The notes beneath the pieces were generated by a model. It saw only the letters and a list, made by a program, of their open reading frames with translations. It was not told the origin of the DNA and did no database searches. From NCBI RefSeq assembly GCF_003073045.1, contig NC_037592.1, positions 6,065,924-6,129,923 on the forward strand: a DNA stretch of 64,000 nucleotides, written 5' to 3'. Below are positions 1 to 64,000 of the stretch, in pieces. The DNA is from Pomacea canaliculata. Lineage: Eukaryota > Mollusca > Gastropoda > Architaenioglossa > Ampullariidae. Position 1 is the first letter of the stretch. The number at the start of each line of letters is the position of its first letter. The position numbers and the translations under genes were made by a program.

Positions 1-1074
1 GAGCTGGCTAAACAAAAAGATATTTGTGAAGAGAAGCTAAGGTCGTTTACGAAATGTTTACTAGAACATGACTTGAACATCAATGAGCTTGACAGTGATT
101 ATAATTCTCCTTTGATCCTTGCAGCCAAGCAACAAAACTGGAATTATGTTGTTGTGCTGTTACAACATGGTGCAGAAGCAAAGGTAAATGTCGACAACCA
201 ATCTCTTTTACATTTTGTTATTGCTAACCATAGAGACATTCCTCATGTAACTTTGACAAGTTTGCTGGATGCGATGCAAGGTCGGGGAATTGACTTCAAC
301 AGTCTCGACTATGAAGGAAAGACAATCTTGTTTACAACGGAGGTGTATTCTTCTATCTCTTCTGGACAGGATCCTTCTGGCTCATTGTTTAGGATGCTGG
401 TCAATAGAGGAGCGAATCCTTTAGCTGCTGATTCTGAGGGACACTCACTACTCCGATTCGCCTTAGATGTCAATGAGGATTTTGAATTAAACTTACTGAA
501 ATTTCTTGTGCAAACTGGAATAACTACCTATCAACCAGCCTTGACAGAAGCTGCCAGAACCAGAATGGCTGTTTCCGCTTCAGTCTACTCAACTCCATCT
601 CCAACTCAAGCCGCCTTTAAAGTAGAAGATGTCCAGGCCTTGAAGCTTCTGGTCGAATCAGGTGCTAGTAACAACAGGGAATTGTTTGAGCTCAGTTTGA
701 AGTATGAGAAAAAAATTGTAACCAACAAGACAAGAGTAAAGACAGAAATGATGGACATTTTGAAGCACGCTGCCTCTCAGCCTCGGTCTCTCAAGTCTCT
801 GTGTCGCCTGACTGTCTCTCACGCTCTTGGCTGTGGCACCAGAAGGGAAGAGAAGGTCACGTGTCTTCCTGTCCCTCAACGACTTCAGCAGTACATCCTG
901 TTTCATGATATACTGTCAGAAGAGCTTCAGACTCCAGAAGAAATATCTCATCATAAGCTGTCTAGGGGGAATAGAGGAATGTTTACCCAACCTTTCCGAA
1001 TATTTGTTTGTTGTCACGGCTACGTCTTGTCACGATCACGTCAACGAAACGTCCCTACTGTACGTAAACACTGA
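1..1074 (+). CDS. A1: C-terminal part of an ankyrin-repeat/SOCS-box protein (5' end outside window)
   Basis: The frame is open from base 1 (ELAKQKDICEEK...) to a TGA at 1072-1074, so the gene starts upstream of the window; the first internal ATG at 73 is not taken as the start. What remains is several degenerate ankyrin repeats (for example YNSPLILAAKQQNWNYVVVLL and GHSLLRFALDVN), a linker, a last repeat-like segment (VQALKLLVESGASNNRELFEL), then a SOCS box at about 787-906. The BC box reads SLKSLCRLTV, matching the SLxxxCxxxV Elongin-C pattern, and CLPVPQRLQQYILF matches a Cul5 box. By family knowledge such proteins bring substrates to a Cullin-Elongin ubiquitin ligase in the cytosol or nucleus; the substrate is unknown. 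The C-terminus after the SOCS box (about 60 residues) is variable between paralogues. No frame break is seen in the visible part. Confidence 0.8.
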   Translation, partial: ELAKQKDICEEKLRSFTKCLLEHDLNINELDSDYNSPLILAAKQQNWNYVVVLLQHGAEAKVNVDNQSLLHFVIANHRDIPHVTLTSLLDAMQGRGIDFNSLDYEGKTILFTTEVYSSISSGQDPSGSLFRMLVNRGANPLAADSEGHSLLRFALDVNEDFELNLLKFLVQTGITTYQPALTEAARTRMAVSASVYSTPSPTQAAFKVEDVQALKLLVESGASNNRELFELSLKYEKKIVTNKTRVKTEMMDILKHAASQPRSLKSLCRLTVSHALGCGTRREEKVTCLPVPQRLQQYILFHDILSEELQTPEEISHHKLSRGNRGMFTQPFRIFVCCHGYVLSRSRQRNVPTVRKH

Positions 1075-1286
1075 ATGACAGCAACTGGAGAAAATGTCAA
1101 TGATCACTTGTTTTGTGTGTTTCCCTTTTAAAGCTTTCTGCTTCCTTACCTCTGAAGACTTTTGGCGGAACATGTTTTACACTGTCATGTAGTTTAAAAA
1201 CTTTCTATTGCACAAATATATATTTTTGTATGTGACACGTGATCCCAAACATATTTTTCATTTACAGGTGCTTCTCCATGTCAGAA

Positions 1287-1292
1287 AATAAA
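1287..1292 (+). terminator. Candidate poly(A) signal of A1
   Basis: AATAAA about 210 bp after the A1 stop, inside a block (cttctccatgtcag then AATAAA) that recurs after A2 at 9115-9120. Conservation of position supports use as a cleavage/polyadenylation signal. Confidence 0.45.
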
Positions 1293-1689
1293 AGATGTGA
1301 ACACAACAATTTACTGAAAAGTTACAAGTTAAAAATAATTTCTAAAGGTGACTACTGCCTCCTAAAAGCAGCGCTGACTATTTCATTATGTCATCAATTG
1401 AGATATCACAGTTCAAAGTTTATACTTAATGCATTACATTGACAGAGGCACGTTCGACTGTAAATGTTATCTTCTATTTTTAACAACTTACTGCTATTCT
1501 TTCTGATAAAAGAAACATTTAAATTTGTGATTTACAAAATGCCCCATGATAAACATAACGGCGATGAGTCGAATGCCCCAGATACCCGATCCCCACCCCA
1601 AGTATCGATATCAAGCGACCTCATAGAGCTACATGAAGATATCTAATATCAAATCTCTGTGTGTCATTATTTTCTGCCTGTAAAGTTTA

Positions 1690-1890
1690 CATTTAACACC
1701 TATCTCTCACTCTAAATGAGAGGTCCAGCATCTCATTTAAATTATACTAATGCTAAGGACTCGCAGATGTCTATTCAACTATTGTCACTGATGCTACCGT
1801 CAGGTGCAATAACGACATTATGAACAAGAAGAAATTTTAAGATTTTTCCTGAGAGCTACTGTTACTGTTTATGAGAACTATGACAAAGCC
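1690..1890 (+). repeat. Diverged direct repeat, copy 1 (partner about 3290-3460)
   Basis: Shares an ordered set of short matches with 3290-3460: 'tatctctcactc', 'taatgctaa', 'gcagat', a 'cctcagag/cctgagag' block and 'actgtttatgagaac' versus 'cctgtttatgagaac'. It looks like an old tandem duplication of non-coding DNA between A1 and A2. Confidence 0.35.
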
Positions 1891-2295
1891 TCCATCTTAA
1901 ACTGGTTTTTCTAATCACGTGACTTACAGTGCGCGTGACTATGTGAGCGGTTGCCCCAATAAACAACCTCAAGAACGAACAATGTATAACCTTTGTGAGA
2001 GTAGGTCATAAGTTCGTACTATGCACAACAAGATTACTGACAGTAGTTGAATATAGTTACATTCAATAGACTTGTTATTTATTTTTTAAGACAATTGTTT
2101 TAAAGCATTTCTTCAGATTGTAGCATTTTCATAGCAGTTAACCTTTCCTTTACTTTTAGGTTGATTTCACTACTTGAGGTTCTCAGTATATGTTTTACAG
2201 GAAGGTGCCATCACCCGAGGGCGTCTAGGCGGGGTGAATGTGTCGTATTTAAAGAAACAAACTAACCAGCGAGGTGTAATAATAATAAATATGTG

Positions 2296-2860
2296 AATAA
2301 TACATGGGAATTCACTCATGTCACGGCCACGTTAACGGAATGTGCCACCAACCATAGACACTGAAAGGCAATACCTAGATTGAATTTCATTGATCACTTC
2401 ATTTGTGTGTTTTTCTCTTTTTAAATACTATTTTTAATTTTGTATTTTTTCACTTGCCTATTTCATTTCTTTGAACAAGTTGCTTTTAAGCGTTTTGGTT
2501 GAAGGGTCTGGGACACTTATTTTCTTGTGTGGGCTTGAAATTTGAGATTCTAGATTTCTGTTGTGTATAGTTAGCTTGCTTTCTTTGCTTTGTAAGAAAT
2601 AATAATAATACTACAATGATCCTTTTGTAAATACTTTTAAAAGCGATCTCCCTTATGAGAAAAAAAGTACTTTGACGAAAGTGATTAACGGGAAATGTTT
2701 AACACTGTCAGATGGCAAAATAATTCTCTGTTATATCCATTTTTGTACATGGCACATGATCGCCAACTTATGTTAGTGTCAGTTGCTGACTTGCACAAGG
2801 GAGACAACACCAGCCATTAAATACGAATGATTTTTCTGGGTTGTTTCCCTTTACACCAAC
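2296..2860 (+). pseudogene. Orphan 3' tail of an A-type gene
   Basis: The stretch from about 2308 (gggaattcactcatgtcacg) matches the extreme C-terminal coding end and 3' UTR of A4/A5 (gggaattcc/actcatgtcacg at about 33429 and 48799). It continues through the 'cactgaa.ggca' stop region and the 3' UTR block ending in 'aacactgtcagatggc'. No ankyrin or SOCS coding sequence precedes it, so this is a leftover tail of a deleted A copy or a 3'-end-only duplication. It has no coding capacity. Confidence 0.55.
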
Positions 2861-4658
2861 TGCCTGTCCTTGCATAAAATGAAAAACGGAATAATCCAAA
2901 AACATCCATTCCGCATAAATGGATGACAAAGAATGAAAGAAGAATAGGAGAATAAAGTTACTTTATGCAACTTTTTTCTAAGGGGTATTTATCTGTATCA
3001 ACACTTCTCGGCGATTTTATTCGGAGAAATTTTCTCATCCATCAACATCCGCTCTTCCTTCACCATCAACTTGGATGTGCACAATGCACCTTTTCGGTAT
3101 CACTGTCTTACAGTTTACACTTACAAGTAGATATCAGCAATGTACAACACCTTTATTAAGATCATACTTTGTTATGAAGACAGACCTATCAGACTCCCGA
3201 CACTAAACTCTGTAGCAGACGACGCGAGCTCTCTGTTGACGGAGATACAAAATACTAATTTTAAATCCAGCTCGCCTCTCGTTTATGTTTCGCACATATC
3301 TCTCACTCGCAATAAGTAAATCTCTTACTCCAAAATATAATCAACATGATAGTAATGCTAACGATGCGCAGATCTCTTTATCATCAATAACAACATTAAA
3401 ATATTCAAAAAATGAAAATGTTTTCCTCAGAGTGACTGCCCCTGTTTATGAGAACTCTCTTCGATCACAAGTATCTTTCACCTTCCTCGACAGATGCAGA
3501 CTACTTCAGTCAATGCGTGTCTGTTTGGAATGAGACTTTTCCTCAGGTATTGTGTTTTTGCATCTTTTGTATTAATTTTTTTTAAATTCAATATTTGCAT
3601 TAATTATTCTTTACCTTTCATACACCTTAGAAAATACGGAGAAAGTAAACAGTTAAAAAGTAAAAAGTTAGTTTCTCGAAAACACAGAATGAGAGAAGTA
3701 GAAAGAAAACAAAATACAACACGTCTTCGAACAGGTTTACGTGAAGCTGCTTGTAAGAAAGGGTTTCACAGTCGTATGAATAGACAAAGGTAGTGACTTG
3801 GTCTGACATTCATATCCCCTCGACTACTTTGTGATTTATTTTACGCCGGCAGAAATATATGTTTATTCTGATTATGACTAGAAGGGAATTCCCGAAAAGC
3901 CGCAGTCTCACTGCAACTCAAAAGAGGTCATAACCTGGAAATGCCTACCGACTGAGAGCATACTTGATGATGACAAAAGAGGGGAGTGGTGTTTTAGTCG
4001 ACAGGCGACAGAACGGAAACATAGCTAAAAGGACTAGTGGAATGCAGTTGTTTTTAAACGTTTGATAACAGTCTGAACAAGATACCATTTCTGGATGAAT
4101 GCACCCCTTTCGAGATAAACCAGATACACAAGATACACGAGATACATGTCTAAATGACGATGCAAAAAAAAAAAAAATTCAACATCACGGCTATCATTAT
4201 AGTGAATAGGTACACTCACGTTGTGAACGCCTCAGCCAGTAGAAGTGAAAATGTGTGAATTAGACAATATTGGGAAGTAGAGATTTTTACCTACCGCTCT
4301 CTTTATAGGCACGCACTCACGCACATAGGCACGCGCTATCGACCACACACACAAGTAGCTTCTTACTAATTTTTTTTTTTTAAAAAAAGAAAAGCTCGAA
4401 CATATGAAGATTCAAGTGTGACATTCTGTGATTACAGGCTCCACCATTGCGGATCTTCACTTCGGAGCAAAGACCGTGTGGCTTTCTTTACTATTTGATT
4501 ATTCATCGTTTCAAAAGTTAACACTCTAAGCCAACATGGCATTGAAATCAGTTGTGAGCTGTGGGAAGTGCAAGAAGTAAATGAGACACAGATAAAGGAA
4601 AGAAATTTTTTTCTGAATTGAGTTCAAGATATCAGCGATTGGTCAACTAGAAACTTCC
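2861..4658. other. A2 upstream region; no gene seen
   Basis: AT-rich spacer holding the second copy of the 1690-1890 repeat (about 3290-3460), a short A-run at 4162-4176, a 'cacgcactcacgcac' stretch near 4310 and the proposed splice acceptor of A2 at 4436-4437. Open frames of 60-100 codons here lack recognisable motifs and are not called as genes. Confidence 0.4.
4360..4437 (+). promoter_or_regulatory. Putative 3' splice site of the A2 5'-UTR intron
   Basis: A branch-point-like 'ttactaat' followed by a T run (about 4363-4381) and 'ctgtgattacag' with AG at 4436-4437, then 'gctccacc'. A4 has the equivalent 'cttactaatttttct ... gattgcag' then 'gtccacc' (AG 31817-31818), and A3 has 'tgttattgcag' on the minus strand. 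Conservation at three loci suggests a spliced 5' UTR ahead of the single coding exon. No transcript evidence is available. Confidence 0.45.
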
Positions 4659-7600
4659 ATGACAGCAATCATGACACAGTATGTGACTACAGCTTCATTA
4701 CGAAAAGCAGTTGATTCAGGGAACTGGTTCACCGTCAAAGCACTGTTGAATAAAAGACATGTGAGCAAAGATGTTATTGAGAAATCTGGTTTACTGCATA
4801 AGCTGGTGACCAGCACTGACATCAGCTTAACGCTCATGAAAGACATTGTGGACAAGATCTGTTCACATCATGTCGACCTTAACTCTCTGGACGAAGGAGG
4901 TATGGGAGTTCTGCACAGACTTTGCATGTCCTCTGATACTGAGCATGATGATATCCTATTCCTTCTGCTCAAAAAGGGCGTCAATATTAATTTAACGAAC
5001 ATTGACAATGACACGCCTCTACATGTTGCTGCTAAATGCGGGAGCTGGCGGATGATGATTGCTTTACTCCGTCGAGGGGCAAAAGGTGGTGTTGCAAATA
5101 AAGAGAAGAGAACTGTTTTACACATTTTTGCTGAATATTTTCCCTCGCTTAAGACACTTTCCCAAAAGTACATTGACAACATCTTTACACTGCTGAAGAA
5201 AACGTCTCTACATATAGATGCCGTTGACTGTGAAGGCAACACCGCCCTCCATGTAGCAGTTGGACGAGGAAAAAGTCTCATTGCGGAGAAGCTGCTGACG
5301 ATTGGAGCTCGTGCTGATGTTGTAGATGCAGACGGTAGAACTGTGCTGCACATCATGGCGACACAAACACACGAATATTCCTCGTCCTTTTTGATGCAAA
5401 TTGTGAAATGTGGAGCAAAACTAGAAATTAAGGACTGCGCGGGAAATACTGCTTTCCATTTAGCTTCCATCTATGAAAACTGGCATTTCCTGGAAATGTT
5501 TACAGATACATTTGTATCCAAAACTGACGACAATCAGATTCATTTTTCTTTCAATGATGAGTTGCGTGCAGCTGTCGAAGGGAGACGTTGGCATGTCGTG
5601 AAATGGATGGTAAAGTACTCCACGGATATCAACAAACCTGACAGCCAGGGACTTACACTGTTACAAACACTCGCGCAGTTCAACTCTGACAAAAACGTGG
5701 ATGAAGCATTCTCTTTACTAGTAGACAGGGGGGCAGACTTCACGGTTCAAACCAAAGATGGCGAAAACTTGCTGCAGTTTTCCATTAGACACAACAACTG
5801 GCTTGTTGCAGAGCGCTTAGTAAGGATTGGGTTTGGCTTCTGCGAGCTTGACAGCGAGGAACGACTTGGCCTTCTTCAAAGACTTCTTGAACAAAAAGCG
5901 AAGCAGCCAACATCACTTTTCATTCTCCTCTGTAACAATGCAGCCAATATTACAGTTCGTACTCAAAGTGGGGACACATTATTGCAAATGGCAGCAAAGC
6001 ATGGCAATATAGCTATGGTTAAATATCTGGCTCGCAAGTCATGTAGAGAGACTTTAAACAAACTCGACAGTGAAGGTTTTAACATTTGGCACAGACTAAT
6101 GCAGCATCAATATGAAGAATCGAGCGAGTGTCGTTCTAGAGAGTCGCCTTTACTTTCTGTTGTTAACCTTTTAATAAGCAAAGGAGCTGACCTTCTGAGC
6201 CAATGCACAACAGGCGACACGATACTGCATCTAGCAGCCAAAAACAATCACTGGGACATAGTTAATCATCTTGTTGAGTTTGGGTTTGATGTAAACGAGG
6301 CTGACAGCGAGGGCCTGTGCCTTCTACACAGACTTGTAAAATCTAAAGAAGACTTCCGATGTTCTTCGTGCAAACTTATTGAAAATGCATCGTATAGACT
6401 TTTCCAGAAGCTTCTCAGGATGGGAGCCGATCCCTCCTTCCGTACTCACAGTGGTGACCATGTCGTTCATTTAGCGGCAAGACAAAGAAACTGGACAATG
6501 GTCCTTCACTTTTTTGACCAACAAAAGGATGTTATTAATGAGCTTGACAGTGAAGGGTTTAACATCCTCCACAGGCTGGTTCAGGACAATGTCACAAAGA
6601 GGAAGAGCTCACTTTTAGTAAATTTAATAAACAAGGGAGTCAATCCGAACATATCATCTCCACACGCCGGAAGTGCATTGAACATGGCGGTGAAAGCCCA
6701 TCAGTGGAGTTTTGCCATACTTCTGGTGGAGATGGGCGCTGATTTAGATTCTCAAGATCCTGAAGGTAACACGGTACTGCACGTTACTGCAAAGATGAAC
6801 AACTGGTCCTTTGTAGTATATTTGTTAAAGAAAGGTGCACATGCAAAGCTCCCGGACAGCGAAGGATATACTGTCTTACACAGGTGCCTTAGTGCTAGGA
6901 GGAACACGTGTGGACAATTACATCAAGACTGTGACACTACCATGGATCTTATTTTAAACAGTGATGTTGATGTGACAATCCAAGATCCCGAAGGAAACTT
7001 AGCGATTCATCTACCAGCAATAAACGGAGACATGACTCTGGCCTATAGGCTGATAAATACTTCTGTGAACTTGGATTTAAGGGACAACGAAGGTTTTACA
7101 TGGCTTATGAGAGCTTCACAACAACCGTCACCGGAAGAAGAACGTGTGAACTCTAACAGCGACACTGTAAGTGTTATTAAACAATTACTGGACAGTGGGG
7201 TCGACCCTGAAGCCCGTTCTCCCGATGGGATGACCGCTTTTGAAATGGCTGTCCAGTGTAACAACTGGCCTGCAATACTAGCGCTTCTTCCTCGATGTGA
7301 AGTGAAGATCGGTGACAATGTTTCATTGACGAAGGCACAGTACCTTCATGAGCTGGCTAAACAAAAAGATATTCGTGATGAGGAACTAAGGTCTTTCACG
7401 AAAACGTTACTAGAACATGGCCTGAACATCAACGAAGTTGACAGCCACGGTCGTTCACCTTTGATCGTTGCAGCAAAACATCAAAACTGGAATTATGTTG
7501 TTTTGCTATTACAGTATGGCGCAGAAGCAAATGTAAATGTCGACAACCAATCTCTTTTATATTTTATTATTTCTAACCATAAAGACATTCCGCTTGCATT

Positions 7601-7892
7601 ACTTACGGCTTTGCTGGATGCCATAAGGTCTCGGGGAGTCGACTTCAATAGTCGGGATTATAAAGGAGGGACAATCTTGTTTGAAGAAAATGTGTACTCT
7701 ACTGTCTCCGATGGACAGGATTCTTCTAGCTCATTGTTTAGTTTACTGGTCGACATAGGAGTAAACCCTTTACTTGTTGATTGTAAAGGACGCTCACTGC
7801 TCCGATTCGCTTTAGATTTACATGGAGCTTTGGCATTAAACCTGGTGAAATTTCTCGTGCAAACTGGAGTAACTACCATCAACCAAGCTTGA
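4659..7892 (+). CDS. A2: long ankyrin-repeat protein (1,077 aa), SOCS box left out of frame
   Basis: Starts at the first ATG after the proposed splice acceptor (MTAIMTQYVTTASLRKAV). Nearly the whole product is ankyrin repeats, roughly 28-30, arranged as alternating pairs: one with the core G-[ND]-T-x-LHxAAK-x-x-NW and one with DSEGF-x-x-LHRL. No transmembrane segment or signal peptide is seen. Compared with A1 and A3 the frame is lost just after FLVQTGVTT: 'actaccatcaacc' here against 'actacctatcaacc' in A1, a one-base loss, so translation stops at NQA and the SOCS box continues in another frame (7893-8728). As read, the product is an ankyrin scaffold without an E3-coupling domain. This may be a real mutation or a one-base assembly error; either way the array itself is open and shows alignable repeats throughout. 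Confidence 0.75.
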   Translation: MTAIMTQYVTTASLRKAVDSGNWFTVKALLNKRHVSKDVIEKSGLLHKLVTSTDISLTLMKDIVDKICSHHVDLNSLDEGGMGVLHRLCMSSDTEHDDILFLLLKKGVNINLTNIDNDTPLHVAAKCGSWRMMIALLRRGAKGGVANKEKRTVLHIFAEYFPSLKTLSQKYIDNIFTLLKKTSLHIDAVDCEGNTALHVAVGRGKSLIAEKLLTIGARADVVDADGRTVLHIMATQTHEYSSSFLMQIVKCGAKLEIKDCAGNTAFHLASIYENWHFLEMFTDTFVSKTDDNQIHFSFNDELRAAVEGRRWHVVKWMVKYSTDINKPDSQGLTLLQTLAQFNSDKNVDEAFSLLVDRGADFTVQTKDGENLLQFSIRHNNWLVAERLVRIGFGFCELDSEERLGLLQRLLEQKAKQPTSLFILLCNNAANITVRTQSGDTLLQMAAKHGNIAMVKYLARKSCRETLNKLDSEGFNIWHRLMQHQYEESSECRSRESPLLSVVNLLISKGADLLSQCTTGDTILHLAAKNNHWDIVNHLVEFGFDVNEADSEGLCLLHRLVKSKEDFRCSSCKLIENASYRLFQKLLRMGADPSFRTHSGDHVVHLAARQRNWTMVLHFFDQQKDVINELDSEGFNILHRLVQDNVTKRKSSLLVNLINKGVNPNISSPHAGSALNMAVKAHQWSFAILLVEMGADLDSQDPEGNTVLHVTAKMNNWSFVVYLLKKGAHAKLPDSEGYTVLHRCLSARRNTCGQLHQDCDTTMDLILNSDVDVTIQDPEGNLAIHLPAINGDMTLAYRLINTSVNLDLRDNEGFTWLMRASQQPSPEEERVNSNSDTVSVIKQLLDSGVDPEARSPDGMTAFEMAVQCNNWPAILALLPRCEVKIGDNVSLTKAQYLHELAKQKDIRDEELRSFTKTLLEHGLNINEVDSHGRSPLIVAAKHQNWNYVVLLLQYGAEANVNVDNQSLLYFIISNHKDIPLALLTALLDAIRSRGVDFNSRDYKGGTILFEENVYSTVSDGQDSSSSLFSLLVDIGVNPLLVDCKGRSLLRFALDLHGALALNLVKFLVQTGVTTINQA

Positions 7893-8728
7893 CGGAAGCT
7901 GCCAGAACCAGAACGTCTTTTTCGGATTCAGCCTCCTTAAACCGTTTATTACATTCAATACCTTCTCCAACGCAAGCAGCATTTGAAATGAAAAATGTCC
8001 AGTCCTTTAAGCTGCTGATAGAATCAGGTGCCAGCGCCAATAGCGAGCTATTTGAGCTCAGTGCACATTATGCGGCGAAGTATGTAGTTAAAGATAAGAC
8101 TAAAGCAGAGACACGGATGCTGAACATTCTGAACCACGCCGCCAGTCAGCCTCGGTCTCTCACGTCTTTGTGTCGCCTGACTGTCTCTCACGCTCTTGGC
8201 TGCGGCCTCCGTAGAAGAGAAAGGGTCTTGACCCTCCCCATTCCTTCATCCCTCCAGCAGTATATCTTGTTTAGTGATATATTGTCTGAGGAGTTTCTGA
8301 CATCAGAAGACGAAACAGAAAACCGAATTCCGCACTCTTGGGGACAAGTCTCTGGAATAAGCATTTTGTCCTTCCACGTGTTCCCGGGATTGCCTGATCG
8401 GAGATTTTCTTCCATAAATCACCGTCAGCAAACCTTACTTTTATACCCTTTACTTTGTGATGTGAGTTTTAACGACCACGTTTTCGTATCTGCTTCTAGG
8501 CAGCCAACACTGACCTCGATTAGTCCTCAAGAAACATATTGTCACAGAGCTGACCGTGCATTAAAGTGCTCACAACAAGCACGCGCAAATCAACAGGTGA
8601 AAAATTTCGTGCGCGTTCAAGCGTTGTCCCGCCCGCGGCGCTTCCTGGCAGACCGAGGCGTGCCGCCCCCTCACACACTCTCCCGGTCGCCGCATCAACG
8701 GAAACGTGTCACCAAACGCAAACACTAA
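7893..8728 (+). pseudogene. A2 displaced C-terminal part: last ankyrin segment, SOCS box and long tail
   Basis: Continues the A2 homology in a different frame from about 7889 (MTEAARTRTSFSD..) to TAA at 8726-8728. It holds VQSFKLLIESGASANSELFEL, then a SOCS box at about 8150-8271 (SLTSLCRLTVSHALGCG ... LPIPSSLQQYILF; BC box and LPIP Cul5-type motif intact). The tail after the SOCS box is about 145 residues, far longer than in A1, A3 or A4 (47-65), and includes a GC-rich Arg/Pro-rich part (about 8600-8700) unlike the surrounding AT-rich DNA. The last bases (caacggaaacgtgtca...) again match the A-type end, so about 250 bp seem to have been inserted within the tail without closing the frame. It would be translated only if the upstream shift is an assembly error or is bypassed. 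Confidence 0.6.
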
Positions 8729-9114
8729 AGGACAGGAACTGGAGAGGATGACAGAGGTCACTTACATATGAAGTCGTTGAATATTTGTTTTTGATTTTTT
8801 TTTCTTTTTTCTTTTGTGTATTTGCCTAATTTATTGCTTTGACCAGCCACTTGTGTTTTAGACATTGGGTTGTGATTCAAAATTTTAAAAAAAATAAATA
8901 CACTGGCCACCTTGCACTTACTAACAATCACACTGCAATGATCCTTTTGTAAATGTCCAGAAATACTGATTATACTAATGGGAAAAAGGCATTTGAGAGA
9001 AATGTTTTACACTGTCAGGTTGTTCAATAACTTAATTTCTATTATATGTAGTTTTGTAGTTGCAACATAATAGCAAACATAACTGTCAGTTACAGGTGCT
9101 TCTTTATGTCAGGA

Positions 9115-9120
9115 AATAAA
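9115..9120 (+). terminator. Candidate poly(A) signal of A2
   Basis: AATAAA after 'cttctttatgtcagg', the same context as in A1 at 1287-1292, about 390 bp after the A2 stop. Confidence 0.45.
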
Positions 9121-9310
9121 TGATATGGCAACAACATCTATAACAGTTGTGCCATATATATAATAGAATTTACTTAAAATGCGAATCTTTAGTATCCAAA
9201 TTCTATTTGTTTTCATCTAGGATTAATAAGCAATCTGGCAGAGTAGGAAATAGCGACGACAGCTCTAATGGTTGAGAAACTTTCCTGTTATCCGTGTTTG
9301 CGCATCCACG

Positions 9311-9725
9311 TGTACTTGAGATAGAAAATATAATAAATTATGGAAAAATGGTCTGTACATAACATTAATTGGGATGATGCTATACATGAATAATGTGAGT
9401 ACAAAGATTATCAGTCGACTACTTTTAGCTTACTATTCAGTCATTATGCAATTTTAGCAATAAACTTACATGTTTAATGCGAGAAACACCTTTCACCAAC
9501 TGTTTATTTTGCATTTTTTGTGTACTAGAGATAGAAAAGGTAGAATTATGGCATAAATAGCTTGTACATAACAATCACTGAACTACATCTATAGTTACAC
9601 AGTGTACATACAAAGATAATTTGATGATTAATTACAGCTAAGTATTTAGGTAATTATACCATTAGAACAATAACCTTATTTTTGTTAACTCATGACACGC
9701 CTTTCACTAAGTGTGTATTTTATAT
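9311..9725 (+). repeat. About 210-bp diverged tandem duplication in the A2 3' flank
   Basis: Unit 1 begins at 9311 (tgtacttgagatagaaaa) and unit 2 at 9521 (tgtactagagatagaaaa). Both continue through 'tgtacataaca', 'gtacaaagat/catacaaagat', 'caataaac/caataacc' and 'cacctttcac/cgcctttcac'. The A4 flank holds a single copy (about 34115-34290), so duplication is specific to A2 among the copies seen. Confidence 0.5.
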
Positions 9726-10929
9726 CTTCTCTCAGTCCCATTTTATGGGAAGGCGCTCATGCCATGGATTCTGCAAAATGTTTTTGAAGCCATAGACTGC
9801 ATAGGGATGTCTGAGATTTAAATATGCTCACTTTTACCTTTGTTCATTAAAATTTATTAAACACATGACGAGGGTAAAAGACAAAGAAATGACAACTCGG
9901 AAGGTGGCTACTGCCTAAAAACACCCAGCACACACTTGCTGTGTATTTAACAAAGAAGAACTGTGACCATTTCATCATGTTAACACTTTGTATTATTAAT
10001 ACATAGATTCGAATGTCACACTGTCACAGTCCATATTTGTCACTAATAACTTTTATGACTTTTAGAGAGGAGTAAATTTATCATGTTTGGCTCTAAATCT
10101 CTTCTTATAACTAAAACAAATTATTACTGTTGTTTGCTGAAATAAGAAATACTTCAAATTGTGGATTATTGAATGCAACACTACTTTTACTCTCTAGTGC
10201 AACTGCCAACAGTCATCATTGTGGAAGAACCATAAAACTGTTTTATAGTTACACAACTGCACCTGCCTAGACAAAGGCTTGATGCATTGTATCTAGTTTT
10301 GTATACCTTGCTTTTAGAATGAATAATGCACATCACAGAAATAAAAGTATTCTTACCTCAGTAGTTTCTTATGAACAACCTTCTTGCTTGTGTGCGTTTG
10401 TGTATGCTAGTCAGAGACGAGGGAATACGAACATGTCTGCACACTTCTGTGTTTCTTTAAAAAAGGATTAATTACTGCATTTACATGGGTAAAATTAAAT
10501 TCTCCTGTCTTGTTCCAGCTTGGTGAGATAAATGGAAATAATAAGAAGGACAACGGATGCTATTATCCGTTTGAATGTTTGGCAAGAATCGTATTGAAAA
10601 TCATTGAACGCAAGTACATATTTAGTGATACAGAAAGATATACATTACGTGGGTAATGGTTTAACGTGACTAAAAGCTTACTTGCAAACGTTAGTAGTAC
10701 TTCAACACAACCTTGAAGAGAGTGAATGACTTGGATTGAAAAAGTGTCGAGACAAATGAAACTTTTGTGATGTAAGGAACTCGAAAATCTTTGATATAAT
10801 CGTGTTTGATGGTCATGTGAAGTTTATACGTTGTTTTCTGTAAACGTACAGTGTTGACTATAGGCGGGTGGATAAGGGAGAGAACTGTGCAGTCTTAACC
10901 TTGGTGCGAATTATCTCCCCTACGAAGAC

Positions 10930-11092
10930 TCCCGTCAGCACTTGTAATCAAGCCAACTCTAACAAGTTGATTGCTCTTTTCACCAATTTTGTAACCGACA
11001 GCAGCCAGCAGCGAAATAAAGGTAGGCCAACCTTCCTTCCACTGTTTCCAATTATAAGCATTACTCTAGCAGTCGGTAGCAATCTCTCTCAG
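10930..11092 (+). other. Putative non-coding 5' exon of B1
   Basis: Homologous to blocks before B2, B3 and B4 and to one orphan copy: 'ttgattgctcttttc', 'ttttgtaaccgacagcag', '...ccttccactgttt', then 'gcaatctctctcag' followed by gtagcgtga. The donor GT is at 11093-11094. The downstream intron start is also conserved ('gtgtaatatcccgcgttaa', 'gtcaaaaccgtt'). An exon boundary is inferred from repetition at five places. The 5' limit and transcription start are not defined, and the exon appears to be 5' UTR. Confidence 0.4.
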
Positions 11093-11093
11093 G

Positions 11094-12884
11094 TAGCGTG
11101 ATTTAGCAAATTCTTTCTTAGATGTTCTTGTTAGATTCCTACTTTGACCCACCCGTGTAATATCCCGCGTTAAAGTCAAAACCGTTGAAAATATGATAAT
11201 TTTGTAAAACCCTTAGAAGCCGTTTGTCGTGAATGAACTCATACAAACTTGATCCAAAAGCAATGCATGACAGAGAAGTTGTTGACAAGAATTAATGTAT
11301 AACAACACGTGTTTTAGGTATACGAGTTGTCCCTCTTGTTAAATATCTAAGTCTTCCATTTTATGGAAATAATCAATCTATATATTTAAATAAAGCGAAC
11401 GTCTGGTTTGACAGTAGCTGATTCGACTGCTACTTCGTAGTAAAGGAATGTAAATAGAAAATGAGTTGTAAAAGTTATTAGGTAGACTTAGAGTAAAGAT
11501 TTACTTTCTGTTCGAATTTCGTTAATAAAGGCTAACCCATATGCACAGAGAAAATCGCTGGAAATCGAGCATAAAGCATCAGAGAAACATATTTCGGTGG
11601 TATTTTATAACAAAGAGGCACGAGAAGTATTATTTTGTTTTTCTCCTAGTCATGCCTGGCTTTGTGAGGAAGTGACGTACGTAAGTTATTTTTAGGAATG
11701 GGTCGTCTGCACATTTGCTGCAAGCAGAGCAATTCACGGTTAAAAAAAAAAACAGCGACACAATGTGATGTTGCTGAATGTTCGCTTCGACACTCAGATT
11801 CAGTTTTTACTCATTCCGCAAAGACACAGGCTACATACGCCAGTAGATTAACTTTGTTTAAACTTGTGCGGACTTCGCCCTGTACTAAAGAATTTTCTCA
11901 AAACATTTCAAAAGCGATTGGTATCAAGTCACATATGCAGTACAGACAAGTCTTGGCTTGACAGTAAATCGAAGAGATTTGTTTCCTATACCAAAGCCAA
12001 CTATACAAAAGTATAAGCTGTCAAAACTAACATCGAACTGTTGGTAACAAGCTTAACAAAGATACGTACAGCAGCAGATATATGGATCGAGCAACTACAC
12101 GTAGCTAAAGTAATAATTTCATCCATTTTTTTTGTTAACTTGCATGCAGATTTCCTAAATATTCAGTATATTTATTCTTTGCTTTGTGTCTCAGGTTCAA
12201 AGCCTTCAGTGACACTGGGGTATATTTTGTAATCAAGACAGTTGATGTAGATATCCCCATGTTATCATCAACAGGGCACCAGACAGCTTTCATTCCATAG
12301 CAAACCATTTCACCCCAAATATGATTGGATTTCACTTTGAATGGATAGAACATAGGCACATTTAAACAAGATTAATTTCATGTATTCCTTAATGTAGCTG
12401 TACATTTGTTTTCCACTTGATGAGTAATGTTTGTAACAGAGTTATTCTTCTGCACTCAGTTTCAACAAAAATGCCAAGAGGCAGCAGGCTTACAAATCAG
12501 CTGTAAGGAATCATTATAGAGTATGCATCAGAAAAGTCAGAAAGATTTCATGTTACAAGAAATGAAAGTAGATATATTTTCTCATTTTTAAGTATCTGAA
12601 ATGTCACTATAATTTAAAAATACTAAGATATTATCACAGTATGTGGTGCATCAAAATATGTTCTTTATTATTTTATATCAAATCTCTCAAAAGTTGTTTG
12701 CAGTCTGTGTACTAATGTAAAGCACACATGCATAATGACTGGATTTGCATTGATTATTTTTTTTTCCTTTCATTTTAAAATCAGTTTAGTGATAAATTCT
12801 TGCGCAAAAGAAAAATATGCATGCATTAATTTAATGCGACAGTCAAGGTAAAAGTTGTAACTATTTGCCTCACAATAAATAATG
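11094..12884. other. Putative B1 5' intron, first part
   Basis: Aligns with 37685-40709 upstream of B2, apart from about 1.3 kb present only in the B2 copy (38670-39950). It includes an 87-codon open frame at 11698-11961 with several Cys (start MGRLHICCKQ). The B2 counterpart at 38301 has the same start but stops after 35 codons, so I do not call a gene. Confidence 0.4.
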
Positions 12885-12959
12885 TATTAGAGCAGGGGTG
12901 GGCAACTTCTCCGGTTGGCGGGCCGGATATGGGGAAATGAAGTCCTTGGCGGGCCAGAT

Positions 12960-14010
12960 TACTGGATCAATATAGACGATCCTATCTATTCTTCTTCGTG
13001 CATCATCGGAATGCTGCAGTTCTTCGGTGGAGTCTTCGTTGCTGATCCAAAAGATGTTAAGTATGCGCCTTCCGTCAAACTCCTGATCGTGGATGGCTTG
13101 GTTTCTTAAGAAGGCCTTTGTTTTTTCATGCATGTCTTGGGGCGGTGTGACAGCAGGGCAATGTCATCAGCAAAGTCCAAGTCTTCCAGCGTTGTTGTTG
13201 CTGTCATAGTCATGGTCCATCTGATCCCTCGTCCTCTCAGTCTTCATGATCCAGTCCATGGCCAGGATGAATGCAGCCCTGCTTCACCCGGTACTGACGT
13301 TGAAGGGGTCTGTGAGCTCTGTGTCACAGACAACCTGGGATTTGAAATCGCTGTACAGCATTGCAATGACCTGAACAAGTTTTGCAGGGACTCCGTAATG
13401 CCTCAATCTTCCATAAGGACTCGCGTGGATGCTGTCAAAAGCCTTCTCCAGGTCGATGAAATTGATGTACAAGCGGTGTGTTCCATTCGTTCTCTGCCCA
13501 CAATCTGTCGCATGAAGATGTGTTCGGAGCAGGATCGCCCAGGACGAAATCCTGCTTGCTGTGGTCGGAGGTCTTTCTGAGTTGCCGTCAGTCTGACAAA
13601 ACAATCTTGCTGAAGACCTTGCTGGTGAGGGAAAGAAGTGTTATGCCCCTCCAATTATTGCAGTCTCTAGAAGATGAGCCTGTCTTCCAACAGGGAGCTG
13701 CTGATTCCCAAATTTGCTTGAAGATTTCAGTCAGCTTGGGAGCTGTCACATTTATATGGCTGTTATTCCAAATATGTCTGCAAGCTGAATCTGGTCTGTT
13801 CATCAAAATGTTCCTTCCAGCGCTGTAGTTTTTCTGCCTCTCCCTCGATGACATTATTCAACTGCACATCACTGTTGTTTTTACTCAGTGTCTTCAGGTC
13901 ATTTTTACTTGCTGCATTTTCTGCTTCATCTGCCAGTTATGGTTTAGTTTTGCATATCTTTGTCTGAGTTGTTCTTTCAGGCGTTCAGATCTGACTTGTG
14001 ATGACTCAGT
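12960..14010 (-). mobile_element. RTE-like LINE fragment (reverse transcriptase) nested in the hAT element
   Basis: Read on the minus strand, pieces of a non-LTR reverse transcriptase appear in order. They are EAEKLQRWKEHFDE (about 13845), NNWRGITLLSLTSKVFSKIVL (about 13650), QQAGFRPGRSC (about 13550), LYINFIDLEKAFDSIH (about 13440), GVPAKLVQVIAMLYSDFKSQ (about 13370) and a catalytic-motif segment DLDFADDIALLSH (about 13180). The set is typical of RTE-clade elements such as SjR2-like ones. The piece is 5'- and 3'-truncated and broken in several frames. It lies between the hAT left end and the transposase remnant, so it inserted into the hAT before or after that copy jumped here. Confidence 0.75.
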
Positions 14011-14221
14011 TTGCCAGAGTCCACTGCTGACGATCGACGTAGCTCATGTGGCTATCACAAGAGTAAAATGTAGGTTGCACATACGGCATCTCAATTCTTA
14101 GCCATGAAAGACCACTGGAGCAATTTGGTCAATGTAAACTTGTAAACTTTAATTTTAAAGCATAGAGACCAAAAACAGTATTTAATGATGTTAAAGTTAT
14201 GTACTTCAATAGCTGCTGAAG

Positions 14222-15168
14222 TCAGTGAGACAGCTGCGGTCGATCACAGTTGTCAGCAAGTTGCTTGAACTCTGGCTGCATGTCGGATGTAGAAATCCTC
14301 AGTAACGACTGCACGTGAACATCAGTTAGACTGGAACGCGGATTTGTCTTGTTGATGTTCATGGTCGAAAATGTTTGCTCACAAATGTATGTAGACCCGA
14401 ACAGAACAAGCAGTTTCATGGCCATCTTTCTCAGGTTGGCAAACTTGGACTCATTCAGTGAGACATACAATTTGTCAATGCTTTCAGATTGGAATTTCTC
14501 TTTCAGGGTAGTCACACTGCAGGTTAGTCGATTCCAGCTGTAGAGCATCCGGCACCTTTTCAAAGTCAGTTGTAAACGGGGATGACAAGATATCAAACTC
14601 TGCAGCAATTTTCTGGAAATCCGCAAATCGACGAGCAAATTCATTGTCTAGTGTAGATATCATATTGGTGTATTTCTCAGCTGACATCATCTGGGCTGAC
14701 ATAGTCTCCAGTGTTGGAAAGTAAGTTGTGATATTCTGAAAATTCACAATCACTGAGCGATTTGCTGTGCTTGGCAATGTTGTATGCGACCACAAAGCTG
14801 GCAAGAGTAGCAGCTTTCTGGGCTACTTTGGTTTTGACGAATAGATTCTGCTGCTTTACAAGTTTTCTGTCCAGTTCTGTTGCTCTTGTTTGCCATTCCG
14901 CTGCTGATAAAGTCCTGCCATAGCCTGCATGTGTCGTCGCATCATGGCGGCTAGCGTTGTACTCTTTCATCACGGCAACACTTTCACTGCACAACAGACA
15001 TACTGCTTTCTTGCCGACTTCTAAATCTAATGCTAACTGAAAACAAAGAATCAAAAAACAAAGAAAACAAAGAACCAAAAAATGACTAACAGTCACTATT
15101 ATTCGACGCAGTAAGCAAGTAATTAGTGGGAGATTGCGGCAGACTGTGGCCGCGGGCCACATTATCAT
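14222..15168 (-). pseudogene. hAT transposase remnant (Charlie8/GTF2IRD2-like)
   Basis: Three overlapping minus-strand frames carry recognisable blocks: N-terminal Cys-rich segment with AVCLLCSES and KEYNASRHD (about 15000-14930), KQQNLFVKTKVAQKAATLASFVVAYNIAKHSK split across about 14860-14760, FPTLETMSAQMMSAEKYTNM (about 14715-14660), and the C-terminal dimerisation domain ending PEFKQLADNCDRPQLSH at 14222. A full-length transposase of this group is around 600 residues; the region between the N-terminal block and FPTLET is missing, which removes the catalytic core. Confidence 0.7.
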
Positions 15169-15260
15169 GTACGACCAGAAACAGTCTGCGGGCCAGTCAA
15201 AATCCCGTCGCGGGCCGGATCCGGCCCGCGGGCCGTATGTTGCCCACCCCTGTATTAGAG

Positions 15261-16920
15261 GATATTTACTTTAATCATGTTTATTTTCTGAAAAGCTCAA
15301 GAGCAAAAGGACTTTAATGAGTGTAGTCAGCGGCCAACAATTCAATATCATCACTATTTCCATTTAACTTAAAAAAATTATCAGACAAATGACAAATGCC
15401 CTACTTTATTAATCCCAGTGGGCAGTAATACTCAGGAAGTGGGCTCAGTTACAGAAGTTACAAAAATGCAGACAGAGCAAGTGCTTATTACAAGATAAGG
15501 ATATGTGTACTTCAGAAATATTCAGTAGTCTAACAGTAAATTGATTTTGCTATTTATTCCTTCCTTAAGCACCTAGCAAATGCAGTGGATGATCTATCAA
15601 GCAAAAATTCAGTTGATAGAGTTAACAATATAGCAAAATAAAAATAAAATAATACTGTCTTTGAAAACTTTTTGACATCTTACCATCCTTCGAATGTACT
15701 TTGTATAATATTAATTTACAATTCTAAAATATCAAAATGCCAGACTGGAAATCATCTGCCTCTGAAATTAAACAGTACAGTTTATCTTAGACAAAAGTAC
15801 ATTCCAAAATGTGTTTATAGTTTAGTAATAATAAAAAACAGAAAAATTAACTTAAATATGCCAACGTAGTAACAGACCCAGCCTGCAAAACTAGTGGGGT
15901 AGTGGTGGGCCCCACTGCAAGTTCACTACTAACCCACTAGTTTTGCAGGCTGGGGAATCATTAACAATAATAATCATCATACAACTTAGACTTTAATGAC
16001 AGTGAATGTTGCACATTAATTTTTGATTTAAAACTTGTTTAATTTAAAATAAATCTGGAAAAAGATTTTCCTACCAGTACATCGAGTGAAATCAGTTTCG
16101 ACCTTTTTTTTCATATAACTTCAGGAGAAGCTTAACCTTGATCATTGTTTACTTTTGCATAAAGTTTAAAAAGCTGTAAGGCTGTATTCCAAAATCAGCT
16201 GTTTCCTTTTTTTGGCAAATAGGTCAAATCTTCAACACGATAAGCTGAGTGATGTTTCTTTAGTTGACTCAAAGACATGCACAAGTCTGCTGCACTGAAC
16301 CACACTTGCTATTAGAAAAACCGCCTGTGTGCCAGAGGGGTGTGTTCTGCTTTCCTAGTAGCAGGTGAGAATACCGGTGTTTGAAGGCTTATAGCCTAAA
16401 AATTAATAATTATGTACTTATATTTTTGGAATTATTATTTTAAAATAACTTAAAATGATCATAACAAAGCAAATATTACACACAGGTTAGCCTTTAACTT
16501 GTTGGTTTGTACAGTGCACAATGAAGTCTGTATTGTCTGTATTCAAATCCTTGACAGGGGAAGCTAGTTTGCTGTCGGGATTAAAAAAAAGTCTCTGTTT
16601 GGTGAAATCTGATAGTATATACACAGCCTAGAATTTTATCTTTTAAAATGTATACTTTGTATAGGGTATACTGAATAACTGTTAAAGCCCAAATATCTAA
16701 TGCTGTTTTTATATATATAATATTAATCTGCTTTAACTATTCCATGAGATTATTTCTCAGTATAAATGTAAGGGATTAAAAGAAGTGTACATAATCGGAT
16801 ATTGAACGCACAATATACAGCAATATTTACCCATATTTGTTTTATAAATAAAATATATAGGCACAAGTAAAACACTTTTCAATATTCTCGCTGTCAGATT
16901 TGCTTGATGTGCTGTTTAAC
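15261..16920. other. Putative B1 5' intron, last part
   Basis: The first 50 bases and the part from about 16265 onwards align with the B2 upstream DNA (40718-41429). About 950 bp in between (15320-16268) has no counterpart there and includes a foldback at 15877-15954. The intron would end at the conserved 'gctgtttaacag', AG 16921-16922 (B2: 41428-41429). No gene seen. Confidence 0.4.
15877..15954. repeat. Foldback (hairpin) element of 78 bp
   Basis: A near-perfect inverted repeat: 'cccagcctgcaaaactagtg' on the left and its complement 'cactagttttgcaggctggg' on the right, with a GC-rich centre (tgggccccac). It lies in the 950-bp stretch present upstream of B1 but not of B2. It could be a tiny MITE or a locally formed palindrome; no target duplication is obvious. 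Confidence 0.6.
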
Positions 16921-16979
16921 AGAAGTAACTCTAACCTGGTTGGAGTCAAAGGCACCAAAGTCACCATCCAGCGGCGCTC

Positions 16980-19900
16980 GTGGAGTCCACATCCCAGTCT
17001 AAGATGCCTTCAGGTTATGTTATAAGCCAGAACATGCCTTCCTTAAGCGACAGCCTGACACTTACAAAAAAGACAGCAGAATTAACATCAGCTGCTGAAT
17101 CTGCAGCTTGGACTCTTATTGGCAGCTTGCTGAGTGCTGATAATGTCACAAAGTGTGACATAGAGCAGAGTTTTCTGCTCCATAAACTGGCAGCAGCACC
17201 GGAAGTCGGTCTCTCGCTTGCACAAGGCATACTGAAGAAAATCTTAAAACATGAAGTGGACATCAACATGATAGATAAAAATAAAGATACAGCTGTCGTG
17301 GTGGCTGCTAGATGTGACAACACAAAGATGGTGATGGAGCTTCTATCCCGACAGGCAGCTTTACCACCTGATGTAACACACGTGTGTTCTTTCTTGCAGA
17401 CTCTGACTAAGAACTGGAAACCACAAGAGACGCCTTATATGCACGCGCTTGTTGTCAAACTGCTGTGGGACAGACTACAAGACACAGCACTACACAGCTG
17501 TCACAAACAACTTCACCACACACTGGTCCGACTGGCAGTCACGTTTCACACGTCACTTGTACGTGAAATGTTTGTAACAGAACAACAAGTGAACTCTCTA
17601 GACAGTGAGGGGATGGCCGTGTTACACAGGTTAGCCATGTTTGATAGCGATGACCATATCCGCCTTTTGCACTATTTCATCAGCAAAGGGGCAAATGTCA
17701 ATCTACAGAATACTTTCGGTGATACACCTCTACATATTGCTGCCAAAAATAGCAACTGGATGATGATGGAGGCTTTGTTACACCGACAAGCTTACAGTGA
17801 TGTGACTAATTGTGAACAGTTCTCAGTCTTACACATAATGGCTTCTTACACAGATTCTAAACCTTTTTCGAAAATTGACCAGATATTTCAATTGTTAATT
17901 TTCAACAATAACAATGTCAACAAAAAGGACGGCGAAGGAAACACAGCCTTACATCTGGCAGCCCTCGCCGGTAACATAACGTTTATGAAGACATTGTTAG
18001 ATCATGGTGCTCGTGCTGAGGGTGTTAATGACGAGCAGAAGACAGTTCTACACATGATGGCCATGACAAAAAGAGAAGTGTTCTCCAATATAAATCCCTG
18101 CATAAACGTTTTAGTGCTGACTGTAAAGAGAGGCGCAGATATTCAACAAAAGAATTGTGATGGTAACTCTGCTCTGCATCTTGCTGCTAAACATGACAAC
18201 TGGGGCTTGGTGGAATTTTTGTTGAAGTATGTTGACGATGCTGCTCAGCCTGACAGTGAAGGCTTCAACATTCTTCACAGACTTGCCATGGTGATATCTT
18301 TGCAAGGCCGCAGTTTGTTTCACAAGGTGGCTCAAAAAGTTGGTGACATCAATGCAAAAAGTAAACAGGCGATACAGCCATACACCTGGCTGCAAAATGT
18401 CAGAACTGGGACATGGTCAAGCTGCTAGAACAAGAAGGCGCCGCATGGGACGAACTAGACAGCGAAGGCTTTCATGTTGTTCACAGATACGCTATGGGAA
18501 AAAACGTGGAGCATAATATACTTTCATTTTTTGATATTAGTATGTACTGTAACACTCGTTGTTGGACTGGTGATACAGTGTTGCACCTGGCTGCAAGACA
18601 TGGCAACTGGTTAGTGGTGGAATTCATTGTAGAATATGTGGATAACATAAACGAGGTAGATTCTGAAGGTTTTACTGTTATTCAAAGACTTGTCACATCA
18701 ACATTTTCTTATGGTTATTATTTAATCTGCGACCTCATTGAGCTTGGCGCTGACTACACCTGTCGTGATCAAAACGGCGACACTGTGCTGCACCTGGCTG
18801 CCAAATATGGCCACTGGAAGATTGTCGAAACACCTTGCAAACCTTGGGGCAGAAGCAGACACACCAGATAGCGAAGGGTTTTCGGTTCTTCACAGAATAG
18901 CAGTAACAGACAGAAGTCATTTAGTTCCTGTTGAAGAATTCGCACAGCACGGTACATCTATAAATCAAAAGAATCCGCAAGGAAACACACCTCTTCATCT
19001 TGCTGTCAAAAATAACAACTTGGAAGTGGCCAAAGAACTCGTAAAATGCGGGGCAGGTGTTAACGATGTCGACGCCGAAGGCTTCACAGTCCTTCACAGG
19101 CTAGGACAGAGACAAAATTATGATGACTTATGTAAATCGCTACTTGAACTCTTGCTTGAAAAGGGAGCTAGGTGTGACATTGAGTCAAATAAACACGAGA
19201 GTGTTTGCGAAATTATCGTTCAAAATGAAAACTGGAGCATGATGAAATGTTTGCTTGATCAAGGAACACTTGTATTCAGAGAATACGAAGCCAAATGTCT
19301 TTTGCACCAGTTAGTTTGCAGTCACCATGGAGACGACTACACTAATGTTTGTGACCTACTGATTGAGAAAGGATTGTCTGTTAATACTAAAAATTGTGAT
19401 GGTAACTCGGTGCTTCACCTCGCAGCAGTTGCAGGTAACTGGAAGTTGGTGGAACATTTGATACAAAAAGGTGCACGTGAAAACATGGTAGACAGCAAAG
19501 GTTTGTCCATTTTGCACAGATTTGTTACTGATGCAAAGAGAGAAATGTACAATTATGCCCATTCTCTGGATACGATCATCGCTTCTAGTGTTGACTTAAA
19601 CGCCTTGGACCCTCGGGGTAACACAGCATTACAAATTGCAGCAAAACGTAGGCTGATGGGCATTGTGGACCGCCTAATAGACAGCACTGAAAATCCAAAC
19701 ACAAAAGATGATGAGGGCTTTACTCTTCTGCTGAGAGTATCACAAACGCCCTCGCCAGAATGTCTTTCTATTTGTCAGCGTCTGGTGCAGAAAGGTGCTG
19801 ACATCAACATCTGCTCCCCAGATGGCGAATCAGCTCTTCATCTTGCTTTCAAAAACAACAACTGGCCTGTAGTAGAATTACTGATGAACAGCGGGGCTCG

Positions 19901-21728
19901 ATTTGAGGTTGAAATTTTGGAAGGTCTTCATCCTGTGCACAATCTAATAGAACATTTCACATCTTCAGAGGACAATCAACTGACACTGATGACATTGTTA
20001 ACACAGAGTGGATTTTCGGTTAGCACACAAGATTCAAAGGGAAAGACACCAGCAGAACTGGCATTCACACTCAAAAAGTGGAAACTTCTCAAACACCTTT
20101 TAGAATCAGGAGCTCATTTAATTCTCAGAAAGGGAAACTCATATTTTCATGAATTTGCAAAATGCACTTCTCCTGAAGACATGACCGATATTACACGTCT
20201 CTTGCTTAGCCGTGGTTTCGACATAAACCTCAGAAACGACGAGGGTGATACGCCTGTCCATGTGGCGGCTGATAAAGGCAACTGGGACACTGTAAAAACA
20301 TTTATGGAGCACGGCGCCAATACAAACATGCTTGACACTAGAGGTTATTGTCTGCTTCATAAGCTTCTTAACTGTGAACGTTTTGGTGACCAGGTTATTG
20401 TAAGGGCCGTCTATCTACAAATCATACGTAGAACTCGTAAGGACATTAGTAACACACGGCGAAGACGTCAACCGCCGAGGGCCAGACAACAAGACAGCCT
20501 TGCAATTAGCTGTTGGCAACCACGAATGGAAGATGGTCGGAGAGTTAATTTCATTAGGAGCTGTTTTTGAACTCAGTGAAGATGAAAAACTGTCAGCCTT
20601 GGAACACCTCTTATTGTTTTGATTGGGAAGGTGTCGCCAGGGAAAAGTTGTATCCTTTCTTAAAATACATTACAAATGATGGTTCTGCTATTAACATCTC
20701 TTTCCAAGAAGAACACGGATATGTTGACCCCAAAACTTTGCTGCGGAAAGAGCGTAGAGAATGCTAATTGGAAGATGGCAATTGCCTTAGTTGAATATGG
20801 AGCAGACGTGATTCAGATGCTCAGAGATGAGGCGCTCTTAGAGCTGATGATGTCCAGATATTTGCAGGTTGATCACAAAAGGTGGATGTGTTTTCTTGAT
20901 TTATTGATTTCCAGAGGTCTTGACATCAATACCAAACTTACAGATCGATCTGGAATACTCCTCTATGATGAAGCTGTCAGAAGCTTAGGAGAAAATAAAG
21001 AGAATGTTACCAGTTGTTTGTTCAGTGCACTGCTGGAAAGGGGAGCCGATCCACTTCTTGTCGACTGTAGAGGACACACACTACTCAGAACAGCCATGGA
21101 CTTTGATGGACAGCGCACTCTGAATGCTCTAAAGAAACTTCTTCCTGCTGGGGTGACAACGCATCAACCGAGGCTTACAGAGGAGAGTTTGCTTTCGCAC
21201 AGAAGTTCCTCTAAAGTAACTGTCTCGCCCACAGAAAGAGCGGTACAGCTCCGACACATCTCCGCAGTCAAGCTACTGATCCAATCAGGCGCAAGTTCAA
21301 ACGCAGAGTTATTTCGTTTGAATACAGAATACCAAGTGAAGCTTGCTGGAAGAGCAGACACGAATGACAATATCAGAGAGCTCCTTCAGGTTTTGAATGA
21401 TGCTGCCAGTGAGCCCCACTCACTTCAATCACTATGTCGTTTATCGGTCTCACATTGGCTTGGTTGTGGGCCTGGCAGGGCAGACAAACTCAAAAACTTG
21501 ACGATTCCTTCTTTGTTAAAAAACCTTATATCTTTTTGTGATTTGCTGTCCACAGATCTTTTTTTCAATGAAAGTGAAGATTTCATCCCGAGATTCTCAG
21601 AAGGCAATGGTGACTTTATTTCCATTAACTATTACAGGTATAATGATGGCACCCTATTCTGTGGAAGCATGTCCACTCTTACATCTGATTCAGATGACCC
21701 ATATTATTCTGGCGGTGAATATAACTGA
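16980..21728 (+). pseudogene. B1: decayed long ankyrin-repeat/SOCS-box gene
   Basis: Collinear with B2 from its first codon, but the start is GTG (gctcGTGgag) where B2 has ATG; the next in-frame ATG is at 17004. Frames change at least five times relative to B2: near 18366 (aaa for aaaa), near 18830 (gtcgaaac for gtcaaac), near 20403, near 20608 and near 20740. Within each segment the repeats are well preserved, with the paired pattern DSEGFxVLHRL / GNTxLHLAAKxxNW. Unlike B2 it keeps the 3' end: GVTTHQPRLTEE, VKLLIQSGASSNAELF, then a SOCS box at about 21410-21545 (SLQSLCRLSVSHWLGCG ... LTIPSLLKNLISF; BC box good, Cul5 motif weak) and an acidic tail ending DDPYYSGGEYN. The ORF pieces are 16980-18428, 18413-18871, 18738-20570 and 20676-21728. 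The lost start argues for a pseudogene rather than sequencing error alone. Confidence 0.75.
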
Positions 21729-24050
21729 CCCTTCCATTCAAATTTTGACATTTTTAGATTAATCACATACCTGCACATCAACTTCGACAACAGCTTCATT
21801 GTCATCATCATCCTCAACAACCTTTGTTACATCAAAGGGACCGACTTAAGCAAAGACTCGCTGACCGAGTTTGGTACAACGTGTGTACAGTCGTAGTGTA
21901 TCTGATGCTAAATTAAATATACAGGATTGTGTCAGGATGTTGAGACTAAAAGAAAGGTTATTAACAAACTGATGTTGCTGAAAAAGAAATTACTGGATCT
22001 TATTCCGACCACCATTCTAATCTTCACCAAGTTATATCATCATCATCAGTATTATTACTAATTCCTTCTTGTATAACCCTTTTTCTCCGTCTTTCAAAAA
22101 CATTTTTATGATATTTTTAGTAAAAGTATAAAACTACCCCAAGAATCAGAAGAACCATCGTTAAGGATCCAGTCTTCCTGCTTATCTATGAAACTTGTCT
22201 TTCACGACTGCTGCATCACTTCACTAAGCTAAAGTCCCTTAAACCATTTCAGTCGGCTTGTTGTGAACACCACTTATTAACACAGCTATGATAAATGATA
22301 TGATGTAACTTTTGAAATGATTTCAGGAAATATATTCTACTCTCTCAATTATTTGATTTTGACTAACAAGTTGAATCTTCATGGAGCTTCATAACCGAAA
22401 TACTTCTTGTGATCGAGGTCAGATTACAGTTCTGTTGAAATTTGATCTGTTAGTTGCTTTTAACACTGTTGACCATCACATTCCAACAAATTCAATCAAC
22501 TTTCCATCTTTGTTGGACTAATCATGATCAACCGTATGTTCCGTATGTGTTGCTGTATATGCCCATGTTTTGATATCATTTATTATTTATGTGTTACAAG
22601 ATAAAACAATTATATTTCAGGAAAACAATTACTTTATTTTGAGCATGATTTGATTGAACGTTTTAAAATGTGCTCTTTTTTCTATGCACCCTACTTGTAT
22701 TTGTAGACTTATGAAGATTGTTGTTTGAACATTTCAGTTATATTACTCATACGACTTCTTAGTATGAATAGGTTGGCATTATATTGGAAAATATGCATTG
22801 TTTATGCATAAAAAAGTGAACAGATTTTCAAAAAATTGCAAGCATCGATAAATGCTATTTTTGTGTCTGAAAATTTTTCTGCAAAATTTTTTAAACAATT
22901 CTGTTCTACGTGACAAATTTCACTTTCTTTTAAGTGATTTGGTTTGTCACATTTACACAAGAACCAGAAACAAAAGGTATAAGATGTTCTTTAGTTATCA
23001 CTCATTGAAGCCATTGAGCAATCAGAGTGGTTGCATATTATTTCTTGCAAAGTTGATGTGCACTTTATCATTCACCAAAAGGATAAATATTTGTTATCCT
23101 GTTTGACTATTCAAAGCTTTAACAGCTTTCGGTAGCTTTGACCATATACGCACTTTGATGATACAGATTAATGTATATCATTATGTACTGACTGCCAGCA
23201 CAACATTTCTTTGTATAATTTAATAATGTTTGAGTACTTTGATGATACTTTTTTCGTATATAAATGTTTGACAATGTTTTCGTCTTTGTTAACGTTTATT
23301 ACAACATTGTTTTTGCATTGGCATGTTTCCTAGCGCATACATATTATCTTCGGGTATGTTTTAAATTTTTAGGTGTCATTTTTTTTTCTTCATAATCAGT
23401 AGCAAACGCAACAAACAATACGCCTCCATTACTAGGTAATCCGATAATTTTCACATTGATCTTTTCATATTCCGTTGTTGTTTAAAATATTTATTATTTT
23501 CATTATTTTTAACCCTGTCAGACCCATCGAATCATTAATGACTCAAGCTTGCACAGCCTGACTGCCGTGTGAACATAAATTTCAGATGAGACCTCAATAT
23601 ATTGTTGCTCTAATGATTTATGACATTATTTATTATGCATTACTCATCTTGACAATAACAGAGATTAATATGACTGAAGGCAGTAAAACTGTATGTGTAG
23701 TGCTATAACCTGGGTCAGTAGAAGAATCCTTAGTTGCATGAGCAATTGGTAAACCACAGCATTATAGGAAAGACAGGTAAATTTTGTTATTTCACACCAA
23801 AACCTGTGACGAGCATAACGACAGCTAGTGGTAAAGATGGAACAAGTCATGTGAACACAAAATACCATTACTGTTTGCGGTAAAAGAGAAGTCAAAACTC
23901 TAGATGAGGTGGCACTGACCACAAGAGTTTTAAGCAACAACGAACACATAAAGAACACGGAAGTTGTGATACAAAAACTGACAGTAACTAACCCATAATG
24001 TTGATATACAGATATATATATTGTTGCAGCAAAAAGCATTCGCTTTATCT
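21729..24050. other. B1 3' flank
   Basis: Aligns with the B2 3' flank (45723-48472) but lacks two blocks present there (about 46472-46955 and 47745-48285). It contains a short CR1/L2-like LINE fossil (about 22190-22510). Homology to the B flank runs to about 23460, and further similarity to the B3 flank (about 59590-59810) runs to about 23650. No gene seen. Confidence 0.5.
22190..22510 (+). mobile_element. CR1/L2-like LINE reverse-transcriptase fossil, copy in B1 flank
   Basis: Translated pieces LKPFQSACCEHHLLTQ (about 22231-22280) and DRGQITVLLKFDLLVAFNTV (about 22412-22475) resemble the PFQSAYR..HSTETAL and LLDLSAAFDTVDH motifs of CR1/L2-type LINEs. Non-LTR RT remnant with stops, old, shared with the B2 flank and therefore inserted before that duplication. 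Confidence 0.5.
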
Positions 24051-25653
24051 ATGCTGATCGTCGGGAGGGGATGGATTTAGTGGTGAGGGCGAATATTGTT
24101 GAGTGGTAGCATGAAGGTCTGTCTACTCGTTTACAATCACCATCAAGTTCTTATCAGTCGACCTTCATTTCAGCCTGGTCGGACAGTGTTTGCCCCATCA
24201 CTTGACATAAAAGAGGAAGTTGTTTTAAGGTGACAGACATGTCCATGTGTGCTGCTTCACTCTCTCATGTAGACTAGTCTCCATTCTATATCCACCAGCT
24301 CTTGTTTATCAGTATTTCCGTTTAATAGGATAGAAATTTAGGGGCACCATGTTCGATGATTTTCGAGACGATTCTCGCCAAACATTCAAAAGGATAGTAA
24401 CAGCATCCGCTGTCCTACAGATTGTTCTATTCAAATCATAAAAACTTCAGCAAGACAGGACAAGACTGTCACTGCGGTAATACATCTTTCGGTAAACACT
24501 CAGAAATGTACTCACATGTTCTGGGGCAAGTATTCCTTAACAGACACTCATCTCTTTAACGTACACAAGGGCAGTCACACACACACACCATGAAGCTTAA
24601 AGTACTTTTATTTCTTTGGTTACTGTTATTAATTCTAAAAGAAATTTTTAAAAATTAGATACAAAATATCACGTCTATGTCTGTGCATCTACAGTAGTAC
24701 ATACTGTGTGTATACATATGATCCTTCCACAAAGTATAGCATAACAACAAATAGTGTAGCATTCAGTAATTCATAATTTTAAATGTTTCTTTTACCAGCA
24801 GAGAATAGTAATTAGTCACAACAAGAAGATAGGATTTACAGCGAACATGAAAATTTACAAACAATGTTATTAATGCAACCAGTAAACAATAAGGTGATTT
24901 GTAAAATTGTATCAAGACCGAATGTTTAGCTGCAGGCAGTCATCAGATTAACTTTGTAGGTACATTGTGCAACTATAGCATCTGCCCAGTGAATGTTATG
25001 TGCAGACCATTTGTGCCATTTTTTTTCTCTCTTTTTATTTTGAGCACATGTGGGTGCACAAACACGGATGACAGAAACGTTTCTCAACCAGTACAGCTGT
25101 CTCACTATTTTCCTACACTGACAGTTACTACTTAATCCGAAATGAAAACAAACAAAATTTGGATAGTTACGACTGGCATTTTATGTCCAATTATTACACA
25201 GAAGACACAGCACTTTGAGAGTTGGCATAGAGGATGTGGTCACATTTTTTTCTTGACATCTTCAAGAACCTGTAAATAACACTTAAACATATTCCTGATC
25301 ATGCGGCATGTACTGCAATAAATATAACAGAAAATTAAGCCACCTGACAGTGTAAAATATTTCCTGTCACACGCGTTTTCTTACTGGTTCCATTGCTTTT
25401 TTAAATATTTACAGAAGGATCAATGCAGTCTGATTATTAGTAATTACAAGGCAGCAAGTTGACTACACGCCAGAAATCTGAAATCTTGAATTTCAAGCTC
25501 ACTTGAGAAAATAAGTGCCACAACCTCTTGAACCAAAACATTTCAAAGTAAACTTGATTGTTTTTTCAAAAAAATTGAAAGGGTAAGAATTGTATTCTAA
25601 TGTTTTTTAATGTAAAAACATACAACGTAAGTGATCACTGAAAATCTCGCCAG
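24051..25653. other. A3 3' UTR and flank (inverted)
   Basis: Read on the minus strand this matches A-type 3' flanks: 'acactgtcaggtggc' near 25350 and a block at 24340-24440 that is the inverted counterpart of 10515-10620 downstream of A2. A junction between plus-oriented B1 flank and minus-oriented A3 flank therefore lies between about 23650 and 24340. No gene seen. Confidence 0.5.
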
Positions 25654-27039
25654 TTACTCCCCTTCAGTGTTTGCGTTCGGTGGCGACCGTGACCCGAGCC
25701 TACAACAAAATATTATGGTAGGTTTGGAAAACCCTCTTCTCTCCCTCCTAGACTGCTTATGGTGAGATATTTCTTCTGGGGTCTGAAGCTCTTCTGACAG
25801 TATGTCATGAAACAGGATGTACTGCTGAAGTCGTTGAGGGACGGGAAGACACGTGACCTTCTCTTCCCTTCTGGTGCCACAGATAAGAGCGTGAGAGACA
25901 GTCAGGCGACACCAAGACTTGAGAGACCGAGGCTGAGAGGCAGCCTGTTTCAAAATGTTCAGCATTTCTGTCTTTACTTTGGTCTTGTAAAAACAATTTT
26001 CTTCAAGCTGAGCTATGAGTTCAAACAATTCCCTGTTGTTACTGGCACCGGATTCGATCAGAAGCTTAAAGGCCTGGACATCTTCCACTTTAAATGCGGC
26101 TTCAGTTGGAGATGGCATATAGTGGACTGATTTATCAAAATAGTCTTTTCTTTTTGGCCTGGATCTGGTAGCGTCTGTCAAGATTGGCTGATGGGTAGTT
26201 ACTCCTGTTCGCACGAGAAACTTAAGTAAGTATAATCCATAATCTTTATCTACACCTATAGCGAATCGGAGCAGTGAATATCCATGACGATCAGGAACTA
26301 AAGGGTTTGCTCCTCTGTCGACCAGTATTTTAAATAATGAGCCAGAAGGATCCTGTCCAGAAGAGATGGACGAATACACATCCTTTGTAAACAGAATTGT
26401 ATTTCCTTCACGGTCCAGACTGTTGAAGTCCATTCCCCGAGCCTGCATTGCATCCAGTACAGCTGTCAGATATGCATGAGGAATGAGTTTATGGTTAGCA
26501 ACAATAAAACGTAAAAGAGCTTGGTTGTCGACTTTTGCGCCATGTTGTAACAGTACAACAACATAATTCCAGTTTTCGTTGCCGACTGCAATGATGAAAG
26601 GTGAATGACCACGGCTGTCAAGCTCGTCCATGTTCAGGCCATGTGCAAGTAAAGTTTTCGTGAACGACCTTAGCTTCTCATCACAAATGTCTTTTTGTTT
26701 AGCCAGCTCATGAAGATATAGTTGTCCCTCCAATAAAACATTGTCACCGATCTTCACCTCACATCGAGGAAGAAGCGCTAGTATTGCAGGCCAGTTGTTA
26801 CACTGGACAGCCATTTCAAAGGCAGTCATTCCATCAGGAGAACGGGCTTCAGGGTTGACCCCACTGTCCAGTAAGTGTTTAATAACACTTACAGTGTCGC
26901 TGTTAGAGTTCACACATTCACCTTCCGGTGACGGTTGTTGTGAAGCTCTCATGAGCAATGTAAAACCTTCGTTGTCCCTTAAGTTCAGGTTTACCAGAGG
27001 AGCTAGATGTTCTGACACCAGATCCACGCTTTCTGTCAT
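25654..27039 (-). CDS. A3: short ankyrin-repeat/SOCS-box protein (461 aa), intact
   Basis: The only complete uninterrupted gene here that keeps both ankyrin repeats and a SOCS box. The start chosen is the ATG at 27039 (MTESVDLVSEHL); the frame is open 7 codons further to a TTG, which is not a credible animal start. It corresponds to the last third of A2: about 7-8 ankyrin repeats (NEGFTLLMRASQQPSP; GMTAFEMAVQCNNWPAILALL; GHSPFIIAVGNENWNYVVVLL; GYSLLRFAIGVD), an FKLLIESGASNNRELFEL segment, then the SOCS box (about 25806-25936; SLKSWCRLTVSHAL ... CLPVPQRLQQYILF). The BC-box Leu and Cys are kept although the usual Leu before Cys is Trp. Predicted role: substrate receptor of an Elongin-Cullin ubiquitin ligase. 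It lies head-to-head with A4 and shares its 5' exon type. Confidence 0.85.
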   Translation of the reverse strand: MTESVDLVSEHLAPLVNLNLRDNEGFTLLMRASQQPSPEGECVNSNSDTVSVIKHLLDSGVNPEARSPDGMTAFEMAVQCNNWPAILALLPRCEVKIGDNVLLEGQLYLHELAKQKDICDEKLRSFTKTLLAHGLNMDELDSRGHSPFIIAVGNENWNYVVVLLQHGAKVDNQALLRFIVANHKLIPHAYLTAVLDAMQARGMDFNSLDREGNTILFTKDVYSSISSGQDPSGSLFKILVDRGANPLVPDRHGYSLLRFAIGVDKDYGLYLLKFLVRTGVTTHQPILTDATRSRPKRKDYFDKSVHYMPSPTEAAFKVEDVQAFKLLIESGASNNRELFELIAQLEENCFYKTKVKTEMLNILKQAASQPRSLKSWCRLTVSHALICGTRREEKVTCLPVPQRLQQYILFHDILSEELQTPEEISHHKQSRRERRGFSKPTIIFCCRLGSRSPPNANTEGE

Positions 27040-27295
27040 TGCTCCTATATGAATCGCCAAGAATTCTTCAGGACCTTCTAGTTAATAAACTTTGATACAC
27101 TCAGCTAACGTCTATCACACTTTCTTTCTTGTATTTACTACAGTCAACAGATGTTTTCAATATCTTCTTGTCTTAAGAGTGTTAACTTAAAAAAGTAGAA
27201 TCACATATTTAATGGACAAAGCCACTGCACTGTTACCAGAGAGTCAAATTTATTGTCTGGGTTCGCAAAATATGATATTAGCGGAGCTGTTGAAC

Positions 27296-27297
27296 CT
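27296..27297 (-). promoter_or_regulatory. Putative 3' splice site of the A3 5'-UTR intron
   Basis: On the minus strand 'tttttgttattgcag' is followed by 'gttcaacagctccg', in the position equivalent to the acceptors before A2 and A4 and about 255 bp before the A3 ATG. Confidence 0.4.
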
Positions 27298-28386
27298 GCA
27301 ATAACAAAAATTGACTCTTGAAGCTTTATACGTTTGAGTATTTATACAAATTAGTAATATATATATATGTGTGAGAGAGAGAGAGAAAGAGCGAGAAATG
27401 GTGGTAGTTATGAAGTACTTGCGAAGGTATTGGGGTATAGACTTAATGTTGACTATGCGAACAAACATGTGGTGTAAAAAAATAAACCAATTATACAATA
27501 CTAACAGAATATGATGGCCAGCACTGTCGAATAAGCAAGAGAAGAAAAAAGTAATAGCTATCCAGAAACCCTTTTCTTACACCAAGTACTGTCTGCACAT
27601 ATTGCCAAAAATTTTTCAATAATTATGTAATAATATTCACATTAAGGTTTTTAATGTTTACTCTTGTTTTCACTTCTTTTTACTAGCGTACATAAAAAGC
27701 AGCATCATTAGCCAAACAGACAAACAGGACAAGTACAAGATAGCATTAAGCAAAATCTGGGTGAAAACTGCTTCTTTCTCCTCCAGATATATTCTTACAA
27801 CAATCACCAGGCACAAAAGAATGCCACAATCGTGACGTCATGGTATGCCCAGGTAAGACATATTCCCAACATTTCCATTGGCTGAGGACTGCGCAATGTA
27901 AGCCTATCCATAACTGTCCTGAAGTCTGTTGTTAAAGTTCTTTTAATGGTGATCTTGTAGACGTGTATCTCCATATTTATCTCAACCGAATTTTTACCTA
28001 TCCTCAACTAAACTACTTATACGGGAACAGCAAACAGGATGAACTGGATGTAGTTTGGAAGGGTATATTTACCCAAAGCTAAATTTTCCTCTTGCTCATC
28101 TACGTTCCTTATGGTGGAACACTAAATGGTATAAAACAGAGGTGGTTTAAATGTATGTAAATAAAATACGAAAGCTATTCTGTAAGCAACTACTGCTATG
28201 ATGCTATTTTAGCTACTAGATGCATTATTAGTCGTTGTATGAGAAAAACAATTTCAAAAGCTTAGTAGACCTACCATAAACTCAGCACATATATTTAAAT
28301 CGTGCGTTATTGTCTCCCCACATTTTTAAAACTTCAGAGCATTCAAAGTTTTTATAGTTTTTACAAATGAAAGAAATGAGAGTCTG

Positions 28387-28670
28387 ACCGTCATATCACA
28401 TCTGTCATCATATGTAAGAACAACTCACACCAGTCCCTGTGAGGTTTGTGGTGAAGTTCTCTGGCGATGATGAGACTTACAAGGCCTCGTTTTGAAAAAA
28501 CTGAAGAGCTTCGAGAGAATAAAGTCCATACAAGGGTTGTAAATTTGTAAATTATTGGTGTCCCCGTTTTAAATAGTTTTCTAAAGACAGCTCGCTACAA
28601 CATCCGGCCTGACGAACACGTGACAGCGGGGATCACGCCCCCATCCAGCTATTGTACCCAGTGTACCCCT
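28387..28670 (-). promoter_or_regulatory. Putative A3 promoter/5' exon, with tiny upstream ORF
   Basis: Read on the minus strand, this block aligns with 29795-30027 upstream of A4: 'ggtacactgggtac', 'acggggacacc', 'taatttaca', 'agctcttcagt', 'cctcacagggactggtgtg' and 'atgatgacagatgtgatatg'. It ends at a possible GT donor (28388-28387, cg|gtcag). A six-codon upstream ORF (MMTDVI, stop TGA) sits just before the donor and is mirrored before A4. A TATA-like 'tatttaaaa' lies in the block. Conservation between two divergent copies supports function. Confidence 0.45.
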
Positions 28671-29367
28671 CACAGTAATACATACTCAGAACAAGGTCTG
28701 TTGACAATAAGGAAGTGAAATGTTCTTAATCATTGTTGAGTCTTTCTATTATTCTCAAACTCTGCTACTCTGCCTCTCGTTTTCCTCTTCTCTTGCTCTT
28801 TTTATCTCTCCTCTTTCTCCTTTTCTTTTTTTATGGTCTCTCTCTATATATATATATATGTATTGTTTCCTTTTTTCTATCTTACACTCATTCTCTCCCT
28901 CACTCTAACACTCTTTCTCTTTCCACTTCACTTTCACTAGCTCTCACGGATTCTCGTTCTTTCTTTCACTTTCTCGTGCAGCCGTGAGCTGTAAGTGACT
29001 CGGGCATAAACACTGGTCATAAAATTATTTTTTCTAACAGCTTCCTATTATAGAGGCGACCTTATACATCCCCAACGAAAACCTAAAATAAAAAACATTA
29101 ATGGCTATGCAGACCTTCAATCTTTTGTGTGTTGTTCCTGGATGCCGGGGTTGTGAGAGTACAAGATAAAGCTGAATTACAATACATAGGACTGTAAGTA
29201 TTGCTAATTAACTCCAGCTCAAGTTTTCACTCATACGACCTGAGAAAATCCATCGCAGCTCTCTTCCTCTTTCTTTCTAAAAGCTCGTTTCTCAGCCTTC
29301 CTGTATTGTGAAAGTTCACACATGTGTTTAAAGTACCGGATCTTGAAGTCTGTCTGTCTGTCGGTCG

Positions 29368-29398
<31 letters not shown>

Positions 29399-29794
29399 TT
29401 AGAGGTTCGTCTGCTTAGATCAACGGGGCGGAGGAAACAAGTTTTTGTCAAAGTATAAATACACCTCTAAACATTCGATCGTTGGTACGTTTCCAAGAAA
29501 GCTGGATATTCTTCATTGTTATATATCTGAAGACATCAAAAATAAAGGTAACGCTAATATCTTAGAAATACTTGGTTCTAACTATTAACCCTGAATGCTT
29601 CTATATAATTATTACTGGGGTATATATATATGAAACAAAAAAGGTTGTAATTCTTCGGAAAGCAGGAGCTACTTCCATTTGTAACACGACTTGCTAGTCT
29701 TAGAGATGTAACGCCCTCTAGTGTTGTCCTCACTCTCGTGATCGTTGATTTTCACTTCCTTGTTGTTGACACGCTCAGTTCTGTGGGTGTATAC
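28671..29794. other. Core spacer between divergent A3 and A4 5' exons
   Basis: About 1.1 kb between the two outward-facing 5' blocks, so a candidate bidirectional control region. It holds a pyrimidine-rich low-complexity tract (28780-28985, with a short TA run at 28846-28859) and a tetranucleotide repeat (29347-29400). No coding region: the Leu/Ser-rich frames are products of the CT-rich tract. Confidence 0.4.
29347..29400 (+). repeat. (GTCT/GTCA)n microsatellite
   Basis: Tetranucleotide repeat with interruptions: gtct, then gtcg, then gtca units over about 54 bp. Confidence 0.85.
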
Positions 29795-30027
29795 AGTGGG
29801 TGGGGAGGGGACACTGGGTACAGTAGGGGCGCGATCACGTGTTGGAGGGCTGTTTATAGGAAACTAAGCAAGACGGGGACACCGGTAATTTACACCTTTA
29901 CACCCTCACGACCTTATTTTCACCGAGCTCTTCAGTCTTTCAGTAGACTTCCCTTGAGCTTCACAGCAAATCTCACAAGAACTGGTGTGTGCTGCTCTGT
30001 ACAAATGATGACAGATATGAAATGACG
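29795..30027 (+). promoter_or_regulatory. Putative A4 promoter/5' exon, with tiny upstream ORF
   Basis: Aligns with the inverted block before A3 (28387-28670). It contains 'gggacactgggtacag', 'gtttataggaaac' (TATA-like), 'acggggacacc', 'gagctcttcagt' and 'aagaactggtgtgt'. It ends 'aaatgacg' with a GTGAG donor (GT 30028-30029). A six-codon upstream ORF (MMTDMK, ATG 30005, TGA 30023-30025) is conserved in place and length with the A3 copy. The intron would run to AG 31817-31818. Confidence 0.45.
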
Positions 30028-31818
30028 GTGAGACACTTATTTCTTTCGTTTTTAAGTTCCAAACAACAACAAAATTTAATGCTTTGAACTTTAAAAATTT
30101 AGAAGAAAATGATACACGATTTAAATGTATTTGTTGACTGTATGATAGGTCTTCTAAGCTTTCGAACACTTTTTAAAAATTTAACTCAGTTAAAAGTAAC
30201 TAAAGTGACAGTTGACTAAATCATCAAAAATTAAAATTCCAATAAAGTTAAACATTATTTATAGTAAATGCATGTTATGCGCGTGACCTATGGTAAAGTA
30301 GGCCTTGTGTGTCAGGTTATTTAGACAGGAAGTGACTTGCAAAGAGTAAACAGAAAATGTAAATATTGCTACGCATGACTTTAGGCTGAGAAGCCCGCGA
30401 TCGCATGTTTTGGAATATTTATGACTAACAGCCTTTAATAAAGACAACCAACTGTTTACATCGTTTTAAAAGAGCAGTTTTTTAACATATACGTGGTGTG
30501 ACTTTAAAGAATTATAGGTTTTGTTTTCTTCTACTAAATCAAAATGAAAGATTGCAGCTGTATGGGACAGAGAGAAAACCGGGCAAGTAGTTCAAAAATT
30601 CTAAAGGTCTCTAAAAATTTATTTCTACATTATATGCAAACATATGGTGCCAAAACACATATATTTTTATTAGAAAAGACATTAGGCTTTAAACATTACT
30701 TACTATTTTTTTGTAATTCGCAATTGTTTAAGTACAAATCCACGTCGAATTGAGTAACCCGCAACTATTGCAAAAATAGTGCTTGGTCAACTTGCCCACT
30801 TTCATAGCAAAACAAAGTACCTGATTGGTTGACTTTTTCCAGCTGTTATGGGGAAGTAATCCATGCTAGAACAAATCCTGAATTTATCAGGAGTTTTCTC
30901 CCTTTGTTATTTTTCTTTTATAAATTAATCACTTAAAGACTAATACAATAGTTTTTTTTAACATACTCCAAGACCTGGATATTTCTAAACACATAAACTA
31001 CCTCCAGTTTATCATATTTACTGTTCTCTCATAAGTAGTTTAGTTAACCAAGAAGAAAATTTAGCTTGAGATAAATACATCACTCATGAAATACACTTGT
31101 ACAAAATCATGTAAGAAAATTCAACAACAGACTTCAGGACAGTTATGAATAGGCTTACGTTGCGCAGTCCTCAGCCAATGGAAAAGCTGGGAATATGTGT
31201 TACCTGGGCATACCATGACGTCACGATCAAGGCCTTTTTTGTGCCTGGCGATTGTTGTAAGAATATATCTCAAGGATAAAAAAGCAGTATTCATCCACAT
31301 TTTGCAAAATGCTAGCTTTTTCCAATCATAAGAAAACACATTTTATAGCTTACTGGTCCTGTTTTTTTTGTTTGTTTGTTTGTTTGTTTGTTTGTTTGTT
31401 TGTTTGTTTGTTTGTTTGTTTGTTTGTTTGTTGATGCTCCTAGTAAAAGAACGGCAATCATCATCGTTAGATTTTCCCTAAATGTTAATACTGTATTACT
31501 ACATAAATATCAAAATTTATTTCAAACTATATGAAGACAACTTTTACAAAGGTTTCCAAGATAGCTTCTGTTTGTTTTCTCTTTGCTTGTTTGAAAAGGC
31601 TGTCCATGGCATATTTGTATTATATCGCTATCCCACTGTATACACCACATCTAGTCTGTGCACAGTCAACACTCAGGCTATAGGTCTGTCAGTGGAAGCA
31701 CAGAAAGTACGCACGTACACACTGACAAACGCAGGAACGTGCACATAAGGCACGTCTTACTAATTTTTCTAACTGCTCGAACGCATAAAGACTGAAGCCT
31801 GATATTTTATGATTGCAG
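30028..31818. other. Putative A4 5' intron
   Basis: AT-rich. It contains an inverted counterpart of 27785-27935: 'cttacgttgcgcagtcctcagccaatgg' region at about 31120-31270, including 'ccatgacgtcacgatc', so the homology between A3 and A4 loci covers the intron too. It has a (GTTT)n microsatellite at 31369-31432. No gene seen. Confidence 0.4.
31369..31432 (+). repeat. (GTTT)n microsatellite
   Basis: About 15 uninterrupted tttg/gttt units over roughly 64 bp in the putative A4 intron. Confidence 0.9.
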
Positions 31819-32108
31819 GTCCACCGTGCAGCAGATTCCTTAAAAATCGTATTTTCGGAACAAAGACATAAAAGCTGACTCACTGGGAACAGTGCAGCGG
31901 CTTTTTCTACTGATTGTTTTTATATATTTTTAAAAATGAACACTCTAAAGACAACACAGCATTTAATCACCTGTTGACTGTGGTAAATGCAAAGAATAAC
32001 AAAAGAAGCACATAGAATAGAGAGAAAGACATCTGATTATAGTTCAATGTGTCATCGGTTGATTAGCTAGAAGATTCTGAAGGCATCTTGGCGATTGGTG
32101 GAGCAGCA

Positions 32109-33512
32109 ATGAGCGAAAACATAGATTCGGTGTCAGGACCTACAGACACTCCTGTGAACCTCGATATAAGGGACAGCGAAGGGTTCACATTGCTGATGAG
32201 AGCTTCACAACCTTCAGCTGAAGGTGAATGTGTGAACTCTAACGGCGACACTCTAAGTGTTATTAACCACTTACTGGACAGTGGGGTCGACACTGAAGCC
32301 CGTTCTCCTGATGGGCTGACCGCCTTTGAAATGGCTGTCCAGTGTAACTACTGGCCTGCAATACTAGCGCTTCTTCCTCGATGTGAGGTGAAGATCGGTG
32401 ATAATGTTTTATTGGAGGGACAACTATATCTTCATGAGCTGGCTAAACAAAAAGATATTTGTGAAGAGAAACTAAGGTCGTTCACAAAAACGTTACTTGC
32501 ACATGGCCTGAACATCAACGAGCTTGACAGTCATGGTCATTCACCTTTGATCCTTGCAGCCAAACATAAAAACTGGAATTATGTTGTTGTGCTGCTACAG
32601 CATGGCGCAGAAGCAAATGTAAATGTCAACAGCCAAAATCTTTTACATCTTATTATTGCTAACCAAAGAGAAATTCCTCACTCAATGTTGACAGCTTTAC
32701 TGGATGCAATGCAGGCTCGGGGAGTCGACTTTAACAGACAGGATTATGAAGGAAGGCCAATCTTGTTCAAATACGAAGTGTATTCTTCTATCTCTTCTGG
32801 GCAGGATCCTTCTGGTTCATTTTTAGGATGTTAGTCCACAGAGGAGCAAATCCTTTAGTTCCTGATTTTCTTGGATATTCACTGCTCCGATTCGCTTTAG
32901 GTGTAAATGAAGATTATGGACTAAACTTAGTCAAATTTCTCGTGCATTCGGGAGTAACTACCCATCAGACTTGACAAACGTTTTCAGAATGGTTGTCCAC
33001 CCTCCTTAACGTCATCTCCAACTCAAGCTGCTCTTTTAGCAAAAGATGTCCAGGCCTTGAAGCTTTTGGTCGAATCTGGTGCCAGTAGCAACAGGGAATT
33101 GTTTGAGCTGAGTGAACAGTATGAGAAACCATTACAACTCGAAAAGACAAGAGTACAGACAGAAATGCTGAACATTTTGAAGCAGGCTGCCACTCAGCCT
33201 CGGTCTCTCAAGTCTCTGTGTCGCCTGACTGTCTCTCACGCTCTTGGCTGTGGCACCAGAAGGGAAGAGAAGGTCACGTGTCTTCCTGTCCCTCAACGGC
33301 TTCAGCAGTACATCCTGTTTCATGACATACTGTCAGAAGAGCTTCAGACTCCAGAAGAAATATCTCACCATATGCAATCTAGGAGGGATAGAAGAATGTT
33401 TGCCCCAATTCGCCGGTGGGTATGTGGGAATTCCCTCATGTCACGGGCACGTCAACAAAACGCGCCACCCACAAAAACACTGAAGGGCAGTAATTGGAGT
33501 AAATTTCAGTGA
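32109..33512 (+). pseudogene. A4: short ankyrin-repeat/SOCS-box gene, frame-broken
   Basis: Short-form paralogue of A3. The ATG at 32109 (MSENIDSVSGPTD) is in the same place as the A3 start; an earlier in-frame TTG is discounted. The frame runs 241 codons with the same repeats as A3 (DSEGFTLLMRASQPSAEG, GLTAFEMAVQCNYW, GHSPLILAAKHKNW) and ends at 32834, where 'tcattttta' replaces 'tcattgttta' of A1. A second disruption lies near 32965 (atcagacttgac for atcaaccagccttgac). From about 33050 the homology resumes in frame to 33512: LKLLVESGASSNRELFEL, then an intact SOCS box (33197-33317; SLKSLCRLTVSHALGCG, CLPVPQRLQQYILF). As it stands, it would give an ankyrin fragment without a SOCS box. Assembly error cannot be excluded, but two breaks make decay more likely. 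Confidence 0.7.
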
Positions 33513-36009
33513 TTACTTAATTTGGTATTAATTTTCTTTCCTTTCTTTTCTTTTTTTCCCTTGCCTATTTAATTTATTTGAACAACCACTCCTTCAATTG
33601 CTTTTGAACGTTTTGGTTCAATGCGCTGTGACAGTTATTTTTTTTAATGAGCTTGAAAGTAAGATTTCAGATTTGTCATTGAGTCAACTTGCTGTCTTAT
33701 AATTGCTAATAATCACACTGCATTCATCGTTTTGTAAATATTTGAAAAAAAGCAATTGCCATGATGAGAAAAAATTATGTGAAGGAAAGCGTTTGACGGA
33801 AAATGTTTTACACTGTCAGGTGGCTTATTAAGTTTATATTGTAAATAATTTGTACATGACACATAATTGCGAACATGTTTAAGTGTCTGTTACAGATGCT
33901 TCTTTATGGAAAGAAATGAAAGATGCGATGAGATCATAACAATAGTCATAACGCTGTGTCTTCTTTGTGTAATAATTTGTCTAAAATGTCAATCTTAACT
34001 ATCGAAACTTTATTTATTTTCATCTATGATAGATAACTAATCTTGCAGTGTAGGAAATATTGAGACAGCTGTGAGGGATGAGAAACGTCCATGTAATCCT
34101 TGTTTGATCATCTACATGTGCGCAAATTAAAAAGAGGAAAACATAACATTCACTGAGCTGATGTTATAGTTACACAGTATACATACATAGATCATCTTAT
34201 GACTACTTTCAGCTAAGTATTCGGGTCATGATGACATTTTACCAATAACCATTTTTTTTTTTAAATTATTGTAACGCCTTTTACCAACTGTAAGCAGACA
34301 CTTGCTGTGTATTTTGTAAAGTGAAGATGTGACTATTTCATTATGTCAATACTTAAAAGGTATGATGTTTCGATTGGAATGTTACAGTATACTTTTATAT
34401 ACTGCTTGTATATACTGCTTGTATATACTGCTTTCCATGTTCGCCTGTAAATCTTATCTTTTAGCTTTGACAAATGTTTGCTATTATTGATACAAAAATT
34501 TCAATTTATGAATTAGCAATTGCAACGCTAGTTATTTTTACTCACTGGTACAGCTACATTTATCATCGTGGACGGATCATAAAAGGGGATCGGTTCTCCT
34601 TAGTTTTGTTTTTATTTTGTGGTTGTGGTTCGATTTGAATAAAAATGTTGGAGCTTCATGTGTGCATGTGCTTCTGCTGCGTTTTCTTCCTCTTGCAAAA
34701 GGCGGTATATATAATGTTATTTGAAAAAAAAACCTGTGTGGATCTGTTGGCTGGAGGCCACTCCGCCATCTTCACTCGCTTCGGCAGCGACCGTGATCTG
34801 CATTGAATGAACTGAAGTGATGATCACCCTCTTGCGGTTTCATGTGATAGCATTTCTTAATATTCTCAAGATTACTCAATATCTTCTCAAAATTCTCCTG
34901 ATGTTACTAACCATATTCTCTGGAGTCACTTCCGTTAAATCTACAGTTATCGGCTTTACCACTGTTCTTCCTTCTACATCTTTGTTATTATTTTGTGATT
35001 TTGTTCTATATCTTTATTGCTAATTTATGATCTTGTTTAACGTAATGAGTCCGCCTTTGGCTGAGATATTGCACTTTATGAATTCTCACTTGTCATCATC
35101 ATCATCATTATTATTACGACTACTCTTCCATTTAAACTACTATAGCTGCCCAGACAAACAGGTAACTAAGTTGTTCAGGCTGCAGCGGAGGAAGAACTTG
35201 ACGGCGATCAAAAATGAACTGACAGATCCTACTACAGCTCTACAATCCACTTCCGCACACCCCCATATCCCCAACCCCCCACCCCGATGATCAGTAAAGG
35301 TCAAGTGACTGCAATCAGTTGCATTAATGCATATATAATTTCAACATTACTTGTGTCATTATTTCATGACCCACTGTTTTTGTGTCATAATTGCCGTCCA
35401 GTCATCCGAGAATTAGCTTAAGCCGAAATGCTTGGATCCCAATGTTTTGACACTATGTATCGTACGGACCTAGACATGGCCTCAAACGCTTGAGACAAGT
35501 GTTGACAGGTGTCATTTGGGTATTTCCAATGTCCGTGATTGACATATTATGGCGGATTAAATATTTAAATGCTGGCTTATAACTTCAAAGAGGTATTTAT
35601 AGAAGATTAGGCATGTATTTATCAATAAACAATAAAATAACTTACAACGAAACTAAAATATTAATCTGTTTTATCCACACCGAGTGTCAGCGTTATGGAG
35701 GCCGCCATTGTTGCCGATTCACACCTGACAACGCTACGAAGTTAATCCGCGGTAAATCCCCCCCAAAAAAATCGACTCGTGTTTAAAGTATTATTTTTGA
35801 TTGAGTAATCTGGTAACGTTTGAAATCATGTAAATATAAGCAGAGGTTAAGTAGTTTGGACGCCAACCACAGTCTCTTAATGGCCCTACACTGTAGTTTG
35901 TAATGAGCAATGGTCGAGTCGTTTGTGTGATTCTGATCGCTTGTGTGTTTGTGTTCATGCGCCCATGTATCCACCGCCAAACCAACTCCACACCGTCAGC
36001 ACCCGTAGT
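33513..36009. other. A4 3' flank and spacer; no gene seen
   Basis: A-type 3' UTR blocks ('ttttacactgtcaggtggc' near 33806), then AT-rich spacer with a 13-bp tandem repeat (34397-34433) and a CA/CC-rich stretch (35250-35288). Short open frames are repeated in the second copy but carry stops and no motifs. Confidence 0.45.
34397..34433 (+). repeat. 13-bp tandem repeat, about 3 copies
   Basis: Unit 'atactgcttgtat' in tandem; the same array is in the duplicated copy at about 49741-49778. Confidence 0.75.
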
Positions 36010-36218
36010 TAAGGTAAATGTAACAGGTTTGTATCTCTAATTCTGTAACCGATAGCAGATACTGAAATGAAAGCAGGCTTTGTCAGAGTTTTCTTGGTAG
36101 CGGCCTACTTTCCTGTCACTAGTTTCTCATCACAGGCATGACCCCACAAGTCGTACCAACCTACCATTGTGAGTGCTCCAGTCAGTAGCAATGGCGACCA
36201 CAGACCTATCTTCCTCAG
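36010..36218 (+). other. Orphan B-type 5' exon
   Basis: Matches the exon upstream of B3 (51360-51558) almost base for base: 'ccgatagcagatactgaaatgaaag', '...agcggcctactttcctgtcact', 'agcaatggcgaccacagac' and 'tcttcctcag' with GT at 36219-36220. No B3-like coding exon follows; instead a second, B1/B2-like 5' exon appears 1.3 kb on. It may be a dead leftover of a lost B gene or an alternative upstream first exon for B2. Confidence 0.45.
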
Positions 36219-37085
36219 GTAGCGTGACATAACAAATTATTTTTAAATGTTCTTGTTTCATTTCTGCTTTGACACACGCGTGTAATATTCCGCGTTAATG
36301 TCAAAACCGTTAAAAATAGGATAACTTTGTAAAACATGTAGAGGCTGTTTGTCTTTAATGACAAGGGATATTCACCGACAGAAGTCATACAAACTTAATA
36401 ATAATCAATAAATAATTTGTCAAGCGCAGACTCACACTCCTAAGGTGTCGCATGCATTTCATTCTATTTTAATCTTAACACATCTACAACACTCGAATTG
36501 AGAATTTATGACTGTTAAAACAGACGAATGTTTTAAACCTGTCCACTTATTTTTCAAAATGAATGCATAACTCACTGCAAAAACCAAACATTTTGCTGAC
36601 AAAATTTTGGAACACGCGACAATTTTCCTCTCCAATATATCTGTCGTTAGAAAGAAACAATTTGTCTTTGACAATCATAGGGTGTAAATAATACTGGCGA
36701 GTATAATCAAAACGAAAGTTGCTTTTATTTTTTTCTCCAAACACTGCTGGCTTTCATTTGAATTTCTTTAACTTTCCTTTTCTGGTTTATTGCTGTACAC
36801 TAGATCGTAAGCCAAGAAGAAATATCTAAAAGTACTGACCATATGACTTTCCTGCTATTGACAGTATACTAGAGGTTCTCTAACAAAGGACAGAATCTTC
36901 GTGGTAAGGTCTTGATGTATTTGAATGTAACAACGTTACAAGTATGGGAGGTACTAATAAAATTAAATAAAAATTAAAGAAAGATTGTTTCCAATGCAAT
37001 AATTAGTAATATAGTAGTAATAATTATCTTTTGAGAAATGATCTTGGAGGAGGTATTCTTGATTATCAATGATAATTTTGTCTAA

Positions 37086-37381
37086 TGTCCTTTATACTAT
37101 ACTAATTAACTACAAAATAAAAGCAATTTTTTGACAGGTATTTAACAGATAACAGCAGAAATACTAAATCGACATTTAAAAGCAATGCATGCAGCATAAA
37201 ATTATGTCCTTTATACTATACTAATTAACTACAAAATAAAAGCAATTTTTTGACAGGTATTTAACAGATAACAGCAGAAATACTAAATCGACATTTAAAA
37301 GCAATGCATGCAGCATAAAATTATGTCCTTTATACTATACTAATTAACTACAAAATAAAAGCAATTTTTTGACAGGTATTA
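37086..37381 (+). repeat. 119-bp tandem repeat, about 2.5 copies
   Basis: Units start at 37086, 37205 and 37324 (tgtcctttatactatacta), an exact 119-bp period, the last unit cut short at about 37381. The corresponding place before B3 (about 52414-52532) holds one unit, so amplification followed or accompanied the 4.1-kb duplication. It ends at the junction with the B1/B2-type upstream sequence. Confidence 0.85.
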
Positions 37382-37479
37382 AACACTCGGCTCAGGGCCG
37401 TGCTTAGGGGCAGGTGTCAAGGGCCATGCACATACCTTATGCCTCGGGCCCCGCGGGGGGTAAGAACGGGCCTGACTGT

Positions 37480-37683
37480 AACAATTAAGTTGGTTGCTCT
37501 TTTCGCCTATTTTGTAACCGAAAGCAGATAGCAGCGAAACGAAAGTAGGCTTTGTCTTCTTGGTAGCGGCCTACCTTCCTTCTACTGTTTCTACTTATAA
37601 GTATGACCCTATCTGCCGGCACACCTGGCAAGGTACAGTCAGTGCTTCAGTCGCTAGGAATGGCGGCCACAGACCTCTCTCAG
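37480..37683 (+). other. Putative non-coding 5' exon of B2
   Basis: Homologous to 10930-11092 before B1: 'ttggttgctcttttcgcc', 'ttttgtaaccgaaagcag', 'gtagcggcctaccttcc', 'aggaatggcggccacagac' and 'ctctctcag' with donor GT 37684-37685 (gtagtg). The intron would run to AG 41428-41429. Confidence 0.4.
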
Positions 37684-40600
37684 GTAGTGTCACTTAACAA
37701 ATTCTTTTTGAAATGTTCTTGTTAGATTATTCCTGCTTTGACCCACACGTGTAATATCCCGCGTTAAAGTCAAAACCGATAAAAATGCGATAACTTTGCA
37801 AACCCTTAGAAGCTGTTTGTTGTCAATGACAAAGGATATTCGCTGACAGAAGTCAAACTTGCTACAAAAGCAATGCATGACAGAGAAGTTGACTGAAATT
37901 AATGTATAACAACACGCGTTAAAGATTTTCGAGTTATTTGACTTTTGTTAAATACCTAAGTCTTCCATTTTATGAAAATAATCAATGTATATATTTATAT
38001 AAAGCCACTTTCTGGTTTGACAATAGATTCAACTGCTACTTCGTAGAAAAGGAATGTAAATCGAAAACGAAAGTTGTAAAAAGTTATCACGAAGAGTAAA
38101 GATTTACTTTCTGTTTGAATTTCGTTAATAAAGGCTAACCCATATGCACAGAGAAAATTGCTGGAAATCGAGCATAAAGCATCACAGAAACATATTTCGG
38201 TGGTGTTTTATAACGAAGAGGCACGAGAAATGTCATTTTGATTTTCTCCTAATCATGCCTGGCTTTGTGAGGAAGTGACGTACGTGAGTTATTTTTAGGA
38301 ATGGGTCGTCTGCACATTTGCTGCAAGCAGTGCAATTCACGGTTTAAAAAAAAACCAGCGACACTATGTGATGTTACTGGCTGTTCGCTTCTACACTCAG
38401 ATTGAGTTTGTACTCATTTCGCAAAGACACAGGCTACATACGCCAGTAGATTAACTTTGTTTAAACTTGTCGTGCGGACCTCGCCTTGTACTCAAGAATT
38501 TTCTCAAAACATTTCGAAAGCGATTGGTATCGACTCACGTATGCAGTACAGACAAGTCTTGGCTTGACAGTAAATCGAAGAGATTTGTTTCCTATAGCAG
38601 TGTCAAATGTACAAAAGCACAAACTGTCAAAACCAACACGGAACTGCTGGTAACAAGCTTAAACAAGTGTAAGTAATCAGTAATGCAGCTAACCATAAAA
38701 AAGGGAGAAATAACATTTAAGCTAATAATAAAATACTAACGACACAGCTTTTTGTAATGACTATATATATTGTAACAGGAGCGCGTGCTTAGGGCAGTGT
38801 GTACCCCATACTTAGTCGCGCGAGCGGTGCAGCGCGAGACAGACGACAACAGCGGGTGACATAGCACCTAAACTGTCTGCGGTATAAATAGCAGGCAGAA
38901 GTCGGTGCTTGCACCTGTTTACCGACAGGCGGCTGGTCCTGCTAGGGAAAGCAATAAAACTTTGGTTCTGAGAAGTCCTGCAGCAAAGTGTTTTGGTCCC
39001 GCTGGAAAGTGGCTCACATCACTCAACCCCTCTTTCCCCACCCCCGGGAGTTAGCTACTATAGTTTTTGTGGGCTAGGTTAGAATAGAAATAGTAGTTGT
39101 ATGTGGAAATAATGTAAAAAAAAAAATCTCTTTGAACTGATTTAACTGTGTGGGCATGTCAGTCCAAGCGAATGACTGAAATGAACTTGCATCACTGGAG
39201 GAAAAGAGATTTGAGCTGTCCGTGTTGTTGAGAACACGTGTACACATAAAAATCCCGACTAAAAGGAGCTAGAATTTAGCGGAACATCCTCCTTGGGAAA
39301 TTCCGTCCTCTTTCCTGGAACACCAAAGAGGAACGGACTGATCTGGCGCTATAGGGGCCGCAGTGTTCACTAGGAATGTGTTCAGTCCGGACACACAGAC
39401 ATTATCAATATTTAGGTTTTATGACGAAAACATGCAATGTTGGGCAAATTCATGACAACAAAGAAATCTGTTCCTATTTTGTCTATCTAAAGGTGTTCAA
39501 ACTGTAGTCATTCTAACAAGACACTATAGGACTGAAGAAGCTTGTAACCTTATCAAATAAAAGGAGTATTAAATGTCTATTGGATGTTTGAAGTTGATCT
39601 TCAGCCATTTGTATTGGATTCCTGTTGAGGCAGCTGATGTGGCAGAGGTCAAGATAGCAGCCTGAACATTTCTGGAAATAAACCTGCAGAATATTTATGA
39701 ACATGGTAGGACTACATTTCCTTTATGCTTGATGTGACACTAAAAAATAAAAAAATGTGGCTGAAGCTAGGTATGCATTACTAATTTTAGTCAGGTCTCC
39801 CATCTGAAATCTGATCTGTGAACATTTATTACTGATTCTTCTCCCTATTTTTGTTTAATGAAGTTACAGTGGTTATTTTACCATTTATCAGTGTATCCTA
39901 CCCTTAAGATATCTACAAACATCAGCTATAGAAGTCATTTTATCCTTATTTTCATTATTAACTTGCATGCAGATTTCCTAAATATCCAGTATATTTATTC
40001 TTTGCTTTGTGTCTCAGGTTCAAAGCCTTCAGTGAAACTGGGATATATTTTGTAATCAAGACAGTTGGTGTAGGCTATCTGCTTGTTATCATCAACAGGG
40101 CCCCAGACAGCTTTCATTCTATGGTAAACCATTTCACCTCAAACATGATTGGATTTCACTTTGAATAGATAAAACATAGGCATTTTTAAACAAGATTCAT
40201 TTCATGTATTCCTTGATGTAGCTGTATATCTGTGTTCCACTTGATGAGTAATATTTGTAACAGTTATTCTTGCTGCACTCAGTTTCAACAAAAATGCCAA
40301 CAGACAGCAGGCCAACACAGCTGTAAGGAATCGTTAGAGATTGTGCATCAGAAAAGTCATAAAGAGTTCATGTTACAAGAAATGAAAGTAGACATATTAA
40401 TGATATTTTTCTCATTTTTAAGCATCTGAAATGTCGCTATAATTTCAAAAATACTAATATATTTATCACAATATGTGGTGAAGAAAAATATACTCTTTAT
40501 TATTTCAAATCAAATCTCTCAAAAGTTGTTTGAAATCTGTGAACTAATGTAAAGCACACAAGGATAATGATTGCATTTACATTATTTTTTCCTTTCATTT

Positions 40601-41429
40601 TAATATCCGTTTTGGGATAAATTCATGCACAAAATAAACTCTGCATGCATTAATTGAATCAAGTAGACAAGGTAAAAAATGCAACTACTTTTCCTCACAA
40701 TAAATAATGTATTAGAGGATGTTTACTTTAATTATGTTTATTTTCTGAAAACTTTAAAGGCAAAAATACTTTAATTAATGCACAGGTCTGCTGCACTGAA
40801 CCACACTCACTATTAGAAACAACTCTTGTGTGCCAGGGGAGTTTGTTCTGCTTTCCTAGTAGCAGGTAAGAATGCGGGTGTTTGAAGGCTTATATCCTGC
40901 AAATTATAATAATTATATGTACTTATATTTTTGGATTTATTATTTGAAAATGAACTTAACCCGATCATAATGAAGCAAGTACTGCACACAAGTTAGCCTT
41001 TAACTTGTTGGTTTGTACAGTGCACAATGTAGTCTGTATGGACTGCACGTACTTGAAATTAGTATTTCAATCGATCACAGGGGAAACTAGCTTGCTGTCA
41101 GGATTAAAAAAAAAAATCTCTGTTTGGTGAAATCTAATAGTATATACACAGCCTAGAATTTAAAACCCTTAAATGTATACTTTGTATAGGGTATACTGAA
41201 TAACTATTAAAGCCCAAATATCTAATGCTGTTTACATATATAATATTAATCTGCTTTAACTATTCCATGAGATTATTTTTTAGTATAAATGTAAGGGATT
41301 AAAAGTAGTGTACATAATATGATGTTGAAAGCACAATATACAGCAATATTAACCCATATTTGTTTTGTAAATAAAATATACTTTTCAATATTACTCGCTG
41401 TCAGATTTGCATGATGTGCTGTTTAACAG
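37684..41429. other. Putative B2 5' intron
   Basis: Collinear with the region before B1 (11093-16922) but without its hAT insertion: the empty target tattagag is at 40710-40717. About 1.3 kb (38670-39950) is present only here and includes an LTR-like block. The rest is AT-rich with no gene seen. Confidence 0.45.
38771..39018 (+). mobile_element. Possible solitary LTR (LTR retrotransposon fossil), uncertain
   Basis: A block of distinctly higher GC content than its surroundings, beginning tgtaacagg and ending ctcaca, with a promoter-like 'ggtataaatagc' in the middle and 'caataaaac' downstream, the order expected of an LTR (U3 with TATA box, then poly(A) signal). It lies within a 1.3-kb stretch absent from the B1 locus. 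No target-site duplication, partner LTR or internal coding region was found, so the family cannot be named. Confidence 0.35.
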
Positions 41430-41486
41430 AATTAACGCTAACCTAGTTGGAGTCAAAGGCATCAAAGTGACCAACCAGCTGCGCTC

Positions 41487-44400
41487 ATGGAGTCCATAAC
41501 CCAGTCTAAGATGTCTTCAGGTCCTATTATAATCCAGGAAATGCCTTCCTTAAGCAATAGCCTGACATTTACAAAAAAGACAGCAGAATTAACATCAGCT
41601 GCTGAATCTTCAGCTTGGACTCTTATTGACAGCTTGCTGAGTGCTGATAATGTCACAAAGTGTGACATAGAGCAGAGTTTTCTGCTCCAGAAACTGGCAG
41701 CAGCACCGGAAGTCGGTCTCTCGCTTGCACGAGATATACTTAAGAAAATCTTAAAACATGAAGTGGACATCAATATGATGGATAAAAATAAAGACACAGC
41801 TGTCGTGGTGGCTGCCAGATGTGACAACACAAAGATGGTGATGGAGCTTCTATCCCGACAGGCAGCTTTACCACCTGATGTAACACACGTGTGTTCTTTC
41901 TTGCAGACTCTGACTAACAACTGGAAACCACAAGAGACGCCTTATATGCACGCGCTTGTTGTCAAACTGTTGTGGGACAGACTACAAGACACAGCACTAC
42001 ACAGCTGTCACAAACAGCTTCACCACACACTGGTCCGGCTGGCAGTCACGTTTCACACGTCACTTGTACGTGAAATGTTTGTAACAGAACAACAAGTGAA
42101 CTCTGTAGACAGTGAGGGGATGGCCGTGTTACACAGAGTGGCCATGTTTGATAGCGATGACCATGTCCGCCTTTTGCACTATTTCATCAGCAAAGGGGCA
42201 AATGTCAATCTACAGAATACTTCCGGTGACACACCTCTACATATTGCTGCCAAAAATAGCAACTGGATGATGATGGAGGCTTTGTTACACCGACAAGCTT
42301 ACAGTGATGTGACTAACTGTGAACAGCTCTCAGTCTTACACATAATGGCTTCTTACACAGATTCTAAACGTTTTTCTGAAATTGAACATCTATTTCAACT
42401 GTTAATTTTCAACAATAATAATGTCAACAAAAAAGACGGCGAAGGAAACACAGCCTTACATCTGGCAGCCCTCGCCGGTAACATAACTTTTATGAAGACA
42501 TTGTTAGATCATGGTGCTCGTGCTGATGGTGTTAATGACGAGCAGAAGACAGTTCTACACATGATGGCCATGGCAAAAAAAGAAGTATTCTCAAATATAA
42601 ATTCCTGCATCAATGTTTTAGTGCTGACTTTAAAGAAAGGCGTAGATATTCAACAAAAGAATTGTGATGGTAACTCTGCTCTGCATCTTGCTGCTAAACA
42701 CGACAACGGGGGCTTGGTGGAATTTTTGTTGAAGTATGTTGACGATGCTGCTCAGCCTGACAGTGAAGGCTTCAACATTCTGCACAGACTTGCCATGACA
42801 ATATCTTCGCAAGGCCACAGTTTGTTTCACAAGGTGGCTCAGAAAGTTGGTGACATCAATGCAAAAAGTAAAACAGGCGATACAGCCATACAGCTGGCTG
42901 CCAAATGTCAGAACTGGGACATGGTCAAGCTGCTAGAACAAGAAGGCGCCGCATGGGACGAACTAGACAGCGAAGGCTTTCATGTTGTTCACAGATACGC
43001 TATGGGAGACAACAAAAAGCATTATTCGTTACCTTCATTTCTGGAGAACAGCATGCACCGTAACCCACGTTGTTGGACTGGCGATACAGTGTTGCACCTG
43101 GCTGCAAGGCATGGCAACTGGTCAGTGGTGAAACTCATTGTAGAAGATGTGGATGACATAAACGAGGTAGATTCTGAAGGTTTTACTGTTATTCAAAGAC
43201 TTGTCATGTCACCAACAGATACATTTTATGATAATTCGTTAATCAGCCACCTCATTGAGCTTGGAGCTGACTACACCTGTCGTGATCAAAATGGCGACAC
43301 TGTGCTGCACCTGGCTACCAAATATGGCCACTGGAAGATTGTCAAACACCTTGCGAACCTTGGGGCAGAAGCAGACACACCAGATAGCGAAGGGTTTTCG
43401 GTTCTTCACAGAATAGCAACAACAGACAGAAGTCATTTAGTCACCGTTGAAGAATTTGCACAGCACGGTACATCTATAAATCACAAGAATCTTCAAGGAA
43501 ACACGCCTCTTCATCTTGCAGTCCATCATCAAAATTGGACCGTGGCAGAAAAACTCGTAAACTGCGGGGCAGATGTTAATGATGTCGATGCCGAAGGCTT
43601 CACGGTCCTTCACAGGCTAGGACAAATACAAAATTCTGATTACTCATGTAAGTCGCTAATTCAACTCTTGCTTGAAAAGGGAGCGAAGTGTGATATTAAG
43701 ACAAACAAATACGAGACCGTTTCCGAAATTATCGTTCAAAATGAAAACTGGAGCATGATGAAATGTTTGCTTGATCAAGGAACACTTGTATTCAGAGAAT
43801 ACGAAGACAAATGTCTTTTGCACCAGTTAGTTTGCAGTCACCATGGAGACGACTACACTAATGTTTGTGACCTCCTGATTGAGAAAGGATTGTCTGTTAA
43901 TGCTAAAAATTGTGATGGCAACTCGCTTCTTCACCTCGCAGCAGGGGCGGGTAACTGGAAGTTGGTGGAACATTTGATACAAAAAGGTGCACGTGAAAAC
44001 ATGGTAGACAGCAAAGGCTTGTCCATTTTGCACAGATTTGTTACTGATGCAAAGAGAGAAATGTACAATTATGCCCATTCTCTGGATACGATCATCGCTT
44101 CTAGTGTTGACTTAAACGCCTTGGACCCTCGGGGTAACACAGCATTACAAATTGCAGCAAAACGTAGGCTGATGGCCATTGTGGACCGCCTAATAGACAG
44201 CACTGAAAATCCAAACACAAAAGATGATGAGGGCTTTACTCTTCTGTTGAGAGTATCACAAACGCCCTCGCGAGAATGTCTTTCTATTTGTCAGCGTCTG
44301 GTGCAGAAAGGTGCTGACATCAACGTCTGCTCCCCAGATGGCGAATCAGCTCTTCAGCTTGCAGTCAAAAACAACAACTGGCCTGTAGTAGAATTACTGA

Positions 44401-45722
44401 TGAACAGCGGCGCTCGATTTGAGGTTGAAATTTTGGAAGGTCTTCATCCTGTGCACAATCTAATAAAAAGTTTCACATCTTCTGAGGATAATGAACTTAA
44501 ATTAATGACATTCTTAAAAGACAGAGGACTTTCTGTTAGCACACAAGATTCAAGGGGAAAGACACCAGCAGAACTGGCATTCACACTCAAGAGATGGAAA
44601 CTTTTCAAACACCTTTTAGAATCAGGAGCTCATTTAAATCCAATTCTCAGAAATGGAAACTCATATTTTCATGAACTTGCAAAATGCTTTTCCCATGACG
44701 ACATGAACGATATTATACGTCTCTTGCTTAGCCGTGGTTTTGACATAAACCTCAGAAACGACGATGGTGATACGCCTGTCCATGTGGCGGCTGATAAAGG
44801 CAACTGGGACACTGTAAAAACATTTGTGGAGCACGGCGCCAATACAAACGTGCTTGACAGTAAAGGGTATTGTCTGCTTCATAAGCGTCTTAAGAAACAA
44901 ACCAGTCAACGTTTTGGTTACCACGTTATTGAAGAGCCGTCTACCTACAAATCACACGTAGAACTCTTAAGGACTTTCGTAGCACGCGGCGAAGACGTCA
45001 ACCGTCGAGGGCCAGACAACAAGACAGCCCTGCAATTAGCTGTTGCCAACCACAGATGGAAGGTGGTCGGAGAGTTAATTTCATTAGGAGCTGATTTGGA
45101 ACTCAGTCATGATGAGAAACTGTCAGCCTTAGAACACCTCTATTGTTTTGCTTGGGAAAGTGGCGCCAGGGAAAAGATGTATTCTTTCATAAAATACATT
45201 ACAAATGATGGTTCTGATATTAACATCTCTTTCCAAAATGAACGCGGACATGGTAACCCAAAAACTTTGTTACAGAAGAGCGTAGAGAAGGCTAATTTGC
45301 AGGTGGCTATTGCCTTAGTTGAATGTGGAGCAGACGTGAGTCAGATGCTCAGAGATGGGGCGCTCTTACAACTGCTGAAGTCCAGATATTCGGGGGTTGA
45401 TCACACAACGCGGATGCGTTTTCTTGATTTATTGATTTCCAGAGGTCTTGATATTAATACCAAACAAAGGGGAGCCGATACTCTGGTTCTTGACTCTACG
45501 GGACACAGAGGATCGGCTCCCCTTTCCACAGATCTTTTTCCCAATAAAAGTGAAGATTTCGTCCCTAGTTTCTCAGATGGCAATGATGACTTTATTTCCA
45601 TTAACTATGACAATGACAGCGACAACATCATCTATTATGATGGCACTGGGTTCTTTGGAAGCATGTCCCCTCGTACATCTGATTCTGATGACCCATATTA
45701 TTCTGGTGGTGAATTTAGCTAG
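41487..45722 (+). CDS. B2: very long ankyrin-repeat protein (1,411 aa), SOCS box lost
   Basis: A single open frame from ATG 41487 (MESITQSKMSSG) to TAG 45720-45722. After about 30 N-terminal residues with helical segments (TAAESSAWTLIDSLLSADNV) the protein is ankyrin repeats to about residue 1325, well over 30 repeats, in alternating pairs GDTPLHIAAKNSNWMMMEALL / DSEGFNILHRLAM. A repeat-poor insert (about 125-200: PPDVTHVCSFLQTL ... SCHKQLHHTLVRL) interrupts the array near its start. At residue 1326 (LDINTKQ) the homology to B1 breaks. About 60 bases of fold-back sequence replace about 600 bases that in B1 encode the last repeats and SOCS box, and the frame rejoins the acidic tail (FVPSFSDGNDDFISINYDND, ending DDPYYSGGEFS). 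The predicted product can bind a partner through ankyrin repeats but has no Elongin-binding box. No signal peptide or membrane segment. Confidence 0.85.
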   Translation: MESITQSKMSSGPIIIQEMPSLSNSLTFTKKTAELTSAAESSAWTLIDSLLSADNVTKCDIEQSFLLQKLAAAPEVGLSLARDILKKILKHEVDINMMDKNKDTAVVVAARCDNTKMVMELLSRQAALPPDVTHVCSFLQTLTNNWKPQETPYMHALVVKLLWDRLQDTALHSCHKQLHHTLVRLAVTFHTSLVREMFVTEQQVNSVDSEGMAVLHRVAMFDSDDHVRLLHYFISKGANVNLQNTSGDTPLHIAAKNSNWMMMEALLHRQAYSDVTNCEQLSVLHIMASYTDSKRFSEIEHLFQLLIFNNNNVNKKDGEGNTALHLAALAGNITFMKTLLDHGARADGVNDEQKTVLHMMAMAKKEVFSNINSCINVLVLTLKKGVDIQQKNCDGNSALHLAAKHDNGGLVEFLLKYVDDAAQPDSEGFNILHRLAMTISSQGHSLFHKVAQKVGDINAKSKTGDTAIQLAAKCQNWDMVKLLEQEGAAWDELDSEGFHVVHRYAMGDNKKHYSLPSFLENSMHRNPRCWTGDTVLHLAARHGNWSVVKLIVEDVDDINEVDSEGFTVIQRLVMSPTDTFYDNSLISHLIELGADYTCRDQNGDTVLHLATKYGHWKIVKHLANLGAEADTPDSEGFSVLHRIATTDRSHLVTVEEFAQHGTSINHKNLQGNTPLHLAVHHQNWTVAEKLVNCGADVNDVDAEGFTVLHRLGQIQNSDYSCKSLIQLLLEKGAKCDIKTNKYETVSEIIVQNENWSMMKCLLDQGTLVFREYEDKCLLHQLVCSHHGDDYTNVCDLLIEKGLSVNAKNCDGNSLLHLAAGAGNWKLVEHLIQKGARENMVDSKGLSILHRFVTDAKREMYNYAHSLDTIIASSVDLNALDPRGNTALQIAAKRRLMAIVDRLIDSTENPNTKDDEGFTLLLRVSQTPSRECLSICQRLVQKGADINVCSPDGESALQLAVKNNNWPVVELLMNSGARFEVEILEGLHPVHNLIKSFTSSEDNELKLMTFLKDRGLSVSTQDSRGKTPAELAFTLKRWKLFKHLLESGAHLNPILRNGNSYFHELAKCFSHDDMNDIIRLLLSRGFDINLRNDDGDTPVHVAADKGNWDTVKTFVEHGANTNVLDSKGYCLLHKRLKKQTSQRFGYHVIEEPSTYKSHVELLRTFVARGEDVNRRGPDNKTALQLAVANHRWKVVGELISLGADLELSHDEKLSALEHLYCFAWESGAREKMYSFIKYITNDGSDINISFQNERGHGNPKTLLQKSVEKANLQVAIALVECGADVSQMLRDGALLQLLKSRYSGVDHTTRMRFLDLLISRGLDINTKQRGADTLVLDSTGHRGSAPLSTDLFPNKSEDFVPSFSDGNDDFISINYDNDSDNIIYYDGTGFFGSMSPRTSDSDDPYYSGGEFS
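45466..45525. repeat. Inverted repeat at the B2 SOCS-box deletion junction
   Basis: Arms aaaggggagccgat (45466-45479) and atcggctccccttt (45512-45525) are perfect complements separated by 32 bases. In B1 the sequence occurs once (about 21037-21050) with no inverted partner. The right arm and the next bases (cca) equal the complement of the B1 sequence just left of that point (tgg), as expected if the strand folded back and was copied. Confidence 0.85.
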
Positions 45723-48473
45723 CCCTTTCATTCAAATTTTGACATTTTTAGATTAATCACATACCTGCACATCAATTTTGACAACAGCTTCATTGTCATC
45801 AACATCCTCAACAAAAACATTTGTTCCATCAAAGGGACTCGCTGGCTGAGTTTGGTACATGGAATTAAAGTCGTAGTGTATCTTATGCTAAATTAAATAT
45901 ACAGGATGGTGTCTGCATGTTGAGACTAGAAGAAAGGTTATTAACAAACTGATGTTGCTGAAAAAGAAATTACTGGATCTTATTCCGACCACCATTCTAA
46001 TCTTGACTAAGTTATTAGTATTTTTACTCATTCCTTCTTGTATGACCCTTTTTCTCCGTCTTTCAAATACATTTTCATGACATTTTTAATAAAAGTCTAA
46101 TATTACCCCAAGAACCCGAAGAACCATCGTTAAGGATCCAGTCTTCCTGCTTATCTATGATACTTGTCTTTCACGACTGCTGCATCACTTCACTAAGCTA
46201 AATTCCCTTAAACCATTTCAATCGGCTTACTGTGAACACCACTTATTAACACAGCTTTGACGAATGGTATTGCGTAACTTTGGAAACGATTTCAGGATAT
46301 ACATTCTATTCCGTCAAATATTCGATTTTGACTAACAAGTTGAATCTTCATGGAGCTTTATGACCAAAATATTGCTTGTGATCGAGGTCAGATTACAGTT
46401 CTATTGATGTTTGATCTGTTAGTTGCTTTTGACACTGTCGACCATCACATTCCAACAAATTCAATCAACTTCCCGCCCCACTGGCATGCTTCAATCTTGG
46501 CTTCATTCATATCGCAATGCTCGCGTCCATAGGATGAGAGGTCATGACCTCGTCCAATCTGCTGAGCAATGCTGTGTATCTAGGGTTTCAGCAACTATAC
46601 TTGCTCACTGCTGATGTCCTGCTACCTGGTTCTGTGACCAGCCATCTGTGCATTCAAAATCACTCGTGACATCTGTTCAAGCTTTCCAAATGTGATGTGT
46701 TCATCTACACCCAGCAAATAGTTTATTCATTTAAATACTGGATTTTGAAAACAAATTGATTCTATAGTAAGCTTCAGAGGTAAAAACCCTAAATAAAGCC
46801 ATTTCCAAAGTTTCTGAACACAAATTCAAACATTTTCCTATCTTCATGTCACTCAGTTTCTCAGGTGTCAGCCTTATTCTTTTCCGGTCTCCCAAGCATC
46901 GCGGTGAATTTATAAATCGTCCTCGTCTTTCCACAAGTATGTAACACGATATAGGAATCCATCTTTGTTGGACTAATCATGATCAACCGTATTAGGCATC
47001 GACTTTCTGCACACGTAGCTTTATGTGCCCATGTTTTGATACCATTTATTATGTATGTGTTACAAGAGAAAAAAATTATAATAATTACTTTATTGTTTAG
47101 TCCTCTATTTTGAACATGAATTGCTTGAGCTTTTTAAAAAGTGCTTTTTTTCTATTCACCTTACATGTATTTGTAGACTTATGAAGATTGTTTATTGAAC
47201 ATTTCAGTTATATTACGCATACGACTTCTTAGTATGAATAGGTCGGCAATATATTTATTGGAAAATATGCTTTGTTTATACATACAATAGTAAACAGATT
47301 TTCTAAAAATTGTAAGCATCGATAAATGCTATTTTTGTGTCTGATAATTTTTCTGCAAAATTTAGTAAAATTCTGTTCTACGTGACCAATTTCACTTCCT
47401 CTTAAGTGATATTGTTTTGTCATTTTTACAGAAGAACCAGAAACAAAAGGTATAAGATGTTTTTTATTTAGTTATCACTCATTGAAACCATTGAGCAATC
47501 AGAGTGGTTGCATACTATTTCTTGCAAAGTTGATGTACACTTTATCATTCACCAAAATGATAAATATTTGTTGTCCTGTTTGACTTTTCATGCTTTAACA
47601 GCTTCCTGTAGCTTTGACCATCTACGCATTTTGATGACACATATTAATGTATATCATTATGTACTGACTGCAAGCACAAAATCTTTTTGTATAATTTAAT
47701 AATGTTTGAGTACTTTGATGATACTTTTTTCGTATATAAATATTTAAACGTGTAGAATGAATCATATCTGCATGCCTTCGTCTTTTGAGAAGTTGTTTGA
47801 GATCGTGTTTTTAATATTTTTGAGTTCAGTTATTTCTCTTAAAATTGGCAATTTATTGCAAGAAACTTTTGCCTCAATTTTGTGTGTTCACAAGACTTGC
47901 AAAAACATCGGCTTTAAACGATTCAGCAAACCTGGCCTTAATAAGCTAGAAGACAAAAGAATTGTGGAAAATAGTAATAGAATACATACGTAGAATACAT
48001 ACGTAAAGTATTTTGAATTAACGATATATAAAACGTATATGTGAACATTGTTAAAGAACACAGAATTTGTAAATATGAAATTGATTAGGAGGATTTTAAA
48101 TGATCTGGGAAGTCCATGCATCTTACTTTGGTGACATATTAATGTGTATAGCTCAAAATATTTTACAGAAATTTATGAAGTCACCCGCCTGCTGTAGATC
48201 CATCAAGTGTCCAGATAGGCTTTCGAGTTGTACTATAATTTTAGATAACTATTTTAAACAATTTTTTACATAATTATTAAGATTGACACTGTTTTTGTCT
48301 TTGTTAACGTTTATTACAACATTTTTTGCATTGGCATGTTTCTTAGCGTGTGCATATTATCTTCGAATATATTTAAAAACTTTTAATTGTCATTTTTTCT
48401 TAATAAACAGTAGCAAATGCAACAAGCAATACGCCTCCATTAGTAGGTATCCTGAGAATGTTCGCATTGATCT
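45723..48473. other. B2 3' flank
   Basis: Collinear with the B1 flank, with two extra blocks also partly visible after B3, so those were lost at B1. It contains the CR1/L2-like LINE fossil. It ends at 48473, where B flank ('gcattgatctt', as in B1 at about 23455) meets mid-coding sequence of an A gene. No host gene seen. Confidence 0.5.
46130..46620 (+). mobile_element. CR1/L2-like LINE reverse-transcriptase fossil, copy in B2 flank
   Basis: Pieces LKPFQSAYCEHHLLTQ (about 46210-46255) and DRGQITVLLMFDLLVAFDTV followed by DHHIP (about 46382-46450) match the spaced RT motifs of CR1/L2-type LINEs; a possible continuation LHSYRNARVHRMRG is near 46500. It is a longer version of the remnant after B1, with stops and no endonuclease domain seen. 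Confidence 0.55.
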
Positions 48474-48887
48474 TTGTTTGAGCTGAGTGAACAGCATGAG
48501 AAACCATTACAACTCGAAAAGACAAGAGCAATGAAAGAAATGCTGGACTTTTTGAAGCAGGCTGCCACTCAGCCTCGGTCTCTCAAGTCTCTGTGTCGCC
48601 TGACTGTCTCTCACGCTCTTGGCTGTGGCACCAGAAGGGAAGAGAAGGTCACGTGTCTTCCTGTCCCTCAACGGCTTCAGCAGTACATTCTGTTTCGGGA
48701 TATACTGTCAGAAGAGCTTCAGACTCCAGAAGAAATATCTCACCATAAGCAGTCTAGGAGGGATAGAAGAATGTTTGCCCCAATTCGCCCGTGGGTATGT
48801 GGGAATTCACTCATGTCACGGGCACGTCAACGAAACGCGCCACCCACGAAAACACTGAAGGGCAGTAGCTGGAGTAAATTTCAGTGA
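48474..48887 (+). pseudogene. A5: duplicated A-type C-terminal tail with SOCS box only
   Basis: An open frame matching the last 138 codons of A4 (FELSEQHEKPLQLEKTRAMKEML, then SOCS box at about 48570-48690: SLKSLCRLTVSHALGCG and CLPVPQRLQQYILF) to the TGA at 48885-48887. It begins abruptly mid-gene at 48474, the left edge of the 4.1-kb duplication, and has no ankyrin repeats or start region of its own; the ATG at 48474 is fortuitous. Best read as a truncated duplicate. A transcript reading through from B2, which has lost its own SOCS box 2.8 kb upstream, is conceivable but nothing in the sequence requires it. Confidence 0.7.
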
Positions 48888-51359
48888 TTACTTAATTTGG
48901 TATTAATTTTCTTTCCTTTCTTGTCTTTTTTTCCCTTGCCTATTTAATTTATTTGAACAACCACTCCTTCAATTGCTTTTGAACGTTTTGGTTCAATGCG
49001 CTGTGACAGTTATTTTTTTGTCATTGAGTCAACTTGCTGTCTTATAATTGCTAATAATCACACTGCATTCATCGTTTTGTAAATATTTGAAAAAAAGCAA
49101 TTACCTTGATGAGAAAAAATTATGTGAAGGAAAGCGTTTGACGGAAAATGTTTTACACTGTCAGGTGGCTTATTAAGTTTATATTGTAAATAATTTGTAC
49201 ATGACACATAATTTCGAAGATGTTTAAGTGTCTGTTACAGATGCTTCTTTATGGAAAGAAATGAAAGATGCGATGAGATCATAACAATAGTCATAACGCT
49301 GTGTCTTCTTTGTGTAATAATTTGTCTAAAATGTCAATCTTAACTATCGAAACTTTATTTATTTTCATCTATGATAGATAACTAATCTTGCAGTGTAGGA
49401 AATATTGAGACAGCTGTGAGGGATGAGAAACGTCTATGTAATCCTTGTTTGAGCATCTTCATGTGCGCAAATTAAAAAGAGGAAAACATAACATTCACTG
49501 AGCTGATGTTATAGTTACACAGTATACATACATAGATCATCTTATGACTACTTTCAGCTAAGTATTCGGGTCATGATGACATTTTACCAATAACCATTTT
49601 TTTTTAAAATTATTGTAACGCCTTTTACCAACTGTAAGCAGACACTTGCTGTGTATTTTGTAAAGTGAAGATGTGACTATTTCATTATGTTAATACTTAA
49701 AAGGTATGATGTTTCGATTGGAATGTTACAGTATACTTTTATATACTGCTTGTATATACTGCTTGTATATACTGCTTTCCATGTTCGCCTGTAAATCTTA
49801 TCTTTTAGCTTTGACAAATGTTTTGCTATTATTGATACAAAATTTTCAATTTATGAATTAGCAATTGCAACGCTAGTTATTTTTTTACTCACTAGTACAG
49901 CTACATTTATCATCGTGGACGGATCATAAAAGGGGATCGGTTCTCCTTAGTTTTGTTTTTATTTTGTGGTTGTGGTTCGATTTGAATAAAAATGTTGGAC
50001 CTTCAAGTTTGCATGTGCTTCTGCTGCGTTTTCTTCCTCTTGCAACAGGACTGTATATAAAATGTTATTTGAAAAAAAAACTGTGTGGATCTGTTGGCTG
50101 GAGGCCACTCCGCCATCTTCACTCGCTTCGGCAGCGACCGTGATCTGCATTGAATGAACTGAAGTGATGATCACCCTCTTGCGGTTTCATGTGATAGCAT
50201 TTCTTAATATTCTCAAGATTACTCAATATCTTCTCAAAATTCTCCTGATGTTACTAACCATATTCTCTGGAGTCACTTCCGTTAAATCTACAGTTATCGG
50301 CTTTACCACTGTTCTTCCTTCTACATTCTTTGTTATTATTTTGTGATTTGTTTCTATATCTTTATTGCTAATTTATGATTTGTTTAACGTAATGAGTCCG
50401 CCTTTGGCTGAGATATTGCACTTTATGAATTCTCACTTGTCATCATCATCATCATTATTATTACGACTACTCTTCCATTTAAACTACTATAGCTGCCCAG
50501 TTGTTCAGGCTGCAGCGGAGGAAGAACTTGAAGGCGATCAAAAATGAACTGACAGATTCTACTACAGCTCTACAATCCACTTCCCCACACCCCCATATCC
50601 CCAACCCCCCACCCCGATGATCAGTAAAGGTCAAGTGACTGCAATCAGTTGCATTAATGCATGTCTAATTTTAACATTACTTGTGTCATTATTTCATGAC
50701 CCCCTGTTTTTGTGTCATAATTGCCGTCCAGTAATCCGAGAATTGGCTTAAGCCGAAATGCTTGGATCCCAATGTTTGGACACTATGTATCGTACGGACC
50801 TAGACATGGCCTCAAACGCTTGGGACAAGTGTTGACATGTGTCATTTGGGTATTTCCAATGTCCGTGATTGACATATTATGGCGGATTAAATATTTAAAT
50901 GCTGACTTATAACTTCAAAGAGGTATTTATAGAAGATTAGGCATGTATTTATCAAATAAACAATAAAATAACTTACAACGAAATTAAAAATATTAATCTG
51001 TTTTATCCACACCGAGTCAGCGTTGTGGAGGCGCCAAAATTGTTGCCGATTCACACCTGACAACGCTACGAAGTTAATCCGCGGTACAATTCCCCCCAAA
51101 AAATCGACTCGTGTTTAAAGTATTATTTTTGATTGAGTAATCTGGGTAACGTTTGAAAATTCATGTAAATATAAGCAGAGGTTAAGTAGTCTTGGACGCC
51201 AACCACAGTCTCTTAATGGCCTACACTGTAGTTTGTAATGAGCAATGGTCGAGTCGTTTGTGTGATTCTGATCGCTTGTGTTGTTTGTGTTCATGCGCCC
51301 ATGTATCCACCGCCAAACCAACTCCACACCGTCAGCACCCGGAGTTAAGGTAAATGTAA
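48888..51359. other. Duplicated A-type 3' flank and spacer; no gene seen
   Basis: Near-copy of 33513-36009 with small gaps, including the 13-bp tandem repeat at 49741-49778 and C-rich stretch near 50590-50620. Confidence 0.5.
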
Positions 51360-51558
51360 CAAGTTTGTATCTCTTTCGACTAATTTTGTAACCGACAGCA
51401 GATACTGAAATGAAAGTAGTCTTTGTCAGAGTTTTCTAGGTAGCGGCCTACTTTCCTGTCACTGTTTCTCATTACAGGCATGACCTACAGTCGTACCAAC
51501 CTACCTCGGTGAGTGCTTCAGTCGGTAGCAATGGCGACCACAGACCTATCTTCCTCAG
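51360..51558 (+). other. Putative non-coding 5' exon of B3
   Basis: Contains 'ttttgtaaccgacagcag', 'gtagcggcctactttcctgtc', 'agcaatggcgaccacagac' and 'tcttcctcag', then GT 51559-51560 (gtagcg). The matching acceptor is 'tcatttacacag', AG 52636-52637, giving an intron of about 1.1 kb. Joining the ATG in 'caatggcg' to the second exon meets an in-frame stop within it, so the exon is treated as untranslated. Confidence 0.45.
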
Positions 51559-52722
51559 GTAGCGTGACATAACAAATTATTTTAATGTTCTTGTTTCATT
51601 TCGCTTTGACACACGCGTGTAATATTCGCGTTAATGTCAAAACCGTTAAAAATAGGATAACTTTGTAAAACATGTAGAGGCTGTTTGTCTTAATGACAAG
51701 GATATTCACCACAGAAGTCCTACAAACTTAACAATAATAAATAAAATTTGTCAAGCCCATACTCACACTCCTAAGGTGTCGCATGCATTTCATTCTATTT
51801 AATCTTAACACATCTACAACACTCGAATTGAGAAGTTATGACTGTTAAAACAGACGAATGTTTTAAACCTGTCCACTTATTTTTCAAAATGAATGCATAA
51901 ACTCACTGCAAAACCAAATTTTGCTGACAAAATTTTGGAACACGCGACAATTTTCCTCTCCAATATATCTGTCGTTAGATAGAAACAATTTGTCTTTGAC
52001 AATCATAGGTGTAAATAATACTGGCGAGTATAATTAAAACGAAAGTTGCTTTTATATTTTTCTCCAAACACTGTTGGCTTTCATTTTGAATTTCTTTAAC
52101 TTTCCTTTTCTGGTTGATTGCTGATACACCAGATCTTAAGCCAAGAAGAAATATCAAGAAGTACTGACGAGATGACTTTCTGCTATTGGCAGTATACTAG
52201 AGGTTCACTAACAAAGGACAGAATCTTCGTGGTAAGGTCTTGATGTATTTGAATGTAACAACGTTACAAGTATGGAAGGTACTAATAAAACTAAATAAAC
52301 ATTAAAGAAAGATTGTTTCCAATGCAATAATTAGTAATATAGTAGTAATAATTATCTTTTGAGAAATGATCTTGGGGGAGGTATTCTTGATTATCAATGA
52401 TAATTTTGTCTAATGTCCTTTATACTATACTAATTAACTACAAAATAAAAGCAATTTTTTGACAGATATTTAACAGATAACAGCAGAAATACTAAATCGA
52501 CATTTAAAAGCAATGCATGCAGCATAAAATTAGTTTAAAATTTACTTTAAAAGGCGAACCATAAATGTATTAAAAGTTATGTATTAAAAGTATGTAAAGT
52601 CTACCCGCCACTAGATTGTTTTGATTCATTTACACAGGCAGCCTCAAAGACATCTGTAAGTAGCAGTCATGGAGTAAAGTCCCCAGACTCAGGAGTCTTC
52701 AGTTGTAGCCACAAGCCAGGAC

Positions 52723-55700
52723 ATGGCTCATCCAAACAAAGCTCTGCCACTTAGCAAAATGGCAACAGAACTAAACACAGCGGCTGAGTCTAGTAACTGG
52801 ACTCTGGTCAATGACTTGCTGAGTGTCGATGGCGTCTGTAGGTGTGATGTAGAGCAGTGCAGTCTCCTCCATAAACTGGCAGCAGCACCGGAAGTCAGCC
52901 TCTCACTGGCAGGAGACATACTGACAAAGATTCTGAAACACAAAGTAGACATCAACATGGTGGATACAAGCGGTGACACAGCTGTCGTGGTGGCTGCCAG
53001 ATGTGACAACACAAAGATGGTGATGGAGCTTCTATCCCGACAGGCAGCTCTACCACCTGATGTAACACACGTGTGTTCTTTCTTGCAGACTCTGACTAAC
53101 AACTGGAAACCACAAGAGACGCCTTATATGCACGCGCTTGTTGTCAAACTGTTGTGGGACAGACTACAAGACACAGCACTACACAGCTGTCACAAACAGC
53201 TTCACCACACACTGGTCCGGCTGGCAGTCACGTTTCACACGTCACTTGTACGTGAAATGTTTGTAACAGAACAACAAGTGAACTCTGTAGACAGTGAGGG
53301 GATGGCCGTGTTACACAGAGTGGCCATGTTTGATAGCGATGACCATGTCCGCCTTTTGCACTATTTCATCAGCAAAGGGGCAAATGTCAATCTACAGAAT
53401 ACTTCCGGTGACACACCTCTACATATTGCTGCCAAAAATAGCAACTGGATGATGATGGAGGCTCTGTTACACCGACAAGCCTACTGTGATCTGGTTAATT
53501 GTGAACAGCGCTCAGTTCTACACATTGTCGCTTCTTACACTAACCTTGAAGATTGTTATAACATCAATAAGATCTTCCGTTGTTAAGTCGTAACAACAAC
53601 GACATCAACAAAAAAGACGGTGAGGGAAACACAGCCTTACATCTGGCAGCACTCGCCGGTAACCTATCGTTAATGACGACATTATTAGGTCGAGGTGCTC
53701 GTGCTGATGGTGTTAACAATGAACAGAAGACAGTGCTACTCATGATGGCGATGACCAAAAGAGAACTATTCTCGAATATCAATTCATACATAAACGTTTT
53801 AGTGCTGACTGTAAAGAGAGGCGCTGATATTCAACAAAAGAATTGTGATGGTAACTCTGCTCTGCATCTTGCCGCCAAACATGACAGCTGGATCATGGTG
53901 GAATTTTTGTTGAAGTATGTTGACGATGCTGGTCAGCCTGACAGTGAAGGCTTCAACATTCTGCACAGACTTGCCATAGCAACATCCTTGCAAGACCACA
54001 GTTTGTTTCACAAGGTGGCTCAGAAAGTTGGTGACATCAATGCAAAAAGTAAAACAGGCGATACAGCCATACACCTGGCTGCAAAATGTCAGAACTGGGA
54101 CATGGTCAAGCTGCTAGAACAAGAAGGCGCCGCATGGGACGAACTAGACAGCGAAGGCTTTCATATTGTTCACAGATACGCTATGGGAAAAAACATGGAG
54201 CATAATATGCTTTCATTTTTGGATATTAGTATGTACTGTAACACTCGTTGTTGGACTGGCGATACGGTGTTCCACCTGGCTGCAAGGCATGGCAACTGGT
54301 CAGTGGTGGAACTCATTGTAGATTATGTGGATAACATAGACAAGGTAGATTCTAATGGTTTGACTGTTATTCAAAGACTTGTCATGTCAGCAACAAATAC
54401 ATTTTCTTCAGAGTATTCCTTATTCTGCCGCCTCATTGAGCTTGGCGCTGACTACACCTGTCGTGATCAAAACGGCGATACTGTGTTACACCTGGCAGCC
54501 AGAAATGGCCACTGGCAGATTGTCAAGCACCTTACGAACCTTGGCGCTGAAGTAGACACAAAAGATAGCGAAGGGTTTTCGATTCTTCACAGAATAGCAA
54601 CAGAAGAGAAAAGGTCTGATTCAGTCACTGCTAAAGAACTTTCACAGTGCGGTGCAATTATAAAACAAAAAGATCTTCAAGGAAACACACCTCTTCATCT
54701 TGCTGTCCAGCATAAAAATTGGGCCGTGGCCAAAGACCTCGTAAAATGCGGGGCAGATGTTAACGATGTCGACGCTGAAGGCTTCACAGTCCTTCATAGG
54801 CTAGGACAGATACACAATTATGATCACTCAAGTTTATCACTAATTGAGCTTTTACTTGAAAAGGGAGCTAGGTCTGACATTGTGTCAAATGGTGGTGAGA
54901 CCGTTTGGAAAATTGTAGTTCAGAATGAAAACTGGAGAATGATGGAATGTTTACTTGCTTCACGCAGACTTGTATTTAAAGAACACGAAGACAAATATCT
55001 TTTGCACAATTTAGTTTGCAGTCACCAAGGAGACAACCACGTCGAGCTCTGTGACCTGATTCAGAAAAGATTACCTGTAAATGCTAAGGATCGTGATGGC
55101 AACTCGCTGCTTCATCTCGCAGCAGGGGCAGGTAACTGGAAGTTGGTAAAAGGTTTGATACTAAAAGGTGCACGTGAAAACATGGTAGACAGCAAAGGTC
55201 TGTCAATTTTACACAGATTTGTTATTGGTGCTGACAGAGGAATGTACAGTTATAATGATACTTTAGATATGATTATGGATTCTGGTGTTAGTGTGAACGC
55301 CTTGGACCCTCGGGGTAACACAGCATTACAAATTGCAGCAAAACGTAGGCTGATGGGCATTGTGGACCGCCTAATAGACAGCACTGAAAATACAAACACA
55401 AAAGATGACGAGGGCTTTACTCTTCTGATGAGAGTATCACAAACGCCCTCGCCAGAATGTCTTTCTATTTGTCAGCGTCTGGTGCAGAAAGGTGCTGACA
55501 TCAACATCTGCTCCCCAGACGGCGAATCAGCTCTTCATCTTGCAGTCAGAAACAACAACTGGCCTGTAGTAGAATTACTGATGAACAGCGGGGCTCGATT
55601 TGAGGTTGAAATTTTGGAAGGTCTTTATCCTGTGCACAATCTAATAAAACATTCCACATTTGCTGAGGATAGTCAACTAAAATTAATGACATTCTTAACA

Positions 55701-57477
55701 TACAGTGACCATTCCACATCTTCTGAAGACAGTCAACTGAAACTACTGACATTGTTAAGAGACAGGGACTTTCTGTTAGCACACCAGATCCAAGGGGAAA
55801 GACACCCGCAGAACTTGCATTCACACTCAAGAAATGGAAACTTTTCATAATACCTTTTAGAATCAGGAGCTCATCTTAATCCACCTCTGAGAAAGGGAAA
55901 CTCATATTTTCATGAATTTGCAAGAAACACTTCTGCTTGCAGCAACATGACCGATATTACACGTCTCTTGCTTAGCCGTGGTTTCGACATAAACCTCAGA
56001 AACGACGATGGTGATACGCCTGTCCATGTGGCGGCTGATGAAGGCAACTGGGACACTGTAAAAACATTTGTGGATCACGGCGCTAGTACAAGCATACCTG
56101 ACAGTAAGGGTTATTATTTACTTCATAAGCTTCTTAATAAACAGACCCAGAACATTGCTATTTATATCTATCATTCAAAGACCTCCACCTACGAATCCCT
56201 TGAACAACTCCTAATAAGGACATTAGTAACACACGGCGAAGACGTCAACCGTCGAGGGCCAGACAACAAGACAGCCCTGCAAATAGCGGCTGGCAACGAC
56301 GAATGGGAAATAGTCGGAAAGTTAATTTCATTAGGAGCTGTTTATGAACTCAACCAGAATGAAAAACTGTCAGCTTTAAAACACCTTGACAGCTGTCATT
56401 GGGAAGATGTCACCAGGGAACAACTGCATCTTTTCATAAAATACATAGCAAATGACGGTTCTGCTATTAACAATTCGTTTCAAGAAGAGTACGGATATAG
56501 GAACCCAAAAACTGTGCTGCAGAAGTGTGTAGAACAGGCTAATTGGAAGATGGCGATTGCCTTAGTTGAATGCGGAGCAGACGTCAGTAACATGCTCTTA
56601 GAGCTGATGATGTCCAGATACTCGCAGGAAAATTACGCAACGTGGATGTGTTTTCTTGATTTATTGATATCGAGAGGTCTTGATATAAATACTAAACTTG
56701 TATATCGATCTGGAGTACTTTCAGTAATGACGTTTGCGAAAGCTTAGGAGAAAGTGAAGAGAATGCTACCAGTTGTTTGTTCAGTGCACTGTTGGAGAGA
56801 GGAGCCGATCCTCTTCTTGTCGAAATTTCAGGACAGACACTACTCAGAAAAGTCGTGGAGTTTGGTGGACAGCGCACTCTGAATGCTCTAAAGAAACTTC
56901 TTCCTGCTGGAGTGACAACGCATCAACCGAGGCTTACAGACGCCATATTGCTTCGCAAAGAAGTTTCTTGGAACAACCTGTCTCTCCCACAGAAAGAGCA
57001 GTACAGAAGCGACACATCTCCGCAGTCAAGCTATTGATCCAATCAGGCGCCAGCTCCAACTCAGAGTTATTTCGCTTGAATACAGAATACCAAGTGAAGA
57101 TGGCTGTGCTTGCAGACACAAATAACGATGTCAGAGAGCTCCTTGAGGTTTTAAGCAAAGCCGCCAGTGAGCCCCACTCACTTCAATCACTATGTCGTTT
57201 ATCGGTCTCTCATTGGCTTGGTTGTGGGCCTGGCAGGGCAGACAAGCTCAAGAGCTTGAAGATCCCTTCTTCGTTAAAAAATCTTATATCTTTTTGCGAT
57301 TTACTGTCCACAGAGTTTGTTTTCCATAAGCATGAAGATCTCAGCTCTAGCTTCTCAGAAGAGGATGATGACTTTCATCTCTACAGTGATTACAATGACA
57401 GTGACAGAAGCATAGATTATTCTGTCGGTGAAGATAGCTTACCCTTTCATTCAAATTTAGACTATTATTTTGAATAA
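52723..57477 (+). pseudogene. B3: long ankyrin-repeat/SOCS-box gene, frame-broken
   Basis: The ancestral start, as in B4, is the ATG at 52669, but here it is followed directly by a stop (ATGGAGTAA against ATGGAGTCA in B4). The next in-frame ATG is at 52723 (MAHPNKALPLSK). From there the frame runs 287 codons to 53586, then continues in other frames as 53580-55850, 55947-56747 and 56777-57477, with at least five shifts (near 53575, 55766, 55830, 56745 and 57000). Repeats are as in B2. The 3' end keeps VKLLIQSGASSNSELF, a SOCS box (about 57175-57305: SLQSLCRLSVSHWLGCG ... LKIPSSLKNLISF) and an acidic tail. An in-frame 60-bp tandem duplication lies at 55651-55770. A long first part (287 aa) or second part (756 aa) could still be translated, but the gene as a whole is disrupted. 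Confidence 0.75.
55651..55770 (+). repeat. 60-bp tandem duplication inside B3
   Basis: Two adjacent 60-bp units, 55651-55710 and 55711-55770, both starting attccacat and containing 'gtcaact.aaa'. They differ at several positions, so the duplication is not very recent. B1 and B2 have one unit. Being 20 codons long it kept the frame. Confidence 0.8.
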
Positions 57478-59835
57478 CTTTAATGTGCTTCAAATTTTTC
57501 ATCATCATCATCATCATCATCATTACAACAGCAACAACAACAACAGTTCCCTATCCAAAAATGACAGTAAGGGCACTTAAAGATATTTCCTCCAACTTTC
57601 ATCCAGCTTTTTCACTTTTCTCTCATTGTATGAGATGCTCTTTAATTGTGATGATAAACTGACCATGGATATTGTTGCCAAACATGAGAACTGGGTCTTG
57701 GGGGAAATTTTGTTGTTTCTGACAATTCTGCTCCATGTATCCAGTTCTTCTTTTACCTGTCATAAAATTTCTATTTTCACTTCCATTTGGTTTTTTTAAA
57801 TGTGCTTCCTTTTTCTGCTCCCCCTGCATGTTTTTGTAGACTTATGTAGATTTGTTAATGCATTAATACTGAACATTGCAATTGTACTATACAAATGAGT
57901 TTTTATTACAAATATTTCAACATACTTTATTAGAAAATATAAATTTTACATTTTTAAAAAAGTCAAAAGATTTTCTAACCATTAAACTGTATAAATGCTA
58001 TGTTTTGTATGTTAGGGATTCTGCATGATTTAAAAAGTTTTGTTCTTCATGGCAAATTTCATTTTTTTATGAAGTAATGATTCTGATTTATCATACAATA
58101 AATAGAAACAAGAGTTATAAGATTCTTTATTTAGTTAACCCTCATTGCAATCATTGAGCAGCCAAAACTGTTTTTGTACACAGGCAACAAAATGCTTCTC
58201 AGAATTACACAAATATGACTGCATGTTTCTTTCACTCTTTTACATAAATATCAGTAATATTCTGTATCAGCTGATGCTTATTATTTCTCGCAAAGATTAT
58301 GTCCACTTTAGGTGTTTGTGAATTGCTGCTTGTTTTTTTAAGGTTTACTTTATGATCATATCAGCACAATTAATTGACTTTAAACATATCTCAAATTATC
58401 CTTTCTACAATTTGATGTGTTCTGCTTACCTTAATGTCTCGTTCTTACATGATATTTTTCTATGCTTCACAATCCAAAAATTATTTTGTGTTTCTGTAAG
58501 TCCTGTTTATAAATCCCATCTTTGACCAAAAAAGATAATTTTTTTCCTATTTGATTTTACATAGCCTGTACTGTTTGTGTGTGATATACAATTTGATTAT
58601 ATGGATTAATGTATATTATTATGGACTGCCATTGATTTAATTTTAAAAACAGCAAAAAATATCTTGGTATAACTTAACAATGTTTGAGTATTTGAATCAT
58701 GCATTGTCATACGTAAATGTGAAAACATGTAGTATAAGGCATGCCTGTATACTTTTATCAGTTGAAACGTAGGTTGAGGTTGGGTTTAAATATTTTTGTG
58801 TGCAGTTATTTTTGTTAACATCAGCAATGCATTGCCAAATTTTTTTTTTCATTACATATTTGTGTGTTCATGAAGACTTACCAGTCAACAAACCTCGTTT
58901 TAATGAGCAAAAAAACAAAAGAACTGTGGAAGATAGTACATACAATATATTCATAAAATGTATGGAATTCATAAAACGTATATATGCAAATTGTTAATGA
59001 GCAAAGAATTCTTATATATGAAGTTGATATGCAAGATTTTAAATATCTGCAAGGTACATGTATCTTATTTTACTCACACATAAATGAATGAACAGTATGT
59101 CACTGTGAATGTATCAGTCACCCACCTGCTGTAGATTCATCTCTAAAAATCAAGTGTGGAGATATGCTTTCAATTTAGTACTGGCTAGAATTTTACGTAA
59201 TGCTATATTAAACATTTGGTAACATTATGCTCAAACTATTTTAACAACTGAAAGAAACTCTTCATGTTCATTGTTATTCTTTGGAAGGTTCATTCATTTT
59301 GTTAGAAGATAGGATGGGGAAGCATAATGTTTGGGGAAGGATCGAGAGGATGAATATTTGGACTTACTTTTTTTTCATAGTTTTGAATACTTTTTTTTTT
59401 AAGACTGTCACATTTTTTTTCTTTGTAAACGTTTGGTATAACCGTTATTTTAATTTTATTATAAAGTGTTTGTATGGCAATGTTTTCTAGTGTGTATATT
59501 GTTATCTTTTAAATTTGTTTTGTATTTGTTAATTTAATTTCTTTATGAACACTAGGTAAGAACAGGAAAAGGTCTACATAAGTAGGTATTTAGAGAATGT
59601 TCACACTGATCTTTTTTATATTCTGTTTTTGTTTTAGATGTATTGTTTTTATTATTTTTAACCCTGGTAGACCCATTGGATCATTAGAAACTCAAGTGAA
59701 AGTTTGCTCAGCCTGCCTGTCGATTGAAAATAAATTTCAAATAGGAGTTTAAATATTTGGATGCTCTATTTTTATGACATCATTTATAAGCATTAATTTA
59801 TATGACTGCATTTTATTTATTCTGTAATTTGTGAT
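57478..59835. other. B3 3' flank; no gene seen
   Basis: Begins with (CAT)n/(CAA)n runs (57500-57546) and then follows the B2 3' flank at lower similarity ('gtagacttatg', 'ataaatgctatgtttt', 'cacactgatctttt' near 59600). The 'aaccctggtagacccattgg' block (about 59661) matches the B1 flank at 23511. AT-rich, no coding region supported. Confidence 0.45.
57500..57546 (+). repeat. (CAT)n-(CAA)n microsatellite
   Basis: Eight cat units followed by caa/cag units directly after the B3 stop. Confidence 0.85.
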
Positions 59836-60626
59836 ATATATATAGATATGTGTGTGTATGAGAGAGAGTAGGCAAGGACACTCTTGTTCACACATCACAC
59901 AGAGTAATCTTAAACCTAAGCCAGACAAAACAACTAGTAATATTTAAAAAAGAAAAGATCAAATACAGAAAGATTATAAAACTATGTATTAACAGTTGAT
60001 CTTCAGAATATTACAATGCATGGGGAAACATTTAACTAAAAAGTATTTTGGTTCTTTAAACCAATTATTTTCAATGATGAATTTATACTTAAAAAATGAA
60101 AGCAACCAAATAAACTACCAAATTATCGCTATCCTATAATGTAAATAAAAATCACATTGGTATGTACTAAATCATGGCTGCAAGAATATTTTTCTTGAAT
60201 ATGAAAGTATCAGAATAAAAAATCAAAGGTGCTACATCATGCAATATAATAACAAATGGATCAATTTTATATGCTTTCTGTTTCAGTTTGAAGACTGACT
60301 GGCAGGCAATCGTGTATTTCATTTTTTTTAATAGAAATTTCCGCGCACTCTCGGGTACAGACCTTTCACTATTATGTTCGAGGAACAATGTCAGGGACGC
60401 GTTCAATTCACACTTTCACACTACTTCTCACTCACTGAACGCACACGTCCCCTTACGTGTTCTTTCATTCACAAATCACATAGATTTGTCATGGGCAACG
60501 AAACTTTTATATCAGTCAGCATGAAACACACACTCACACATACGATACTGCGAACTATATACAAAGTTTGTATGTCTTTCACGCCGCGGCCTGTAAATCA
60601 AAGTAGACGATTGTTTTCGAATAGAT

Positions 60627-61148
60627 TGTTAAAGTCTTAGTTACTCACACCGCACTGCCTGAAGTTATCGTCTGTGCAACCAAAAATAAAACGTCCTGGT
60701 AAATTCCTCCCTTTCCCTGGTCCAGAAATTGTGCAGTCTTGGCAACACTTGGCTGATATCCACAAACAAAACTCTTACGGGAACCACATACACGTTCCGG
60801 TTCTTAATAGGAGTAAGTGCTGACTTGGCAGACACCTAGTCGACGACTAAGAATATATTCCCTGGGATCAACACACAAGATCCAAAGCGAACACTACAAA
60901 TAAATTCTCTGGGATCGACACACAAGATCCAAAGCGGACACTCCACACTTTCAGTCCGCCTCTCTTCACTTCTCACAGTCGTCTGCTCCCTTCCAAATAA
61001 TTTTCACGCTACGTCCCTCTAAAATTGCGTCATAAAATGACGTCGGGTTCCGACGCGAAACTACGACGCAGCAAACACACTCTAGTACTGGTAAGGGCAA
61101 TAATCCCTGACTAACAACAGACAGGGCAACAACCCCCTGTTCCTAACA
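60627..61148 (-). mobile_element. Possible LTR-like block, uncertain
   Basis: On the minus strand it starts tgttaggaacaggggg and ends gactttaaca, i.e. TGTTA...TAACA as in many LTRs, and its base composition differs from the surrounding DNA. Inside is a 48-bp-period pair (60850-60945, each with 'cacacaagatccaaagcg'). No matching flank duplication, second LTR or internal genes were found; a DNA-transposon fragment is equally possible. Confidence 0.25.
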
Positions 61149-61644
61149 AACACTATTCAGCAGGTGGACAGCAATTGTGTATGTATAGAAATAAATACAA
61201 CACGTACAGGCATGCACACAGTGCGACAGATAGGGAAACATTAAGTATATTTTGCTTTTATTTATATAAATATTAAATTGTCACACAGTACTGTCAGATA
61301 TAAACACAGTATAAACCTTATTATCTCCTTTCTTGATTGCTTTTGAATTCTGCCTTAAATTCCAGATCGCCTCGAACGGGGATGTCTTCTTGGTCTGACA
61401 GGTGGTAGTGGGTGGAGAATGTGGAAAATTGATGGCACAGCACACCAAAGCAGCTGAATTATTGTTAGCCATCATGAATTATGAGTCCTGAAAATAGTCA
61501 GAGCACAGGTAGGACCCAGACGACCAGCAGTCCGACATCTTTTCAGAGCAAGTCTTCCTTCTGAACCTTTGCGCCCACTGCTGGAACCTGTTATAAGCAC
61601 GCCATCAATTACATGGCTTGTGCCAGCAAACTGCATGTGCACAC

Positions 61645-61725
<81 letters not shown>

Positions 61726-61726
61726 A
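61645..61726 (+). repeat. (GAT)n microsatellite
   Basis: About 27 uninterrupted gat units, 82 bp. Confidence 0.95.
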
Positions 61727-62279
61727 AATGCAAAATTTCTATAGCGCATACTCACACTTGTGAGGAGCGTGGTCTCAGCGTTTAACAACAAGAACGAGAC
61801 ATGAGAAACACAGAAAAACAAACAACATGAACTACGGAAGAATAAACAACAGTACCGATGACAAATAAAAAACAAATACAGAAAACGCAAAGAGGAAACA
61901 AACAACAGGCATCGAGTGTCGCGATACTGCAAAAGGAAGACGAACAGGAAAGAAGCAATAAAAACTTCTCTGACCGTTCTTTAGCTGTGGGTTAAGAGAA
62001 CGGGTCATTGTCACAAGTGTGAGTGGTTAGGTGGTGACAAAGTCGGGCTGTCACATCATCGTGAGGTTGTGACAATGTGGGGCTGCTACGTCATCGTGTC
62101 TGTTGGCCTTGTGTGACGATACTTTGTCCCGTGTATCAAAGTGCTACACCAGGTGGGTCGACAAGAGTTTAAACTACGGTGGAATGTACCCTAGCTATGC
62201 TGTATCTATCAAAACCAGTGCCATTGACAAAGAGTCGAGATAACTGTAACAAACTGATAGAGGGTTTGGTGGGGATTAA

Positions 62280-62477
62280 AACCCACACGCGATAGCAGTG
62301 AACCGAAAGTTGGTTTAAAGCTGAGTTTTCTTAGAGCGGCTTACTTTCTCTTTACTTTGTTTAGCCGTTGCTATGTACAGACATAATGCTAAAGACGTGT
62401 ATACCCAGATTGCTGTCGTTCCTGTGTAGTCTACCCAGTGCTGCAGTCAGAATGGGTGGAAGCTCTCACCTTCTCAG
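62280..62477 (+). other. Putative non-coding 5' exon of B4
   Basis: A diverged version of the B3 exon: 'gatagcagtgaaccgaaag', 'agagcggcttactttc', 'agtgctgcagtcagaatggg' and 'ccttctcag', with a strong donor gtaaag (GT 62478-62479). Acceptor 'attcacacag' AG 63325-63326 gives an intron of about 0.85 kb. Confidence 0.4.
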
Positions 62478-63357
62478 GTAAAGTTACTTCTGCAAATCAT
62501 CGTTCAAATTTCTTGCTAACTTTTAATCTTAACATATATGCTATATTCCAGTTATGACTGTTAAACAGACGAATTTTTAAACCTGTCAACTTATTTGTCA
62601 AACTGCATGCACAGCATACTCCAAATAAAAAAAAACATTCCACTGACAAAAATGTTTACAAACACACAGCATAAGGTTATTTTGCCCTCTAATATATCTG
62701 TCGTTAGATGGAAACAATTCATGTCTTTAATAATCATAGGGTCTAGATGTACCTAGCTGAAGTGTACATCTGAAAAGAAAGTAGCTTTTATGTTTTGCAC
62801 CGAACACGGTTGGCTTTCATTTTGAATTTCTTTAACTTTCCCTTTCTGTTTTATTGCTGTGGATCACATATTAAGCGAAGAAGGAATATCTATGAGTACT
62901 GACGATATGGCTTTGAAAACAACTTTCCTGCCATTGAAAAAATACAAGAGCTTTATTAACAGGGGACAGAATCTGTGTGGTAAGGTCTTGAGGTATTTGA
63001 AGATCAAAGCTTACAAGTTTGGGACGTACTAAGAAATTAAAGAAATATTAAAGAAATATTGTTACCAATAAGGTAATTTGTAATAATAGTCGTAGAAATT
63101 ATGTTGTTGGAGTAAGTTAGTCTAAACTAAGAGCCTTCATAAGTTCCTAATTAACTTCCAAAGACAGAGATTTAACAGATAAAAAGCAAATTACTAAATC
63201 GACATTTGAAAGACATGCATGCAACACAGCATTACTTTATAAATTTATTGAAAAGGAAAAACTCAAATACATCAAAATATTTGAAAAGTTTACCAGCCTC
63301 TAGACTGTTTTGATTCATTCACACAGGTAGCATCAAAGACCTCTGTGAGTAGCAGTC

Positions 63358-64000
63358 ATGGAGTCAGGTCCCCAGACTCAGGAGTCTTCAGTTGTCGCCA
63401 CAAGCCAGGACATGTCTCATACAAACAAAACTCTGCCACATATCAAAACAGCAACAGAACTAAACACAGCGGCTGAGTCTAGTAACTGGACTCTGGTCAA
63501 TGACCTGCTGAGTGCTGATGGCGTCTGTAGGTGTGATGTAGAGCAGTGCTGTCTCCTCCATAAACTGGCAGCAGCACCGGAAGTCAGCCTCTCATTGGCA
63601 CGAGACATACTGACAAAGATTCTGAAACACAAAGTGGACATCAACATGCTGGATACAAACGGTGACACAGCTGTCGTGGTGGCTGCCAGATGTGACAACA
63701 CAAAGATGGTGATGGAGCTTCTATCCCGACAGGCAGCTCTACCACCTGATGTAACACACGTGTGTTCTTTCTTGCAGACTCTGACTAACAACTGGAAACC
63801 ACAAGAGACGCCTTATATGCACGCGCTTGTTGTCAAACTGTTGTGGGACAGACTACAAGACACAGCACTACACAGCTGTCACAAACAGCTTCACCACACA
63901 CTGGTCCGGCTGGCAGTCACGTTTCACACGTCACTTGTACGTGAAATGTTTGTAGCAGAACAACAAGTGAACTCTGTAGACAGTGAGGGGATGGCGGTGT
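63358..64000 (+). CDS. B4: N-terminal part of a B-type ankyrin-repeat protein (runs off the window)
   Basis: Starts at ATG 63358 (MESGPQTQESSVVATSQDMS), 31 bp after the proposed splice acceptor, and is open for 214 codons to the window end. An in-frame ATG at 63412 equals the start still available in B3. It matches B3 closely: helical N-terminus (NTAAESSNWTLVNDLLSADG), first ankyrin repeats (DTNGDTAVVVAARCDNTKMVMELL), then the insert PPDVTHVCSFLQTLTNNW ... LHHTLVRLAVTFHTSLVREMF and the start of the next repeat (DSEGMAV). No disruption is visible so far. Whether it retains a SOCS box cannot be seen. Confidence 0.8.
   Translation, partial: MESGPQTQESSVVATSQDMSHTNKTLPHIKTATELNTAAESSNWTLVNDLLSADGVCRCDVEQCCLLHKLAAAPEVSLSLARDILTKILKHKVDINMLDTNGDTAVVVAARCDNTKMVMELLSRQAALPPDVTHVCSFLQTLTNNWKPQETPYMHALVVKLLWDRLQDTALHSCHKQLHHTLVRLAVTFHTSLVREMFVAEQQVNSVDSEGMAV

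Follow-up and report, generated by a model that had tools for sequence, protein, structure and literature searches.

The 64-kb stretch of Pomacea canaliculata DNA analysed here (the window) contains members of a lineage-expanded family of ankyrin/SOCS-box genes, whose products, judged from their sequences, are probably intracellular substrate receptors of Elongin B/C–Cullin-5 ubiquitin ligases. An earlier note on the same DNA had proposed such receptors; its observations were confirmed in part, with several corrections, and its interpretation is partly supported. The nine copies or pieces that it reported were all recovered (five A and four B, the letters denoting two clades of copies), and are given below with positions in the window.

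A1, 1–1074, + strand: short ankyrin/SOCS open frame of 485 codons; SOCS box 778–900
A2, 4659–8728, + strand: long copy of A type, spread over two frames; SOCS box 8147–8269
B1, 16935–21728, + strand: B-type copy spread over several frames; SOCS box 21411–21524
A3, 25654–27081, − strand: short ankyrin/SOCS open frame of 475 codons (stop to stop); SOCS box 25813–25935
A4, 32067–33512, + strand: short A-type copy split into two frames; SOCS box 33195–33317
B2, 41487–45722, + strand: unbroken 1,411-aa ankyrin frame without a SOCS box
A5, 48471–48887, + strand: 3′ fragment; SOCS box 48570–48692
B3, 52723–57477, + strand: B-type copy made up of four open pieces; SOCS box 57169–57282
B4, 63358–64000, + strand: 5′ end of a B-type copy, continuing beyond the window

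The A1 frame, whose 485 codons are counted from stop to stop, starts 383 bp upstream of the window, the frame of A2 changes at about 7.8–7.9 kb, and A5 is 95.7% identical to A4 and the A4 3′ flank over 2.9 kb. Comparison with B1 indicates that the SOCS box of B2 has been deleted, while B4 continues, broken, to ∼5.8 kb beyond the window end, with its tail falling outside. Five of the copies are split (B1, B3, B4, A2 and A4), and none of the nine is at once long, uninterrupted and SOCS-bearing. A1 and A3 are short open frames that carry a SOCS box, and therefore the A copies need not all be pieces. An Rfam scan at the gathering threshold gave no match, and ARAGORN found no tRNA.

No complete B copy, which the earlier note had put at more than 1,500 residues, is present in the window, but giant open frames of 1,588–2,356 codons lie nearby. 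Downstream of the window there are single frames of 2,356, 2,289, 2,263 and 1,588 codons, with 25–44 HMM-scored repeats. Across the genome, the N-terminal block and the tail share one open frame in 10 copies (shortest 1,588 codons, longest 2,356), five of them at 26–137 kb beyond the window end and five elsewhere; three of the 10 (2,182, 1,753 and 1,707 codons) open downstream of the usual N-terminal start. A genome search with the family tail returned 51 matches, 49 of them on C3 and C7, and expansion of the family within the P. canaliculata genome is supported. Counted by place, 40 of the 95 SOCS_box matches in the genome, themselves a lower bound, come from this family. Two observations here count against a receptor reading: the majority of the 51 tail loci have no frame that stays open throughout, and a 1,845-codon frame at C3:6240444 lacks a SOCS tail, as B2 does. 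The description of these genes as single-exon holds for the coding part, in which open frames span 4.8–7.1 kb. When the regions upstream of 16 copies were scanned for splice acceptors of a possible 5′ non-coding exon, using an unfitted matrix, three stood apart from random windows (fraction of windows reaching the score <0.05: L031, 0.001; A6207, 0.016; B6259, 0.018), and for nine of the 16 over 15% of random windows reach the score.

Pfam matches to ankyrin repeats (Ank_2) reach an E-value of 8.9e-99. Counted with two ankyrin HMMs, the repeats number 20–44 in the 14 frames counted and 24–44 in open SOCS-tailed copies of at least 1,588 codons. For the four frames of 2,182–2,356 codons, solenoid length divided by 34 suggests 51–57 repeats, against 38–44 by HMM; the 1,588-codon frame has 25 by HMM. 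Two types of repeat largely alternate along the solenoid, and internal duplications offset by 44–91 aa are present in three of the nine genes tested. The 121-aa N-terminal block has a weak ankyrin score in Pfam. A new N-terminal domain was considered and rejected, as the structure model of the N-terminal 330 residues (mean pLDDT 85.5) matches ankyrin solenoids in Foldseek.

The SOCS box, originally called by eye from its motifs, was verified by profile search: PF07525 scores above the Pfam cut-off in seven of the nine window copies (E 3e-11 to 5e-6), the exceptions being B2, with its deletion, and B4, which exits the window before its tail. SOCS_box is likewise above the cut-off in both C7 proteins scanned. 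The 2,263-codon copy gave no PF07525 match at E 0.001, despite a profile-detected tail and a BC box, which counts against a receptor reading. A BC-box-like motif, SLxx(L/W)CRxxV, is found in 25 of 25 tails, partly because the tails were themselves picked with the tail profile. The other motif that had been reported as visible, the Cul5 box LPxP, is intact in 8/10 A-clade tails, 1/10 B-clade tails and 3/5 C7 tails. Its absence from nine of ten B-clade tails, with the Elongin box retained, is new here and, together with its absence from two of five C7 tails, again counts against a receptor reading. The final proline is retained in seven of the ten B tails (LxIP or LPIP), a set in which one row is a damaged fragment (C3:6150336) and rows of the same clade are not independent.

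The receptor architecture is supported by the Pfam matches, by the tail profile and, weakly, by fold comparison. Over the SOCS part, the tail profile matches ASB7 (3e-8), ASB9 (1.8e-5) and ASB8 (1.3e-3); its top matches, which lie over the repeats, are designed and other ankyrin proteins. The structure model of the tail is moderate (mean pLDDT 72.3), and its first eight Foldseek matches in the PDB are all complexes of ASB8, ASB9 or ASB7 with Elongin B/C, at low TM scores (0.24–0.32) and with E <0.001 for the first match only. The segment preceding the SOCS box scores 75–180 bits in family tails spanning the profile, against 14–37 bits in four other SOCS genes of the genome; a fifth such gene gave no match. 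Candidate partners are encoded in the same genome: Elongin C exons show 98% and 87% identity to human Elongin C, and a Cullin-5 exon matches PDB Cullin-5 at 2.4e-23. A viral origin was rejected, as a scan of viral contigs with the tail alignment gave nine pattern matches, none of which is a relative.

The sequences themselves show the domain content, the open frames, the copy number, the homogenised block described below and purifying selection, whereas the cell location, ligase activity, targets and role of the ankyrin/SOCS proteins are inferred. In this reading the target would be held by the very long solenoid (24–44 HMM-scored repeats), with the C-terminal SOCS box as the docking part for Elongin B/C and Cul5. 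The family probably grew mainly by local duplication, giving the clusters on C3 and C7, with variation of the solenoid arising partly from internal duplication and partial homogenisation of the family from gene conversion. The closest known system is the ASB family of CRL5 receptors, in which ankyrin repeats likewise precede a C-terminal SOCS box with a BC box, and ASB7, ASB8 and ASB9 are the closest matches by both profile (over the SOCS part) and fold. ASB proteins usually have, by the figure of the earlier note, ∼300–600 residues, whereas the snail open frames reach 1,588–2,356 codons; the snail family also differs in its own pre-SOCS segment, in its 51 mostly clustered tail loci, and in a Cul5 motif that is loose in one clade. 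Long ankyrin solenoids are shared with ankyrin-1/2, NOMPC and TRPA1, which phmmer returned from the PDB for the B2 repeats; unlike these, the snail tails carry a SOCS box, and neither a channel nor a death domain was detected in the frames scanned with Pfam.

Within the N-terminal region, a 330-bp block is homogenised across nine otherwise divergent copies, an observation that is new here. Four of these copies lie in the window:

17292–17621, + strand: 330-bp block in B1
41799–42128, + strand: 330-bp block in B2 (the query copy)
52981–53310, + strand: 330-bp block in B3
63670–63999, + strand: 330-bp block in B4

Strong protein constraint was rejected as the sole cause of this identity, because 53 of the 57 four-fold sites are also invariant across the nine copies. 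Assembly collapse is unlikely, since the copies occupy nine separate places with different flanks, and the B1 block differs from that of B2 at six sites. Permutation tests for shared runs were mixed, with 7 of the 11 pairs listed below 0.05 (uncorrected); the others were B2–B6240 (0.695), B6156–B6188 (0.319), B2–B6259 (0.065) and B6156–B6259 (0.0555).

Purifying selection is evident: dN/dS is below 1 (0.20–0.95) in all 45 alignments listed, which are not independent and include the A1/A2 pair twice. This bears on the suggestion that the family recognises fast-evolving partners. Pathogen-facing receptors with diversifying repeats would fit the clustered expansion in copy number, the variable repeat number, and the presence of internal duplications and gene conversion. 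However, at DARPin-type binding positions no positive selection was found (dN/dS 0.51, bootstrap 0.36–0.80, against 0.53 for framework and 0.54 for other positions) in a test of 11 chosen from the 45 alignments, three of which (A copies) gave no mapped ankyrin positions. One pair, B6188/B6156, gave 0.87 against 0.50, over just 104 codons. With no excess at binding-type positions, the fast-evolving-partner idea gains no support, and we regard it as improbable. Mostly decaying duplicates are a similarly doubtful account: the window would be a pseudogene graveyard with little present function, as its lack of any long copy open together with a SOCS box might suggest, and alignments of B6251 with the broken copies C3:6147225, 6148719 and 6221036 give dN/dS of 0.88–0.95. 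Against this stand the ten N-block and tail frames that are open beyond the window and elsewhere, a dN/dS of 0.58 for two open giants compared along 2,234 codons, and the greater similarity of codon positions 1 and 2 than of position 3 in nearly all alignment windows.

It is also conceivable, though unlikely, that the B clade binds Elongin while being uncoupled from Cul5, the giants then acting as Elongin-bound scaffolds, decoys or inhibitors and not as ligase receptors. The BC box in 25 of 25 tails beside the scarcity of LPxP in B-clade relative to A-clade tails points this way, as does B2, which lacks the entire SOCS box yet is open over 1,411 codons. LPxP is described, in PMC4812663, as needed for specific Cul5 binding, and SOCS1 is reported there to have an incomplete Cul5 box, with no Cul5 binding detected. 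On the other side, the PDB chain of ASB7 itself reads LPIA, so even a true ASB does not keep strictly to the motif, and the last proline survives in most B tails, whose rows include the damaged fragment and are not independent. We give little credence to an extended form of this reading, in which a gastropod family of ∼50 ankyrin/SOCS loci, including 10 giants with end-to-end open frames, has one clade that keeps a strict Elongin box and sheds the Cullin-5 motif, yielding Elongin-tethered scaffolds of >2,000 residues that are no longer ordinary CRL5 receptors, with recurrent gene conversion keeping the 330-bp N-terminal module the same from copy to copy within the cluster even as the solenoids diverge.

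Among the matches listed from open-licence PMC text, no title or abstract opening describes a giant ankyrin/SOCS family, and 'ankyrin' and 'SOCS' have 0 occurrences in the main text of both P. canaliculata genome papers. In the Gigantopelta genome paper, ankyrin repeat protein is named as one of the expanded families, which mostly relate to immunity. For P. canaliculata, an invasive pest of crops, two assemblies at chromosome level and 173 sequenced genomes exist according to PMC6129957 and PMC11417965, and tests of copy number and selection are therefore feasible on existing data. Taken as probable Cullin-5 receptors, these proteins would, if translated, far exceed the usual size of ASB receptors, and the family would be a clear case in which to study how a ligase receptor repertoire expands, which targets a solenoid of 40 repeats recognises, and whether Elongin binding by a SOCS box persists without Cul5.

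Stop-to-stop frames together with Pfam bear out the earlier note's count of nine ankyrin/SOCS copies or pieces (A1–A5 and B1–B4, named by clade) in the window, which occupies C3:6065924-6129923 of a genome of 440,159,624 bases in 24 contigs. The SOCS box also stood up to a profile check, with SOCS_box above the Pfam cut-off in seven of the nine.

SOCS_box matches in the window copies (Pfam, all above cut-off)
A1: E = 1.4e-10
A2: E = 1.3e-8
B1: E = 5.2e-6
A3: 25813-25935, minus strand, E = 1e-8
A4: E = 9.2e-11
A5: E = 2.8e-11
B3: E = 3.1e-7

In this Pfam scan SOCS_box was absent from B2, where 45466-45521 is all that corresponds to B1 20938-21545, between two homologous blocks. B4 runs past the window end ahead of its tail, with tail pieces at C3:6134243-6135754. 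The BC box (the Elongin-binding motif) of A3 has W where L is usual (SLKSWCRLTV).

A1 (485 codons) and A3 (475 codons) are short unbroken frames with similar first methionines. Upstream homology reaches ~300 bp further in A3, A4 and the C3:5.97 Mb copy, and the homology of A1 with these three begins only at about its own start. A4 and the 5.97-Mb copy are not open throughout, the tail frame of the latter being 180 codons. These four copies may form a short subfamily rather than being fragments. The A4 and A5 tails, with the DNA behind them, form direct repeats (33099-37148 and 48474-52476, ~15.3 kb apart) whose blocks are 96–99% identical, a recent segmental duplication. Mobile-like and repeat DNA lies around the copies.

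14225-15270, minus strand, hAT transposase pieces (Dimer_Tnp_hAT 4.1e-6; zinc finger under its cut-off)
13287-13640, minus strand, frame resembling a LINE reverse transcriptase by eye, with no match in Pfam
37085-37385, tandem repeat (119 bp unit, 2.5 copies, 99% matches)
C3:6167775-6171729, minus strand, retrotransposon-like frames among the giant copies (L012-L013; ORF list, by eye)
C3:6198639-6202340, minus strand, retrotransposon-like frames among the giant copies (L015-L016; ORF list, by eye)

The published P. canaliculata genome, named Pcan_SZ (GCF_003073045; PMC11417965), is reported at 440 Mb in 14 linkage groups, with a scaffold N50 of 31,531,291 bases and a recent explosion of hAT-Charlie elements (PMC6129957).

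Adjoining the window are single open frames of 2,356, 2,289, 2,263 and 1,588 codons with the N-terminal block (N-block), repeats and SOCS tail, as well as a 2,182-codon frame that opens inside the N-terminal part and a 1,845-codon frame from which the SOCS tail is absent. Against the family tail profile, the 2,263-codon frame has a tail score of 163 bits, but it does not appear among the PF07525 matches of the genome search. Further open frames lie at C3:4.38 Mb (1,753 codons) and at four C7 loci (1,707, 1,702, 1,638 and 1,624 codons), those of 1,753 and 1,707 codons being without the start seen in other giants. Judged by frame length, ten copies hold N-block and tail in one frame, from genome searches that returned 39 N-block and 51 tail matches; the latter, which take in fragments and broken copies, fall on C3 (24), C7 (25), C2 (1) and C1 (1). 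Weak tail matches on C1 and at C7:22.36 Mb may be other SOCS genes. A lone relative, L044 (C2:30340956-30342991), has two frames, ~30% identity to the giant tail, and a tail with BC box and LPVP; as a guess, it is possibly close to the family founder.

Using HMMs made here, 38–44 ankyrin repeats were counted in four frames of 2,182–2,356 codons and 24–31 in six frames of 1,588–1,753 codons, with two repeat types largely alternating. Internal duplications (76–91% identical, shift 44–91 aa) were present in three of nine genes tested. ASB7, ASB9 and ASB8 chains match the tail profile over the SOCS part, and designed and other ankyrin proteins, matching the repeats, rank above them. The first eight PDB matches of the predicted tail (mean pLDDT 72.3) were Elongin B/C complexes of ASB8, ASB9 and ASB7, at TM of only 0.24–0.32 and with one E-value < 0.001. 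An unrooted tree of 25 tails contains three supported groups, the C7 copies (99/98), B copies (96/92) and A copies (98/96, also holding those at C3:4.33-4.39 and 5.97 Mb), in keeping with local expansion. The genome has exons of both Elongin C and Cullin-5; the Skp1_POZ family search by itself gave one two-exon locus, which resembles Skp1.

Close to their 5′ ends, nine copies within 177 kb, B2 among them, carry a ~330-bp block that is 98–100% identical to the B2 version (41799-42128 in the window). Four further copies match at 82–83%, and all 13 matches lie within the C3 cluster; an alternative version, 17–19% away, is found in B6251, B6218 and B6146. Across the nine copies, 13/330 columns vary in the block versus 330/668 in ungapped flank, and 4/57 four-fold sites of the block are variable. 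Divergence between B2 and B6227 drops from 28.5% on the left to 0.3% inside the block and climbs back to 20.4% on the right; between B2 and its sister B1 the three values are 6.7%, 1.8% and 4.5%. Repeated gene conversion would be expected to leave such a pattern, though of the 11 pairs printed only 7 reached significance in run-permutation tests. A further island of raised third-position identity, weaker than the first (0.70–0.74), is found in the SOCS box and immediately ahead of it. Printed windows between alignment columns 280 and 2600 gave 0.41–0.66, with two exceptions (0.75, and 0.83 from 70 comparisons).

In each of the 45 printed alignments (≥80 codons, ≥60% identity; not independent, one pair counted twice) dN/dS was between 0.20 and 0.95; values below 1 support protein-level function, now or until recently. 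The earlier suggestion that the family recognises fast-evolving partners gained no support, nor did diversification at the binding face: over 11 chosen alignments, dN/dS was 0.51 (bootstrap 0.36–0.80) at DARPin binding positions, versus 0.53 (0.42–0.65) at framework and 0.54 (0.49–0.59) elsewhere, in a comparison that is coarse because it mapped only one of the two repeat types.

From sequence and the predicted tail, the family is best read as putative substrate receptors of the Cullin-5 ubiquitin ligase (CRL5) with a giant solenoid. A BC-box-like motif is present in 25/25 tails, themselves chosen by the family profile. LPxP, the Cul5 motif, read by eye, is kept in 8/10 A-clade, 3/5 C7 and 1/10 B-clade tails, the last count taking in one damaged fragment row; the A2 tail reads LPIP and that of L033, another locus, LLIP. 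LPxP is reported to be needed for specific Cul5 contact (PMC4812663). Because B-clade tails keep the BC box and so seldom LPxP, their proteins may bind Elongin without ordinary Cul5 coupling, although ASB7 itself departs from LPxP (LPIA), which counts against such uncoupling. No description of the family appeared among the open-licence papers listed. The combination of ankyrin repeats and SOCS box is of a kind already known; what is new is the size, the single coding frame, the clustering and the clade-wise loss of the Cul5 motif.
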